DNA of 64,000 nucleotides from Arcuatula senhousia (taxonomy: Eukaryota > Mollusca > Bivalvia > Mytilida > Mytilidae), in contig OZ020313.1 of the NCBI GenBank assembly GCA_963971305.1, positions 18,797,260-18,861,259 on the forward strand, in the 5' to 3' direction. Below, piece by piece: positions 1 through 64,000 of the stretch. Numbering within the stretch: the first letter of the stretch is position 1; each line of letters begins with the position of its first letter. A program made the position numbers and the translations under genes. The notes under the pieces are model-generated. The model saw only the letters and a list, made by a program, of their open reading frames with translations. It was not told the origin of the DNA and made no database searches.

Positions 1-3000
1 TATTTTAACTGAGCATGTGTCTGATTATTATGCATCTTTTCTGAAAATATCTTTTTTGAACATGGGTGTGGACCCCTTTGATTCAAGCAAATACTACCTC
101 TAAATGTGTTAAAATACATAAAAAACGACCAGTTTTGTTATTTGACCAAAGTTTAAGGATCTGCTATGCCTCAGCCAAACTATTTATGCCAAAAAATCCT
201 TTTGGAAATATTAACTCTATATCTTTGCTATTATATAAGCACCATAGTTTCTATTTTGACAAATGTTCTAAAATGTGTCCAATTTTTTGGGGCTAAATAA
301 GGGATTTAATGCCCCTTCTCCTTTTCTTTATTTTGAAAATAGAAAATCTTACTCGATCTAAACTGCCACCCCCCCCTCCTCAGAATCAAATGGTCGCCCA
401 CTCAAACATTTTTTGTTTACTTCACTTTGACACCAGAAAGTATAGCTCTCTTAACTCTTTTATCAAATGGTTTATGGTTCTTACCGATCGAGGATATAAT
501 AACAACAATCCTTCGGGACCATAATAGCTTTCAAAATAAAAAAAAAAATAGACGCGCACTAGCTCGCAATGAAAAAATCCAGGCTCAGTTTTTTTTCTGA
601 AAATAAAAATGCAGGACGAAAATAATAGCCATATCCCCCATAAAAATCAAATGGTTGCTTCCGTAGGACAGACGATTTTAATAAAAAAAAAAGTTTGTAC
701 CTTCCTATGAGTAAATTTCGTGACGAAAATAGGAGTTAAAATTCAAAAGATCGGCACAAACCGTAGAATCAGAAATGATTAATTAATACGGCGGTGTTTT
801 TATTTGAAGTAATGAACCTTAGGGAACTTGGAACAAAGAATAAAACTTTAATGACACAAAAACTATTTTTTTGAGAAATTTCCGACATCTAGCGACATCT
901 GAATAGCGATATGAAAAGTTTAGTATTACGGACGAAATGGATGACAGACGGAAGGATTGACTAAGAGCAACCAGCACTATACATGCTCGATCAACTCCTA
1001 ACCTTATAGAATAAAATTTTATAAACTAAAGTGGTTTAGACGTGATCAGAATAGGGAACAGATCAATTGTAATGCCCCCCCCCTCCAATTTTATAGGGGG
1101 GTTTAAATTCGTCGCAGTCATTCACATTCAAATGTTCACAAAAATCACTAAAAAATAAATTCTCATTATTTATCAATATTCCCATCTTAGACCTCTATAT
1201 ATTCCAAGTCTATTGCTACATGTATTTGTCTGTACTATTAAACTTTGTGACTTTTGTCTTACCTTTTTTCACGCATTATTGAAAATAAATAAAAGTGAAT
1301 TTTAAAATGATTTGACCACACGCTGTCAGAAGGAACAATAAAAATGATATAGTTGTGAATTATATTTAAAAACATGTATACGCGTGGATTATTTAATATT
1401 CATATACAAATGTAAGTTACAATTTCAAATAAGATTAGGAAAATGATTAATTTGTAGACATGTAGCTATCCAATATGGAAAGCCAAAAGGTGTGGATTCC
1501 TCTTTCTTACTTTCTCTTTAACATTTAAGATTTCAATATTCTTGTTTCATATTTCTTATGTAATGTGTATCGGCCGAGCGGTCCTAAAACTATAAAGAAC
1601 TGCTTGGCAATTTTCTACAAAAAATGGTTGGATTTTTAACGGGTTAAATAATTCAAATTCAAGATCTTAACATAACAAATTCAAGATCATGCTATATAAA
1701 GAGTTGCTTTAGTATTGATTTTATAATTCTAAATTATTGCTACATTTTATGCTCCGTATTTATTTTCTAAGCTAACAATACTTTTTACTTTTTTGCGTCA
1801 ATTCAATTCGTCTTAGTTTCTGACTTTTATAACCACTTTCATTTTTAAATAAAAGAAAAAACAGAAAAAAACAAAATTAAAAGATTATTATAATGATGAA
1901 AAGATGTAGAATAAAAAATATGGAATAAGAATATTGAAATCTAAAAAGTAAAATTAGACGGTAAGATAGAGGAATTTTTACCCCTTTGGCTTCTATCATT
2001 GTAGCAAACATTATGCGGACAAACAAAACGATTTTGTTTTTTATTTTATTTTATTTTGCGATTTGTGAAGAAAGTTTAGTGTTGTTTTGCTTTTATAAAG
2101 TCTACTTGTGTATTTAAAATTTCCTGTTGTGAATTAATTCGCTAGTATTTTGTACTAATCCCCGCTGTGAGACGCACGAAGCAGGATGATATTAAATGAC
2201 ATGTATATTACATGTACTACATGTACATGTAAATACCTGACCCGGTAGCAGACGAACTAATTAGCAGTTACCTGTAAAATCTGTACTGATCAATGTATAC
2301 GGGATATACATGTAAGATGGACAAATTACCGGAAAAAAAAGAAGCGAAATCTTAATTTTTTTTTGGAATTTACAACATTTTGATTAGAGCGTCTCTGAAA
2401 AGTCTGAAGTTTACAAAACCAGAATTTTAATTTCTTGTTTTTTTTTGAAACACTGGTGCTACTGATGAAGATTTTTAATTTACCTCGCTCCAGTATCAAC
2501 ACTTTTATTTTTCGGACTACGTTGAAAATATTTTGCGTGTATTTTTCAAAATTGAAAATGTCAATTTTTTTTCGATATACAGTCTTTTCGGACTTACGAC
2601 AGTCGATAGCCACATCGGTAAACATTTGCTTAATTCAAATTTTGCTAAGCTTTTTGCATGACGGATAGAGGGTCACTGGTGAGGCTTACTGAATAAACAA
2701 AGCACTTATACATTTTCTAAGAAAAAAAAGTGCAATAGCTGTTACTGCAGTTAAATTTCTTATATTACTGCGCGAACTTTTTTTTTTATCTCAGCAGCAT
2801 AATATACAAAAAATAGATTGAATTTTTCAAGATATGTTAATTTCTTCTTCGTTTTATCGTTTTGGCAATTCTCTACTTGTGTATTTATGAACCATGCAAA
2901 CATTTTTCGATCTAAATGATATAATTTCACGTGTAATTGTTTCAAAATTATCAATAATATTTTATGAAAACAAGATGGCTGGATCGATTCGTTTTTCGTT

Positions 3001-3108
3001 CCATGTGCATGAATACAACCTGTTTGAGAGACATTAGTAATACTTTGACTTGAGGCTCAACGAGATAATTTAACTACTTAATATTTCTGTTGTCCGGAAT
3101 ACCCTACA
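1..3108. other. Gene-free AT-rich flank
   Basis: No ORF here looks like a gene. The open frames are short, low-complexity and mostly read through homopolymers. The stretch holds one recognisable dispersed repeat (535-660), a C-rich run near 1075-1100 and short ATGTACATGT-type palindromes around 2200-2240. I see no splice-site-flanked conserved exon. Confidence 0.5.
535..660 (-). repeat. Dispersed repeat, inverted relative to 35846-36000
   Basis: Read on the minus strand this block starts near AACCATTTGATTTTTA, runs through a G-rich stretch and a CGTCCTGC segment, and ends near TGCGCGTC. The same order of words occurs on the plus strand at 35846-36000. The two copies are diverged but collinear. 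This is a common style of bivalve interspersed repeat; the family name is not known to me. Confidence 0.6.
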
Positions 3109-3116
3109 CTACAGAC

Positions 3117-3528
3117 CACGTTGGGGGTGGGGGGTGGGGGTAACTCCAAGTAATTAAGGGTACAGATGTGCGGCCCAGAAGTTTTATACCCAACCTATTC
3201 ATATATTGGCCTGCTTGAAAAAGACACCCATTCATATATTCTTAATGCATTTGAAATTACACAGAATATGCTGAAACTTTACATGTTTTGTAGATTTTCT
3301 ATTAAAATCAAAGTTTGAATAGTAAAAGTTATCAAATGCATGTACAGTTAAGGTTACAGGGAGGCAAAATGTGGATGCACAGTCATTCTTTTCCTATTGA
3401 TGTATGACATTTGTGAAAAGTATACCTTATCATATATACAACATTTAAATTTCCAACCTTTTAAAGTAGACCCTTTTGGGCCGCACATATGTACCTACCT
3501 TTATAATTGAAGTTAACCCCCCCCCGTG
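3117..3528. mobile_element. 412-bp MITE with 8-bp TSD
   Basis: The ends are inverted copies: the left begins CACG followed by a G-rich run, then TAATTAA, GTAC and ATGTGCGGCCCA. The right mirrors it with TGGGCCGCACAT, GTAC, TATAATT, a C-run and CGTG. The unit is flanked by the direct repeat CTACAGAC at 3109-3116 and 3529-3536. An 8-bp duplication and short size fit a non-autonomous hAT-type element. No coding capacity is seen. Confidence 0.75.
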
Positions 3529-3829
3529 CTACAGACAATTAAAATTTCTCAAAATTAACATTTGAGCAACGACTCGTTGAACGAGGATTATTTTTTTGAA
3601 TTTCTAAAATACACATACCTTGTATAGTTTAATATATTGAGCTAAACACGTGCAAAATTTGCAAAACATCCACTTATAGGACAAGAACTTCTACAAAGGT
3701 TGGATTTTCTTCAAAATTTCAGGTTAGGTAAATCTTGAGGTGTTGTCAGAATTTCGATATCTGCAGCCATTTTAGAGTTATTAGCAAAAAACTGCAATTT
3801 ACCCCTATGTTCAATTTGTAGCCACGGCG

Positions 3830-4040
3830 ATAGTATTTTACAACCAATCAAAAATCCTCACATTAGTTCTGTGGGGGATACCCTAAAGTAATTCCAGACA
3901 AATTATGGTTTGAATCTGCAGCCGTTTCAGAGGAGAAGAATTTTGAAGAATGACGACGACGACGGACGAATACGGTTTACGAAGACGGGCGCCAAATGAT
4001 GGCAATAGCTCACATGGACCTTTGGTCCAGGAGAACTAAA
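3830..4040 (+). repeat. SINE-like dispersed repeat
   Basis: The block contains GGGGATACCCTAAAGTA, GTTTGAATCTG, TTTCAGAGGAGAAGA, a GACGACGACGGACGA stretch and GGCAATAGCTCACATGGACC. The first part recurs at 16878-17025 and the last part at 13140-13212, both collinear. Conserved tail words and copy divergence suggest an old interspersed family. Confidence 0.6.
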
Positions 4041-5818
4041 AAGGGAGATATATTAACCAAGTACTACGTATACCGGTATATGAATCTTAAGCTGCACCGC
4101 AAAACCCTTAAACTTTACATTTAAATGATATGTTTGTCATCTAAATTTCAAAATAAACTGAAAGCTAGGCTCATTGCTGGGTTTTTTATTGCCGCTGATT
4201 CATGTATGTTTGTTTTAATACACCTATTCCACATCACGTCATTTTCTATATATTGTTCTTGCACTGATGTTTCAAGTATAAACATCAATCGGGAAACGGG
4301 GTTGTGGTGGTAAAAGCGTCGTACCACTAGCAACAAGGTCCGTGGTTGGCTCTTCGTGAGAGAATCAATTTTTCGACTCTCTCTTGACACTATTTGCAAT
4401 GATAGACTAAAGAAACGATAATATTCCCTCAGAGAGGCTAAATTGTGGACAGCTACATGTACAATGGCCATATGTACTCACTGCAAATTTGAGGGTGAAT
4501 CATATAGGTACCAATTTGGACATTCGAATGTCTCGATCAAAAGTCCACCAACGCAAAGACGAAATAAGTTGATACAAAAAGAAACAGACAACACAAAAAA
4601 CTCATATCCACATACATACATCAGAGTGAATGTCAGGCGGGCGGGGAAGAAATTTTCGTAACAGTTTTCTCAGTAACTTCTTATCACAGCCACTAATTTT
4701 TGGTTTATAGCAACAAGGTGGGGTACCATATCGTGGGATTCGAGTTCAGGTCGGTCGCTCATCTACTTCCTGTTTAACGATATCCGGCCATTTTTTACTT
4801 TGACAGATTTTTGTTTATATTCTAAAATACCTATTTACGGTTCATTTCATCTTTTACTTTTCACCAATGACAAACATTTCAATGTTAATAAAGGTAATGA
4901 CAAAACTACGAACTGGGATGATCAATCCCAAATGTCCAAGAAATAAACAAATATATGCCGGCGAAATTGAAAGATGTAAAGTTGAATGTCGTGAGTCGGA
5001 ATCGTCAAAGATAATTTTGAAAGTCAAAGAACACAGATTACAACTTTAACAGCTTTTAAGGATTGCAATGGTCTTGAGTAAATCGGTACAGGCAATTTTA
5101 TTTAAAAAACAAAATGGAAGGTTCATCTCTTCCATTGAAAGCCCGTCTTGTTGTATAATGCAATGACAGCCAAACAAAAAATCAGTTTAGCTGCATGACA
5201 TATTGACGGATAGAATATAAAATTTCAGTTTTTCCTAATCTTCAAGTGTAAGCAATGAAATAAATCACATATTTGACAACAATAAATTAAAACAAAAATA
5301 TCGTGAAAATCTAACATGGAAGTTTAAAACACTTTGGTACAAGAAAATAATTGTAGTGTACCCCGGCACTACAGCAACTGCAAGCAGGTGCGTCAGAAAA
5401 TGTTAAGCAGTGACAAAATAAAAATGTACAGATTATATTTTACAAAATGTTTTGATAGCCACAAAGGATGTTATATAGTTTATACATGTATATGCTTGAA
5501 TATTGTCAATTTACATTGAAATTAAATTTTTCATCTAAACGTAAATTTTTATAGTTGTGAAATATCATTATCGGCATTAGAAAATAACAACATTGCGAGG
5601 TTAAACTAAAAAAATCAATATTCATGATATTTTAACTAATTCTTAATTCGGTTTTTCCGTTTCCGTTTTTCCGTTCCGTTTTCCGTTCCGCCTTTTAGCA
5701 ACACCCCTTTTATACCCAAGTTTGGAATATACTATTTCAACCTGTTTTTCCCTGGATGATTCCAAAAGTCTATATCTTGTATGCGTTTACTTAATTGGTA
5801 GTTTTCAAATAGACCCTA
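4041..5818. other. Repeat debris, no gene
   Basis: No conserved coding exon is visible. Positions 4500-4640 resemble the CATTCGAATGTC/AAACAGACAACA dispersed repeat seen at 39330, 48850 and 54330. Positions 5645-5700 are a CCGTTTTCCGTT low-complexity run. Confidence 0.4.
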
Positions 5819-5825
5819 CCTATAT

Positions 5826-6335
5826 CACGGCCAGGACCCTACGTCACACGCAAGGATACCGTTTCCAGTTTTTACCGAGATTTTGGTCCGCCTCAAGGTA
5901 AGTTGACACTTGGTTCTACATGATAACAAATATATACAGGAAAACTTTCTAGTGCATTTGGTGGCACCAAACTCCAGCTACTTTATCGCTATAGTCGGCC
6001 TCTTAAATGTGCTTTGCTCTATGCAAACACCTCTGTACAGTTCAGAAATCGAGCAAGGATACAGTTTGCATTTTATGCCGATTTTTATTAAGCTGTTGTT
6101 TTTTCTATAGTACAAATATTTGCAGTGTATATTTTGTTGCAAACACATCAAAATAAAAATGTATGAGCAAAGGTCCTCTTTTGCAATTGAACAAGGTCTT
6201 GTGTAAATTACAAACGGCAAAGTCTTAAAATGATACCGTTCACACTCGATCAATTCACGGATACCGTTTGCATTGTAGATGCATATTTTTTAAAAGTATA
6301 TATAAAACTCTTTATCCTGCACTTTATCGAACTTC
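5826..6335 (+). repeat. Left arm of 510-bp inverted repeat
   Basis: It pairs with 9801-10312 in inverted orientation. It includes the motif GGATACCGTTT in two places (near 5854 and 6259) and a CCTACGTCACACG word close to the outer end. Confidence 0.75.
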
Positions 6336-6345
6336 AAACCCCTTT

Positions 6346-8245
6346 CAATAAAAATGCTAAAATACCAATGTAGCTTAAACATGTCGCGGCCTGCAAATTT
6401 CGCAATTTTATACCAAATGACCTTGTTTTTATTTACACGGACATTTATTTTCGCGATTTCATTATATTCTCAATACAAATTAATATTGATTCTATTATAC
6501 GCGGACATACGCGGGTTCAATATTTCGCGATAGAATAATGGTCGCGAATATAGCGAAAATTAGAACCTCGCGAAAATTTCCCGCTATACGGTATTTATAA
6601 TCTATTTTCATCTTTCAAAATTGAAAATGTGCGTGCGTACCAAGTTCCTGTTTAAATTTATATCGGAGTTGCTAGAATTTGCTTCTTTGCTAAAATTATA
6701 AATTATATGAGATGCACTTAAGTGTACGTGGCATAACTGAACACCATAATAACTGAAAAGGTTCATGGTTCGATAATCGTTTGATGACCGATTTTCCAAC
6801 CGACATTATATGCAAAAGTCTACCTAAGAAAAAAAAATTGTTGACTGCGTATTTCAAACATTAGTTTACCAACGATTCTTCGAAATACAGGGCATAGCTG
6901 GGACTGAAAGGAAGTGAAGGAATAATTTCGGCAGTGGGTATGGGGCTGCTCAAGGCCCCCAGTAGGTCCAGGGAAGCAAAGCCCCCGGAAGCTGCAGGGA
7001 GATAGCGTTATGAGCATCATACTAGACCTGTCCTGAATTATATTGACTTAAAAACTTACCATAACTTTGCAAGTATATTGAGCTTTGGACATAATTGGAA
7101 ATTGAAAGATATTAATTCTAAAGACATAAAGAATATTTGTCTCAAAAGACATATTACTAAACGTTCTAAATATTGAAATATTCATTCAAAATCTTTAAAA
7201 TATTTATGATTATAAAAACGATAAAACGCTCATATATGTTTGTCACTCAAGGGGAATAAAAGTTATTATATATTTTAACACACATTTTTTTTTCTCAAAA
7301 CATTCTGAATTTCAGTCCCAAAATCTTAATTTTTTTATTGAACGGGACCAATATCCAACAAGAACTTTGACTTACTAGATTATGTAAACTAGAAAATCTT
7401 GCCTTCCGTGCAGGGCCCGGAAGGATATAGGCCCTTAGCAGCGTTAAGCTTGTCAATTAAAGTCCACTAAAGAGTGCACAGAAACCTGACATCGGGTTAG
7501 GCCCGACTTAGCCCACAAAGCGACTTCGGATTTGTGCCCCACTGAGGTTGTTGAATGAGGCAGCTCTGTCAAAATAAATGCCGGGGTCGTCAGGCTTTAA
7601 AGCAGAAAACTTGACCGCAAACCATAGTGGGTCAACGTGTGTGAACAGTGCCATTCATTCAGAACCCTTAATTTGGACCGCCCAGTAGTGCACCACATGA
7701 CAAAGGCTAAAATTTTCGCCCCTCTTCACCTCTCTACTTTTCCTATGGTGTTCAAAATTCACTGTTCCTTTGTTTCCCAACCCATCCATATATTTCAATT
7801 TTCTTATCATCATTTCATGTTCATTTTATCATGCATCCATTTCATGTTCATCGCCTCCAAATTACCTTTACAGCGTTTCAAGGGCGTAAAGCACCAACTC
7901 ACTCACTCATTCATCCTAAAAATCTTACACCACTAATTGTTAACTGGGGAAATGTCACATAACCGAAGGTAATAAAACGATTCTCAGCTTAAAACGCTCC
8001 CTTAGTATATGCAGTAGGGCTAACGAAGACAAACGATCTTAACCATTGAACAACTAAGCAATATATGTTTGCTCAACCTGCAACAAAGACTTAGCCTCCA
8101 AACCTGAACTAAACAGACACTAAAGAATATAAAAGGTTTCCTCTGTCATATACGTGATGTTTGTAGTACCATATGAATAAGGTTATAACAAAACTACCGA
8201 ACTTGAATGATCAATCTCATAGTCCAGAGAAAATGACAAAAACGA
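6346..8245. other. No gene seen; repeat remnants
   Basis: The stretch contains a GC-richer patch at 6880-7010 with CCCCCAGTAGGTCCAGGG, resembling common bivalve repeats. Positions 7640-7930 contain repeated CATTTCATGTTCAT words also found near 62760-62810. None of the open frames shows a recognisable domain. Confidence 0.4.
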
Positions 8246-8254
8246 ATCAGTCAT

Positions 8255-8350
8255 ACCGGAGAATTCGTGGGTCGTAATGGTCCTGACTTGGTACAGGCAT
8301 TTCAAATGAAATGGTGGGTTAAACCAGGTTTTATGGCGCCAAACCTCCCT
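8255..8350 (-). repeat. Dispersed repeat shared with 37490-37575
   Basis: It contains the words TCCTGACTTGGTACAGGCA, CAAATGAAATGGTGGGTTAA and CCAGGTTTTATGGCGCCAAA, present in inverted orientation at 37490-37575. I recognise this sequence as highly repeated in mussel genomes, which is one reason for the bivalve assignment. Confidence 0.7.
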
Positions 8351-8597
8351 CTTCCATTGCGATCTTAGGATCCAGTAATGACCATAGAACACAACATAGT
8401 TGTGAGACACAATAGGGATATTGAGGTGATCATCTCAGTACAGCAGACCAGTCAAACACTAATTAAAACAATTAACCACCATATCTTTTAACTCAATTTT
8501 GAACTTTTCTACTAGTCGCTGATAACGAAGAAAGAATTTTTTTAGGGATCGTATGAGACATATTTTCTTATAGCCCTGCTCCAAAAGTCGGTCACGA

Positions 8598-9390
8598 AGA
8601 AATCGGTGTCTGATCAAAAAATCTGTGAAATGTGTCAAGCTCTGGCATATCGAATAAGTTGTGAAATATAAACACCGTATGCGGGGGAAGTAGGTATATT
8701 GCTCTGTAGATTAGGAAAATTAATAATTTGAAAATTAAAATCGTCTCGTTTATCGTAATTTTTTGTACTGAGATGACCACCTGGGTCAAATTCGAGGTGC
8801 AAATCCAAGAAAGACGTGAAGCAATTTGATTCGGTGGTCTCTTTAATCTCCAATTCTGGAGGTTATATCGAAGGAATCCATCTACCAAATAAAGTGTTAT
8901 TGACAGAAAATCAATATATCTGAATGTAAGATTAAATTACCTTGCCTCTTTCATCTTCTTGTTCTTTACGAGTCCCAGAAGAAATTCAGTCTCGTAAGAG
9001 TATAAAAACAAATCGAGGATGAGAGGAGCACAGTTTGTGCCCATTGAAATGCCGATTTGTTGTTGAAAAATCTCTCCTCCGAAGGTGACAAATATGTTGT
9101 CAATGAGGAAATCAACCATATTGCAAACTTGTTCCAGTGTGTAACAATTTTTATCTTTGAAAGATGTTTTGGAAAAGAATGTAGAATAATAACCCCAAAA
9201 CAACAAAATTCCTAGAGTTTGAAAAGGCTTTTTCGAGAAGTTTTTTCAGGCGACATTTTAGTTTTTTCGTGTGGCAAGGTAGTGTATAAAGTTGAAAAAT
9301 CGAACGTTTTCAAAGAGTGAACCTCAGAAATGAAATTAGACCAATTGAGTGAACTGATCATAACATTTTAATTTAACAAATGAAACTAGC
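8598..9390 (-). pseudogene. Penelope-like element reverse transcriptase fragment
   Basis: Read on the minus strand from about 9340, the fragment shows the RT motif KTFDFSTLYTTLPHEK. It then shows a block with FQQQIGISMGTNCAPLILDL, then FRYID, then a C-terminal part with LSTKNYDKRDDFNF and AYGVYISQLIRYAR. This order matches the Penelope/Neptune RT palm. The frame shifts several times. The catalytic YxDD box reads YID followed by Phe, so one of the two metal-binding Asp residues is missing. No GIY-YIG endonuclease is evident nearby. This is a dead, 5'- and 3'-truncated copy. The identification rests on motif order I recognise rather than a search. Confidence 0.8.
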
Positions 9391-9800
9391 GGCCTGGCTC
9401 TTTTGGGTCACCTCTATCGAACCATACAAAGGATTTGAGAATCGTTGGTAAATTAATGTTCCCCCGATACGCGGGGCAACAATGTTTTGTTCCCTTGGAA
9501 GACTATTGCAAATGATGTCGGTCGGAAAATCGGTTCATGAAATGTTCAAAACTAACGAACCATTAATCTTGACAGTTGTTTGAGGGTGGCTCAGTTATGC
9601 CACGTACACTGTCAAATACATCTCATATTCTAGTAATCTATGATATTGGCAGTTCGACCAGAAGAAGCCCAATCAAGCAACTCTGATATAAAAATAGGTA
9701 GGGGACTTGGTACATATGCACACTTTTAATTTTGAGATGTGAAAAATTAATGCTGTTTATGTAACATTGATATTTCAACATTTTATTTAAGGGGAAATTA

Positions 9801-10312
9801 GAAGTTCGATAAAGTGCAGGATAAAGAGTTTTATATATACTTTTAAAAAATATGCATCTACAATGCAAACGGTATCCATGAATTGATCGGGTGTGAACGG
9901 TATCATTTTAAGACTTTGCCGTTTGTAATTTACATAAGACATTGTTCAATTGCAAAAGAGGACCTTTGCTCATACATTTTTATTCTGGTGGGTTTGCAAC
10001 AAAATATACACTGCAAATATCTTTGTACTCTGGTAAAAACAACAGCTTGATAAAAATCGGCATAAAATGCAAACTGTATCCTTGTTCGATTTTTGAACTG
10101 TACAGAGGTGTTTGCATAGATTAAAGCACATTTAAGAGGCCGACTATAGCGATAAAGTAGCTGGAGTTTGTTGCCACCAAATGCACTAGAAAGTTTTCCC
10201 TTATATATTTGTTATCATGTAGAACCAAGTGTCAACTTACCTTGAAGCGGACCGAAATCTCGATAAAAACTGGAAACGGTATCCTTGCGTGTGACGTAGG
10301 GTCCTGGCCGTG
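9801..10312 (-). repeat. Right arm of 510-bp inverted repeat
   Basis: Inverted counterpart of 5826-6335 with only scattered substitutions, so the pair is relatively young compared with the sequence between them. Confidence 0.75.
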
Positions 10313-10699
10313 TATATGAGTTCTATAAATAACTAAGGGGATATTTCTTGAAAACGAAAGTACAATTATTGTCTTTACAAATATGGAATAAACATCTTCC
10401 CGAACAATATCCTTATAAAAGTCTGACTAGAACAATTTATTCCTAACAAAATTACTTAATAAAACCTTTAAAAACGTAAGAACAATACGTACTTTAACCT
10501 TTCCTATCTGACCTATCTGTTATGTAAAATGGGGATATACAAAGGTGAGTGAAACAATATAAAATGCAGAGTCATCACAATTACAACAAGAGTTAACACT
10601 AAACTAAAGTACGTCTCGCCTGCCGGCACCATCAGAAACAATTATTCTTTCTTACTTCCACTATATTTTTAATTTACATGGATTTTCAGTTTCTGAGAT

Positions 10700-11075
10700 C
10701 AAATGATGTTTATAGAACTTAAACATTGCTAATATATGCAATAAAAATAATCAAAGTCACTCAACCAAAAAATCAAGGTCAGGGTCAAAAGATGGGGATG
10801 CAACTAATAATTACTAGGGCATATACATACCAAGTTTCATCAACCTAGGACCAATAAAACTTGAGGTATGGAGGTGTTAGCAAAACCTTAACATTGCTAT
10901 TTAATACATGTATATCTATTGAAAATTGTCAAAGTCACTCAACCTGAAAATCAAGGTCAAGGTCAAAAGACGGGGATGTAACTGTGCTAAGCTACTACTG
11001 GGACATATGCATACCAAGTTTCATCAACCCAGGACCTATAGTTCTTGAGATATGGAGGTGCTCATAAAACTTTTC
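10700..11075 (+). repeat. Tandem duplication, ~178-bp unit, two copies
   Basis: CAAAGTCACTCAACC occurs at 10752 and 10930, followed in both units by ATCAAGGTCA, ACCAAGTTTCATCAACC and GAGGTATGGAGGTG-like words. The array ends in a GCC/GTC-rich run (11086-11150). This is an interspersed bivalve repeat, not coding. Confidence 0.7.
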
Positions 11076-11159
11076 CAAAAAAGATAACGCCGCTGCCGTG
11101 GCCGCCGCCGTCGTCGCAGCCGCCGCTGTCGTCGCAGCCGCCGCTGGTAAAGTAACACC

Positions 11160-11744
11160 TATGTCCCGCTCTCATTCGCAGGCGAGACAAAAACCAAAAC
11201 GTGGGTATAAATTGTTATTTTTTTTGAAAACAAAAAGTACTCAAAACCATAACGATAATTTGAACAAAGAAGCCAAATCCAGCACCGAGGATATCAACCA
11301 TGTGCATTAAAGGGATAGAAACCTGGTGTTTTAAACAATTTTGAATTTAAAAATCGGAAAATTCACCGACAGAAATATTAGAAATTTTATGGTAAATCGT
11401 GCCAGACAAGTCTGACGATCAGGCTTGTGATTACCCTCGGTCAACCAGCAGCAGTTATCGCCTTAGTTTCATTTGTTTTTTTGTTTTGTTTTTTTCGGAT
11501 TGTAAATTCTAAAATTATTTCAAATGATATTTCTATTCATTTGTGGAAATGACACTTTGAAATTGTTGTTTGAATAAAAACATCCTTTAAAATAATGTTA
11601 TTTCCACGCTCTGTGTGCCAAGAGCTGAAAATCATCAGTTAGGACAGAAAGTCAAAACTATAAATTTAAGGCACATTTGTACACAAATATTCTATTTTTT
11701 TTATTTTAAACATTTCTTTATCCTTCTTTAACTAGAGAACTTAC
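11160..11744. other. No gene seen
   Basis: The words AAGCCAAATCCAGCACC and GGTGTTTTAAACAATTTTGAATTT recur near 46045-46130, so part of this is a dispersed repeat. The rest is AT-rich. If the minus-strand gene with exons at 13834 and 11745 continues leftward, this would be its next intron. Confidence 0.35.
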
Positions 11745-11909
11745 TTTGACATATCTTTCTTCCACCTTTTAAAGGGTCTTCTGGAGGGTAAGGTATATAA
11801 GCTCTCCAACTCTTTTTACCTTCAATAATTTCACCATCGCACCATTTACAATAGTTGTTAGAAACCGAAGAGCACCATCTATGATTGCAATGATCAATCT
11901 TTGGACAAA
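11745..11909 (-). CDS. Cysteine-rich exon (55 codons), secreted-protein-like module
   Basis: On the minus strand a pyrimidine-rich tract ending TTAATAG precedes the exon, and a perfect donor GTAAGT follows it (11744-11739). The exon is 165 bp, phase 1 at both ends. The translated module carries CPKIDHCNHRWC, NNYCKWCDGE and a terminal KIC, giving six or seven cysteines in 54 residues. That density and spacing suggest a disulphide-rich extracellular module, EGF-like or a lineage-specific type; I cannot name the family. It lies about 1.9 kb downstream of a similar-sized phase-1/phase-1 exon, which supports one gene with duplicated or shuffled modules. The first and last exons are not identified here. 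It could also be a pseudogene remnant, but both splice sites and the frame are intact. Confidence 0.5.
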
Positions 11910-11989
11910 CTATTAACAAACAGAAAAAAAACTTTTATAAGGAATGCATTTCTTTTATCGTTTTTTTCAAGAAACAAAATTCTTGTGAA

Positions 11990-13833
11990 GTTGTAAGAGA
12001 TAGTTATATTGAAGTATTTGCAAGTCAAAGTGCCAAAATAAAACAGTTTGCTTCTGTGTGTCTAGATGCCCTATATTTTGCCGAAGCGCTTAATAGCTCA
12101 CCTAGGCCTGTACCAAATTAAAAAAAAAATATTGCACAAAAAGTTTTTAATTTATCGTTCATATTATTCTGCAATTTTGCAAAGGATGATAACATGTTTC
12201 AAAATTTGCCACTTGGGTCACTTTTGGCATTCTTTTCTCTATATCAGAAAAATGAACTGGGCAGCACCCGTTTTAATTTTTATTTTTCTAATGCATTATC
12301 AAAGCCCTGAATAATATAAAAAAATAATATAATTTCATTAATATGATTTTTATACAGACACAATTTTTCTTCGAAATAAGTGACTTTCTTTAACATTTCA
12401 ATGAAAACCAACTTGACATTGGAGTCATTTAGAGCAAAAACTAAGTGGGAGGCATGCTTTTTTTCAAGATAAATTATCAAAATCCATATCATATCGCAAC
12501 CGGAACAAATTTTAAAGAAAATTCATCGACAAGAAAAAGAAAGATTAACGTTGAATATTTTATCAAAGAAATAAAAGTTTACACAAGAATATTTCCAATT
12601 GCTAACATGTTATTATGTACAGTCGACTGACCAGTTTCGGTTTCGATTTCGGTCTCGGCTAATAGTGAAAATGTCTAATATTAAGAGTCATCTGACAACT
12701 TGTACCAGTGGATTTGATAAAGGGGTGAACATAAAATAAACAACAGCGTTTTTTTTTATCTGCTATAGTTTTTTTTCTATAGACTAAAAACATGAACGCT
12801 GTTTCTTACATTAAAAGGATCATAACCCCCCACCTATAAGTAGTCATCTGATAACATCGAACCTACGGAGACTATTGAAGAGCTCACTCAGTTGAAGGTT
12901 TAAGCAATTAACAGTTTTTCTATATATGTAAATAGTTTTCATTCTATATCCCCCCAAAAAAACGCAATGTTTGACCTTTAAAGGGCTATAACCCATGTAT
13001 GTCGTCATCTGACAACTCCAACCCATGAAGACTTTTGTTGGACTCAATCAGCTGAAGGTTTGAGCAAGTAAATAACACTTATTCCTTTTTAGTGAAGGAC
13101 ATCCGAAGGAGGATGAATTGCAAGATTGATTTTCGTTTTTTTTTTCTTGTTAACAGAAGACAGTCGACGACGGCCACGGACGCCAATGGATGACAATAGC
13201 TCACATGGACGATTTGAAAAAAAAAATCCAGATTGAACACTTGGTCGAAAATTTAAGTTACTAAAGTAAATCAATGTACAGGAAAGAGTCAATTTGCCAG
13301 AAATGAAGTTAATTAGCACAAAGATATAACGCAGTATTTAAAATACTGACATAAATCTTTGGTTGAAGCATTCGCAGTTTTCTTTTTTTTTTAACTGTAT
13401 TTTGATAAATGACACAATGTCCATGTTTTGCCTCTCGATTGACCATTTTCTTATCACGTTTAGTTAAAGAATACTCAAGTTAAATTCGCATGATATTTAA
13501 TGCCACATGAATATACGTGATTTCATCTTAAAATCGTTTTTTTTCTCAAAAACCAGACAAAGGCAGATCTTGAGAATAAAGCCAGAACGCAAACATGATA
13601 AAAAGATACAAATTGAACTTATTTGACGGAAATTACTACTTGTCAATATTTTCCTATTGTAATTTTGTATATATCGATAAAAGGCCGTATGTGTGTAAAA
13701 CCCGTAATAATTCTTCGCATCTTATCCGTTTCTACGACCCAAACAAATAAATTACATGTCTACAATGACTTTGCATATTTGGTACAATGTATGAATGGTA
13801 CATGTATGCGGTACATAGCTACATTTGACATAC
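11990..13833. other. Likely intron of the minus-strand Cys-rich gene; no exon seen
   Basis: Between the two cysteine-rich exons the sequence is AT-rich. It contains a diverged repeat (12180-12475, related to 62000-62280) and repeat tail words at 13140-13212. No other exon with matching phase and cysteine spacing was found by eye. Confidence 0.35.
12180..12475 (+). repeat. Diverged direct repeat, copy at 62000-62280
   Basis: Both copies share TTTTCTCTATATCA, GGCAGCACCC/GGAAGCACCC, TTTTATACAGACA, CTTTCTTTAACATTTCAATG and GGCATGCTTT/AGCATGCCCTT in the same order. Divergence is high, so it is an old family. Confidence 0.6.
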
Positions 13834-14007
13834 TTCTACAGTAGGGTCCATCTGCGTAAAATCCATCTCTGCAGTTATTACATTTATCTGGTTCATAACA
13901 TTTGCCACCACTAGATTTATCTCTTGTGCCATCACGTCTAATGACCTCATCATTCGGATAGTAAATGTTGCAGGCTCCCCAGCGGTTTGTTTTTCTATCA
14001 CATATTG
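13834..14007 (-). CDS. Cysteine-rich exon (58 codons), EGF/laminin-like spacing
   Basis: On the minus strand the acceptor is TTTTTACTTTAAG and the donor GTATGT lies at 13833-13828. The exon is 174 bp, phase 1 at both ends. The translation begins ICDRKTNRWGACNIYY, contains SGGKCYEPDKCNNCRDGF and ends DGPYCR. The run of C-x5-C-x2-C followed by an aromatic residue and a terminal Y-C resembles extracellular EGF/laminin-EGF type modules. With the exon at 11745-11909 it forms two symmetrical modules of one minus-strand gene, probably a secreted or membrane protein. A different ATG-starting frame across the same bases is open but lacks cysteines and ignores the splice sites. No signal peptide exon is visible. 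Confidence 0.55.
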
Positions 14008-14297
14008 CTTAAAGTAAAAAAGTACATACATTTAAAGGTATTATTGAAGTTTTGTCTCGTTACTTGTTGGCTTTATCTTTCAGTAAACGTCAAAATGCCT
14101 ATATTGTGTATACTCTCGTAAACAATATTTTTTTTAGATTAAATAATGATCTTAGTATATGTTTTATCGCATGCAATATTTTCGAACCAAGATCATTTGT
14201 AAGAATAACGATATCTTTTTTTTGTAATTTCGTTTAAACCCTGCGAGTTTCCATAAGTTCCAACAAAAGTCAATCCTGGATCCGCCCCTGAAAAAGC

Positions 14298-14850
14298 ACT
14301 GTCGTGTATGTGAGAAGGATCGGTCATTTAAAGATGGCAGACACTTCGTTGGGTCAAATCACGGGGGTTTCTTTTCAGTGGTATTGAATGAAATCTACAG
14401 CACTTTACATTAAAAATTACATATCTCCGAAGGAAGGTAATAGAATTGTCTACTACATATAAAAGACCGATGGAAAAAGCATGGATGGATTTTCCATATA
14501 AGACTCCCAAAGGCGAGTAAACATCTGAAATGAAAATCGAAGCGAGCATCTCTCCTGAAATCGGTAATTTTACACAAAACTATGGGCTTAAGTTACAGCA
14601 ATGCAACTCTGGGAGCATTCTTTAATGGGAAGCCACCAATTGTCTTTCATGTTGTACGAACTTATGTTGAAAGATAATCACAATTTAGACTTAAAAGTTT
14701 TGTTAATGTCAAGGATCGGTCCTGTAGTAATTTGTATATCTATCTTGAGAAAATGTGTTCAGGATCGGACTTCTGTCGAATTTGGTTCAGAATCGGTCTT
14801 CCAATGTAGAAACATTTAAGTACAAGAGATATGTACTAATAGACAGTGTT
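14298..14850 (+). repeat. Host dispersed repeat; paralogue of the element insertion site
   Basis: The reverse complement of this block is collinear with 34575-34990 immediately outside the central element. Shared words include AAGTGTCTGCCATCTT, CGTACAACATGAAA, TTTATATGTAGTAGACAATTC and GTACATATCTCTTGTA. At its end the paralogue reads (minus strand) ACACTGTCTATTAGTACAT uninterrupted. At the insertion the same words are separated: ACACTGTCTATTTAG is left of the element and ATTTAGTACAT is right of it. It therefore acts as an empty-site reference. Confidence 0.8.
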
Positions 14851-15334
14851 TGTTTTTTAACCAAATGGAAAAAGTAATTGGAATTGAGCCCACTGAAGAA
14901 GGGAATCAATGATAAGATGCATATACGGTTCAACTTCCTGCAAAACAAATCTGCCCAGGCACCCCTGAGGGTATTTTTGTTATGCATGATCGGTTCATCT
15001 TGAATTATTCGTGAATTGTGATTAAAGGAATATCTTTACCCGTGATCTGTGATATCTAAAATTTGATTCCATACCATGACCCAGACCCCCATCAGACTCT
15101 TTACGATAATTGTTTGATTGATAAAAAAATTCAAACCGAATCTAGTTGACTCGATCTGTTGATATGCATTGAAAACAAAAATAAAAGAGTTACAGAAAAG
15201 TTATGTAAAAATATTCACTATTCAATGATTTCAAATATCGATTAGAATTTTAGCTAACGAACACGACGCATGGGGCGGGGGGGGGGGTCATGTGATACCC
15301 CGAGGGTCGAAGTCCGTATCAACTTACCGAAGGT

Positions 15335-15680
15335 GGTCAAGGTCCATTCTTGCTTACAGACAATTGCCAGATCAACCATATTGATATGGTAGTTCCACCT
15401 AGTGCTGCTGAGCACAAAGCATGCTTCGGGCGCTGGTTGTGATGTATCTTTTTTCGAATGAATGACCCACTAACAGAAGAATACTATTAGTAAAAGTTCA
15501 TTCAATTACCACTTACAGACAAGTGCCACATTATTTATTGGTAAGATAAATGCACCTAATTATGCTTAGCACAAAACATACTTAGGATGCCGGCTGTGAC
15601 ATATGTTTTCCGTATGGATTACCGCACTAACAGAAGAATGGTAAAAGTCCATTCCTTCTTATAGCAATCCTGGATACGAT
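15335..15680 (+). repeat. Diverged tandem repeat, ~165-bp unit, two copies
   Basis: Each unit runs from a CCATTCTTG/CATTCAATT word followed by CTTACAGACAA, through AGCACAAA(A/G)CAT, GGCTGTGA, to CACTAACAGAAGAAT. The copies are diverged and non-coding. Confidence 0.55.
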
Positions 15681-16283
15681 GTAAGCTTTGTAGTCGATAT
15701 ATTACCTGTTTCAAAATTATTACTAATGTCTTAAACTACACTATTTTGGTCTATATAGATTATCATCAAATGAAATGTTTGTTTTTTTTTTGCTTTTCTT
15801 TTCTTATCTTACTTTGTGTCTTGATAAAATATCAGTACTTAGCGCAAGAGTGTCAAGTGTAGATTTTTTTCTATCAGAACCTAGGTTTTTACATAATTAT
15901 GAATGAAAAGCATTTCAAAAAACTTATAATAGAAGGTGAATTATGTGGCCAACAAGTCTTGTGCTCAACAGAACATGAACAGAAACGTGCATGGCCCTAG
16001 CCAAATTTGTTTTGAGAGAATATGTTAAGAATAAAACAATGATTCATTAAAAAACAGTTATTTTTCGTTGAATTGCGCATGCACGTGCGTCTCATTATTG
16101 TTTCCTTTCTTCAGATCCATTATTATCCCTGCGCTAACGAAAGCGCGGGGATAATGTTTTGCTGTTCGATGTACGCGCGTACATATGTATGGCTTTAATG
16201 TCTATAGGATAATCTCTGTAACCACTGGGAGCAGAAAGATGAAACTTGGGTCATTGATTGCATTGTTGGTGGACTGTGCTAAA

Positions 16284-16510
16284 GTTTCGGAATTCGGAAT
16301 AATGCCCTTAGGGGCTGGGCTGTATAGGTAGCTTAAAGACACATAATTCCTTCGTCATGCTCTCTTCCTAGATTACTTGGAAGACATAACTGAAACGTGG
16401 CTCAGTAGTTGCACTATGGATGTAGATTCTGCCGAAGGTTTCGGAATTATGATAATAGCCCTAGGGGCTGGGCTGCATATGTAGCCTAAGGGCACATTAT
16501 TCTTTTGTCA
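16284..16510 (+). repeat. Tandem repeat, ~153-bp unit
   Basis: TTTCGGAATT followed by TAGGGGCTGGGCTG, a TAGC word and CACATTATTC/CACATAATTC occurs at 16285 and 16438. A short hairpin GCGCTAACGAAAGCGC lies upstream at 16132-16147. Non-coding. Confidence 0.6.
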
Positions 16511-16869
16511 CGCATAATTCTTTACATTACTATCACTCCAACTACCAGTGAAAAATATCATTTCAATACATATACATTTGATAGTACAAGTAATGCTCAT
16601 TGTAGTTAACGTTTATTTCTTTCAAATATTTGTCCTTATACTATCTAACACCAGAGTAGTGCGGGGACATGCAGCTTGCCTGCTTTAACTAATTTATTAT
16701 TTATAATTTTTATAATTTATGGTGTATGTCGCAGGTTCCATGGTGGAAACCCTTTTCAATTAAATTCATGTAGATGTGCAGATATACAGCAAAATCATTC
16801 TGTAAACTCTCCTTTCCTGCCTTAGTACACTATAGGCAGACCCCTTCTTTTCAATCTATTTTAAGCAAC

Positions 16870-17030
16870 GGCTGCCATGTTTTTCGACCGATCAAAAATC
16901 CCCACGCAAATTTTGTGCAGGATACCCTAAAGTACCACCAGACCAAATTTTGTTTGAATCTGTTCAGTAGTTTCAGAGGAGAAGATTTTTGAAAAATTGT
17001 TAACAGAGGACAGACGAGGACGACGATGAC
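16870..17030 (+). repeat. SINE-like repeat, copy of 3830-3990
   Basis: It contains GATCAAAAATCC, GGATACCCTAAAGTA, GTTTGAATCTG, TTTCAGAGGAGAAGA and a GACGAGGACGACGATG end, collinear with 3840-3975. Confidence 0.6.
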
Positions 17031-17106
17031 TCAATCATTTCTGGATCCGTCCCGGGTAAACGATTTCTTGTCAAATTTGACAATAAATAAAGCCCAGACA
17101 CTGTCT

Positions 17107-17112
17107 ATTTAG
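17107..17112. repeat. Target site duplication ATTTAG (left)
   Basis: ATTTAG directly precedes the left terminus AGTAGTATAG and is repeated directly after the right terminus at 34575-34580. A 6-bp duplication is the hallmark length of Polinton/Maverick integrase insertion. Confidence 0.85.
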
Positions 17113-17332
17113 AGTAGTATAGCGTGTCACTCTAGAACACTTTGACCCCGATGACCCCGAGTTCATTCCCATAGGCTCCATGTTAAATCGTTGCTATTTT
17201 TGTATTGAAATACCCACCCAAGATCTCTAGCAGTAAAGTCGTGTGCAGTCATGTGGAACGGCGACTCGTCCCTTTCTTTCGCCCCCTTTTACTTCGTCAC
17301 AAGTTTCTATTATCTATTATTAACTCTTATCT

Positions 17333-17436
17333 TTAACCCTAACCCTAACCCTAATCCTAACCCTAGCCCTAACCCTAATCCTAACCCTAGCCCTAACCCT
17401 AATCCTAACCCTAATCCTAACCCTAATCCTAACCAT
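17333..17436 (-). repeat. Telomere-like TTAGGG/TTAGGA array, left end
   Basis: About seventeen 6-bp units of CCCTAA and variants (TCCTAA, CCCTAG) lie about 220 bp inside the left terminus. An inverted copy with the same variant order lies at 34254-34354. The open frame through it (Asn-Pro repeats) is a by-product. Confidence 0.9.
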
Positions 17437-17803
17437 TTGTTTTGTTAGTGTCGCCCTGTCATTTCTATGTGTTATATAGTTTTACTGCCCCTCCCCCTTC
17501 CCCCTTCTCTCCTCATTTTCCCTCCTCCTCCTCCTCTTTCCCTCATTTCCCCTCATTCTCATCCTCATTGTCCCTCATTTTCCTCATTTTCCCTTATTTT
17601 CCTCATTTCTCTCCTCATTTTCTCTTGTAGTTTTCGTCTTTTGAGCTTGTTTTGTTCATGTATGGCTCAACTCTAATTGGTTCTTTTCGTTTTTTTTTTT
17701 TTTGGTTCGCCCTTTATGGGCTCTTTTTTTTTTGTCTTTGTTATTGTATTGATTGTTTTTATTTTCTTAAGTTTTCAATAAAAACTCAAAATCAGGTACA
17801 ACT

Positions 17804-17827
17804 TTTATTAACATTCTACGTTTTATT
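17804..17827 (-). terminator. Poly(A) signals after polymerase, arm A
   Basis: Two AATAAA hexamers on the minus strand (17827-17822 and 17809-17804) follow the polymerase stop at 17847 within 45 bp. This is the expected position for 3'-end formation. Confidence 0.6.
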
Positions 17828-17846
17828 TACATTCTATCTTTCAATT

Positions 17847-18704
17847 TCAATATCCATATGGTCTGGTGGTTAAATCATTCATGATCACTCTTTTGTCAAA
17901 TACAATTCTATAATCTTTCTTTTGTGAAACGGTTAACAATTTTTGATTGCTTCTTTGGATCTTGTAATCGTCTCTCACTGTCCTGATATCGTTTCTGTTG
18001 ATGGTGACCATCTCCTTGATGGTGTCAAAGTTGATGTCCAAAGCATTCTTATAGTTCAATGTTATTCCACGGACTTTGCACATAGTTCTGTTTCCTGCTT
18101 TCTCTGGGACGGCTAGTTTATACGCATAGTTTTTTGGTCCTCCAGTGACAAACTCCGTAATAGTATTTCCGGGTACTTCGTCCGTCAAATCTCCCAAGAA
18201 GTCTCCCAGCTTAGGCCTCCATTCTCCAGGTTTAGTGGTAAAAACAATCGAATCTGTATCGCAGTACAATGTTCTTGGTCCCAAATTCTCCAGATAAGTA
18301 TATAGTTTAAGTCTGGCCTGGGCGGTTGTATAGGCGGCTATGACGACATTTGTTTTCTTTTGGGTTTCAATGAATTCTTCTTTATATTTCCATCGTAATT
18401 CCACCATTTCATCGTTAACAAACTGTATTCCGGTCACTTCAATTTTATCGCTCGTTAACTTGTCAAAGTACTTCGAGGGTTCCGTGATGTAAGAGGTTTG
18501 TTGCATGTTGTTTCTTTGTCCAAACTTGCCCCAAAAGCTGTTCAACATTAGTTTGGCTAGAGACCTGATGCCGGGGTTCTTTTTTATCTTGTTATAGTCT
18601 AACTGTATCCCTTCCTTTTCTTCGTAGTTCTTGATATATTGCTGTTTAGCCTCTTCAGATTGACACCAGTCTGGCCAGCCACTAGCTTCTTGTTTCATTT
18701 TCAA
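17847..18704 (-). CDS. pPolB C-terminal half (motifs B and C), arm A
   Basis: This is the 285-codon frame downstream of an in-frame TGA (18780-18782). The same frame is open from directly after the TGA, and the first Met is only the 26th codon. It carries polymerase motif B (KLMLNSFWGKFGQ, residues 51-63), the catalytic motif C YCDTDS (147-152, Asp149 and Asp151) and a GGPKNYAY segment typical of the thumb-side KxY region. These are the palm and thumb parts of a protein-primed B-family DNA polymerase (DNA_pol_B_2 type). It differs from arm C by Phe for Tyr in a GDxLGD stretch. Alone it lacks motif A and the exonuclease, so on its own it would not polymerise DNA. Whether readthrough, reinitiation or no product applies is unknown. 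Confidence 0.85.
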   Translation of the reverse strand: MKMKQEASGWPDWCQSEEAKQQYIKNYEEKEGIQLDYNKIKKNPGIRSLAKLMLNSFWGKFGQRNNMQQTSYITEPSKYFDKLTSDKIEVTGIQFVNDEMVELRWKYKEEFIETQKKTNVVIAAYTTAQARLKLYTYLENLGPRTLYCDTDSIVFTTKPGEWRPKLGDFLGDLTDEVPGNTITEFVTGGPKNYAYKLAVPEKAGNRTMCKVRGITLNYKNALDINFDTIKEMVTINRNDIRTVRDDYKIQRSNQKLLTVSQKKDYRIVFDKRVIMNDLTTRPYGY

Positions 18705-18779
18705 GAATGTATTGATGTAGTCCGTGAAGAGTCCTCCAGACTTCCTTCCGGGATCGTACTGTTCTACCTCTTCGAAATG

Positions 18780-21700
18780 TCATACTTCGTAGATGGTTAA
18801 GATGGAATATCCCTTTTCCAATGCCTTCTTCAACTCATCTGTCACCCAAGTTCCCGTTATAGCTCTATCTTTTTCAGTATGGTTACAAGTCTCCTGCTGG
18901 TAGGTTTCCGTACAGGTACGACAGAGTGGGAACATCAGTTTGTTGTTGATCTTGGTTGGTAAGACGGGGATGTATAGGTTTTTGGGCGGTAGTACTTTAC
19001 ATTTCACCAATCCTTCGTACTCGTTGATGTCCCCAAAGTTTTCGGTGATGATCAATGGATGACCTTTGGGTACTTTTCCTGTTTTGTTGACAAACGAATA
19101 GAGCGATGTAACGTCATAGTAGTTTATATTGTCTTCTCCTGTCTGTTTGTACAAGGTAAAGGCTTCTGTTCTTCCTCCGTAGAAAGCATCTCGTGGTTCC
19201 AAAGCAGGGATCATCTCTAAGGAATTGACATAGGCACGAAGTGTTGGATCTTGTTCTATCTCTTTATCGAAATCACATTCCCATTTCTCTACGTAGAAGT
19301 ATCCTTCTGCTTCCAAATAAGTCTTTTTCTCTAGTGTCCGTTGATGAAGATCGTTCATAAACATGTTGTTGACCGTATTGATGGTCTCTCTGGAATAGCA
19401 TCTGGGACAGCCGTGCCAATAACAACCGTGAAATTCATACACAGTTCCATTGTCGTATCCGTCTACTCTGTAGGGTCCAATCTGCTTCTCTCCTCCGTTT
19501 TGGGCGTGTTGAATTCTTGAATCTTTCTTTGCTGATATATGTTTTATCCACTTCATAGCTTTGATGGAGTGCTTATGTTCTGGTTGGTAGCCTTGCGCTG
19601 GGATGAGCCCAATGGTGTTCCACCGTAGAAACTTGGATCGAAAGACCAGGTTGCAGGCGGATGCTATAGTGATACTCTCTTGGAAGGGGTCGATTGGAGT
19701 TCCGTCTAAGGTGTCCATGAATAGTTGTCGGAAGGTTAAACAGGCTTTTCTCAGGATGTCTACGTCTGTGATACAGTACTTCAAGAGTTCTTCTTGGACT
19801 TCAAATGGTTCGTTCCTGTGTTCTTCGTACCATTTCACGAATGTTTCGCGGTCTTCTGTTTTCATACCATTTGGATTGTAATAATTGATGTCTGGAAGAG
19901 TTTCTAATCGGATGTTTTCGTTTTCCTTTGTGTTAAACAGATGTGGAAAGTATCCTTTGTGGAGTTCCTCGAATCCAAACATTTTCGGGAGGTTGGCTAA
20001 GGCAGTGGGTAGAAAGTTGAGGGAATCTATCATCCGTATGCTGCAGTTTGAAATCGTTACAGACATGTTCTTGGTACCGTTGGGGATTATCTTGGGTTGA
20101 ATTCCACGACGAAACAGGTATTGCAGAACGGGGATAGAGTCATATCCTTTAAAGTTGTGGCAGATAACGGTGGAGTTGTTGTTGTTTCCGGAAAATAGCC
20201 AGTTGCAAAAGTCGTTGTTGGCGTTGGGTCCACTAAAGACCAGTTGGTTCTGTCCACATTTCCCGCAGGTACTCTCTTCAGTTACTTCCTCCTCCATACA
20301 GACGGTACAGACTTTTTGAACCACGCATAAGTTGGGTCGATGTTCCATAGCTCCACAGGTACTAGCTTTACAGTGTGCACATCTTCCGTCGGTGTCAGGT
20401 TGGTACCCCATTTCGCATTCTACGAGGTCGTCTTGTGTGCATTCAAAATCAAAGAAGATGTAGGTTTGTATTTCTGGAGGATCTTCGATAACTATAGGTG
20501 TCATGTAACACTGATGGTCTGTATCGCAGTATCGTTTACAGGATGGACAGTACATCTCACCACATACATGGTTGGTTTTCCTTTTTTCCATGTTGACGGT
20601 GTGGCCACAGTCTTTACACTTGTAGTACCATTTACATGTTGAGTTGATTTTCTTAGTTTGCTCCAAATGGAGTTGGAAGCACTCTTTTCCTCTAAAGTTT
20701 CGGCCACATTGGCTACAGTTGATCCAATTGTCTTCGCAGGGCTCGTGTATCTTCTTACAAAGGATGCATGGGTTGTTACATACATGTGTTTCCTTGTTAC
20801 TATATCCCTTTTTACACTTCTGACAGTAATAGGCCCTGGTCAAGAATCCTGTTACAGTGGTGATGACATCGTAATGGTCGTCGTGGTGGTAAAGGTAGAT
20901 CTTCTTCTCTGCATCTGGTCCCTCATAGATAATCCCGTTGAAGTAGTCTTTGGAGAAAACGGTTATTTGATATTCCGGCAGTACAGCTTGAAATTGTTTC
21001 AGTTCCTCGATGCCACAGGGTCCATTTGGTACATTGGCTTTCTCGTGGAGTTTTTCTGCTAATTCCTGTTGAATACGTCTTCCTTGGCGGATAGTGTCCC
21101 ACATTGAGTGCTTATCGATCCTGGCTTTAGCAGTAACGATGGCTCTAGCACAACACAGTTCGTCTCGGTTCTGTATTCTGATGATACTTTGTTTGTCTTT
21201 CAGCATTCTGTTGAGATCAACGTAATTGCACCGTTTCCGCCCGGATCCTTCGGGAATAGATACGTGGAGGACATCTAATTCTAAACTTCCGTCCAATACA
21301 AACTCCTCATGAGATTGTAATACTCTCTCTATTTCCTTTAATAGTAGTTCCGTAGTCAGGTCCTTGAGTTGTAATATGGGAAGGGCAATCGGGAAGTCAA
21401 GGGAGTTGGTTTCAATTGTTAGTTTAACGAGGTCGTGTTCTTTCATCGCTTCTCCAATGGTTTGCAGGATGGAGTCGAATAACCGATGTAATGTTCTTGT
21501 GATGGAAGGCAGGTCCGTGACTTCGAATTCCTTAAAGGTGACGGTATAATGATTTCTCGAAGTTCCAAACTTGAGTATTCTTTTCTTCTCCTGCCGTTTG
21601 ATGGTGTAATAGGATTTCGGATCATCCATATGGAACGGTTGCCCTGCTCCTCTTTGTCCATGTCTTTGCTGATGTAACTCTAAATGGCGTTGGGTGGCAA

Positions 21701-21902
21701 AGGCCTGGTTGCATTGGATACATTCGTAACCCATTTGGTGGCGGGTCATATGAGCTTGTAGATTCTCCCGCCTTGTAAAAGTCTTGGTGCATCTCGTACA
21801 CGAGTAAGTCTCTCGGTGGTTGGTCCATCGTCTATGACGATGTAGCTGACTCATCTTCTCAAAATTGGCTTCACATTGGTTGCAGGTAAATTGCTTAGCC
21901 AT
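18780..21902 (-). CDS. Zinc-finger protein-primed type B DNA polymerase, N-terminal 1040 aa, arm A
   Basis: Domain order: three C2H2 fingers (residues ~5-81); a ~280-residue linker region; a cysteine/histidine cluster (~359-467) with many CxxC pairs; a 3'-5' exonuclease with Exo I DFE (485-487), Exo II HNFKGYD (582-588) and Exo III YCITD (709-713). Next comes an inserted nuclease-like block with YEFHGCYWHGCPRC (822-835) and KWEC (873-876), then polymerase motif A (YDVTSLY, 929-935). Motif A is followed by Ser936, where arm C has Pro. The frame ends at an in-frame TGA; the downstream frame (17847-18779) carries motifs B and C. The ATG follows a TTTTATTTTAG acceptor-like site. Role: replication of the element from a protein primer, by family knowledge. 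The TGA and the motif A change suggest this copy is impaired. Confidence 0.9.
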   Translation of the reverse strand: MAKQFTCNQCEANFEKMSQLHRHRRWTNHRETYSCTRCTKTFTRRENLQAHMTRHQMGYECIQCNQAFATQRHLELHQQRHGQRGAGQPFHMDDPKSYYTIKRQEKKRILKFGTSRNHYTVTFKEFEVTDLPSITRTLHRLFDSILQTIGEAMKEHDLVKLTIETNSLDFPIALPILQLKDLTTELLLKEIERVLQSHEEFVLDGSLELDVLHVSIPEGSGRKRCNYVDLNRMLKDKQSIIRIQNRDELCCARAIVTAKARIDKHSMWDTIRQGRRIQQELAEKLHEKANVPNGPCGIEELKQFQAVLPEYQITVFSKDYFNGIIYEGPDAEKKIYLYHHDDHYDVITTVTGFLTRAYYCQKCKKGYSNKETHVCNNPCILCKKIHEPCEDNWINCSQCGRNFRGKECFQLHLEQTKKINSTCKWYYKCKDCGHTVNMEKRKTNHVCGEMYCPSCKRYCDTDHQCYMTPIVIEDPPEIQTYIFFDFECTQDDLVECEMGYQPDTDGRCAHCKASTCGAMEHRPNLCVVQKVCTVCMEEEVTEESTCGKCGQNQLVFSGPNANNDFCNWLFSGNNNNSTVICHNFKGYDSIPVLQYLFRRGIQPKIIPNGTKNMSVTISNCSIRMIDSLNFLPTALANLPKMFGFEELHKGYFPHLFNTKENENIRLETLPDINYYNPNGMKTEDRETFVKWYEEHRNEPFEVQEELLKYCITDVDILRKACLTFRQLFMDTLDGTPIDPFQESITIASACNLVFRSKFLRWNTIGLIPAQGYQPEHKHSIKAMKWIKHISAKKDSRIQHAQNGGEKQIGPYRVDGYDNGTVYEFHGCYWHGCPRCYSRETINTVNNMFMNDLHQRTLEKKTYLEAEGYFYVEKWECDFDKEIEQDPTLRAYVNSLEMIPALEPRDAFYGGRTEAFTLYKQTGEDNINYYDVTSLYSFVNKTGKVPKGHPLIITENFGDINEYEGLVKCKVLPPKNLYIPVLPTKINNKLMFPLCRTCTETYQQETCNHTEKDRAITGTWVTDELKKALEKGYSILTIYEV

Positions 21903-22174
21903 CTAAAATAAAAATAACACAGGTAAGTATATGGTGTCTATTGTTTCCTCTTTTTTAATTGTATACGTTTAAAATTATATGTCGTCAGTTGATTCCTTCT
22001 CTTTTAAATTCTATGCCTTTCAAATTATATATTGTCTATTGTTTCCTCTTCATTTAGTAGTATGCCTTTCAAAGTTAAGTTGGATATGTATGAGTCCTAC
22101 ATTTTCTCTTCGTTAAAACACGTCTGAACTCTTTGGTGTCTAATCGTAAAATGATTTCATTTCAAATGGTTTAC
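21903..22174 (-). other. Predicted 272-bp 5' intron before polymerase, arm A
   Basis: Minus strand: donor CAG|GTAAAC at 22177-22169 and acceptor TTTTATTTTAG just before the polymerase ATG. The same sites and the same 272-bp spacing occur in arms B and C. The interior has three diverged tandem units with GAGGAAACAATAGAC and TTTGAAAGGCATA words. Inferred from sites only. Confidence 0.45.
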
Positions 22175-22192
22175 CTGTATAATGGATTGTAC

Positions 22193-22211
22193 CACGTGAT
22201 CATGTCACGTG
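22193..22211 (-). promoter_or_regulatory. Paired CACGTG E-boxes upstream of polymerase, arm A
   Basis: Two CACGTG hexamers 13 bp apart, one inside the palindrome GTCACGTGAC, sit about 20 bp upstream of the predicted donor. They are conserved in arms B and C. This is a plausible promoter for the polymerase transcript. Confidence 0.5.
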
Positions 22212-22333
22212 ACTTCTGGATCAAACCGGTTAGAACTGGTTTGGACTTGATTTTACATTTTGAAAGTTTTAGTTCATCGAATTGCTTTTTGTTGGAATCG
22301 GTTCTTTAAATTTTTATGTTTGTTGGTTTTTCA

Positions 22334-22783
22334 TCAACATATTTTCTTAAAGGTAAGATTTTGTAAGTTTGTTTTCGTAGTTTGTTGTTTTTTCATCAAC
22401 AGATTTTCTTTTGTGGTAAGATTTTGTGAGTTTCTCGTAAAAGTGGAAGGTTTTTCGTCAATGCATTTTGATTTTGTTTGAATTTGATGTACCGATTTTC
22501 GTTTTTTAGTCAAACGTTTACAGTTTTGTCTTGCATTTTTGTGTGGAAAACGCATCGATAGGTATTTTTAAAGGGGGGAAATGGCTTAAAATGGGCATTT
22601 TAGGGTGAAAATGGGTAAAATGGGGCTAAAACGGGTGTTTTGGGGGTAAAATGAGTAAAATGGGGGGGGGGTAATGGGGGATATTGGGGCTGCTGCTGCT
22701 GCTGCTGCGGAGGGTAAATGGCTGCTATTGCTGCTCCAGTAGAGGTAGTTTAGGGGAGGGGGAGAGGGATTTTGCTGTTCCAT
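22334..22783 (-). repeat. CAG/Ala-tract ORF and A-rich tandem segment, arm A
   Basis: Minus-strand sequence holds a short frame (22586-22783) starting MEQQNPSPPP. Its Ala run comes from 6 CAG units; another frame would read polyGln. It is followed by C-rich TTTTACCCC repeats and a Lys-rich frame with a ~60-bp internal duplication (AAAATCTTACC...GTTGATGAAAAA). Arms B and C have 9 and 13 CAG units. The ATG sits in a good context (CCCATGG), but composition makes a real protein doubtful. Confidence 0.5.
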
Positions 22784-22818
22784 GGGAAGAATGAAAACGC
22801 GTATACTAGTTCGGATAG

Positions 22819-22824
22819 TTTATT
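22819..22824 (-). terminator. Poly(A) signal after the 182-aa gene, arm A
   Basis: AATAAA on the minus strand, 30 bp past the stop of the C2H2/basic gene. Conserved in arms B (25504-25509) and C (28837-28842). Confidence 0.55.
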
Positions 22825-22853
22825 GAGATAAAACATTCTTCTTCAGGTAGTCT

Positions 22854-23402
22854 TTAAACGATCGCTTCTTCTTTAATGGGTTGGTTGGTTTCTTTTGGAT
22901 GTTCCTTGTTTGTCTTGGGCTTTCTCCCTCTTGAGGTCTTTGTAGGCTTGTGGTTCATGGGTTTCTTGGTCTTTACACCGTTGAGGCTCTTTACTTCCTT
23001 GGACTTTGCTAGTCTTCTTCTTGAGTTCTTTGTAGGCTTTACTGATTTTCCATTATGGTTCATGGGCTTCTTGGCCTTTACAACGTTAAGGTTCTTTACA
23101 TCCTTGGTCTTCTCAGACTTAATCGATCGCCGTGTCTTCTTTAACTTTGCCATCTGTTCTCTCTTTGAGTCTTGTAGCTTTGTCAAGTGTCTTATTTCCT
23201 TGTATATTGCTTTTCCTAAACTTTCAAGTCTTTGTTCCACACTCTTTAGACGTTTGGATTGTTCTCCCGATGGCACAACGTGTCGAGTCTTAGCTTGTGT
23301 TGCCCTTTTCTCTTTCGAGTCTACATGCTTCACCTTCTCGTGTCGTGTAACATCACTCGGCCATGAAAACCGTCTATTGCATTCGGAGCACTGATAAGCC
23401 AT
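22854..23402 (-). CDS. C2H2 zinc-finger, lysine-rich protein (182 aa), arm A
   Basis: One N-terminal C2H2 finger, YQCSECNRRFSWPSDVTRHE...H (residues 3-25), is followed by a long Lys/Arg-rich tail. A helical, heptad-like stretch lies near residues 55-90. The tail has a ~40-residue imperfect duplication (KNLNVVKAKKPMNH at ~103 and KSLNGVKTKKPMNH at ~138, each followed by KPTK-type runs). The predicted charge is strongly positive, so DNA binding, core/nucleoid packaging or a terminal-protein-like role are possible. None is shown. It lies upstream of the polymerase in the same direction, with its own TATA-like box and poly(A) signal. The antisense frame of 172 aa is a shadow. Arm A has Leu where B and C have Pro at residue 51. 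Family not recognised. Confidence 0.75.
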   Translation of the reverse strand: MAYQCSECNRRFSWPSDVTRHEKVKHVDSKEKRATQAKTRHVVPSGEQSKRLKSVEQRLESLGKAIYKEIRHLTKLQDSKREQMAKLKKTRRSIKSEKTKDVKNLNVVKAKKPMNHNGKSVKPTKNSRRRLAKSKEVKSLNGVKTKKPMNHKPTKTSRGRKPKTNKEHPKETNQPIKEEAIV

Positions 23403-23454
23403 GTTTTCTCTTCGGTGTCTAACGTAAAACTAACTCAATCTCTATCTGTTGTTC

Positions 23455-23463
23455 CTTATATCT
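23455..23463 (-). promoter_or_regulatory. TATA-like box, arm A
   Basis: Minus strand ATATAAGGA about 55 bp upstream of the 182-aa ATG. Equivalent ATATAAGG (arm B, ~24868) and TATAAAGA (arm C, 28201) occur at the same place. Confidence 0.45.
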
Positions 23464-23626
23464 CTCTTTCCCTAATCTCTAACCCTAACCATAATCTCTA
23501 TCCCTAACTCTCCCCTTTTTTTCCTTTCACTCACCTATTTCACTTTCTTAACCTTATATTCGTTATGTAAAGGTCTTTAGCTCTTTAACGATATGTAACA
23601 CATCTACCCTCACTTAAAATGTGGAA

Positions 23627-23927
23627 TTGGTCACTTTGTGGTCAAGTCCTGACTGACCATTGACCAATACCATCCTAATAACCCCAGAATCTGTGTCTAG
23701 ACTTCTTAGGTTATCTAACGATATACAACAACTCTATATTAGACCTAATTTAAGGATTGGTCACTTTGTGGTCAAGTCCTGACTGACCATTGACCAATAC
23801 CATTCTAATAACCCCAGAATCTGCGTCTAGACTTCTTATGCTATCTAACGATATACAACAACCCTATATTAGACTTAATTTAAGGATTGTCCACTTTGTG
23901 GTCAAGCCCCTAATGACCACTGACCAA
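23627..23927 (-). repeat. 130-bp iteron-like direct repeats, arm A
   Basis: GTCAAG anchors recur at 23641, 23771 and 23901, giving an exact 130-bp period. Each unit centres on TTGGTCACTTTGTGGTCAAG and TGACTGACCATTGACCAA, a dense cluster of inverted GGTCA/TGACC words. Position between hinge and first promoter suggests an origin or enhancer. Confidence 0.75.
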
Positions 23928-24029
23928 AACACAGTATATCATCGGCAAGCCGTTGTCCTAGAAAAGACAATGCAACAAACCGGAAGGAAATCGGACAAGG
24001 AATAACAAAGTTGTGGCCCGTTAAACACT

Positions 24030-24299
24030 AGTAGTATAGATGTGGTAATCAAGTCCCATTTCTCGGGCTGATTAGGGCTGATTAGCCCTCTGTGACGTCA
24101 TATCCACTTCCGGTCCGCCATCTTGCTTCCTGTTCCGCCATCTTGCTTCCGGTCCGCCATCTTACTTTCGGTTCCGCCATTTTGCTTCCGGTCGGCCATC
24201 TTGCTTCCGGTGACGCCACATCCAGTCCTTTTGGAATCTCATTTTCCCGCGAAAATTCGAATTCGGGATATCCGAGCTTATCGGTGCATCTATACTACT
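24030..24299. promoter_or_regulatory. Hinge S1: CRE/ETS/YY1/E2F-like bidirectional control region
   Basis: The 270-bp unit begins AGTAGTATAGATG and ends with its complement, the first 10 bases matching the outer termini of the element. Inside: GGGCTGATTA twice, TGACGTCA (24093-24100, CRE), ACTTCCGGT (24106-24114, ETS), five CCAT(C/T)TT YY1-like cores at about 20-bp spacing (24118-24202) alternating with CTTCCGG, then TTTTCCCGCGAAAA (24242-24255, E2F-like). Diverging arms A and B read away from it. I infer a shared promoter/enhancer tied to host S-phase factors. Motif matches are by consensus only. Confidence 0.65.
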
Positions 24300-24402
24300 A
24301 GTGTTTAACGGGCCACAACTTTGTTATTCCTTGTCCGATTTCCTTCCGGTTTGTTGCATTGTCTTCTCTAGGACAACGGCTTGCCGATGATATACTGTGT
24401 TT

Positions 24403-24705
24403 TGGTCAGTGGTCATTAGGGGCTTGACCACAAAGTGGACAATCCTTAAATTAAGTCTAATATAGGGTTGTTGTATATCGTTAGATAGCATAAGAAGTCT
24501 AGACGCAGATTCTGGGGTTATTAGAATGGTATTGGTCAATGGTCAGTCAGGACTTGACCACAAAGTGACCAATCCTTAAATTAGGTCTAATATAGAGTTG
24601 TTGTATCTCGTTAGATAACCTAAGAAGTCTAGACACAGATTCTGGGGTTATTAGGATGGTATTGGTCAATGGTCAGTCAGGACTTGACCACAAAGTGACC
24701 AATTC
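24403..24705 (+). repeat. 130-bp iteron-like direct repeats, arm B
   Basis: CTTGACCACAAAGTG starts at 24423, 24553 and 24683, an exact 130-bp period. The third unit departs after the GACCAATTCC word. Confidence 0.75.
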
Positions 24706-24925
24706 CACATTTTAAGTGAGGGTAGATGTGTTACATATCGTTAAAGAGCTAAAGACCTTTACATAACGAATATAAGGTTAAGAAAGTGAAATAGGTGAGT
24801 GAAAGGAAAAAAGGGGAGAGTTAGGGATAGAGATTATGGTTAGGGTTAGAGATTAGGGAAAGAGAGATATAAGGAACAACAGATAGAGATTGAGTTAGTT
24901 TTACGTTAGACACCGAAGAGAAAAC

Positions 24926-25474
24926 ATGGCTTATCAGTGCTCCGAATGCAATAGACGGTTTTCATGGCCGAGTGATGTTACACGACACGAGAAGGTGAAG
25001 CATGTAGACTCGAAAGAGAAAAGGGCAACACAAGCTAAGACTCGACACGTTGTGCCATCGGGAGAACAATCCAAACGTCCAAAGAGTGTAGAACAAAGAC
25101 TTGAAAGTTTAGGAAAAGCAATATACAAGGAAATAAGACACTTGACAAAGCTACAAGACTCAAAGAGAGAACAGATGGCAAAGTTAAAGAAGACACGGCG
25201 ATCGATTAAGTCTGAGAAGACCAAGGATGTAAAGAACCTTAACGTTGTAAAGGCCAAGAAGCCCATGAACCATAATGGAAAATCAGTAAAGCCTACAAAG
25301 AACTCAAGAAGAAGACTAGCAAAGTCCAAGGAAGTAAAGAGCCTCAACGGTGTAAAGACCAAGAAACCCATGAACCACAAGCCTACAAAGACCTCAAGAG
25401 GGAGAAAGCCCAAGACAAACAAGGAACATCCAAAAGAAACCAACCAACCCATTAAAGAAGAAGCGATCGTTTAA
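24926..25474 (+). CDS. C2H2 zinc-finger, lysine-rich protein (182 aa), arm B
   Basis: Same protein as in arms A and C: N-terminal C2H2 finger (residues 3-25), basic tail with two KKPMNH repeats, stop at the same codon. It differs from the arm A copy by Pro51. A TATA-like ATATAAGG lies about 55 bp upstream and AATAAA at 25504-25509 follows. It is intact although the polymerase of this arm is truncated, so it could still be expressed. Function unknown; DNA-binding is inferred from finger and charge. Confidence 0.75.
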   Translation: MAYQCSECNRRFSWPSDVTRHEKVKHVDSKEKRATQAKTRHVVPSGEQSKRPKSVEQRLESLGKAIYKEIRHLTKLQDSKREQMAKLKKTRRSIKSEKTKDVKNLNVVKAKKPMNHNGKSVKPTKNSRRRLAKSKEVKSLNGVKTKKPMNHKPTKTSRGRKPKTNKEHPKETNQPIKEEAIV

Positions 25475-25544
25475 AGACTACCTGAAGAAGAATGTTTTAT
25501 CTCAATAAACTATCCGAACTAGTATACGCGTTTTCATTCTTCCC

Positions 25545-26012
25545 ATGGAACAGCAAAATCCCTCTCCCCCTCCCCTAAACTCCCTCTACTGGAGCAGCAA
25601 TAGCAGCCATTTACCCTCCGCAGCAGCAGCAGCAGCAGCAGCAGCAGCCCCAATATCCCCCATTACCCCCCCCCCCACATTTTACTCATTTTACCCCCAA
25701 AACACCCGTTTTAGCCCCATTTTACCCATTTTCACCCTAAAATGCCCATTCTAAGCCATTTCCCCCCTTTAAAAATACATGTACCTATCGATGCGTTTTC
25801 CACACAAAAATGCAAGACAAAACTGTAAACGTTTGACTAAAAAACGAAAATCGGTACATCAAATTCAAACAAAATCAAAATGCATTGACGAAAAACCTTC
25901 CACTTTTAAAAGAAACTCACAAAATCTTACCACAAAAGAAAATCTGTTGATGAAAAAACAACAAACTACGAAAACAAACTTACAAAATCTTACCTTTAAG
26001 AAAATATGTTGA
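25545..26012 (+). repeat. CAG/Ala-tract ORF and A-rich tandem segment, arm B
   Basis: Short frame from 25545 with 9 CAG units (Ala run), then C-rich TTTTACCCC repeats and a Lys-rich frame with the ~60-bp duplication. Equivalent to 22334-22783 and 28878-29351; the CAG number differs in each arm. Confidence 0.5.
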
Positions 26013-26134
26013 TGAAAAACCAACAAACATAAAAATTTAAAGAACCGATTCCAACAAAAAGCAATTCGATGAACTAAAACTTTCAAAATGTAAAATCAAG
26101 TCCAAACCAGTTCTAACCGGTTTGATCCAGAAGT

Positions 26135-26153
26135 CACGTGACATGATCACGTG
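26135..26153 (+). promoter_or_regulatory. Paired CACGTG E-boxes, arm B
   Basis: CACGTG at 26135-26140 and 26148-26153, 13 bp apart as in arms A and C, upstream of the CAG|GTAAAC donor at 26172. Confidence 0.45.
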
Positions 26154-26171
26154 GTACAATCCATTATACAG

Positions 26172-26443
26172 GTAAACCATTTGAAATGAAATCATTTTAC
26201 GATTAGACACCAAAGAGTTCAGACGTGTTTTAACGAAGAGAAAATGTAGGACTCATACATATCCAACTTAACTTTGAAAGGCATACTACTAAATGAAGAG
26301 GAAACAATAGACAATAAATAATTTGAAAGGCATAGAATTTAAAAGAGAAGGAATCAATTGACGACATATAATTTTAAACGTATACAATTAAAAAAAAGGA
26401 AACAATAGACACCATATACTTACCTGTGTTATTTTTATTTTAG
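26172..26443 (+). other. Predicted 272-bp 5' intron, arm B
   Basis: Donor GTAAAC after ATACAG and acceptor TTTTATTTTAG before the ATG at 26444; same length as in arms A and C. Confidence 0.4.
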
Positions 26444-27409
26444 ATGGCTAAGCAATTTACCTGCAACCAATGTGAAGCCAATTTTGAGAAGATGAGTCAG
26501 CTACATCGTCATAGACGATGGACCAACCACCGAGAGACTTACTCGTGTACGAGATGCACCAAGACTTTTACAAGGCGGGAGAATCTACAAGCTCATATGA
26601 CCCGCCACCAAATGGGTTACGAATGTATCCAATGCAACCAGGCCTTTGCCACCCAACGCCATTTAGAGTTACATCAGCAAAGACATGGACAAAGAGGAGC
26701 AGGGCAACCGTTCCATATGGATGATCCGAAATCCTATTACACCATCAAACGGCAGGAGAAGAAAAGAATACTCAAGTTTGGAACTTCGAGAAATCATTAT
26801 ACCGTCACCTTTAAGGAATTCGAAGTCACGGACCTGCCTTCCATCACAAGAACATTACATCGGTTATTCGACTCCATCCTGCAAACCATTGGAGAAGCGA
26901 TGAAAGAACACGACCTCGTTAAACTAACAATTGAAACCAACTCCCTTGACTTCCCGATTGCCCTTCCCATATTACAACTCAAGGACCTGACTACGGAACT
27001 ACTATTAAAGGAAATAGAGAGAGTATTACAATCTCATGAGGAGTTTGTATTGGACGGAAGTTTAGAATTAGATGTCCTCCACGTATCTATTCCCGAAGGA
27101 TCCGGGCGGAAACGGTGCAATTACGTTGATCTCAACAGAATGCTGAAAGACAAACAAAGTATCATCAGAATACAGAACCGAGACGAACTGTGTTGTGCTA
27201 GAGCCATCGTTACTGCTAAAGCCAGGATCGATAAGCACTCAATGTGGGACACTATCCGCCAAGGAAGACGTATTCAACAGGAATTAGCAGAAAAACTCCA
27301 CGAGAAAGCCAATGTACCAAATGGACCCTGTGGCATCGAGGAACTGAAACAATTTCAAGCTGTACTGATGTGTAGTATAGATGTGGTAATCAGGTCCCAT
27401 TTCTCGGGC
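26444..27409 (+). pseudogene. Truncated polymerase N-terminus, arm B
   Basis: The first 308 codons equal arm A/C polymerase: three intact C2H2 fingers including the His that arm C lost in finger 3, plus the linker region. At 27367 the sequence jumps into hinge S2 and adds 14 unrelated codons before a stop at about 27410. It lacks the Cys/His cluster, exonuclease, nuclease-like and polymerase domains. If translated, it would be a stand-alone triple-finger DNA-binding fragment, possibly a competitor for the same sites; that is speculation. Confidence 0.85.
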
Positions 27410-27638
27410 TGATTAGGGCTGATTAGCCCTCTGTGACGTCATATCCACTTCCGGTCCGCCATCTTGAAGCACGGTGGCCATCTTGCTTCCGGTTCGCCAT
27501 CTTGGATCTCGGCGGCCATCTTGGATCTCGTCGGCCATCTTGCTTCCGGTGACGCCACATCCGGTCCTTTTGGAATCTCATTTTCCCGCGAAAATTCGAA
27601 TTCGGGATATCCGAGCTTATCGGTGCATCTATACTACT
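27371..27638. promoter_or_regulatory. Hinge S2: second control region
   Basis: Same orientation and layout as S1, beginning GTAGTATAGATG (first bases lost at the junction) and ending CATCTATACTACT. It has TGACGTCA (27434-27441), an ACTTCCGGT ETS-like site, five CCATCTT cores spaced ~20 bp, and TTTTCCCGCGAAAA (27581-27594). The middle repeat units differ from S1 (GGATCTCGGCGG-type spacers replace some CTTCCGG), so S1 and S2 have evolved separately or are length variants. Confidence 0.65.
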
Positions 27639-27741
27639 AGTGTTTAACGGGCCCTAACTTTGTTATTCCTTGACCGATTTCCTTCCGGTTTGTTGCATTG
27701 TCTTCCTTAGGACAATGGCTTTCTGATGATATACTGTGTGT

Positions 27742-28044
27742 TTGTCAGTGGTCATTAGGGGCTTGACCACAAAGTGACCAATCCTTAAATTAAGTGTAAT
27801 ATAGAGTTGTTGTATATCGTTAGATAGCCTAAGAAGTCTAGACGCAGATTCTGGGGTTATTAGGATGGTATTGGTTAGTGGTCAGTCAGGACTTGACCAC
27901 AAAGTGACCAATCCTTAAATTAGGTCTAATATAGAGTTGTTGTATATCGTTAGATAGCATAAGAAGTGTAGACGCAGATTCTGGGGTTATTAGGATGGTA
28001 TTGGTCAGTGGTCAGTCAGGACTTGACCACAAAGTGACCAATTC
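27742..28044 (+). repeat. 130-bp iteron-like direct repeats, arm C
   Basis: CTTGACCACAAAGTG starts at 27762, 27892 and 28022, exact 130-bp period, same organisation as in arms A and B. Confidence 0.75.
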
Positions 28045-28200
28045 CACATTTTAAGTGAGGGTAGATGTGTTACATATCGTTAAAGAGCTAAAGACCTGTA
28101 CATAACGAATATAAGGTTAAGAAAGTGAAATAGGTGAGTGAAAGGAAAAAAGGGGATAGTTAGGGTTAGAGATTATGGTTAGGGATAAGGGAAAGAGGGA

Positions 28201-28208
28201 TATAAAGA
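28201..28208 (+). promoter_or_regulatory. TATA-like box, arm C
   Basis: TATAAAGA 58 bp upstream of the ATG at 28259. This is a better TATA match than in arms A and B (ATATAAGG). Confidence 0.45.
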
Positions 28209-28258
28209 GCAACAGATAGAGATTGAGTTAGTTTTACTTTAGACACCGAAAAGAAAAC

Positions 28259-28807
28259 ATGGCTTATCAGTGCTCCGAATGCAATAGACGGTTTTCATGG
28301 CCGAGTGATGTTACACGCCACGAGAAGGTGAAGCATGTAGACTCAAAAGAGAAAAGGACAATACACACTAAGACTCGACACGTTGTGCCATCGGGAGAAC
28401 AATCCAAACGTCCAAAGAGTGTGGAACAAAGACTTGAAAGTTTAGGAAAAGCAATATACAAGGAAATAAGACACTTGACAAAGCTACAAGACTCAAAGAG
28501 AGAACAGATGGCAAAGTTAAAGAAGACACGGCGATCGATTAAGTCTGAGAAGACCAAGGATGTAAAGAACCTTAACGTTGTAAAGGCCAAGAAGCCCATG
28601 AACCATAATGGAAAATCAGTAAAGCCTACAAAGAACTCAAGAAGAAGACTAGCAAAGTCCAAGGAAGTAAAGAGCCTCAACGGTGTAAAGACCAAGAAAC
28701 CCATGAACCACAAGCCTACAAAGACCTCAAGAGGGAGAAAGCCCAAGACAAACAAGGAACATCCAAAAGAAACCAACCAACCCATTAAAGAAGAAGCGAT
28801 CGTTTAA
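28259..28807 (+). CDS. C2H2 zinc-finger, lysine-rich protein (182 aa), arm C
   Basis: Same 182-residue protein as arms A and B with a few substitutions clustered near residues 33-37 (RTIHT in place of RATQA). Finger ligands Cys5, Cys8 and the downstream His pair are kept. The two KKPMNH repeats and Arg/Lys-rich C-terminus are intact. Followed by AATAAA at 28837-28842. Retention of an intact frame in three copies while the polymerase is interrupted suggests recent duplication or continuing use. Function not recognised. Confidence 0.75.
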   Translation: MAYQCSECNRRFSWPSDVTRHEKVKHVDSKEKRTIHTKTRHVVPSGEQSKRPKSVEQRLESLGKAIYKEIRHLTKLQDSKREQMAKLKKTRRSIKSEKTKDVKNLNVVKAKKPMNHNGKSVKPTKNSRRRLAKSKEVKSLNGVKTKKPMNHKPTKTSRGRKPKTNKEHPKETNQPIKEEAIV

Positions 28808-28877
28808 AGACTACCTGAAGAAGAATGTTTTATCTCAATAAACTATCCGAACTAGTATACGCGTTTTCATTCTTCCC

Positions 28878-28952
28878 ATGGAACAGCAAAATCCCTCTCC
28901 CCCTCCCCTAAACTACCTCTACTGGAGCAGCAATAGCAGCCATTTACCCTCC

Positions 28953-28994
<42 letters not shown>

Positions 28995-29351
28995 CCAATA
29001 TCCCCCATTACCCCCCCATTTTACTCATTTTACCCCCAAAACACCCGTTTTAGCCCCATTTTACCCATTTTCACCCTAAAATGCCCATTCTAAGCCATTT
29101 CCCCCCTTTAAAAATACATGTACCTATCGATGCGTTTTCCACACAAAAATGCAAGACAAAACTGTAAACGTTTGACTAAAAAACGAAAATCGGTACATCA
29201 AATTCAAACAAAATCAAAATGCATTGACGAAAAACCTTCCACTTTTAAAAGAAACTCACAAAATCTTACCACAAAAGAAAATCTGTTGATGAAAAAACAA
29301 CAAACTACGAAAACAAACTTACAAAATCTTACCTTTAAGAAAATATGTTGA
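28878..29351 (+). repeat. CAG/Ala-tract ORF and A-rich tandem segment, arm C
   Basis: Frame 28878-29093 has 13 CAG units, the longest of the three arms. The Lys-rich frame 29118-29351 contains the ~60-bp duplication. The peptide potential of both is doubtful. Confidence 0.5.
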
Positions 29352-29473
29352 TGAAAAACCAACAAACATAAAAATTTAAAGAACCGATTCCAACAAAAAG
29401 CAATTCGATGAACTAAAACTTTCAAAATGTAAAATCAAGTCCAAACTAGTTCTAACCGGTTTGATCCAGAAGT

Positions 29474-29492
29474 CACGTGACATGATCACGTG
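29474..29492 (+). promoter_or_regulatory. Paired CACGTG E-boxes, arm C
   Basis: CACGTG at 29474-29479 and 29487-29492, inside GTCACGTGAC and ATCACGTGGT. They lie 19 bp before the predicted donor. Confidence 0.5.
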
Positions 29493-29510
29493 GTACAATC
29501 CATTATACAG

Positions 29511-29782
29511 GTAAACCATTTGAAATGAAATCATTTTACGATTAGACACCAAAGAGTTCAGACGTGTTTTAACGAAGAGAAAATGTAGGACTCATACATA
29601 TCCAACTTAACTTTGAAAGGCATACTACTAAATGAAGAGGAAACAATAGACAATATATAATTTGAAAGGCATAGAATTTAAAAGAGAAGGAATCAATTGA
29701 CGACATATAATTTTAAACGTATACAATTAAAAAAGAGGAAACAATAGACACCATATACTTACCTGTGTTATTTTTATTTTAG
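29511..29782 (+). other. Predicted 272-bp 5' intron before polymerase, arm C
   Basis: Donor ATACAG|GTAAAC, acceptor TTTTATTTTAG|ATGG. The interior has three diverged tandem units with GAGGAAACAATAGAC. The opposite strand near the acceptor has a perfect CAGGTAAGT donor match (29757-29765), a curiosity that could allow antisense splicing. Confidence 0.45.
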
Positions 29783-32700
29783 ATGGCTAAGCAATTTACC
29801 TGCAACCAATGTGAAGCCAATTTTGAGAAGATGAGTCAGCTACATCGTCATAGACGATGGACCAACCACCGAGAGACTTACTCGTGTACGAGATGCACCA
29901 AGACTTTTACAAGGCGGGAGAATCTACAAGCTCATATGACCCGCCACCAAATGGGTTACGAATGTATCCAATGCAACCAGGCCTTTGCCACCCAACGCCA
30001 TTTAGAGTTACTTCAGCAAAGACATGGACAAAGAGGAGCAGGGCAACCGTTCCATATGGATGATCCGAAATCCTATTACACCATCAAACGGCAGGAGAAG
30101 AAAAGAATACTCAAGTTTGGAACTTCGAGAAATCATTATACCGTCACCTTTAAGGAATTCGAAGTCACGGACCTGCCTTCCATCACAAGAACATTACATC
30201 GGTTATTCGACTCCATCCTGCAAACCATTGGAGAAGCGATGAAAGAACACGACCTCGTTAAACTAACAATTGAAACCAACTCCCTTGACTTCCCGATTGC
30301 CCTTCCCATATTACAACTCAAGGACCTGACTACGGAACTACTATTAAAGGAAATAGAGAGAGTATTACAATCTCATGAGGAGTTTGTATTGGACGGAAGT
30401 TTAGAATTAGATGTCCTCCACGTATCTATTCCCGAAGGATCCGGGCGGAAACGGTGCAATTACGTTGATCTCAACAGAATGCTGAAAGACAAACAAAGTA
30501 TCATCAGAATACAGAACCGAGACGAACTGTGTTGTGCTAGAGCCATCGTTACTGCTAAAGCCAGGATCGATAAGCACTCAATGTGGGACACTATCCGCCA
30601 AGGAAGACGTATTCAACAGGAATTAGCAGAAAAACTCCACGAGAAAGCCAATGTACCAAATGGACCCTGTGGCATCGAGGAACTGAAACAATTTCAAGCT
30701 GTACTGCCGGAATATCAAATAACCGTTTTCTCCAAAGACTACTTCAACGGGATTATCTATGAGGGACCAGATGCAGAGAAGAAGATCTACCTTTACCACC
30801 ACGACGACCATTACGATGTCATCACCACTGTAACAGGATTCTTGACCAGGGCCTATTACTGTCAGAAGTGTAAAAAGGGATATAGTAACAAGGAAACACA
30901 TGTATGTAACAACCCATGCATCCTTTGTAAGAAGATACACGAGCCCTGCGAAGACAATTGGATCAACTGTAGCCAATGTGGCCGAAACTTTAGAGGAAAA
31001 GAGTGCTTCCAACTCCATTTGGAGCAAACTAAGAAAATCAACTCAACATGTAAATGGTACTACAAGTGTAAAGACTGTGGCCACACCGTCAACATGGAAA
31101 AAAGGAAAACCAACCATGTATGTGGTGAGATGTACTGTCCATCCTGTAAACGATACTGCGATACAGACCATCAGTGTTACATGACACCTATAGTTATCGA
31201 AGATCCTCCAGAAATACAAACCTACATCTTCTTTGATTTTGAATGCACACAAGACGACCTCGTAGAATGCGAAATGGGGTACCAACCTGACACCGACGGA
31301 AGATGTGCACACTGTAAAGCTAGTACCTGTGGAGCTATGGAACATCGACCCAACTTATGCGTGGTTCAAAAAGTCTGTACCGTCTGTATGGAGGAGGAAG
31401 TAACTGAAGAGAGTACCTGCGGGAAATGTGGACAGAACCAACTGGTCTTTAGTGGACCCAACGCCAACAACGACTTTTGCAACTGGCTATTTTCCGGAAA
31501 CAACAACAACTCCACCGTTATCTGCCACAACTTTAAAGGATATGACTCTATCCCCGTTCTGCAATACCTGTTTCGTCGTGGAATTCAACCCAAGATAATC
31601 CCCAACGGTGCCAAGAACATGTCTGTAACGATTTCAAACTGCAGCATACGGATGATAGATTCCCTCAACTTTCTACCCACTGCCTTAGCCAACCTCCCGA
31701 AAATGTTTGGATTCGAGGAACTCCACAAAGGATACTTTCCACATCTGTTTAACACAAACGAAAACGAAAACATCCGATTAGAAACTCTTCCAGACATCAA
31801 TTATTACAATCCAAATGGTATGAAAACAGAAGACCGCGAAACATTCGTGAAATGGTACGAAGAACACAGGAACGAACCATTTGAAGTCCAAGAAGAACTC
31901 TTGAAGTACTGTATCACAGACGTAGACATCCTGAGAAAAGCCTGTTTAACCTTCCGACAACTATTCATGGACACCTTAGACGGAACTCCAATCGACCCCT
32001 TCCAAGAGAGTATCACTATAGCATCCGCCTGCAACCTGGTCTTTCGATCCAAGTTTCTACGGTGGAACACCATTGGGCTCATCCCAGCGCAAGGCTACCA
32101 ACCAGAACATAAGCACTCCATCAAAGCTATGAAGTGGATAAAACATATATCAGCAAAGAAAGATTCAAGAATTCAACACGCCCAAAACGGAGGAGAGAAG
32201 CAGATTGGACCCTACAGAGTAGACGGATACGACAATGGAACTGTGTATGAATTTCACGGTTGTTATTGGCACGGCTGTCCCAGATGCTATTCCAGAGAGA
32301 CCATCAATACGGTCAACAACATGTTTATGAACGATCTTCATCAACGGACACTAGAGAAAAAGACTTATTTGGAAGCAGAAGGATACTTCTACGTAGAGAA
32401 ATGGGAATGTGATTTCGATAAAGAGATAGAACAAGATCCAACACTTCGTGCCTATGTCAATTCCTTAGAGATGATCCCTGCTTTGGAACCACGAGATGCT
32501 TTCTACGGAGGAAGAACAGAAGCCTTTACCTTGTACAAACAGACAGGAGAAGACAATATAAACTACTATGACGTTACATCGCTCTATCCGTTTGTGAACA
32601 AAACAGGAAAAGTACCCAAAGGTCATCCATTGATCATCACCGAAAACTTTGGGGACATCAACGAGTACGAAGGATTGGTGAAATGTAAAGTACTACCGCC

Positions 32701-32905
32701 CAAAAACCTATACATCCCCGTCTTACCAACCAAGATCAACAACAAACTGATGTTCCCACTCTGTCGTACCTGTCCGGAAACCTACCAGCAGGAGACTTGT
32801 AACCATACTGAAAAAGATAGAGCTATAACGGGAACTTGGGTGACAGATGAGTTGAAGAAGGCATTGGAAAAGGGATATTCCATCTTAACCATCTACGAAG
32901 TATGA
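29783..32905 (+). CDS. Zinc-finger protein-primed type B DNA polymerase, N-terminal 1040 aa, arm C
   Basis: Same domain order as arm A: C2H2 fingers, Cys/His cluster, exonuclease (DFE, HNFKGYD, YCITD), nuclease-like HGCYWHGCPRC/KWEC insert, and motif A. Here motif A keeps the conserved Pro at 936. However, finger 3 has Leu for the first zinc-ligand His (LELLQQRH against LELHQQRH in A and B). Other differences from arm A are Ala for Thr near 610, Asn for Lys near 659 and Pro for Thr near 998. The frame stops at TGA 32903-32905, the same codon as in arm A, and the open frame resumes at once. Protein-primed replication is the family role; activity of this split copy is doubtful without readthrough. 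Confidence 0.9.
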   Translation: MAKQFTCNQCEANFEKMSQLHRHRRWTNHRETYSCTRCTKTFTRRENLQAHMTRHQMGYECIQCNQAFATQRHLELLQQRHGQRGAGQPFHMDDPKSYYTIKRQEKKRILKFGTSRNHYTVTFKEFEVTDLPSITRTLHRLFDSILQTIGEAMKEHDLVKLTIETNSLDFPIALPILQLKDLTTELLLKEIERVLQSHEEFVLDGSLELDVLHVSIPEGSGRKRCNYVDLNRMLKDKQSIIRIQNRDELCCARAIVTAKARIDKHSMWDTIRQGRRIQQELAEKLHEKANVPNGPCGIEELKQFQAVLPEYQITVFSKDYFNGIIYEGPDAEKKIYLYHHDDHYDVITTVTGFLTRAYYCQKCKKGYSNKETHVCNNPCILCKKIHEPCEDNWINCSQCGRNFRGKECFQLHLEQTKKINSTCKWYYKCKDCGHTVNMEKRKTNHVCGEMYCPSCKRYCDTDHQCYMTPIVIEDPPEIQTYIFFDFECTQDDLVECEMGYQPDTDGRCAHCKASTCGAMEHRPNLCVVQKVCTVCMEEEVTEESTCGKCGQNQLVFSGPNANNDFCNWLFSGNNNNSTVICHNFKGYDSIPVLQYLFRRGIQPKIIPNGAKNMSVTISNCSIRMIDSLNFLPTALANLPKMFGFEELHKGYFPHLFNTNENENIRLETLPDINYYNPNGMKTEDRETFVKWYEEHRNEPFEVQEELLKYCITDVDILRKACLTFRQLFMDTLDGTPIDPFQESITIASACNLVFRSKFLRWNTIGLIPAQGYQPEHKHSIKAMKWIKHISAKKDSRIQHAQNGGEKQIGPYRVDGYDNGTVYEFHGCYWHGCPRCYSRETINTVNNMFMNDLHQRTLEKKTYLEAEGYFYVEKWECDFDKEIEQDPTLRAYVNSLEMIPALEPRDAFYGGRTEAFTLYKQTGEDNINYYDVTSLYPFVNKTGKVPKGHPLIITENFGDINEYEGLVKCKVLPPKNLYIPVLPTKINNKLMFPLCRTCPETYQQETCNHTEKDRAITGTWVTDELKKALEKGYSILTIYEV

Positions 32906-32980
32906 CATTTCGAAGAGGTAGAACAGTACGATCCCGGAAGGAAGTCTGGAGGACTCTTCACGGACTACATCAATACATTC

Positions 32981-33838
32981 TTGAAAATGAAACAAGAAGC
33001 TAGTGGCTGGCCAGACTGGTGTCAATCTGAAGAGGCTAAACAGCAATATATCAAGAACTACGAAGAAAAGGAAGGGATACAGTTAGACTATAACAAGATA
33101 AAAAAGAACCCCGGCATCAGGTCTCTAGCCAAACTAATGTTGAACAGCTTTTGGGGCAAGTTTGGACAAAGAAACAACATGCAACAAACCTCTTACATCA
33201 CGGAACCCTCGAAGTACTTTGACAAGTTAACGAGCGATAAAATTGAAGTGACCGGAATACAGTTTGTTAACGATGAAATGGTGGAATTACGATGGAAATA
33301 TAAAGAAGAATTCATTGAAACCCAAAAGAAAACAAATGTCGTCATAGCCGCCTATACAACCGCCCAGGCCAGACTTAAACTATATACTTATCTGGAGAAT
33401 TTGGGACCAAGAACATTGTACTGCGATACAGATTCGATTGTTTTTACCACTAAACCTGGAGAATGGAGGCCTAAGCTGGGAGACTACTTGGGAGATTTGA
33501 CGGACGAAGTACCCGGAAATACTATTACGGAGTTTGTCACTGGAGGACCAAAAAACTATGCGTATAAACTAGCCGTCCCAGAGAAAGCAGGAAACAGAAC
33601 TATGTGCAAAGTCCGTGGAATAACATTGAACTATAAGAATGCTTTGGACATCAACTTTGACACCATCAAGGAGATGGTCACCATCAACAGAAACGATATC
33701 AGGACAGTGAGAGACGATTACAAGATCCAAAGAAGCAATCAAAAATTGTTAACCGTTTCACAAAAGAAAGATTATAGAATTGTATTTGACAAAAGAGTGA
33801 TCATGAATGATTTAACCACCAGACCATATGGATATTGA
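32981..33838 (+). CDS. pPolB C-terminal half (motifs B and C), arm C
   Basis: In frame with the 1040-aa part; 25 sense codons separate the TGA from this first Met. Motif B KLMLNSFWGKFGQ at 51-63, motif C YCDTDS at 147-152, GGPKNYAY near 195-202. It ends TTRPYGY. The only coding difference from arm A that I see is Tyr for Phe in the GDxLGD stretch. Two AATAAA signals follow (33858-33863, 33876-33881). Confidence 0.85.
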   Translation: MKMKQEASGWPDWCQSEEAKQQYIKNYEEKEGIQLDYNKIKKNPGIRSLAKLMLNSFWGKFGQRNNMQQTSYITEPSKYFDKLTSDKIEVTGIQFVNDEMVELRWKYKEEFIETQKKTNVVIAAYTTAQARLKLYTYLENLGPRTLYCDTDSIVFTTKPGEWRPKLGDYLGDLTDEVPGNTITEFVTGGPKNYAYKLAVPEKAGNRTMCKVRGITLNYKNALDINFDTIKEMVTINRNDIRTVRDDYKIQRSNQKLLTVSQKKDYRIVFDKRVIMNDLTTRPYGY

Positions 33839-33857
33839 AATTGAAAGATAGAATGTA

Positions 33858-33881
33858 AATAAAACGTAGAATGTTAATAAA
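33858..33881 (+). terminator. Poly(A) signals after polymerase, arm C
   Basis: AATAAA at 33858-33863 and 33876-33881, 20-40 bp after the stop codon; mirrored in arm A. Confidence 0.6.
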
Positions 33882-34065
33882 AGTTGTACCTGATTTTGAG
33901 TTTTTATTGAAAACTTAAGAAAATAAAAACAATCAATACAATAACAAAGACAAAAAAAAAAGAGCCCATAAAGGGCGAACCAAAAAAAAAAAAAAAAACG
34001 AAAAGAACCAATTAGAGTTGAGCCATACATGAACAAAACAAGCTCAAAAGACGAAAACTACAAGA

Positions 34066-34200
34066 GAAAATGAGGAGAGAAATGAGGAAAATGAGGGAAA
34101 ATGAGGAAAATGAGGGACAATGAGGATGAGAATGAGGGGAAATGAGGGAAAGAGGAGGAGGAGGAGGGAAAATGAGGAGAGAAGGGGGAAGGGGAGGGGC
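34066..34200 (+). repeat. GA-rich GAGGAAAATGAGGG tract, arm C
   Basis: Purine-only strand made of GAGGAAAAT, GAGGGAAAAT and GAGGAGG words, mirrored as a pyrimidine tract at 17495-17630. Strand-asymmetric sequence next to the telomere-like array. Confidence 0.75.
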
Positions 34201-34253
34201 AGTAAAACTATATAACACATAGAAATGACAGGGCGACACTAACAAAACAAATG

Positions 34254-34354
34254 GTTAGGATTAGGGTTAGGATTAGGGTTAGGATTAGGGTTAGGGCTAG
34301 GGTTAGGATTAGGGTTAGGGCTAGGGTTAGGATTAGGGTTAGGGTTAGGGTTAA
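34254..34354 (+). repeat. Telomere-like TTAGGG/TTAGGA array, right end
   Basis: About seventeen units with variants GGATTA and GGGCTA in the same order as the left array. The array ends about 220 bp from the terminus, with the G-rich strand running 5' to 3' toward the element end, as at a chromosome end. Confidence 0.9.
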
Positions 34355-34574
34355 AGATAAGAGTTAATAATAGATAATAGAAACTTGTGACGAAGTAAAA
34401 GGGGGCGAAAGAAAGGGACGAGTCGCCGTTCCGCATGACTGCACACGACTTTACTGCTAGAGATCTTGGGTGGGTATTTCAATACAAAAATAGCAACGAT
34501 TTAACATGGAGCCTATGGGAATGAACTCGGGGTCATCGGGGTCAAAGTGTTCTAGAGTGACACGCTATACTACT

Positions 34575-34580
34575 ATTTAG
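34575..34580. repeat. Target site duplication ATTTAG (right)
   Basis: Direct repeat of 17107-17112, immediately after CTATACTACT. Confidence 0.85.
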
Positions 34581-34990
34581 TACATATCTCTTGTATTTAA
34601 ATGTTTCTACATTTGGAAGACCGATCCTGAACCAAATTTCGACAGATGTCCGATCCTAAACACATTTTCTGAAGATCATTGACATAAAACAAAACTTTAA
34701 AATCTAAATTGTCAACATCTTTCAACATAAGTTCGTACAACATGAAAAACAATCGGTAGCTTCCCATGAAAAAAAGCTTCTAGAGTTGCGTTTTGGTAAC
34801 ATCCGTGCCTTTTTCCAACGGTGTTTTATATGTAGTAGACAATTCTTTTACCTTCCTTCAGAGAAATGTACATTTTTGTAAAGTGCTGTAGATTTCATGC
34901 AATACCACTGAAAAAGAAACCCCCCTGATTTGACCTAACGAAGTGTCTGCCATCTTGAAATGACCAATCCTTCTCACGTGCACGACAGTG
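34575..34990 (-). repeat. Host repeat interrupted by the element
   Basis: Inverted, ~80 bp shorter relative of 14298-14850. The element inserted at its end, so only the last few bases lie on the left side (17096-17112). Confidence 0.8.
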
Positions 34991-37489
34991 AAAATATATT
35001 ACCATAAACATAATTTTCTTTAAGATGGTTCATGACACCATCTTGACCTAGATATCGACCAAGTAAAATGTGTTAATTCTAATAAAAGAACACACATTTT
35101 TGCTTTATGTTTGGTCAAACAATTGCAATCTTATGAACCATGACAAATTCTACTTACAATTAAAACTAAATTGAGTACGTCCTTCAACTTAAGAGTTACT
35201 TCTATTAATTGAAAGTCCACCACCAATAACAATCACGGATGTAAGAAGTCAAACAACTAACTTCCAGGCAACAAATTAACCACGCCTGGCGCGCTTTTCG
35301 TTTATTGAATACTCTTCCGAGGCGCTCTATCCACATCAATGTGAAGAGCAATAAACAATAAATGAAGCTTTAAAAAGTCCGTTCAGTACAATATAAGATA
35401 TGTCAATTGTTTTCGCTTAATGAAATGGTTCCTGCTTAATTCCTTTACTTGATTCAGTAATGGATCTCAACATAGAATCAACGTTGATGTGCCAGCTGAT
35501 AAAGGGTTCGTGTCGTATTTTGTGGATGCCCATAACCCACCGCCCGTTAAGATTGGTTTCAAACAAAATTGTTAGTAATAATACGCAAAACAAATATAAT
35601 CCAAGACGAGTGTTTCAAAGGAATTGAGCAGAATAACTTTGTGACAAACAGATGGACAGACGGACAGGGCAATTACAAAATGTCTCTCACCAAAGATATA
35701 GAGGAGACATAAAATATATTATGAGCTTTCATTTTCTAAGATCATACCGTAAGAGCAAGATGATGTATACAAATTTGTCCAACCTGGCTTGCAGTATAGC
35801 CGATAATGATACACAGACCTGAAATTGAAAAGATCTAAGGGAACAACCATTTGATTTTTTTTAGGGGGGGGGGCTATGGATATTTTCATCGTCCTGCCTT
35901 TTTATTTTCGGAAAAAGCTGAGTCTGGATTTTCTTTGCGTGCTTGTCCGCGCCATTATTTTTTCTATTTTTAAATTTATTATAAAAAAAACTACCATCAT
36001 GCCTTTTTTTTAATTTGAAGTACTGTCCTGCCTTTTTATTTCTGTATTTTTGCCATCCTTCCTTTTTATTTTGAATTTCAACATAGCCCCCCTTTCCCCA
36101 TTAAAATCAAATGGTCGGTCCTTCATTCAAGTTTTATTACCTACTTGACTGTGTTCGGTGTAATAGTTGCTTACTTTTCCTGAGTACCTGAGTTCACTTT
36201 CGTAACTACTTGAGTTCGCATTGTTGATTTCTGTTCTGTTTATTTTGTGTTTCTCGTTCGTGTGTACTGGTTTTGTTGTTGCCATATTGAACTTTTGACA
36301 CTCGAATGCCCCATCTGTGCCCTTTTCCTCTCAATCCTTGAACAGTGATCTTCTCAATACTCTGTGTCTGAGTAGCGTAATCACTAAATATATGAGTAAT
36401 GTTTTGATAATTATAAATTGTGGTTTTGTTTCTAACCAATTGACTAGTGGTCAATACTAAACTTTATAGAACTCCAAAAACTGTTGAAATCATCATTCTT
36501 GCGTATACCGAATCTCAAATTATATAGGTACATGTAATAGTTTACTTAATCGTAAGATATGGACTACCTGTATCTTGTGCATCGGCCCCATTTCCAAAAA
36601 TTACATTTAACGTTATATTTTTCCTCTTCATACCATTCATGTTTATCTATATTTTCTCTGAAAGAAAATTAACAGATATCAAAGACAAATATGAAAAATT
36701 ACTTAAATCATTCTTACTCTAAGCTACATGTAACAAACAAACCAAAAGGAAGTTATATAAGTGTCCTTGTAGATCATTGCTGCTCAGATGAATGGCCGAT
36801 ACATGTACAGTAAACATTTTAAAAAAAGAGATTATATGATTATAATGAACAAAACAAGGATTCCATGGATAAAACAAACAGGCACTTACTTCCTGAAGTG
36901 GAATAGAATTCCGAAATTGCTATACAACTCATAATATTAATGGCAGTTGGAGTTTACAAATTTTTTATTTACTCCATACCATTTCATAAAATGTTCTACC
37001 CCCCGACAGGTTAAGAAATGTCTTAGCCCTGACAGTTCTTATTAACTTCAATGGCAGTCTTTTAACCTTTTTAATTAGAGTGTTTATAATATATTACTTC
37101 TTTTAATAATTATCTTTCATAAAAGAATCATTCTATGAAGCCATGCTACTGACATGATTTGGGATAGTTCTAAAACTATTATAATGAAATATATCTGTCA
37201 GAGGGTAGAACTGTCAGGGCTAAGAACACTTCTAAATTTTCCACGGGATAGTACTGTAAAACTGTTCTTTGGTAGAACAAAACTTGTCATAAGCTGTTCT
37301 AGAACTGTTGGCAGAACTGAATAAGAACAGATTCCTGACATGTTCTGACAGTTGACATGAACATAATAACATGTAAGGATTACAATTATCAAGAAAACGA
37401 ATCCTATGAAGACTCATGAATATGAAATATTGTGTCTGCTATCTCTTTTTTTACTATATTACTATATTTACTACCGGTCCATAAGATCG
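34991..37489. other. No gene seen; repeats
   Basis: AT-rich with one recognisable dispersed repeat (35846-36000) and remnants at 36206-36310 resembling the inverted complement of the CATTCGAATG family. No exon with convincing splice sites was found. Confidence 0.4.
35846..36000 (+). repeat. Dispersed repeat, copy of 535-660
   Basis: Starts AACCATTTGATTTTTTTTAG, then a G-run, TATGGATATTTTC, CGTCCTGCCTTTTTATTTTC, and ends near GTCCGCGCC. Confidence 0.6.
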
Positions 37490-37575
37490 CAATGGAAGGA
37501 AGAGGTTTGGCGCGCCATAAAACCTGGTTTAACCCACCATTTCATTTGAAATGCCTGTACCAAGTCAGGACCATT
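37490..37575 (+). repeat. Dispersed repeat shared with 8255-8350
   Basis: ATAAAACCTGGTTTAACCCA, CATTTCATTTGAAATGCCTG and TACCAAGTCAGGA occur in order. Characteristic of mussel genomes as I recall. Confidence 0.7.
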
Positions 37576-38189
37576 TTGATCTATAACTATTCCAGTTTGT
37601 CTTCCATGTTTTGTCTCTTCTCTGGGACATTGAGATTGATCCTCCAAGTTCGGTTATTTTGTTATTATCTTTATTTATGTGTTGTGGCCGTTCATGTATT
37701 GCCTGATCTACAATTTTATGCAATGCAGCTCTAATGAAAAATTCCCACGTTAAAGATGAAATATTTTGCAAATTAAAGAAATGGAATCCAACAAAATAAT
37801 AAAGTATTCTATAAAAAATCATTTTTATGAAAATATATGTTTTTGAACTTTCGTTTTGAAACATTAAACTATAGCAATCAATCCACACAGCCACCATATC
37901 CATGTTTAAATATAGTTATATCTGTTGATGTTAAACAAAAGGAGCGCCAATTTGATTTTAAAGAAGATTTATCTGCCTTTTTATTTTCGGAAATATCAAA
38001 GCCTATTTTTGTTGTCCGCTATAGGTTAAAGATTTTTTTAACTGTACTATTAACTATTCAGCCAAAAACTATATCCTGTATATTTTTTCAATTTAAAGCA
38101 ATAACTTGCCTGTTTAATAGTCCCCTAAAAATTCAATCTATTTAAATGCTCTCGTATAATTTTCATTTCAAGTTATGTAATTTATGTAT

Positions 38190-38592
38190 TATAGGGGACG
38201 CCTGAATTCACACGATCAGTTTTTTTTTCCATCAGACTCGCCATCCGATTTTTCTTCAGGCGTTCATTCGACAAAAAGGTTGATCGTGTGAACGCCAAAT
38301 TCTGACGTCAAACTTCGAATCGGATGCGTTTGGAAAATTGGATGACACCATCTTTCCATCACACTGTTTGACGTAAATCGTATCGTGTGAACGTCAAAAT
38401 GACACTCTATCAGTCATTTTACTGTTTGAAAGTGCTATTTTTAAATAAAATAGGTAAAAATTAGATGGAAAATCGGACCAACAAATCTGACCGTGTGAAC
38501 ACCATACCTTCAAGGGAACGTTTTTCGCTATTATATACAAAAATCGCATAGACAGTTGGAAAGAAAGACTGATCGTGTGAACGCAGCCTAAG
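38190..38592. mobile_element. MITE with TTCACACGATCAGT inverted ends
   Basis: The left end has GAATTCACACGATCAG and the right end CTGATCGTGTGAACGCAG. Internal GATCGTGTGAACGCC and CGTGTGAACGTC copies suggest nested palindromes. About 400 bp, no ORF. A target duplication is not obvious. Confidence 0.6.
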
Positions 38593-38599
38593 GGTTGGT

Positions 38600-39330
38600 T
38601 TCATAAAAGAGCAAAACACAAACAATTACAATGTATGTAAATGCAGTAAAATAAATTACAATAAGATACTCAGTTTAAAACGCTCTTTTAGAAGTATAAA
38701 AAAAACATTAGTGTACATGTCATACATGTATTGTTCATACCTAGATATGCAATTCAACAATTTTTCATACTGAAATTTCACCACCGGCAGTAAAAAATGG
38801 TTTATCAGCATATTAAAATAAGGTAAATACTTTTTAAAAACTCCCTTCTTAGTAAGATAAAAAAAAATAGCATAAATCATGTTAAAAGATCAATTTGTTT
38901 TAGAATAATCTCCCATGTATTGATTGTGAATAATTTGTTTTCCCTGTTCATTACCGTCCAACAGCCCAATTTAAATTTGTATTTAATCGTAATAAGGAAC
39001 CTTTGTCAGTCAAGTCCTCCGAGACTTGAGTTGAGAAGTGATGGGTATAAATATAGCTAATATTCCGGGTTTTTTTTTCAATTATCAGACAAACACATGA
39101 AACAATTCTTGTTTTTTAATAAAAAGACTGCTATCAAAGTAGATAAAAGTATCTAGTCAAAAAGATTTAATTAAATCAAATGATGAGACAATCCGATTAT
39201 ATAATGAATTGTTACATGTCAAGCCTGTGTAGCTTTTCATTTAGTGCAGCTGTACTCCATGATGGTTGTAATCAGTAGAAACTTACTATCAAGGTCTATG
39301 GAAACTATTTTGGTTTATAAGTTATGCAAG
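38600..39330. other. No gene seen
   Basis: AT-rich sequence with no recognisable domain or repeat beyond short A/T runs. Confidence 0.35.
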
Positions 39331-39535
39331 AAGCAGAGGTACCAATGGGATATTCAAATATCAAAAGACCGAAAGGGCAGAACGGAACAAAAACAGACGA
39401 CATGAAAAACATGAAAACACAAAAATAACTGAATATCAACCAACAACGCGAACTCAAGTCGAAACGAGAGTGAACACAGGTGCTCCGGAAGAGTAAGCAG
39501 TTCCTGCTTGCTATAGCACACCCGTAGCGTTGCCA
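39330..39535 (+). repeat. Dispersed repeat family with CGGAAGAGTAAGCAGTTCCTG
   Basis: Direct copy at 48855-49085 with shared words AGAAGCAGAGG, CCAATGGG, CCGAAAGGG, CATGAAAAC/CATGGAAAC, CCAACGCGAACTC and GGAAGAGTAAGCAGTTCCTG. A more diverged copy is at 54330-54510. Confidence 0.7.
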
Positions 39536-39636
39536 ACAGTCAAATCAGTGTGTCAAATACGGTAAAGAAAGACAAAACAAAACCCTATGACAAACCTACA
39601 TCTGCAATCATCTGAGAGATCGAAATTCCATATTTG

Positions 39637-40800
39637 TCAATAAGTGCATGTCTTCCGTAAAATTTCTTGAGTGAAGACAGCAACCGAGGAGCATGTGGGC
39701 AATTTTTGCGTCAGACGTGACGCTAAGCTAAGGAAATCGATGTTAGTCCCGCACTCTCTGGAGTAACGAACCAATTGAGATACATAAACTCCATAAGCTT
39801 GAGCGGACGGAATGTTGCTACACAAGAAAGGGAAGTTGACAATTGGAAAGTTGAAGTCATCACGTTTGTCATAGAGTTTTGTTGAAAGTTTTCTTTTAGA
39901 GTAAATTTCAAGATGTAGATCTAAATATGAAGCAGACTTCCTAAAATCCGTAGTGTCCTTAATCTCAAGTTCCTGATCAGGATATATAAGATGGACAAAG
40001 TCACCAAATCGAGAATTGTTCAGTGAAAGGACATCATTAATATAACGGAAAGTGGAATTAAAAGAGAGAGCTAATCTACGATCTATTTTTACTTTGAAGT
40101 GATTGTAAGAAGTCTGCTTCTTATGAAGAAACAAATCAGCAAGCAAGGGTGCACAATTAGTGCCCATTGGAATCCCTATTGTTTGCTGAAAAACACGTCC
40201 ACTAAACTGAACAAATATGTCGTCAATGAGAAAGTTGAGCATGTGGGTTGTTTGATGTTCTGTAAATTTGTTCTTTTTCTTAGACTCACTGAGACAAAGT
40301 AAGTCTTGGTATAACCGACTACCAGATATTTGTACCTGGGTTTTCCATTCTTTTTGAAAAAGCTGCGTTTAATCAGTTTTGCCAATCGCGATTTCAGTTG
40401 TTCATGTGGAATAGAAATAAAAAGTGTTGAGAAATCAAATGTTTTGATGCTGTTACAAGTTAAAACTGATTTAGAGTTAAGAATCTCCATCAGTTTTTTC
40501 CCATTCTTCAGGATTCACATTTGATTGACACCATTTCTAGAATAACAACAATCGTCATATTTCTGGAGGCCGGTTTTTATTGCCGTAATTATTGAAGTCA
40601 ACATAACTGAAAGAGGTTGTACATTTGGATGACCCTGCAATGAACCACTGTTTGTATGGATTTTTATGTAATTTAGGAATCCAATACAGGGATGGAATAT
40701 CATCATTATTGGCACCAACAGAAAGGCCGAGGGAGGAAATGACAGATTTGTGATTGTCAATGATTTCCTCCTTAGACAGGTTACTCCAGGATTGTGTAAT
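39637..40800 (-). pseudogene. Penelope-like element reverse transcriptase, degraded
   Basis: Minus strand, from about 40790: TITQSWSNLSKEEIID, then IPSLYWIPKLHKNPYKQ, then KTFDFSTLFISIPHEQL (40430s), then FQQTIGIPMGTNCAPLLADL (40150s), FRYINDVLS (about 40050), YLDLHLEI, KLYDKRDDFNFPIVNF and AYGVYVSQLVRYSREC. This is the canonical Penelope/Neptune RT order. It has at least two frameshifts. The catalytic YIDD has become YIND, which removes a metal-binding Asp. Inactive as an RT. It is followed upstream by a minisatellite that reads directly into its N-terminal region. Confidence 0.85.
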
Positions 40801-40899
40801 TGTCGCCAACTGCCGCCAACTGTCGCCAATGTCGCCAACATTTTTTAAAATACCCTGGTGCCATGTTCGATTGTTCGGACATAAATCCAAACACCCCAC

Positions 40900-41461
40900 T
40901 GTAGCCATGTTCGAAAGTGTCGGTATCATTGTCCAAGTCCGAACAACCCCCTGTCGCCATGTTCGAAAGTGTCGGTATCATTGGCCAAGTCCGAACAACC
41001 CCCTGTCGCCATGTTCGAAAGTGTCGGTATCATTGTCCAAGTCCGAACAACCCCCTGTCGCCATGTTCGAAAGTGTCGGTAACATTATCCAAGTCCGAAC
41101 AACCCCCTGTCGCCAAGTTCGAAAGTGTCGGTAACATTGTCAAAGTCCGAACAACCCCCTGTCGCCATGTTCGAAAGTGTCGGTATCATTGTCAAAGTCC
41201 GAACAACCCCCTGTCGCCATGTTCGAAAGTGTCGGTATCATTGTCCAAGTCCGAACACCCCCCTGTCGCCAAGTTCGAAAGTGTCGGTATCATTGTCTAA
41301 GTCCGAACACCCCCCTGTCGCCAAGTTCGAAAGTGTCGGTATCATTGTCCAAGTCCGAACACCACCCTGTCGCCAAGTTCGAAAGTGTCGGTAACATTGT
41401 CAAAGTCCGAACACCACCCTGTCGCCAAGTTCGAAAGTGTCGGTAAGTTTTTCCAAGTCCA
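40900..41461 (+). repeat. 52-bp minisatellite, 11 units
   Basis: GTTCGAAAGTGTCGGTA recurs at 40909, 40961, 41013 and every 52 bp to 41429. Each unit also has GTCCGAACAACCCCCTGTCGC or a variant. Short GTCGCCAAC words link it (40798-40840) to the Penelope-like RT. Long open frames in both strands are produced by the repeat and are not genes. Confidence 0.9.
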
Positions 41462-41469
41462 AACAAATC

Positions 41470-43480
41470 TCTGTCCCCAAGACCTACCGCCCCGTCATCT
41501 TTGTTTGGAGTGTCCCCAACAAGTGATAAGTCAATAAAGCACCATGTGACTGAATTTATTTGTACATGTATAATCACCAGCTATATTCAAGTGTGCATGC
41601 AAAGATTTTGATATAAAGAAATATTGACAGATTTATCATGTTTATAGTCATTTTGACCTCTTTCTGCTGCTACTGTACTAATGCAAATATTTCATTTCTG
41701 GACCAACATAAGTTCCTTTATTTACTGATTAGTACTTTAATAGTATACACACAGCAACAACAGTGATAATACACTTGCATGCTTTTACGATGCAAAATCA
41801 ATGTGCAAAGTAAAAAATAAATGAAACTCGAATGTAGATGTAGTAAAGGGAAATATATTTAAGGTTTGGGAGTACACATCAGTGATCAAACAATTAACAT
41901 ATGTCTAAAGAAATTATAAGCTCAGATTGAAGAGCTAAGACCCTGCTGCAATATTGACCTGTTGATGACCGTTTGGCTAATATTAACCCGTTTTCGATAT
42001 TCGTGTTGTTGTGCAATTGGTATTTATTTTGATTTTGTGTTTACCTGTAACTGTTAAAGTATTTAGTAACAGTATTAAAGGTACTGAATTATTTCAAATG
42101 TCCATCAACATTGATATTGACCTTCAAGGACAAATTTGTTATCCTCTGCCTTTATCCATACCATTTCAAATTTACTCTCTAAGTCTTCATTAACAGTTTG
42201 TTGTGTTTGCAGAATAAACAGAGTCTGTTGTTTTTTTTTAATGTAGATGCAATGCATTTTCTACAACATTCTTTCCCATTTTTCTTAGCATTCTTGGTCT
42301 TGATTTTGTTGATACTCAGGTAAAAATTATGGAGGGGAATGAAGCTGCAATATGGGTCGCACTAATTAGCGCCCGGGAGCGCCAGGGGGAAATATTTAGC
42401 GCCCGGGGAGTACTAAATAGCGCCCGGGAACAGATTTAGCGCCCAGGGAATGCATCTTCATTTATTATACAAAGGTTGATCAAATCATTTAGATAAAATA
42501 ACCATCTGCATATTTAGTTAATTAGTGTGACCGTGCAATATTGATGTGATAAAAAGATAAGTTATTGAGAAAGATCCTGGTACTGGTCCGAAAGTCTTAT
42601 CACAGTGGGAAATCGAATATCAAAGTCATGTTTATGTATCACGTGTAAATAAATCCTCTTAATTGCAACGTTAAAAGATAGTTAGGCCTTAGCTGTAATC
42701 GTTTGAATAAAACAAAATGCTATCGGGAGCCTATAAAAATCACTCGCCTGAATTTTTAGGCTATTAGGTAAAAAGCAACCTTTTCGACATTAAGCGTAAG
42801 GGTCATCTGAAAACATTGATAAACTGAATGCAGTAAACTATATAGTTTATTTAGCAAACAGAAGCTTCTGTTCTTCTTTTCTTATTTACTAGCTATGCAC
42901 TTCTTCTTTTTTTTCTTCTTCTTTAGGTATCCTGTTATCCATCAATTTGTGATGATCACTAACAGTCGCATGCTTGGGTAAAAATAATTTAGAACGTTAT
43001 AATAAATCTATCATTGTGACAACATATTTACAATTTGTGCCAAATAAATAAATATATTTTTTTTAGTGTACTATTCTTTTGTATTTATTTTTTTTTTAAT
43101 AATTCTTAAGTATCTTTAAGATAAATCTATGTACATGTTATGACATGTAGGTTATACTGTAAGTGACTACTGTGGGTGATAATGCAATTATGGATGGTAA
43201 TGCATTCCAATATGTAACTGTATTTGAAAAAAAAAGAATATTTATATGAATCTTTTGAAGTTTGTATGTGTTTAAAAGTTTGGGGGTGGTTTTGACGTGT
43301 TCTTGTGTCGGTTGGTATGAGATTGTTGTTGGTACGGCTACTAGTTGGTGGATGATTTTATAAAAAAATGACCAGGTTAGTTTTGAGCCTACGTTGTTGA
43401 AGAGGTTACCAGCTAAGAGTTTGAAACATGTCTGTTACGTACACTGCTTCAATGTGTTATGGTAACGGAATTATGTTAAG
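41470..43480. other. No gene seen
   Basis: AT-rich, with one odd GC-rich cluster at 42364-42450 (listed separately). No recognisable coding exon. Confidence 0.35.
42364..42450 (+). repeat. Cluster of TTAGCGCCCGGG words
   Basis: AGCGCCCGGG or AGCGCCCAGG appears four times (42368, 42398, 42419, 42438), plus a GAGCGCCAGGG variant, in about 85 bp. The repeats are separated by AT-rich spacers (AATATTT, TACTAAAT, ACAGATTT). Nothing else in the neighbourhood has this composition. Confidence 0.7.
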
Positions 43481-43524
43481 GCCCTTCCAGTATTTATATT
43501 TTAGGGACCATAAATCTTATAAGA

Positions 43525-45010
43525 GATCACTTGGAAATTTTGATAGTCGAGAAGGCTCCCTTATGCTAACCTGATAGTCAAGGCAGATCCCTGATACTAA
43601 CCTTTTGAAATGCTAACCCTAACCTGATAGTCGAGGAGGGTCCCTGGTGCCAACCTATTTAAATACTGACCCTAACCAGATAGTCGATGCGGCTCAGTGA
43701 TGCTAACCTGATAGTCGAGGCGGATCCCTGATGCTAACCTATTGAAATGCTAACCATAACCTGATAGTCGAGGCGGCTCCCTGATGCTAACCTATTAAAC
43801 TGCTAACCCTAATCTGATAGTCGAGGCGGCTCCCTGATGCTAACTTATTTAAATACTAACCCTAAATAGATAGTTGATGCGGCTCCCTGATGCTAACCTG
43901 ATAGTCGAGGCGGTTCCCTGATGCTAAACTATTGAAATGCTAACCCTAACTTGATAGTCGAGGCGGCTCCCTGGTGCTAACCCTAACCTGATAGTCGAGG
44001 CGGCTCCCTGATCCTAACCTACTGAACTGCTAACCCTAACCTGATAGTCGAGGCAGCTCCCTGATCCTAACCTATTGAACTGCTAACCCTAACCTGATCC
44101 CTGATCCTAACCTATCGAACTGCTAACCATAACCTGATAGTCGAGGCAACTCCCTGATGCTAACCTATTGAAATGCTAACCTTAATCTGATAGTCGAAGT
44201 GGCTCCCTGATGCTAACTTATTGAAATGCTTACATGTACCATAACCAGATAGTCGAGGCGGCTCCCTGATGCTAATCTATTGAAATGCTAACCCTAACAT
44301 GATAGTCTAGGCGGCTTCCTGATGCTAACCTATTGAAATGCTAACCCTAACCTGATAGTCGAGGTGGCTCCCTAACCTATTGACATGCTAACCCTAATTT
44401 GATAGTTGAGGCGGCTCCCTGATGTTAACCTATTGAAATGATAAGCCTAACCAGAAAGTCGAGGTGGCTCCCTGATGCTAGCCAATTAATCTGCTAACCC
44501 TAATCCAATAGTAAAGGCGGCTCTCTGATGCTAACATATTGAAATGCTAACCCCGTAAACCCTAACCAGATAATCGATGCAGCTCCCTAATGCTTACCTG
44601 ATAGTGGAAGTAGATTCCTGATGCTAATCTATCACACTGCTAACCCTAACCTGATAATCGAGGCGGGTCCCTGATGCTAACCTATTAAACTGCTAACCCT
44701 AATCTGATATTGGAGGCGGCTCCCTGACGCTTACCTATTGAAATGCTAACCGAAACCAGATAGTCGAGGTGGCTCCCTGATGCTAACCTGTTAGTCGAGG
44801 CGGCTCCCTTATGCTAACCTTTTGAAATGCTAACCCAAATCTGTAATCCAGGCGGCTCCCTGATGCTAACCTATTGAAATGCTTACCCTAACCTGATTGT
44901 CGAGGCGGCTACCTGTTGCTAACCTACTGAAATGCTGACCCTAACCAGATAGTCGATGCAGCTCCCTGATGCTAACTTGATAGTCGAAGCGGATCTCTGA
45001 TGCTAACCCA
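43525..45010 (+). repeat. 53-bp satellite, roughly 27 diverged units
   Basis: Consensus words CTGATAGTCGAGGCGGCTCC, CTGATGCTAACCTATTGAAA and TGCTAACCCTAAC repeat with small indels across 1.5 kb. Some units lose the TATTGAAATG segment, giving a two-length pattern. Contains TAACCCTAAC telomere-like hexamers in each unit. Confidence 0.9.
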
Positions 45011-46530
45011 TTAAATCAATTGAACTTATATGTCAATGTAGTCAATCCTTCTCAATGAATTGTGTTTGCACAGTTCAATTGACTTAAACATGTTAAATCA
45101 ATTAATTGATGTCCCGTATCATATAAATCGAGTTACATGCTTGTTAACGAAAATGCCGAAAAAGTATTAAAATAAACAAAAAATATCAAAATATCATATG
45201 GTAAGTACTCTTTGATCGAATTCCAGTATTACTGGTTTCCCCGCTGTAAGGATATCACAAAACACACTAATGAGTGTGTGCATATTCATCTCTTATATTG
45301 AGGGGGTGCTTTCTTAAATTTGCTTCTCAGACCAATTGAAAAAGATAGATCAAAGTGATAGTATCTGATAGAGGGGGTGTCGCTTGCTACGGTGCCCTCC
45401 GGTGCCCTCCGCTGCGCTGTATGCTGAAGATAAAGATCAATCTGGTATGGCTTCCAGAATAGTAAAGTAAAGTCAAGTCCTCGGGGTGTCGCCCTCCGCT
45501 ATGCCAAGGCATCGCTCCGACGGGCGACTGCGCTGCGCAGCCTCATTATTTGACCCAAGAAAGTACACATGAAACTGTATCCCAAGTTTCAATTGGAAGT
45601 TACAGACTCTGGAGGCCAAGCCCTAGATACTCCTGTTTCCAGCCCATGGTTTCATGTGAAGATTTCATGAAAGGCAAACTTGCGTCTAATAATGGACTCC
45701 AAGTCATGTGTTTCCATTGTACAGGCCTCTCATGTACCCCAATTTACATCACTACATTAAACACAGTGATTCAGAAAAACTCAATGGCTCCTAAAAAAAT
45801 TTTTTATCAGAGAAACATAATGAGTTTGAATTTGAATTTATTTATGAGAATTGGACGTCGATTTTAAGATAAACTATCGGAAAAACAAATGCCAATTATA
45901 AACTGTAGTAAATTTAGGTATGCTGGAAATGCATATTTCGTTGAGTAACAACTCGTCAGCAGCATTAAAATCGAAACAATTGGAAGATATAAAATCAGAT
46001 AAGTTTGAGCGAGAAGTACGAAAGTCCAATAAAATGTCCGAAAATGGAAGCCAAATCCAGCACCAAGGACATCGACCAGTGCAATACGTAGGAAGAAGAC
46101 TGGTGTATTTTGAGGTTTTTTGAATTTAAAACAATTAACTGCAAATTTTTATAATTAACATACGCAATAAAATCGGTGTCAAAAAATCTGACGAATGGAT
46201 ACATTGATTTGAGTATATATGAGGGGAAAAGAAAATAGTCGTTGATTTGAGAATGGGATTAGAAATGGACGCGGATTTGAGAAGTGTGGTGCAATAATAA
46301 GATGATCTCGATTGACTGGATTGACTCGATGGATATATTGTGGCATTTTAACTCGATTGATCGGCTACCATGATTATGCTTACCTGATAGTAGAGTCGGC
46401 ACATGGATACTACAGGGCAATCGGGTGCTGCTTTCTATATAACTTATTAAAACGCACACCCATTTAGTAAAACATTACGTCATGGTTGTTGTTATGCCCA
46501 GAACTAGTAGAAATAATAAATATACATTTG
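45011..46530. other. No gene seen; GC-rich patch
   Basis: Positions 45380-45545 are GC-rich with repeated GGTGCCCTCCG and GCGCTGCGCAGCCTC words, resembling a dispersed repeat. Positions 46040-46130 repeat the AAATCCAGCACC block of 11270-11340. No conserved ORF. Confidence 0.35.
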
Positions 46531-46538
46531 CTGATGTA

Positions 46539-46809
46539 CACAGGGAAATCACGTGAAATCAGGGTTAACGTGAATTTCACGTGAAACATTCACATGAATT
46601 TCACGTTAAATGAGCAATTTAACGTGATTTTCACGTTAACATCATGTGAAACTCACGTTAATTTCATGTTAACTGTTTCACGTGAATTTCACATGAAAAT
46701 TATGAAAAATGAGAATTTTTTCCTAGACATTTGTAGCATTGCATGAAAGTTTAATATAGATCATTAAAAATGTTGAATGTGAATTTCACGTTAACAAAAT
46801 TTCCCTGTG
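46539..46809. mobile_element. 271-bp mariner-like MITE rich in ACGTGAAATTCACGT
   Basis: Starts CACAGGGAAAT and ends ATTTCCCTGTG, flanked by TA on both sides (46537-46538, 46810-46811). The inside is packed with AACGTGAATTTCACGT-type palindromes in both orientations. TA duplication and CACAGGG ends fit the Tc1/mariner superfamily. No ORF. Confidence 0.75.
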
Positions 46810-46814
46810 TACAC

Positions 46815-47620
46815 ACATAGACCTGTAATTATATTACAGATAATCCTTGTGTCGATTTCGGGCGCTTATTAGTAATACTCAGAGACGTGGAGAGTACGTT
46901 TCTATCCCATACTAATATTATCCCCAATTCATTGAAGAAAACAAAAACAAAACAAAATGCATGAAAATATATTGTTTTAATGTCATTATTCATAACAGTT
47001 ACTTTCAGTAGCATGTAAATGCCAAAATTACTACATGTTTATGAACTTGACAATTAATCTCCTTTGATTCTAGAAAAAAACTATTATCACTGATTATATA
47101 TTATAAAAATTCAAAATCAAAAGAGCTATAAGTATATATCTGTATATTATGCACAGACCTTCGTGTGCGCTTGGAATATATACATATGGTTTATTCACTT
47201 GGTACAATCATATTTTACAATGTTCATAATGAAATAGTGAATGTTTATCTGGTGGATTTAAATATTGAAAAAAGGGTAGCTGGAAATTGTAAACTAACTT
47301 CTGTGACAAATTCTTGCCCACTGTTTCATTGTTACTTGCTACATGGATTAAAATAAATCTGTTTGAACAAATTGTATATGTTATTATTTAATTATGATTG
47401 TTTGATATGGCTCTCTAAAAGCAGCCCTATTTATATCCTGGGTTTATATCATGCATATAGATTCTTTATATTACAATGTGATAAAATCATGTCTTTCTCA
47501 TGAAAATAATTGTACTGAAAGGAGAAATTGAATGAAAATTACCATTTCTTATTTGTAAAAACTTAAGATATTATTCTTATGTGTGAATATGTGGGGAAAA
47601 AATGGACTACATTGATCAAT
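46815..47620. other. No gene seen
   Basis: AT-rich unique-looking sequence with no recognised coding or RNA feature. Confidence 0.35.
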
Positions 47621-47628
47621 CAATGTTG

Positions 47629-47915
47629 GCGACGTTGGCGACATTTTCCGACACCCATGTTCGGTAATGTTACCGAACTTGGCGACACTTACCGACACTC
47701 ATGTTCGGTAAAGTTACCGAACTTGGCGACATTTTCCGACACCCATGTTCGGTAAAGTTACCGAACTTGGCGACACTTACCGACACTCATGTTCGGTAAA
47801 GTTACCGAACTTGGCGACACTTACCGACACTCATGTTCGGAAATGTTGGCGACATTTACCGAACATGGCGACATTTACACAATCCTGGACCATCATGCCT
47901 TAGACAGTGTTGTAG
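47629..47915 (+). repeat. 44-bp minisatellite plus stub of Penelope-like 5' region
   Basis: GTTCGGTA recurs at 47659, 47703, 47747 and 47791, with a variant at 47835 (44-bp period). Each unit carries TTACCGAACTTGGCGACA and TACCGACACTCAT. It ends in ACACAATCCTGGA followed by CCTTAGACAGTG, resembling the start of the 40.8-kb Penelope-like copy (ACACAATCCTGGAGTAACC). Its unit is related to the 52-bp array in reverse complement. Confidence 0.8.
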
Positions 47916-48499
47916 CCGTGTATGTGGTGTGATTTTTGGTACAATCAACCCCCAATTCAGCTGTCAAACAGCCAAAATAGTGTTTCTTGCACACAAACAT
48001 GATGTTATTTGGTGCTTTGTCTGCAGGTACAAAAACATTGTGGGAAATTTAAACAAGATATGTATTTGTATTTGATAGACATTCATGAAATTACTTTTTG
48101 CATTAACGATTCTTCCGATTTTTATTAATTATTTTCCCTTGGTAACCAGCTGCCAAACGGACTTTAATGCTTAATTCCTTTCCGATTGATTAACATTGGT
48201 GTATCATTTATTACTTCCAATCTATATTTGGTAGATTAAGAGAAAAATGACATATAGTGGTTTTCCAACAGTTTTGTAGAACATCTGCAAGGAGAACACT
48301 TTGATCTTTAGTCCACTTGACGAAAACAACGTATTGGAAAATGATATATCGTGCCATTTACATAACTATCAAGTATTTACATTGGGACTATGACAGATTA
48401 TTTATTATATTTTTGTTTAATTTCATCATTCGATTTAAACAACTTTACAAATGACATCAAGAACGGAATACTTTAGGTCATCCGTTGAGTGGCAGAATT

Positions 48500-48650
48500 T
48501 CCGCTCGCTTAGCAGGAAGTAGATATTCTACAGATCTGAACATGCTTCCCACCACATGAGACCCCTACCTGAAGCTCCATACCAAATATTAAAATCTTAC
48601 CAATAGTTGTAGCTAAGAAATCTCTTACGATTTTTTTTCCATTTTTGACC
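48500..48650 (+). repeat. Dispersed repeat of the CAGGAAGTAGATAT family
   Basis: GCAGGAAGTAGATATTCTAC, GAGACCCCTACCTGAA and ATACCAAATATTAAAATC occur in order and recur at 49290-49430 and 60627-60940. Confidence 0.5.
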
Positions 48651-48854
48651 CTTAAATATTCTACGTCAGCTTGTTAAACAGGAGTAGGTAAACGAAGGTC
48701 CGTCAATTGACCTAAAAACACTCAAAGATACCCCAAAACACCCAAAATCACCAAACAAAGAAAAACATACCAAAACACATAGTTCTTTTGGAAAAAAAGT
48801 TGTAAATATACAACTTCGGATTTAATGTGAAGAAATGAATTTGGGATCTGTGAA

Positions 48855-49085
48855 AGAAGCAGAGGAACCAATGGGGTATCCGAATGTCCAAAGTCCGAAA
48901 GGGTAGATACAAAACCAGTAAACACCAACAAGAACGGGACAAAAAACAGACAACATGTAAACATGGAAACACAGAATACTGAATATCAATCACCAACGCG
49001 AACTCCAGTCAAAACCAGAGTGAACTCAGGTGGTCCGGAAGAGTAAGCAGTTCCTGCTTGCTATAGCAGGCCCGTCGCGTTGCCG
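48855..49085 (+). repeat. Dispersed repeat, copy of 39330-39535
   Basis: Same ordered words, ending GGAAGAGTAAGCAGTTCCTG, CTTGCTATAGCAGGCCCGTC and GCGTTGCC. Confidence 0.7.
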
Positions 49086-49644
49086 TTGTGATTGCGTAAT
49101 TGGTATATTCAACAATATTTGATGATCCTGCGTCATATGCAAAGCTCTGCTTATCGTTTCTATTTTCTTCTTTTCATAGAATATGCTAGAATAATAAAGT
49201 TGCTGATGGTGTGTATTTTTTTTTCTCAAGAAATTGAGGTCCTTTAAATTATTTGTAAAATATAAGTGCATTCCCACATATTGTCCTCCTAGTGAAATCG
49301 ATGAACGTGCTCAAATGCATCCCATCGCATATGAGACCCCTATATAGCTACCTGAAACTGCATACAGAATATTGAAAGCCTAGGATCAATATTAGCTGAG
49401 ATATCTGTTACAAAACCAAGAGTTACAGACGCACGGACACACGCATGCACGATAATCTTGTTTATCTAATTTGTTAAGAATATGAAATAATATAGGTCAA
49501 TATGCATGATTTCTTTCAAATTACGTGGGAATAGACAGTTACAAAATGTACGTAGACAAGTTATTTGTAAAAACTTAAAGAATGTTACTACCAAAAACGT
49601 GTAAACATAAATCACTGTTAAACATCCATTGCCTACATTGGCGC

Positions 49645-49737
49645 CATCCTCCCTAGTCATGTCCGAGTCCTTGTCCCGCTTCCACAAACTGTTTGTGGGA
49701 GCGGGACGCGGACTCAAAAACATTACTAGGGAGGATG
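49645..49737. mobile_element. 93-bp hairpin MITE with 9-bp TSD
   Basis: Almost entirely a fold-back: CATCCTCCCTAGT...CCCGCTTCCACAAAC pairs with GTTTGTGGGAGCGGG...ACTAGGGAGGATG. It is flanked by CATTGGCGC at 49636-49644 and 49738-49746. A 9-bp duplication suggests a MULE-type transposase, or hAT if counted as 8 bp. RNA from it would form a ~45-bp stem. Confidence 0.8.
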
Positions 49738-49749
49738 CATTGGCGCAGG

Positions 49750-52700
49750 CCTTTAAGAATAGCAAAATAAGTAAAACAATGATATTTATATCCTTCCGCA
49801 GTCTCCTTCATACTAATAAGTATTCAAAAAGATTAGCGATTCACTTCAAACTCAAATGAAATTTATATGAATTACTTAGAACCAGTTTTTCCAAGATAAG
49901 GTGGCCAAATATGGCCTTTTCCTTTAACTTTATATATTTACTAACATGTTTCCTTCATCTTTGCATAATTCAGGCAGGCACTTCGTAAATGATAACCAAA
50001 TTCTAGTACCAGATAAAAAATATGCCCACTACAGCGCTAAACTTAAGTTGTCAATAAAAGCTCCCCAACTGTCAACTTGCATACCGGTATCGTCAAGTCC
50101 TAAATAAAGAACACTTGATTGCAAAAAAAATTGTTGTTCTAAAACCATGTACTTATCCCTCCATAATCAGTGGCAGTTAAAAACTAGTATACCTCGTTGG
50201 CCTAGAGTCCACATACAATTTCAAATCACCACTTTGATGTTAAACCGGCTGGTTAGTCAAGTGGTCGCTGCTTAATAATAATTAACTAACTAACTAATTG
50301 TTATTGATCTTTTGTAATAAATAAAAAAGCTTAGAAGGAAACTGACAGAAGTTTTTTCTTGGCATTTAAGAAGGAACAGCATGATCGATAAAAATCAATT
50401 CTTCCTCAACAAAAATGTATATAAGATAATACATACCCTGTTAGACTCAATCCGTATTCATGGGAATCACGAATTAAAAATACCATGAACAGTATTAAAC
50501 CATGTAGCACTGTATTCATCTTGCAGATATTGACTTAACTATATACTGCAAAGGCAAGAACTAGAATTATAAAACTCTTCAATATGAATTTTATATTTTA
50601 TTGGCTATCTATTCGCATATTATATAGCTCATAAAGTTCAACAGTCAGGTAAATTGCATTTAGAATATTCTCATTAGTTCTAGGTTCCCCTTTTTAAAAG
50701 AAGATGTTTGTTGGTTACAATGCACATTGATTTACAATGCGTTTTCCATATGAGGGTACCCTGGTTTTCGATTTAAAATAAAAATGCATTTGTAGACCCT
50801 GACTGATTTTTTTTCTTTGGCACAGACCTTTGAATTGACACATACTATAACATAGAAAATCGCCTTAAATCTTACTTCTTTTGGCGTTATTAATTACATT
50901 TATAACTAAACAAGATGCTGGTTACAGTTTGTGATACTTTACAGCATGCTTCATATTTTTGCTTGCATTAGTTGTGTTATATCCTTTTTTCGTATAAAAT
51001 GACAGTTTTCTCGATTCAAAATGTCAATTTTGTTTTTACTTCGAACATCATTTTAATATTCAAAAGCGAAAACAAGTTTGTGTATGCAAGATAAAACAAA
51101 CAAACAAAAACCAATTCCGACATTCATTGATGCAATGTTGATTTATAAAATATTTTTAAATTCCACCCGCTTTTCTTTTCATGTTCACTAATGTAGAAAA
51201 AAGAAACAGACTATAGACTGGTTTTCTGTGTCTAAATTTATATTGAGTGTCATAAAGCCCGAATATATTTTAAACTTCAGATACAAAGATACTTCCCCGT
51301 AACATGATAATCTTCACAGTGTTTAGGCAAGAAACGACTTGCCTTAACATATGTTGTATATTTTGGGTTATGCATAATTTTCACATAGTGAGCTTTCTCT
51401 AATTACATGAATAAGTAGCAGCTAAATACTACTTTTAAAATGAAAATATCAAAGACAAAATGGAACAGGGTGTTTAGTGCAATAAACTCTAGTTTAGGCT
51501 CATTTTCTATAAACTATTTAGATCATGGCAAAATGTTGCCTTTTCGCTCTTTCGTAGTTAAAACACCTGTTTTGTAAAAAAAAAATCTGAGACATTTTTA
51601 CCCCACCCCCCCTCTTTTCGGTATTTTTGCTTTGTGTTACACTATTACATACGTCGTCATCGAATATTTTAGGTTTACGTTGTAAAAACATTGTTCATGC
51701 AAAATATCAGCTTGTTTTACATAGATATACATGTACAATGTAATCATAAATTACGTAAAAATAAACTTTATAATGAATATTTCTTTCTGTTCACCATATC
51801 ATAACCTTTAAAAAAATAAGCTTAGTTTACAGATTGCATTTGGAACAAACAAGAAAAATGCAATTTTATTTTTAACTCTCTTGGTTTCTTTCAATATCTT
51901 CATATATATAAAAAGACCTTTTTTCATTTTATCGGTAAGTTGGGTGTTCTTCAACTTGTTCTTTAAATAACTGAACTCCTTAAGTACTATATAACTTTCT
52001 TTTAAAAGAGTCAGTAAGTTATAAAACATGACAGATTGAATTAGGTACTTGACATACGATCTTTTCATTCGTGGGTTGGTATGGACCGATTATTTATATT
52101 TAAGGTTTTAACTTGTTTCCGATTGACCAATAAAATGCAAATTAGATTGGTTAAACTGCTGTTTTCGTTGCCATACATCAGCAAAAAGTGAGGAATTAGG
52201 ATGTGTGTTTTTTTTTGGTTACATATAAGTTTTGTTTTTCCTTAAAATATTTAATTATCTTTCATTGATTTAGATGTAATTAAGATATTTATAAGAAACA
52301 ATTATACATGTAACACGGCCACCAGATGGTCAAACGAGCAAATGTCTGTATGTCTGTTAATTTACCTGTAGCATGGAGATAAATGCGGCAGAAGTCTGTT
52401 ACTCGAGTCGGTTCTATGACTGTTAGGAGAAAAAAAGTTTTGAAAGTCATTTATGTACAAAATCATAACTTTTTTTAAATAATGATTTGTTTATCGCAAA
52501 AAACAAAAACTGTCTGTAAAATGATTATTATCAGCGGATTGAATGGACGCAAAAAGTAAAAACTTTGTCAACGGAGTTATGAATAAAATGAAAAGGCGAT
52601 AGGTATATATCACTTTATTCTGATTTCACCGATGTTGGTACAAATGTATACAGAAAAAAAAAACATTTGCATAATTATTATGACATTGTACAGTTGATGG

Positions 52701-52770
52701 TGTTAATGTCAAGTGAAAGAGTGTGTTATGTTTCGGAGATAACCTAATCTGTTGTTAATAGTCCTGATAA
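49750..52770. other. No gene seen
   Basis: 3 kb of AT-rich sequence with no recognised repeat family, conserved exon or RNA gene. Open frames are short and low-complexity. Confidence 0.35.
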
Positions 52771-52771
52771 A

Positions 52772-53162
52772 TTAACATAGTTTTCTAAGCTTAGATTGCT
52801 TATGTTGATTCATTATAAATTTAAACTTGATGACAATACAGTTCGTCAAAAATTTCCTATCAATGGACTTGTTCCTTGTTGTATTTAAGGAAGCACATTC
52901 CATAATGTAATGATATTCATCACCAATTGAATTATTGCAAAGGGGACATAATCTTTCATTTCTCGGTATGTGCTGCCATCGTCCAATTTCATTTTGGTAT
53001 TTGGTATTTGTGGTCCTGAATTTTGTATGTGTTACAATGTCTTTATCACTAATTTTGTGGAGATAATTTTCAAAGTTATGAGTTTCCTTGTATAGCCGAT
53101 AGATTATAGTTTTAGGGGACGATTGAATATTTCCATGCCATGTCTGTTTGAGGTAGAAGAAA
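52772..53162 (-). pseudogene. Non-LTR retrotransposon ORF2 C-terminal fragment
   Basis: Minus strand frame from about 53160 reads WHGNIQSSPKTIIYRLYK, then FRTTNTKYQNEIGRW, then the zinc-knuckle-like RLCPLCNNSIGDEYHYIMEC, and ends KLRKLC stop at 52772. The C-x2-C...IGDEYHY...C pattern is typical of the 3' end of LINE ORF2 in bivalves. No RT or endonuclease domain is recognised upstream, so it is a 5'-truncated copy. Confidence 0.7.
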
Positions 53163-53164
53163 AA

Positions 53165-54325
53165 AACATGTTCAGAATAGAATTTCTGAGTTTTTTTAAA
53201 TTATTTACTCAGAAAAGTGGAAATATCAGTATCATTATTGTTAATCTTGCACCCCATAATAATACTGGATACATTTGAAGTTATTTGTACCATTCTGTCT
53301 TTTTTTAAACAGGATTTTCAGTAAACTCTATTAAAGATAATGTCGGTTAAAGAGTAAGTCAAAGTAAAAACTGCCTGTTAAGAGTTTTATTATCCCAATT
53401 AATTTTTAATATAATGCGTATGTATCTATACATGCAGTTCTTAATATATGCGGGTAATGTATCAGATTTCTTCATTATATTAGACCTAAAATGTGACAAG
53501 TTTTCCTTAAACCTTAGAGCTTTTGTAATTGGATACCAATATATTAGGCCAAACATAAAACACGTGTTTCCTGTTTCCCTACCTACCTAATTTTTCATGC
53601 ATAACCTAACATGTTCATTGTCATATTTTGCTTAAGCACCGTTTAACTTTTATTATACTCTTCATTTACTCAAGGTAAAAACAAAAATGTAAAAAATAAT
53701 GCCTACCTACATTCTCTATTTTTTTTCACACATGTAACTGGAAACACGGATATTTTTATGTTTGGCCTTACATGACAATAGTGTCACTCACTGCTTAAAT
53801 CTTGCCTTGTTAAAGTACTTGTATTCACCATACATTGATAACAAAATTATTTTTACTTTGAGGGTTATAAATTTTATTCTGTCATAAGAATTTTCAGAGC
53901 ATTGTCTGTTTTCAGATATCTATAACTTTAATTTCGTTTTCAATGCTTCATCATTATAGATACACAATCCGTCTCATACATGTTTTGAAATATAACCCAT
54001 GCTCTTACAAAAGCTCACAGAATTTGGTGTATACATCCATACCTGTCCAATTTATAAGACATTGATTAAGTAATCAAGGACACCATGCAAATTGCATGGG
54101 AAAAAGTAGAAACTCCGCTAAAATTATGTTTTGAAAAAGGTCAATGAGAAAAAAATATATTTATGAGCTTACAATGTATGATTACCTTAGTTTAGCTTGC
54201 ATAAAAACATTAATTATCTGGTAAACAGGAAGTAAACAAGCTGCAGCATAAAATTGCTTTGACTTTTTTATACCAAAATGATACAGAAGTATGCATTATC
54301 AGGCTTTCATATCATGTAGCTGCTG
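53165..54325. other. No further gene recognised
   Basis: The minus-strand frame at 53359-53556 might be an upstream piece of the same LINE but shows no diagnostic motif. The rest is AT-rich. Confidence 0.3.
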
Positions 54326-54329
54326 AAAA

Positions 54330-54510
54330 AGGCAGAGGGAACACGATGGAGCATTACAATGTCAAATCTTTGAAAGGGCAAAGAGAAAATCAGTAAACAC
54401 AACCGAGAACTGCACGAAGAAACAGACATCACAAAAGCAACTGAATAGTAATCAACGACGCAAAATCAAGTCATACCGACTGAGAGTAAACTCGAGTGTT
54501 CTGGATAACC
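54330..54510 (+). repeat. Diverged copy of the 39330/48855 repeat
   Basis: Shares GGCAGAGGGAAC, TTTGAAAGGGCA, CAGTAAACAC, GAAACAGACATCACAAAA and CAACTGAATAG words in the same order. Confidence 0.55.
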
Positions 54511-54529
54511 TGGCATCCTGGTCAATGTT

Positions 54530-55535
54530 GATATTCCGATGACCCCTTCAATTCCGCCATGTATCTATAAAGGGTGTTGTCAACTTCCTTTATAGTTGAT
54601 TTAGCTCTGTAAATAGCGGTTTTGATACTGTCTATAACAAAGGAATAGTTTTTGCCAGTTTCAGTTTTACTTTTCGTTTCAAATTTCTCCAATGCATACG
54701 ACTATTTTACAAATGATTGTCGTAATTCACCAATAGTGTTGCTAACTGTCTTAGCTACCTCCTTTACAGAGGTATACAAAGACTGGGAACGGACAGCTGT
54801 TCCTTTCAGAACCTCAATCAATTTTGCTATCAAGGACTGTGACACGTTGTGAATACGCTTTTCCTTTAAACTGGTTGGTCCACGTATCCAAGAAGGTCAA
54901 TATCACCACAATTTTCTATTAAACCAGGTGACATTTCTTCCATCAAAAGAAAGAACATAAGATAATTTTTTCCTAGATGATATAATGTTGATCATCACTT
55001 CAAATATTCCCGGTCCTTTTATTTCGGGTATTCAAGGCAAAGTTGAATTTTTCATAGAAATGTTGCTTGGAACATCAAAATTTGCTTAGGCATTTTACGG
55101 GTGTAGAAAGCCAGAATGTTCGACTTGACCACGGTGTTTATATCCGGACATAAACCTTTGGAATCGTCCGTGGAACAATGTCTTTCCTAACCACATGAAT
55201 TGCTGTATTTCTTGAAATGATTGTAGTTGAGTCGGTTGACCAAAAACGTAGAAAGTCACAAAATAGCAAAAAGCAGATATTTGAAAATTGGAATGTCACT
55301 GACAAGACCAAGGTAAAATATAAATAACTGTAAAAGATTCCAGTAATCCATTAAGCTTGAATTGCTCAACAACAGTTGGTAGCACAAAAAATAACTGTGA
55401 CTGTGCATCTTTTTCTGACTGTTCTATTGTTCCGTTTAATTGGCTGTCAGTCTCTTTATTTTCTGCCCCATCAGATTTATTGACGCTTTCATTCTGGGAT
55501 TTTCTTTTTTTTTTCTTAGGAACTTTAGTTTCCAT
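54530..55535 (-). pseudogene. Decayed gene with Lys-rich start and helical C-terminus
   Basis: Minus strand. The upstream part starts METKVPKKKKRKSQNESVN and is followed by an acidic/Gln-rich stretch and LPTVVEQFKLNGLLESF. After ~450 bp of frame-broken sequence (including GLIENCGDIDLLGYVDQ) comes a long alpha-helical stretch (KEKRIHNVSQSLIAKLIEVL, SLYTSVKEVAKTVSNTIGEL). This is interrupted by one TAG and resumes (IKTAIYRAKSTIKEVDNTLY) to a stop at 54530. No introns are evident, so it may be a processed or viral-derived pseudogene. The parent family is not recognised. The pieces may belong to one gene or two. Confidence 0.45.
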
Positions 55536-55839
55536 AATTCGAAGTTAGGAACACTTAGATTTTTGTAAACCTTAAAGAACCGATCGATAGCTACAATAAT
55601 CTATATTGATTTACTCTTAACCGACCTGTTAACAGACCATAATTCAATTGACATGACTCATTAACCCACCGAATGTTCCAATAACAATCAATATCTTCAT
55701 TTATAAGACACGAAAACATACATTTTTTAGGTTAAAATGTTATGAGATCATTTCACACATCACAAACGATAACACAATCGTTTAGAAAAACTATAAAATG
55801 TGTCTTTGAGTCACAGGATGGCCCTCCCGTTCTTTAAAT

Positions 55840-56321
55840 ATCATTGACCCTAAATGTGTATTACCTGGGATATGGACCTTTACCAAGAAATTAATCAAAA
55901 GTGTTCATGTGTAAAAAATAAGTCGCTGTGACCTTATTTCTGTAGGGTGGTGCCTTGTTACCAAAACTCATCGAGTAGTGAAATATTATTGACCCCTAAC
56001 ATGTTGTATTCAAGATATGGACCTTAACCAAGAACTTAACAAAAGTCATTCATGCGTAAAATATAGGTCACAGTTACCTCATTTCTAGTGGATGGTGTCA
56101 CCTTACCCAAGACACATCTAGTGGTGAAATATCATTGACACTCAACATTTAGTATCCAAGTTATGGACCGCAACCAAGAACTTAACCGAAGTCGTTCATG
56201 CATAAAATATAGATCACAGTGACCTAATTTTTATTGGGTGGTGTCATGTTACCCAATACACATCTAGTGGTGAAATACCATTGACCATCAACATATAGTA
56301 CAGTATAAGAGATATGGACCT
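55840..56321 (+). repeat. 145-bp tandem array, left part
   Basis: Units contain GATATGGACCTTAACCAAGA, CTTAAC, TCATTCATGCGTAAAATATA, GGTCACAGTGACCTAATTTC, GGTGGTGTCACCTTACCC and CACATCTAGTGGTGAAATAT. Three and a part units precede the TTAA element, which splits the next GGACCTTAACC word. Confidence 0.8.
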
Positions 56322-56325
56322 TTAA

Positions 56326-58238
56326 GCCCCCATCACACTGACCACGATCTTACTACGCTCTCCACGACGTCCACGATCTTAATGGTTGTAGTAGAGTCGC
56401 GATGATTGCGTTAAAACGTAGCCAGTATGACTACGTGTACGACAGTACTACGACCACAGTACGATAGTTCACGGGGAATTTATTTTCAATTGTCAAATCA
56501 AGTACGATGCTACTACGACCACCACGAGTGCAGTACGTTGCTTCAGCGACTTTGCTACGACCATACTACGATTACACCACGACCAGCTACAACCTTCCTA
56601 TGCATCTTCTACGATCACTACGATCGTGTTACGCTCTCACTACGCTTGTACTACGCTCTTTACGATTCCACTACGCTAACAAAGACTCCTCTACGATCGT
56701 TGAACTTAAATTTCAAAACTTGGTAAGGGGTGCAAGTGCCACGTTAGTCATGAAATGTTATATGACATGTATGATGTGTTTCATTTAACATGTTGAGCAA
56801 CATATATTAAGATGAATTCTTGACGTGCATGCATGTACCTTCTGTAAATTCATTTTATCTTACCGTAAATTTTCTGTCTTTTTGCATTTGAGATTGATAT
56901 CCTCTCTTATTCTCCTTATAATATTGAATAAAAATAATCATGATATCTCTACAGAGCGGAAAGATTTATATTTGTTAAGCCATATTTTCAGCTTTGCATC
57001 TGTATTTGAAAAAAAATGACGTTAAGATGGTTTTATGAGAAAACGAATGGGTAACATACACATCAGCTGTCTGCTGCGCATCCCCCGTCAAAATTTAACC
57101 AATTTTCACCAATACATTAACTAAATAATTTATATATTTTCATATTCAATTTAAAAAAAATCGATTAATTTGCAAAATGCATTTAATTTGTTAGACATGT
57201 GCGAGGTTAACAAAACTACGACCTGTGATATTTTTAAAAATAAACTATATGATATGAAAGACGCTCCATTTTTAAGTGATGATTGGTCGACAGAATGATA
57301 TATTGGGCAACAGGCCGTCGGAATCATTTCACCAAACTCAATCACTATGGAAAATCTTATGAAAAAATGATGGTATGAAATTCGAACACGAGATAGATAC
57401 TAAGTATCAGGCGTTTGGGTGTAGTATTTTATTATTTTATTTAATGTGTGCATATAACAAATTCTGAACCTCGCTAAATTACTTTTACCACGTGGAAATA
57501 ATAAAAGCTACACAAATTTATGGTAATAATTTTTTATACACACAATAAATAAAATAATTAAATCCTAGACCCAAACGCCAGAGCATGAATGCCTTTAATT
57601 AACATCAAAATCAAGACTAATTGAATGTGTTTTTTCAATATAAATATTTTTTTTTTATTTTTGTTATGTTTAAACAGGTGGTTTCTGAAATGCTGCTGCA
57701 AATGTGTATAAGGCTAGGCCGATTGATACTTTTTCGCATTAGATTTTGTCAGTGAGAGAGACAATTGTTACATGTAAAACGTAGAAAGATCTTGGTAGGA
57801 TCGTACTAAGAACGCCAAGGGCGTGGTAGCGTCGTGGTGTTGTCGTGGTATGATCTTATAAGTCGTAGTAACATCGTGGTATGATCGTATAGGTCGTATT
57901 ATAATCGTGATATGATCGTGACGAGAGCGCAGCGCTAGCGTAGTGAGATCGGCTGTTTATTAAGATTCGCCCTTACCACGATTGTCCCACGACTTCACTA
58001 CGACTGAAGCCGACTGCTTTACGATCTCAGTACGCTGTTATTACGCTCTATTTTCACCACGACTGCACTACGAATGTTTTGAACATGTTCAAAATTAACG
58101 TAGCGCATTCGTAGTCACCCACGACCTAGTACGATCACAACACGATGTCCACGACCACAGGACGACAACACTACGATGTTCCACGATTTAGGTAAAAATC
58201 TAGATCGTAGTAAGGTCGTGGTTCAGTGTGACGGGGGC
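56326..58238. mobile_element. 1.9-kb TTAA-flanked element with CTACGA-rich subterminal repeats
   Basis: Ends are inverted: GCCCCCATCACACTGACCAC on the left, the complement of GCCCCCGTCACACTGAACCA on the right. TTAA lies at 56322-56325 and 58239-58242. The surrounding tandem array gives the empty site GGACCTTAACCAAG. The first ~370 and last ~450 bp are packed with CACTACGA/CTACGATC words. The central kilobase is AT-rich without a transposase ORF. The TTAA specificity and CCC-type ends suggest mobilisation by a piggyBac-like transposase. Confidence 0.8.
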
Positions 58239-58242
58239 TTAA

Positions 58243-58456
58243 CCAAGAACTTAACCAAAGTCATTCATGCGTTAAATATAGGTCACAGTGACCTAATTTC
58301 TAGTGGGTGGTGTCACCTTACCTACGACACATCTAGTAGTGAAATATCATTGACGCCCAACATCTAGTATCCGAGTAATGAACCTTAACCAAGAACTGAA
58401 CCAAAGTGTTACGGACGGACAAGGGTAAAACTATATATGGCCGATCCACATACGTG
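58243..58456 (+). repeat. 145-bp tandem array, right part and tail
   Basis: Continues the array with ACCAAGAACTTAACC, GGTCACAGTGACCTAATTTC, then CCAAGAACTGAACC and a GGACGGACAAGGGTAAAACT tail. It is the right half of the array split by the TTAA element, and its tail is itself split by a small MITE. Confidence 0.75.
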
Positions 58457-58659
58457 TGGCTCCCGTAGGGTTAAAAACGACCTTCGACCTGAGGACTTTT
58501 TAAGGGCGACTTCCGACCTACGCTTAATAAAATCGACCTATGCCAAAAAAAAACGACCTGCGACCTCCGCCAAAAAATACCTTTTAAAAGCGACCTTGCG
58601 ACCTCAGGTCCCTTTTAAAAGCAACCTTGCGACCTGAGGGGGGTACCCTACGGGAGCCC
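58457..58659. mobile_element. 203-bp MITE with 8-bp TSD
   Basis: The ends GGCTCCCGTAGGGT and ACCCTACGGGAGCC are inverted. CATACGTG flanks both sides (58449-58456, 58660-58667). The interior repeats GCGACCT(T/C)GCGACCT. An 8-bp TSD fits hAT. No ORF of its own; the open frame across it is chance. Confidence 0.8.
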
Positions 58660-58689
58660 CATACGTGGTCGGGCCATAAAAAAAAAAAA

Positions 58690-60600
58690 AACAGAAAATG
58701 ATAAATTGCTATGTCGGAATATTATGTACAACAATGTACACATATATAAATTCGATTGAGCCTTCTTAAATTTATCCTTTCGTTTAAATCTAATCAAAAC
58801 GCAATTTTGTATATCTATACAAAACGAGCAACCATTTTGACAGACATATTTTGTTTCACAAATAAGATTCTATAAAAATGATAATAATAACAAATGCAGG
58901 TGTGTGTTTAATTGCTCGATAACAGATTTCTGGAGAATTTTTCTCTATGCTACAGGTAAACAAACAGACTTGCTCGTTTGACCGTCCGGCGGCCGTGTGT
59001 ACGTGAAAGGTAGAAATAAATCTAAGACTTTTCATTTTGAATGTCTGTTTTGTAATCAATTCTGTATTGCCAACGCAAAATGTAAGGATAGAAGTAATCG
59101 CATAATGGGTATGGGAAAACATCAAATGGCTACGATTATGCGACATCTTAACAGTTTATGATGACAGATTCCTAAAACGATGGAACCAAAGATCAAATTT
59201 TATGTAGCCTACATGTATTTGATCTAACCTCATATTTGCAACTACATGTAGTAATGGCTAGCAAAATCTTTTTAATTTATGAAGTTTTGTGGTAGATTCA
59301 GGTATGATAATGCGGGGGTTGAAACTACTTTTTACTTCATTTTTTGCTTTATCGGTATCATTGGTAAGAAACCACCTGCCCTTCTTTCTTCCTCAGTTGA
59401 CTGCTACCCCATCCCCATTCCGAAATTTTTGAAAATTTCTCGACCCGACTCTGCTTTTTTCTTCTAAAAAGAAGCTATTTTCTTCTAAAAAGAAGCTACC
59501 TTACGCAATTGGAAGTTTTTGTCGATTTCGATGGTTTAATTATTTGCATTTTAAAATGAAACTCACCAGGTAGTTTTATCCATTTTAGGACTTATATATA
59601 TATGTCGTTTTTTTCTAAAAATAAGAATACGAAATGTCATTTTGTCATCTTTTGTTTTAAATATGGATAAATTGAAAATATCAAATGGACCGCAGAACAA
59701 AATTCTAAATGGTCGACTTAAATTTACCATTCAGAACCTGATTGGTCAAAAAAGTAGATTATAATCTAAATCATCTTGTTTCTCACAAGTTTGACAGTTT
59801 ACAAAATGTTAAAATTTCTCGAGGTGATCAGTTAAAATCACACATGTGAATAGGAGATATGATACATGCAAATAAAAGGGGACAATAGGCTTTGTGTATA
59901 TATTTCATAATCAATCGAAACAATACTTTTAGCTTGAAAATTGTATTATATTGAAGTCATATTTTTAAAGTGCTTTCATGTACGATCATAATAAAACTTT
60001 ATAAATGAAATATTAGTATGTGTTATATCAGGTTTGGGCTGGTATGATATAGTTGTCAGGATAAATACTTTTGTTTATTACATTCAACCGTCAGTTTTTA
60101 AAAAAAAGTACTACAATAAACATGTGACTTTTGTTTTTGTGATGTTAAATCGTGTTGTTTGATCGATCTGTATTGCTAAATTTCGGTGCTTTGAACCCGG
60201 ATAGATTGTATTAAACTTCGCATTTCAGTCGCGGATGCAAAAAAAAGGCGTAATGGGCGTACGGGGCTTCCCCTTTAAGATTGAAAAATAGTGTTTTTTG
60301 TACAAATTCACGTAAAGAACACTGGAAAAAAATAACGCAATTGTTTTACCCCTCCCTATACTGGATACGCCCCTGATTGCATACAGACCGATAGTTACGA
60401 ATGCAGACGAGAACTGGAACTGTGAAGAGTTTCTGATTGTACACGTGGTAAAGCTCTACAACCTTTAAGGGTCACTCGGTGTCTCAATATGGTGGTTTTA
60501 CAACAGAAGAGAACTTTTTAAAATTTTTTGTTGTTTAATCATGTTTTCCATTTCCTCAACTTAAATCAAGGAATTTGTGAGCTACTGCTTACTTAGTATA
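58690..60600. other. No gene seen
   Basis: AT-rich; contains a short duplication TTCTTCTAAAAAGAAGCTA at 59458-59498. No recognised domain or element. Confidence 0.35.
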
Positions 60601-60609
60601 CCCCCGCTA

Positions 60610-60945
60610 CCCCCAAAATGAACTTTGTCGGTAAACAGGAAGTAGATATTATACAGACCTACTTTCAATAATCGCTATAAAGGACCTCATACTGAACTCA
60701 TATACCAAATTTCAAGTCACTTTGATATGTAGTTTCTGAGAAAAATGTTACGAAAAGGTTCAACAATTGACCAATAATGTTGAAAAATGACTAAGTCGGT
60801 AGACAGGAAGCAGATATCCAACAGACCTAAATTCAGTACTCGCAATAAGAGACCTCATACTGAACACATCACTGTGATATGTAGTTGCTGAGAAAAACTG
60901 TTACAAAAGTTATGTTGTGGACAGACAGGAGGACAGACGGACAGA
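60610..60945 (+). repeat. Tandem repeat, 168-bp unit, two copies
   Basis: GTCGGTAAACAGGAAGTAGA at 60627 and GTCGGTAGACAGGAAGCAGA at 60795 are each followed by CAGACCTA, GACCTCATACTGAA and GATATGTAGTT(T/G)CTGAGAAAAA. Ends in GGACAGACAGGAGGACAGAC. Same family as 48500-48650. Confidence 0.7.
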
Positions 60946-60959
60946 GGTAAACAAGTATT

Positions 60960-61990
60960 ACCCCCTCTTCTTCGAAGTGGGATCATAAAAGTATAGAAAT
61001 TAAATTGATTTTTTCTCAGAGTAACGAACAGAAAATATACCTGGCAAAAAATTAGTATACTTATTTTTGATTTGACGAAATTTCAGTAACAAACTTCAAT
61101 TGAATATACTCGCGGTAGGTACAGATATTTAATTTGAAAATCCGGGGCCTCGTTTGAAAACACTGGACAATAACTCTTGCAAAAACAGGTCTCTCGCCGG
61201 ACACGGTACTTAATATGCGACTTAAATAATAACTATTACTGCTCCCTTTTAATGAACATACATTTAGACATATTACATGCAAAATAAGAAGGTTATTACT
61301 AAATTGAGAGCAAATTAGCTGCTTGTATTTTCATCACAGAGTACCTAATAGTATTTTACGAAATCGGGAGTTATAGTGCAATGTACGTTTTTAGTCCTTG
61401 AAACTATCACGTCAAATCTACATGTATTTGTTGCATTAAATTTAGATGTGTAATCAATAAATACAAATAGGCGTGTTTACTGAAATTTTGCTATTAATAT
61501 TTACTTTTAATAATCTTTATAATAACCTTTACTTAGACTTTTCAAAATTTAGACGACTTTTCTTAAAACCAGGATATAAACTGTTACATCCACATGTGAC
61601 GATGTCGTCTGCTGGGGGGAAAGATAGGAATGGGGAATGAAATGAATAGAATTACGTCTTTAAATGAATCCCTTCCTTTTTTATAAGTTTCAACGTTCTT
61701 TTATTTCTTTCTCCTCATCTCAATTGTTCTCATCGTCATTTCCTATTAAGGAGGTGCAAGACAGTGATCACATGATCAGCCAAAATTAAAGTTCTAATAA
61801 CCGTATTACTTTGTTTTACAAGGTTTTTTTTAAATCTTAAATTAAAAATATTTGCTAAAACTTCCTTAATTACATGCCTTAGATTTTAAGTTTAATTTGA
61901 AAATTATTTGAACAATTTGTTTGTTTTAGTAAATTTTGTTTTATTTTGATAATAAATATCATAAAACCAAAAATGTATTTTTTTTTTGCA
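60960..61990. other. No gene seen
   Basis: AT-rich sequence without recognised features. Confidence 0.35.
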
Positions 61991-61999
61991 TTTTTGTAA

Positions 62000-62280
62000 A
62001 CGGAGATTATTAGTGCCAAAATATGCCATTTTTGTATACTTTTTGGTATACTTTTCTCTATATCATAAAAAACAAAATGGGAAGCACCCTTTTTTCTTAT
62101 CATTTTTCTTATGCAATATACAAGAAAAAGAAATAACAAAAAATCATTGACAATTTGTTTTATACAGACATGATATTCCTTCAAAATCGGCAACTTTCTT
62201 TAACATTTCAATGAAAATCAACCCGACTTAAGAGTCATTTATATCAAAAACATGTCGGAAGCATGCCCTTTTCAAGTGAA
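62000..62280 (+). repeat. Diverged direct repeat, copy of 12180-12475
   Basis: Collinear shared words as listed for 12180-12475, with many substitutions. Confidence 0.6.
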
Positions 62281-62284
62281 ATTC

Positions 62285-63700
62285 TAAAAGGGCATGTCAT
62301 ACTGCGAACAACCTTACCGCAAACAGTAGTGGTACACGGTGTTGGTAAAAAATGTAACGCCATGCACTTATGTAAACTTGCCTTTTGATTGTGGGCTGTG
62401 TCGCGTACACTTATTCCACATCTCATTATTTTCTATAAAAGAACATTACTGCTTCAGGACTGGATTTGAATTTTATGCATTTTATTTAGACCATGGGCCA
62501 ATTGCAGAACCACGAGCAGTGCCAAATAGCCTCGTTGAAGACTGCGGTTGACCATTGTGGTTTTTCTGAATTGCCGCTTGATTGTGGGCTGTATCGCGTT
62601 CAATTATTCCACATCTCATTTTCTTTTGTCTCGATAAGAAGAGCTCGAATAGGATCGTCTAAGCCTGCATGAGACTAAATCGCCCGATCCAACCCATCCA
62701 TTCCTTTTCCAGTGGCAGTCAAATCTTTCCTGTCGAATTGGCATTGTGTTACCATTGCCTCAACTTCATTATCATTTCATGTTCATTTTATCACCTCTTT
62801 CATGTTCATCTCACTGATATGACTGAATTCGTGCTGCTTGCGGGTAAAACAATAACTTACTAGGAAAAATTTCAAAAATTATGTTCTCAAAAACACCTTT
62901 GTAGACATGGGATAACGTGTTAAAGTCGACATCAAATTATCTAAAATCTAGATCGTTTTATATCTACAAAAACTTGTAGTAGTACATGTACTCCAAATGC
63001 ATATACTCAACAATATGTAGTAGACTACATGACTATATTATTGACTAAGCACTTTTTATCCGTGTTTGTTGTGTCATAAATTTAAAATCTTTTATTTATA
63101 TTAACCGTTAATCACTTGAAATTTACGAAAAATAAAATTACTTCGAAGTCGCATAGTAGACTAATTGGATTGAATACTTTCAATTCTATTCTTGGTTATA
63201 TGCCCAATGAACTCATTACAATATAAATGTTTGGCTTAATTTGAACATCTCCTATTCTTTACTATATTTTTATTGATCTATGTTTACATTTACAACTTTT
63301 TGACAATGATATATTACGATTATCTTGTACTTCCTGGTTTTAATAATATCGATTCTTCTGCATTATCTACATGTACATGACAGATAAGAGTGTAACGCTA
63401 CAAACATTTTTAATTCTTAAATAAAACAACTGATGCAACTACATGCTTATACTTGATCTAAAAGTGACCACGTTGAAAGTAACAGATACGAATTTAGTTT
63501 GATTGCAGAATTAACAAAATGTACGTAGAGTTTGGTTTTATTCTTTTTTCTATTGAAACATGCATGAATTACATTTGTGAAAAGTGCATCCTATCATATG
63601 CAAAATCTGATATCTGATCTTTCCACCATGTTAAAAATATTGCACACCCGAAAACGTAGCCCCTTATAGAATGCACGTTTTAACTGGAAGTTACACCCCG
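62285..63700. other. No gene seen
   Basis: Contains repeated CATTTCATGTTCAT words (62765-62815) and two diverged copies of TTATTCCACATCTCATT (62410, 62604). No recognised gene. Confidence 0.35.
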
Positions 63701-63713
63701 CGATAGAAATTCC

Positions 63714-63834
63714 TACGGAAGCCCATCAGTGCCAGGGTGGTGTTTTATTTTTCTAACGTTATAACGAGTTCTTTAAGTCGAGATAACGAGTCAGAAAAAA
63801 TATAACACCACCCTGGCACTAATGGACTTCCGTA
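63714..63834. mobile_element. 121-bp hairpin MITE
   Basis: TACGGAAGCCCATCAGTGCC followed by AGGGTGGTGTT pairs with AACACCACCCTGGCAC followed by TAATGGACTTCCGTA. Flanked by AATTCC at 63708-63713 and 63835-63840. The loop holds an AACGAGT duplication. Confidence 0.75.
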
Positions 63835-64000
63835 AATTCCCGTGTATATTCTTGAAACTAAAATCATCTGACCAATGTTTTTTTTTGCTGTTGCTGCTGT
63901 AAGCAAAACCAATCTGTGAATTGTAAATGCTGTTTGGTGGTAGTGTGTATGTAGTTATGTATGTTGTGCGATTCGTTTTAGCGTTGTCTTTTACATTTAA

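What the first reader, a model, noticed from the sequence alone, without database searches (positions are those of the whole stretch)
17107..34580. A head-to-head palindromic polymerase element integrated as one unit
Seen: arms A and C are inverted ~6.9-kb copies, and a single ATTTAG pair flanks the whole 17,462-bp block. The TSD placement means the palindromic form itself, not one arm, behaved as the transposing unit (or the inner duplication arose after integration). Known: Polinton/Maverick integrases give 6-bp TSDs and ends of 5'-AG type, but their TIRs are usually up to about a kilobase. Inference: this is an element whose entire gene content is duplicated inside its inverted repeats, perhaps an integrated replication intermediate (hairpin-ended dimer).
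Basis: partly seen in the sequence, partly recalled or inferred. Interest (0 to 1): 0.9.

Follow-up and report, generated by a model that had tools for sequence, protein, structure and literature searches.

The report
Mobile element built as a palindrome
This is one copy of a family of jumping DNA elements in an animal genome that usually insert as large mirror-image palindromes, each half carrying its own DNA-polymerase gene, with the two halves apparently copied from one another before insertion.

Summary
It is not an oddity. At 16 of 28 polymerase loci listed genome-wide the genes form head-to-head pairs; follow-up found mirrored or inner-arm sequence at 6 more. Of 41 two-ended elements inspected, 36 have their own perfect 6-bp duplication. 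Arms of one insertion are closest to each other at 11 of 11 loci compared. Changes shared by both arms show purifying selection (omega 0.29); one-arm changes look neutral (1.46). So arms are made alike before or at insertion. A 2.6-kb mini-palindrome lacks the polymerase gene in both arms. Ends, duplications and polymerase type are Maverick/Polinton traits, but no integrase or capsid ORF was found. Inferred mechanism: protein-primed strand displacement of a self-complementary genome that snaps back at a promoter-like hinge, integrase in trans; no intermediate or integrase donor was seen. Asymmetric and mixed-end copies exist, so the palindrome is usual, not obligatory.

The parts
17107..17112 (.). 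left target-site duplication ATTTAG
   Evidence: empty-site relative at 14859-14297
34575..34580 (.). right target-site duplication ATTTAG
17113..24042 (+). arm A (outer end to hinge); begins AGTAGTATAG
27626..34574 (-). arm C, inverted copy of arm A; 54 mismatches in 6,919 bases, 40 of them in the inner ~1 kb
24300..27367 (-). partial arm B, inverted to A, broken inside the polymerase gene at the junction with hinge 2; 99.0% to A
24030..24299 (.). hinge 1: asymmetric promoter-like sequence bordered by inverted AGTAGTATAGATG / CATCTATACTACT; contains GCTGATTAG twice (CRE/YY1/ETS/E2F-like motif names recalled, not tested)
27372..27638 (.). hinge 2, same orientation as hinge 1, left border truncated at the junction with copy B
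18780..21902 (-). B-family DNA polymerase ORF in arm A, first 1,040 aa (C2H2 fingers, cysteine-rich region, exonuclease, motif A); the frame ends after residue 1040 in both arms
17847..18704 (-). polymerase C-terminal ORF in arm A, 285 aa (KLMLNSFWGKF and YCDTDS motifs)
29783..32905 (+). polymerase ORF in arm C, first 1,040 aa
32981..33838 (+). polymerase C-terminal ORF in arm C, 285 aa
22854..23402 (-). 182-aa basic protein with one C2H2-like finger, arm A
24926..25474 (+). same 182-aa ORF, copy B
28259..28807 (+). same 182-aa ORF, arm C
23626..23885 (.). two 130-bp tandem repeats beside the hinge, arm A
27738..28042 (.). 130-bp tandem repeats beside the hinge, arm C
17337..17434 (.). telomere-like CCCTAA repeats near the left end
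34253..34350 (.). telomere-like repeats near the right end (mirror)
14297..14859 (-). related repeat without the insertion (empty-site relative)

Best explanation
A Maverick/Polinton-derived, polymerase-carrying element whose genome is a palindrome: two ~7-kb arms, each with a polymerase gene and a small zinc-finger gene, around a ~270-bp hinge, usually ~14 kb in all. SHOWN: the palindrome inserts as one unit with a 6-bp duplication; the two arms of an insertion are copies of one another made before or at insertion; after insertion they drift neutrally. INFERRED: the element-encoded B polymerase starts at the repeated-AGT ends by protein priming and jumping back and displaces the other strand. 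The displaced single strand is self-complementary and snaps back at the hinge into a hairpin. Repair of mismatches, or refilling of a truncated arm from its partner, makes the arms identical. Replication from the open end unfolds the hairpin into a full palindrome, which a Maverick-type integrase supplied in trans inserts. Template switching during this process yields centre-deleted, mixed-end and multi-hinge copies such as the present one.
Against: No hairpin, extrachromosomal form or terminal protein was observed; the replication steps are inference. At least 3 elements with perfect duplications have two ends of different type (C4:37.2M, C3:15.7M, C7:0.77M), so both ends are not always copied from one arm. 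Asymmetric copies exist (C7:0.77M, C8:60.5M, C7:38.6M, C14:36.04M), and C3:3.72M was not shown to be palindromic. 5 of 41 elements do not give a clean duplication: one 5/6, two that match formally but have inverted-repeat flanks, two with none; one of the two without is the mini-palindrome L110 itself. 17 of the 40 best inner-arm hits have no convergent partner in the scored list. No integrase donor with matching ends was found: the one adenain locus read (1 of 8; 9 kb) showed adenain and A32-like ATPase but no integrase ORF, and the 4 adenain hits that lie within the stretch covered by the listed termini (C2:23.46M, C8:0.61M, 2.42M, 17.54M) have none of those termini within 35 kb; the other 4 could not be checked.
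Confidence: 0.72

Rival explanations
1. The palindrome is inherited by ordinary transposition of double-stranded DNA, and host recombination between arms in the extrachromosomal or donor copy keeps them alike; no snap-back stage is needed.
For: Explains arms being sisters and the selection contrast if exchange is confined to active copies; mixed-end recombinants exist.
Against: Does not by itself explain why the palindromic layout is regenerated in mini-palindromes with symmetric loss of the gene, nor the shifted centres of L015 and L021, although centre deletion could give the latter.
Confidence: 0.2
2. Gene conversion between the arms after insertion, as in sex-chromosome palindromes, keeps each locus's arms alike.
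For: Arms are nearly identical at all 11 loci compared; differences cluster near the hinge in some copies.
Against: Changes shared by both arms are under purifying selection (omega 0.29, 0 stops) while one-arm changes are neutral with 2 stops; conversion in dead copies would make shared changes neutral too.
Confidence: 0.06
3. Two independent insertions in opposite orientation, or fold-back artefacts of long-read assembly.
For: Fold-back artefacts in long reads are reported (PMC12870357, search listing and start of abstract only).
Against: One duplication around the whole block and an empty-site relative; the same layout at many loci, with private arm-specific mismatches and asymmetric hinges.
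Confidence: 0.02

Closest known systems
Maverick/Polinton elements of vertebrates (PMC8097293, passages read)
   Same: (AGT)2//(ACT)2 ends, 6-bp target-site duplications, B-family polymerase of the protein-primed type
   Different: no integrase, ATPase, protease or capsid ORF found in the arms; the whole gene content lies inside inverted arms of ~7 kb; ~14 kb palindrome with a hinge
Polinton-type polymerases without the other Polinton genes (Entamoeba histolytica; PMC3511435, passages)
   Same: polymerase found apart from integrase, protease and ATPase
   Different: there, genomic polymerase genes with no mobile unit described in the passages read; here a mobile, end-defined, duplicated unit
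Self-complementary or symmetric viral DNA (self-complementary AAV, adenovirus snap-back defective genomes; recalled, no call)
   Same: palindromic genome that can fold on itself in one strand
   Different: those are packaging or defective forms; here the palindrome is the usual chromosomal, propagating form
Foldback elements and MITEs (recalled)
   Same: long inverted repeats around a short centre; the 1.26-kb and 2.6-kb derivatives look like these
   Different: larger copies encode a DNA polymerase and have Maverick-type ends

Membership tests
Maverick/Polinton | 6-bp target-site duplication | tested here: met
   36 of 41 elements perfect; feature stated in PMC8097293
Maverick/Polinton | terminal motif (AGT)2//(ACT)2 | tested here: met
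   window ends; 194 exact terminal matches, control 0
[quoted passage not shown]
Maverick/Polinton | retroviral-like integrase encoded by the element | tested here: not met
   No integrase domain at E up to 1 in the 6 element ORFs given to Pfam, of 11 element ORFs of 150 aa or more, the other 5 being copies of these; all other ORFs are 134 aa or less. Shorter ORFs and spliced genes were not scanned.
Maverick/Polinton | capsid proteins, adenain protease, packaging ATPase | tested here: not met
   Same ORFs and limits
Vsr/EDxHD nuclease superfamily (embedded domain; motif name recalled) | fold and catalytic residues | tested here: inconclusive

The most novel reading that the evidence does not exclude
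A natural self-complementary replicon: every round of copying passes through a snap-back hairpin, so the two gene sets are re-made from one arm each time; mobilisation may not need a Maverick integrase, the Vsr-like nuclease embedded in the polymerase opening or cutting the DNA instead.
Probability: 0.25. Interest if true: 0.95.

Novelty: new variant of a known kind. Interest (0 to 1): 0.82.

Why it matters
Protein-primed replicons are usually drawn as linear DNA with short terminal repeats. Here the terminal repeat has swallowed the whole genome, and the chromosomes keep dozens of natural records of what happened. The two arms act as an internal control: shared changes date from the replicating phase and single-arm changes from the chromosomal phase, so selection, template switching and decay of a Maverick-type element can be measured within single insertions. 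It also gives a testable case for snap-back replication in animal mobile DNA and for transposition of a polymerase-only element by a borrowed integrase. I saw no report of palindromic Maverick/Polinton elements in the listings of the searches (6 papers; 2; 3; 3; 19; 20 listed of 177); these cover open-licence PubMed Central papers only, and the listed papers were not read whole.

Tried and rejected
Co-evolution of the hinge's variable repeat pair with the zinc fingers: rejected, finger sequences are nearly constant while the pair changes (by eye). The repeat pair as a remnant of the element's own target site: no match to its own duplications (by eye). Viral contigs: one scan, one stretch matched a pattern but none encodes a relative. 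Polinton with matching ends as integrase donor: not found within the limits told above. A first BLAST alignment made L011's arms look divergent in the inner 2 kb; the global alignment shows 3 mismatches plus gaps, one of 63 bases, and is the one used. Foldseek gave no PDB hit below 0.001 for either model. Papers: nine searches; passages seen in five papers; no paper read whole.

Full report
OBSERVATION. The block 17113-34574 is 17,462 bp and sits between two copies of ATTTAG. Arms A (17113-24042) and C (27626-34574) are inverted copies at 98.6%. Between them lie hinge 1, a partial arm B and hinge 2. Joined flanks match a related repeat at 14859-14297 (minus strand) that continues across the junction without the element.

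THE GENOME. One search lists 44 polymerase hits (the 44 scored of 1,688 candidates) at 28 loci. Sixteen loci have a minus/plus pair with the N-termini facing each other. Of the 12 single-hit loci, 10 were sampled at the expected partner position and 2 (C226, C682) were not. Four show a full 1-kb mirrored match (C7:31.8M, C7:60.0M, C5:68.28M, C10:54.15M) and C5:64.77M a rearranged one; C15:32.5M has inner arm plus hinge. Three are asymmetric (C7:0.77M, C8:60.5M, C7:38.6M). C3:24.65M is unresolved. Five further elements found by their ends were sampled on both sides: C5:14.3M, C2:69.07M and C10:54.99M are mirrored, C11:50.27M is mirrored but rearranged, C3:3.72M was not shown to be palindromic. 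An inner-arm probe gave 40 full-length hits (40 scored of 335 candidates); 11 loci, the window included, show convergent plus/minus pairs (23 of the 40 hits); the other 17 have no convergent partner in the scored list.

ENDS AND DUPLICATIONS. Two-ended elements inspected: the window, 9, 9, C7:0.77M, 20, and C5:10.7M (left end, right end): 41, chosen from the lists. Perfect 6-bp duplications: 36, all different. Four of the 36 (L025, L027, C10:54.99M, C7:60.0M) need a third AGT counted at one or both ends. One has 5 of 6 (C5:11.1M). Two (C7:19.8M, C3:58.3M) match formally but have flanks that are inverted repeats, where the test says nothing. Two have none (L047, L110). Vertebrate Mavericks have (AGT)2//(ACT)2 ends and 6-bp duplications, and the end repeats are linked to jumping back in protein-primed replication (PMC8097293, passages).

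GENOME-WIDE COUPLING OF ENDS. The terminal pattern occurs 89 + 105 times, control 0 + 0; only the first 100 places were listed. Neighbouring plus/minus ends under 35 kb apart: 33; 34 listed ends stayed unpaired. In 30 of 33 the two ends are the same haplotype; 25 haplotypes were seen, the random expectation is 8%, and the maximum in 10,000 shuffles was 11 of 33. Coupling alone would also be expected of an element with short repeats; but 18 of the 30 same-haplotype lengths are 13.3-15.6 kb, the size of two arms plus hinge. The three discordant pairs include two elements with perfect duplications (C4:37.2M, C3:15.7M), evidence for recombinants.

WHEN THE ARMS BECOME ALIKE. At 11 loci (10 fetched plus the window) arms differ at 0.015-0.78% of aligned bases (at C5:10.7M only 6.5 kb of the right arm was held). 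In the 3.1-kb polymerase piece within-locus differences are 0-17 bases, fewer than the left-arm difference to any of the other 10 loci (11 of 11). Counting only gap-free two-state columns, changes private to one locus and present in both arms are 87 nonsynonymous to 94 synonymous, no stops (omega 0.29); changes in one arm only are 38 to 8, two stops (omega 1.46, not different from neutral, p 0.39); Fisher p 2.3e-5. Of the indels of 3 bp or more against arm A at 10 loci, 58 of 91 are scored identically in both arms; exact placement can differ between alignments, so the true share may be higher. The simplest reading is that changes are copied to both arms while the element is replicating and under selection, and that arms diverge freely once inserted.

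SYMMETRIC LOSS. L110 (C3:72593115-72595769) is a 2.6-kb palindrome with the same outer end, inner arm and promoter-like hinge but no polymerase gene in either arm; the arms differ at 3 of 1,209 bases plus 9 gap columns. It lacks a duplication itself, but an element of nearly the same length with the same terminal haplotype at C7:59705367-59707987 has GTAATC; the interior of that one was not read. L047 is a 1.26-kb palindrome. The same loss in two arms is most easily explained by copying one arm into the other.

THE HINGE. At 7 of 11 copies (window, L009, L011, L013, L017, L019, L027) the arms meet at inverted borders like AGTAGTATAGATGCACCGAT around an asymmetric promoter-like loop; L023 has a variant border, L025 has the hinge inside a longer unmatched centre, and L015 and L021 have different, shortened centres. 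The loop is seen in either orientation, as expected for a palindrome inserted either way round. C7:0.77M, C8:60.5M and C7:38.6M break at different points. In the window, A and B agree up to the hinge (11 mismatches in about 3.06 kb), while C differs from both by about 5% in its inner ~0.7 kb and is otherwise nearly the same, so C's inner end and hinge 2 probably come from another lineage.

MECHANISM. Shown: unit insertion, arm copying before or at insertion, neutral decay after. Inferred: protein-primed starts at the AGT ends, strand displacement, snap-back at the hinge, and integrase in trans. Support for strand displacement in a Polinton-type polymerase is PMC3511435 (passages). Not shown: any replication intermediate, any integrase donor. 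Eight adenain-like hits exist in the genome; the one read (C8:2.41M) also has an A32-like ATPase but no integrase ORF in the 9 kb read. Four of the eight fall inside the stretch covered by the listed termini and have none within 35 kb; the other four could not be checked.

COMPARISON AND NOVELTY. It works like a Maverick in its ends, duplications and polymerase, but it fails the gene-content criteria as far as tested (integrase, capsid, protease, ATPase), so I do not file it as a Maverick/Polinton proper, only as a derived variant. The listings (the last capped at 20 of 177) showed no paper on palindromic elements of this kind; subscription journals and preprints are not covered.

Noticed in passing
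window 24030-24299 and hinges of L009-L027, L110: Hinges carry a pair of 7-11 bp direct repeats right after TTTCTCGG (or a near match) whose sequence differs between lineages (GCTGATTAG, GTCGTCCC, GACGATTA, GACGTCCC, GTGGATAT, GTGGAGCA, GAGGATT, by eye). Not explained.
   Followed up: partly
window 17337-17434 and 34253-34350; 15 elements: Telomere-like CCCTAA units (2-17 in the first 600 bases) begin about 187-234 bases inside the left ends.
   Followed up: partly
polymerase residues 769-926 (window 32087-32560): A domain that folds well by itself in prediction (pLDDT 86.5) resembles Vsr and I-Bth0305I nucleases and has invariant E, D and H in 38 aligned sequences.
   Followed up: partly
polymerase residues ~230-350: Weak structural match to viral OTU proteases (best Foldseek E 2.7e-3); DELCC- and HYDVI-like motifs conserved (motif meaning recalled, residue range my estimate).
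   Followed up: no
G000 C7:19793232-19803237 and C3:58277623-58281094: Ends are flanked by inverted copies of a sequence containing ACTAGT, resembling the hinge border, as if one element sits in the hinge of another.
   Followed up: no
G000 C11:50271843-50292193: The right terminus and its flank occur three times, 5,456 bp apart, after one left terminus.
   Followed up: no
G000 C6:3635622-3639318: Two inner arms lie in divergent order, opposite to the other pairs in that list.
   Followed up: no
L114 6292-7551 (G000 C8:2.41M): Adenain-like and A32-like ATPase ORFs side by side: a possible separate Maverick-like or virus-like element.
   Followed up: partly
window 40853-41481 and 43541-45015: Tandem repeat arrays in the right flank, no match to the element in the self-comparison.
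   Followed up: no
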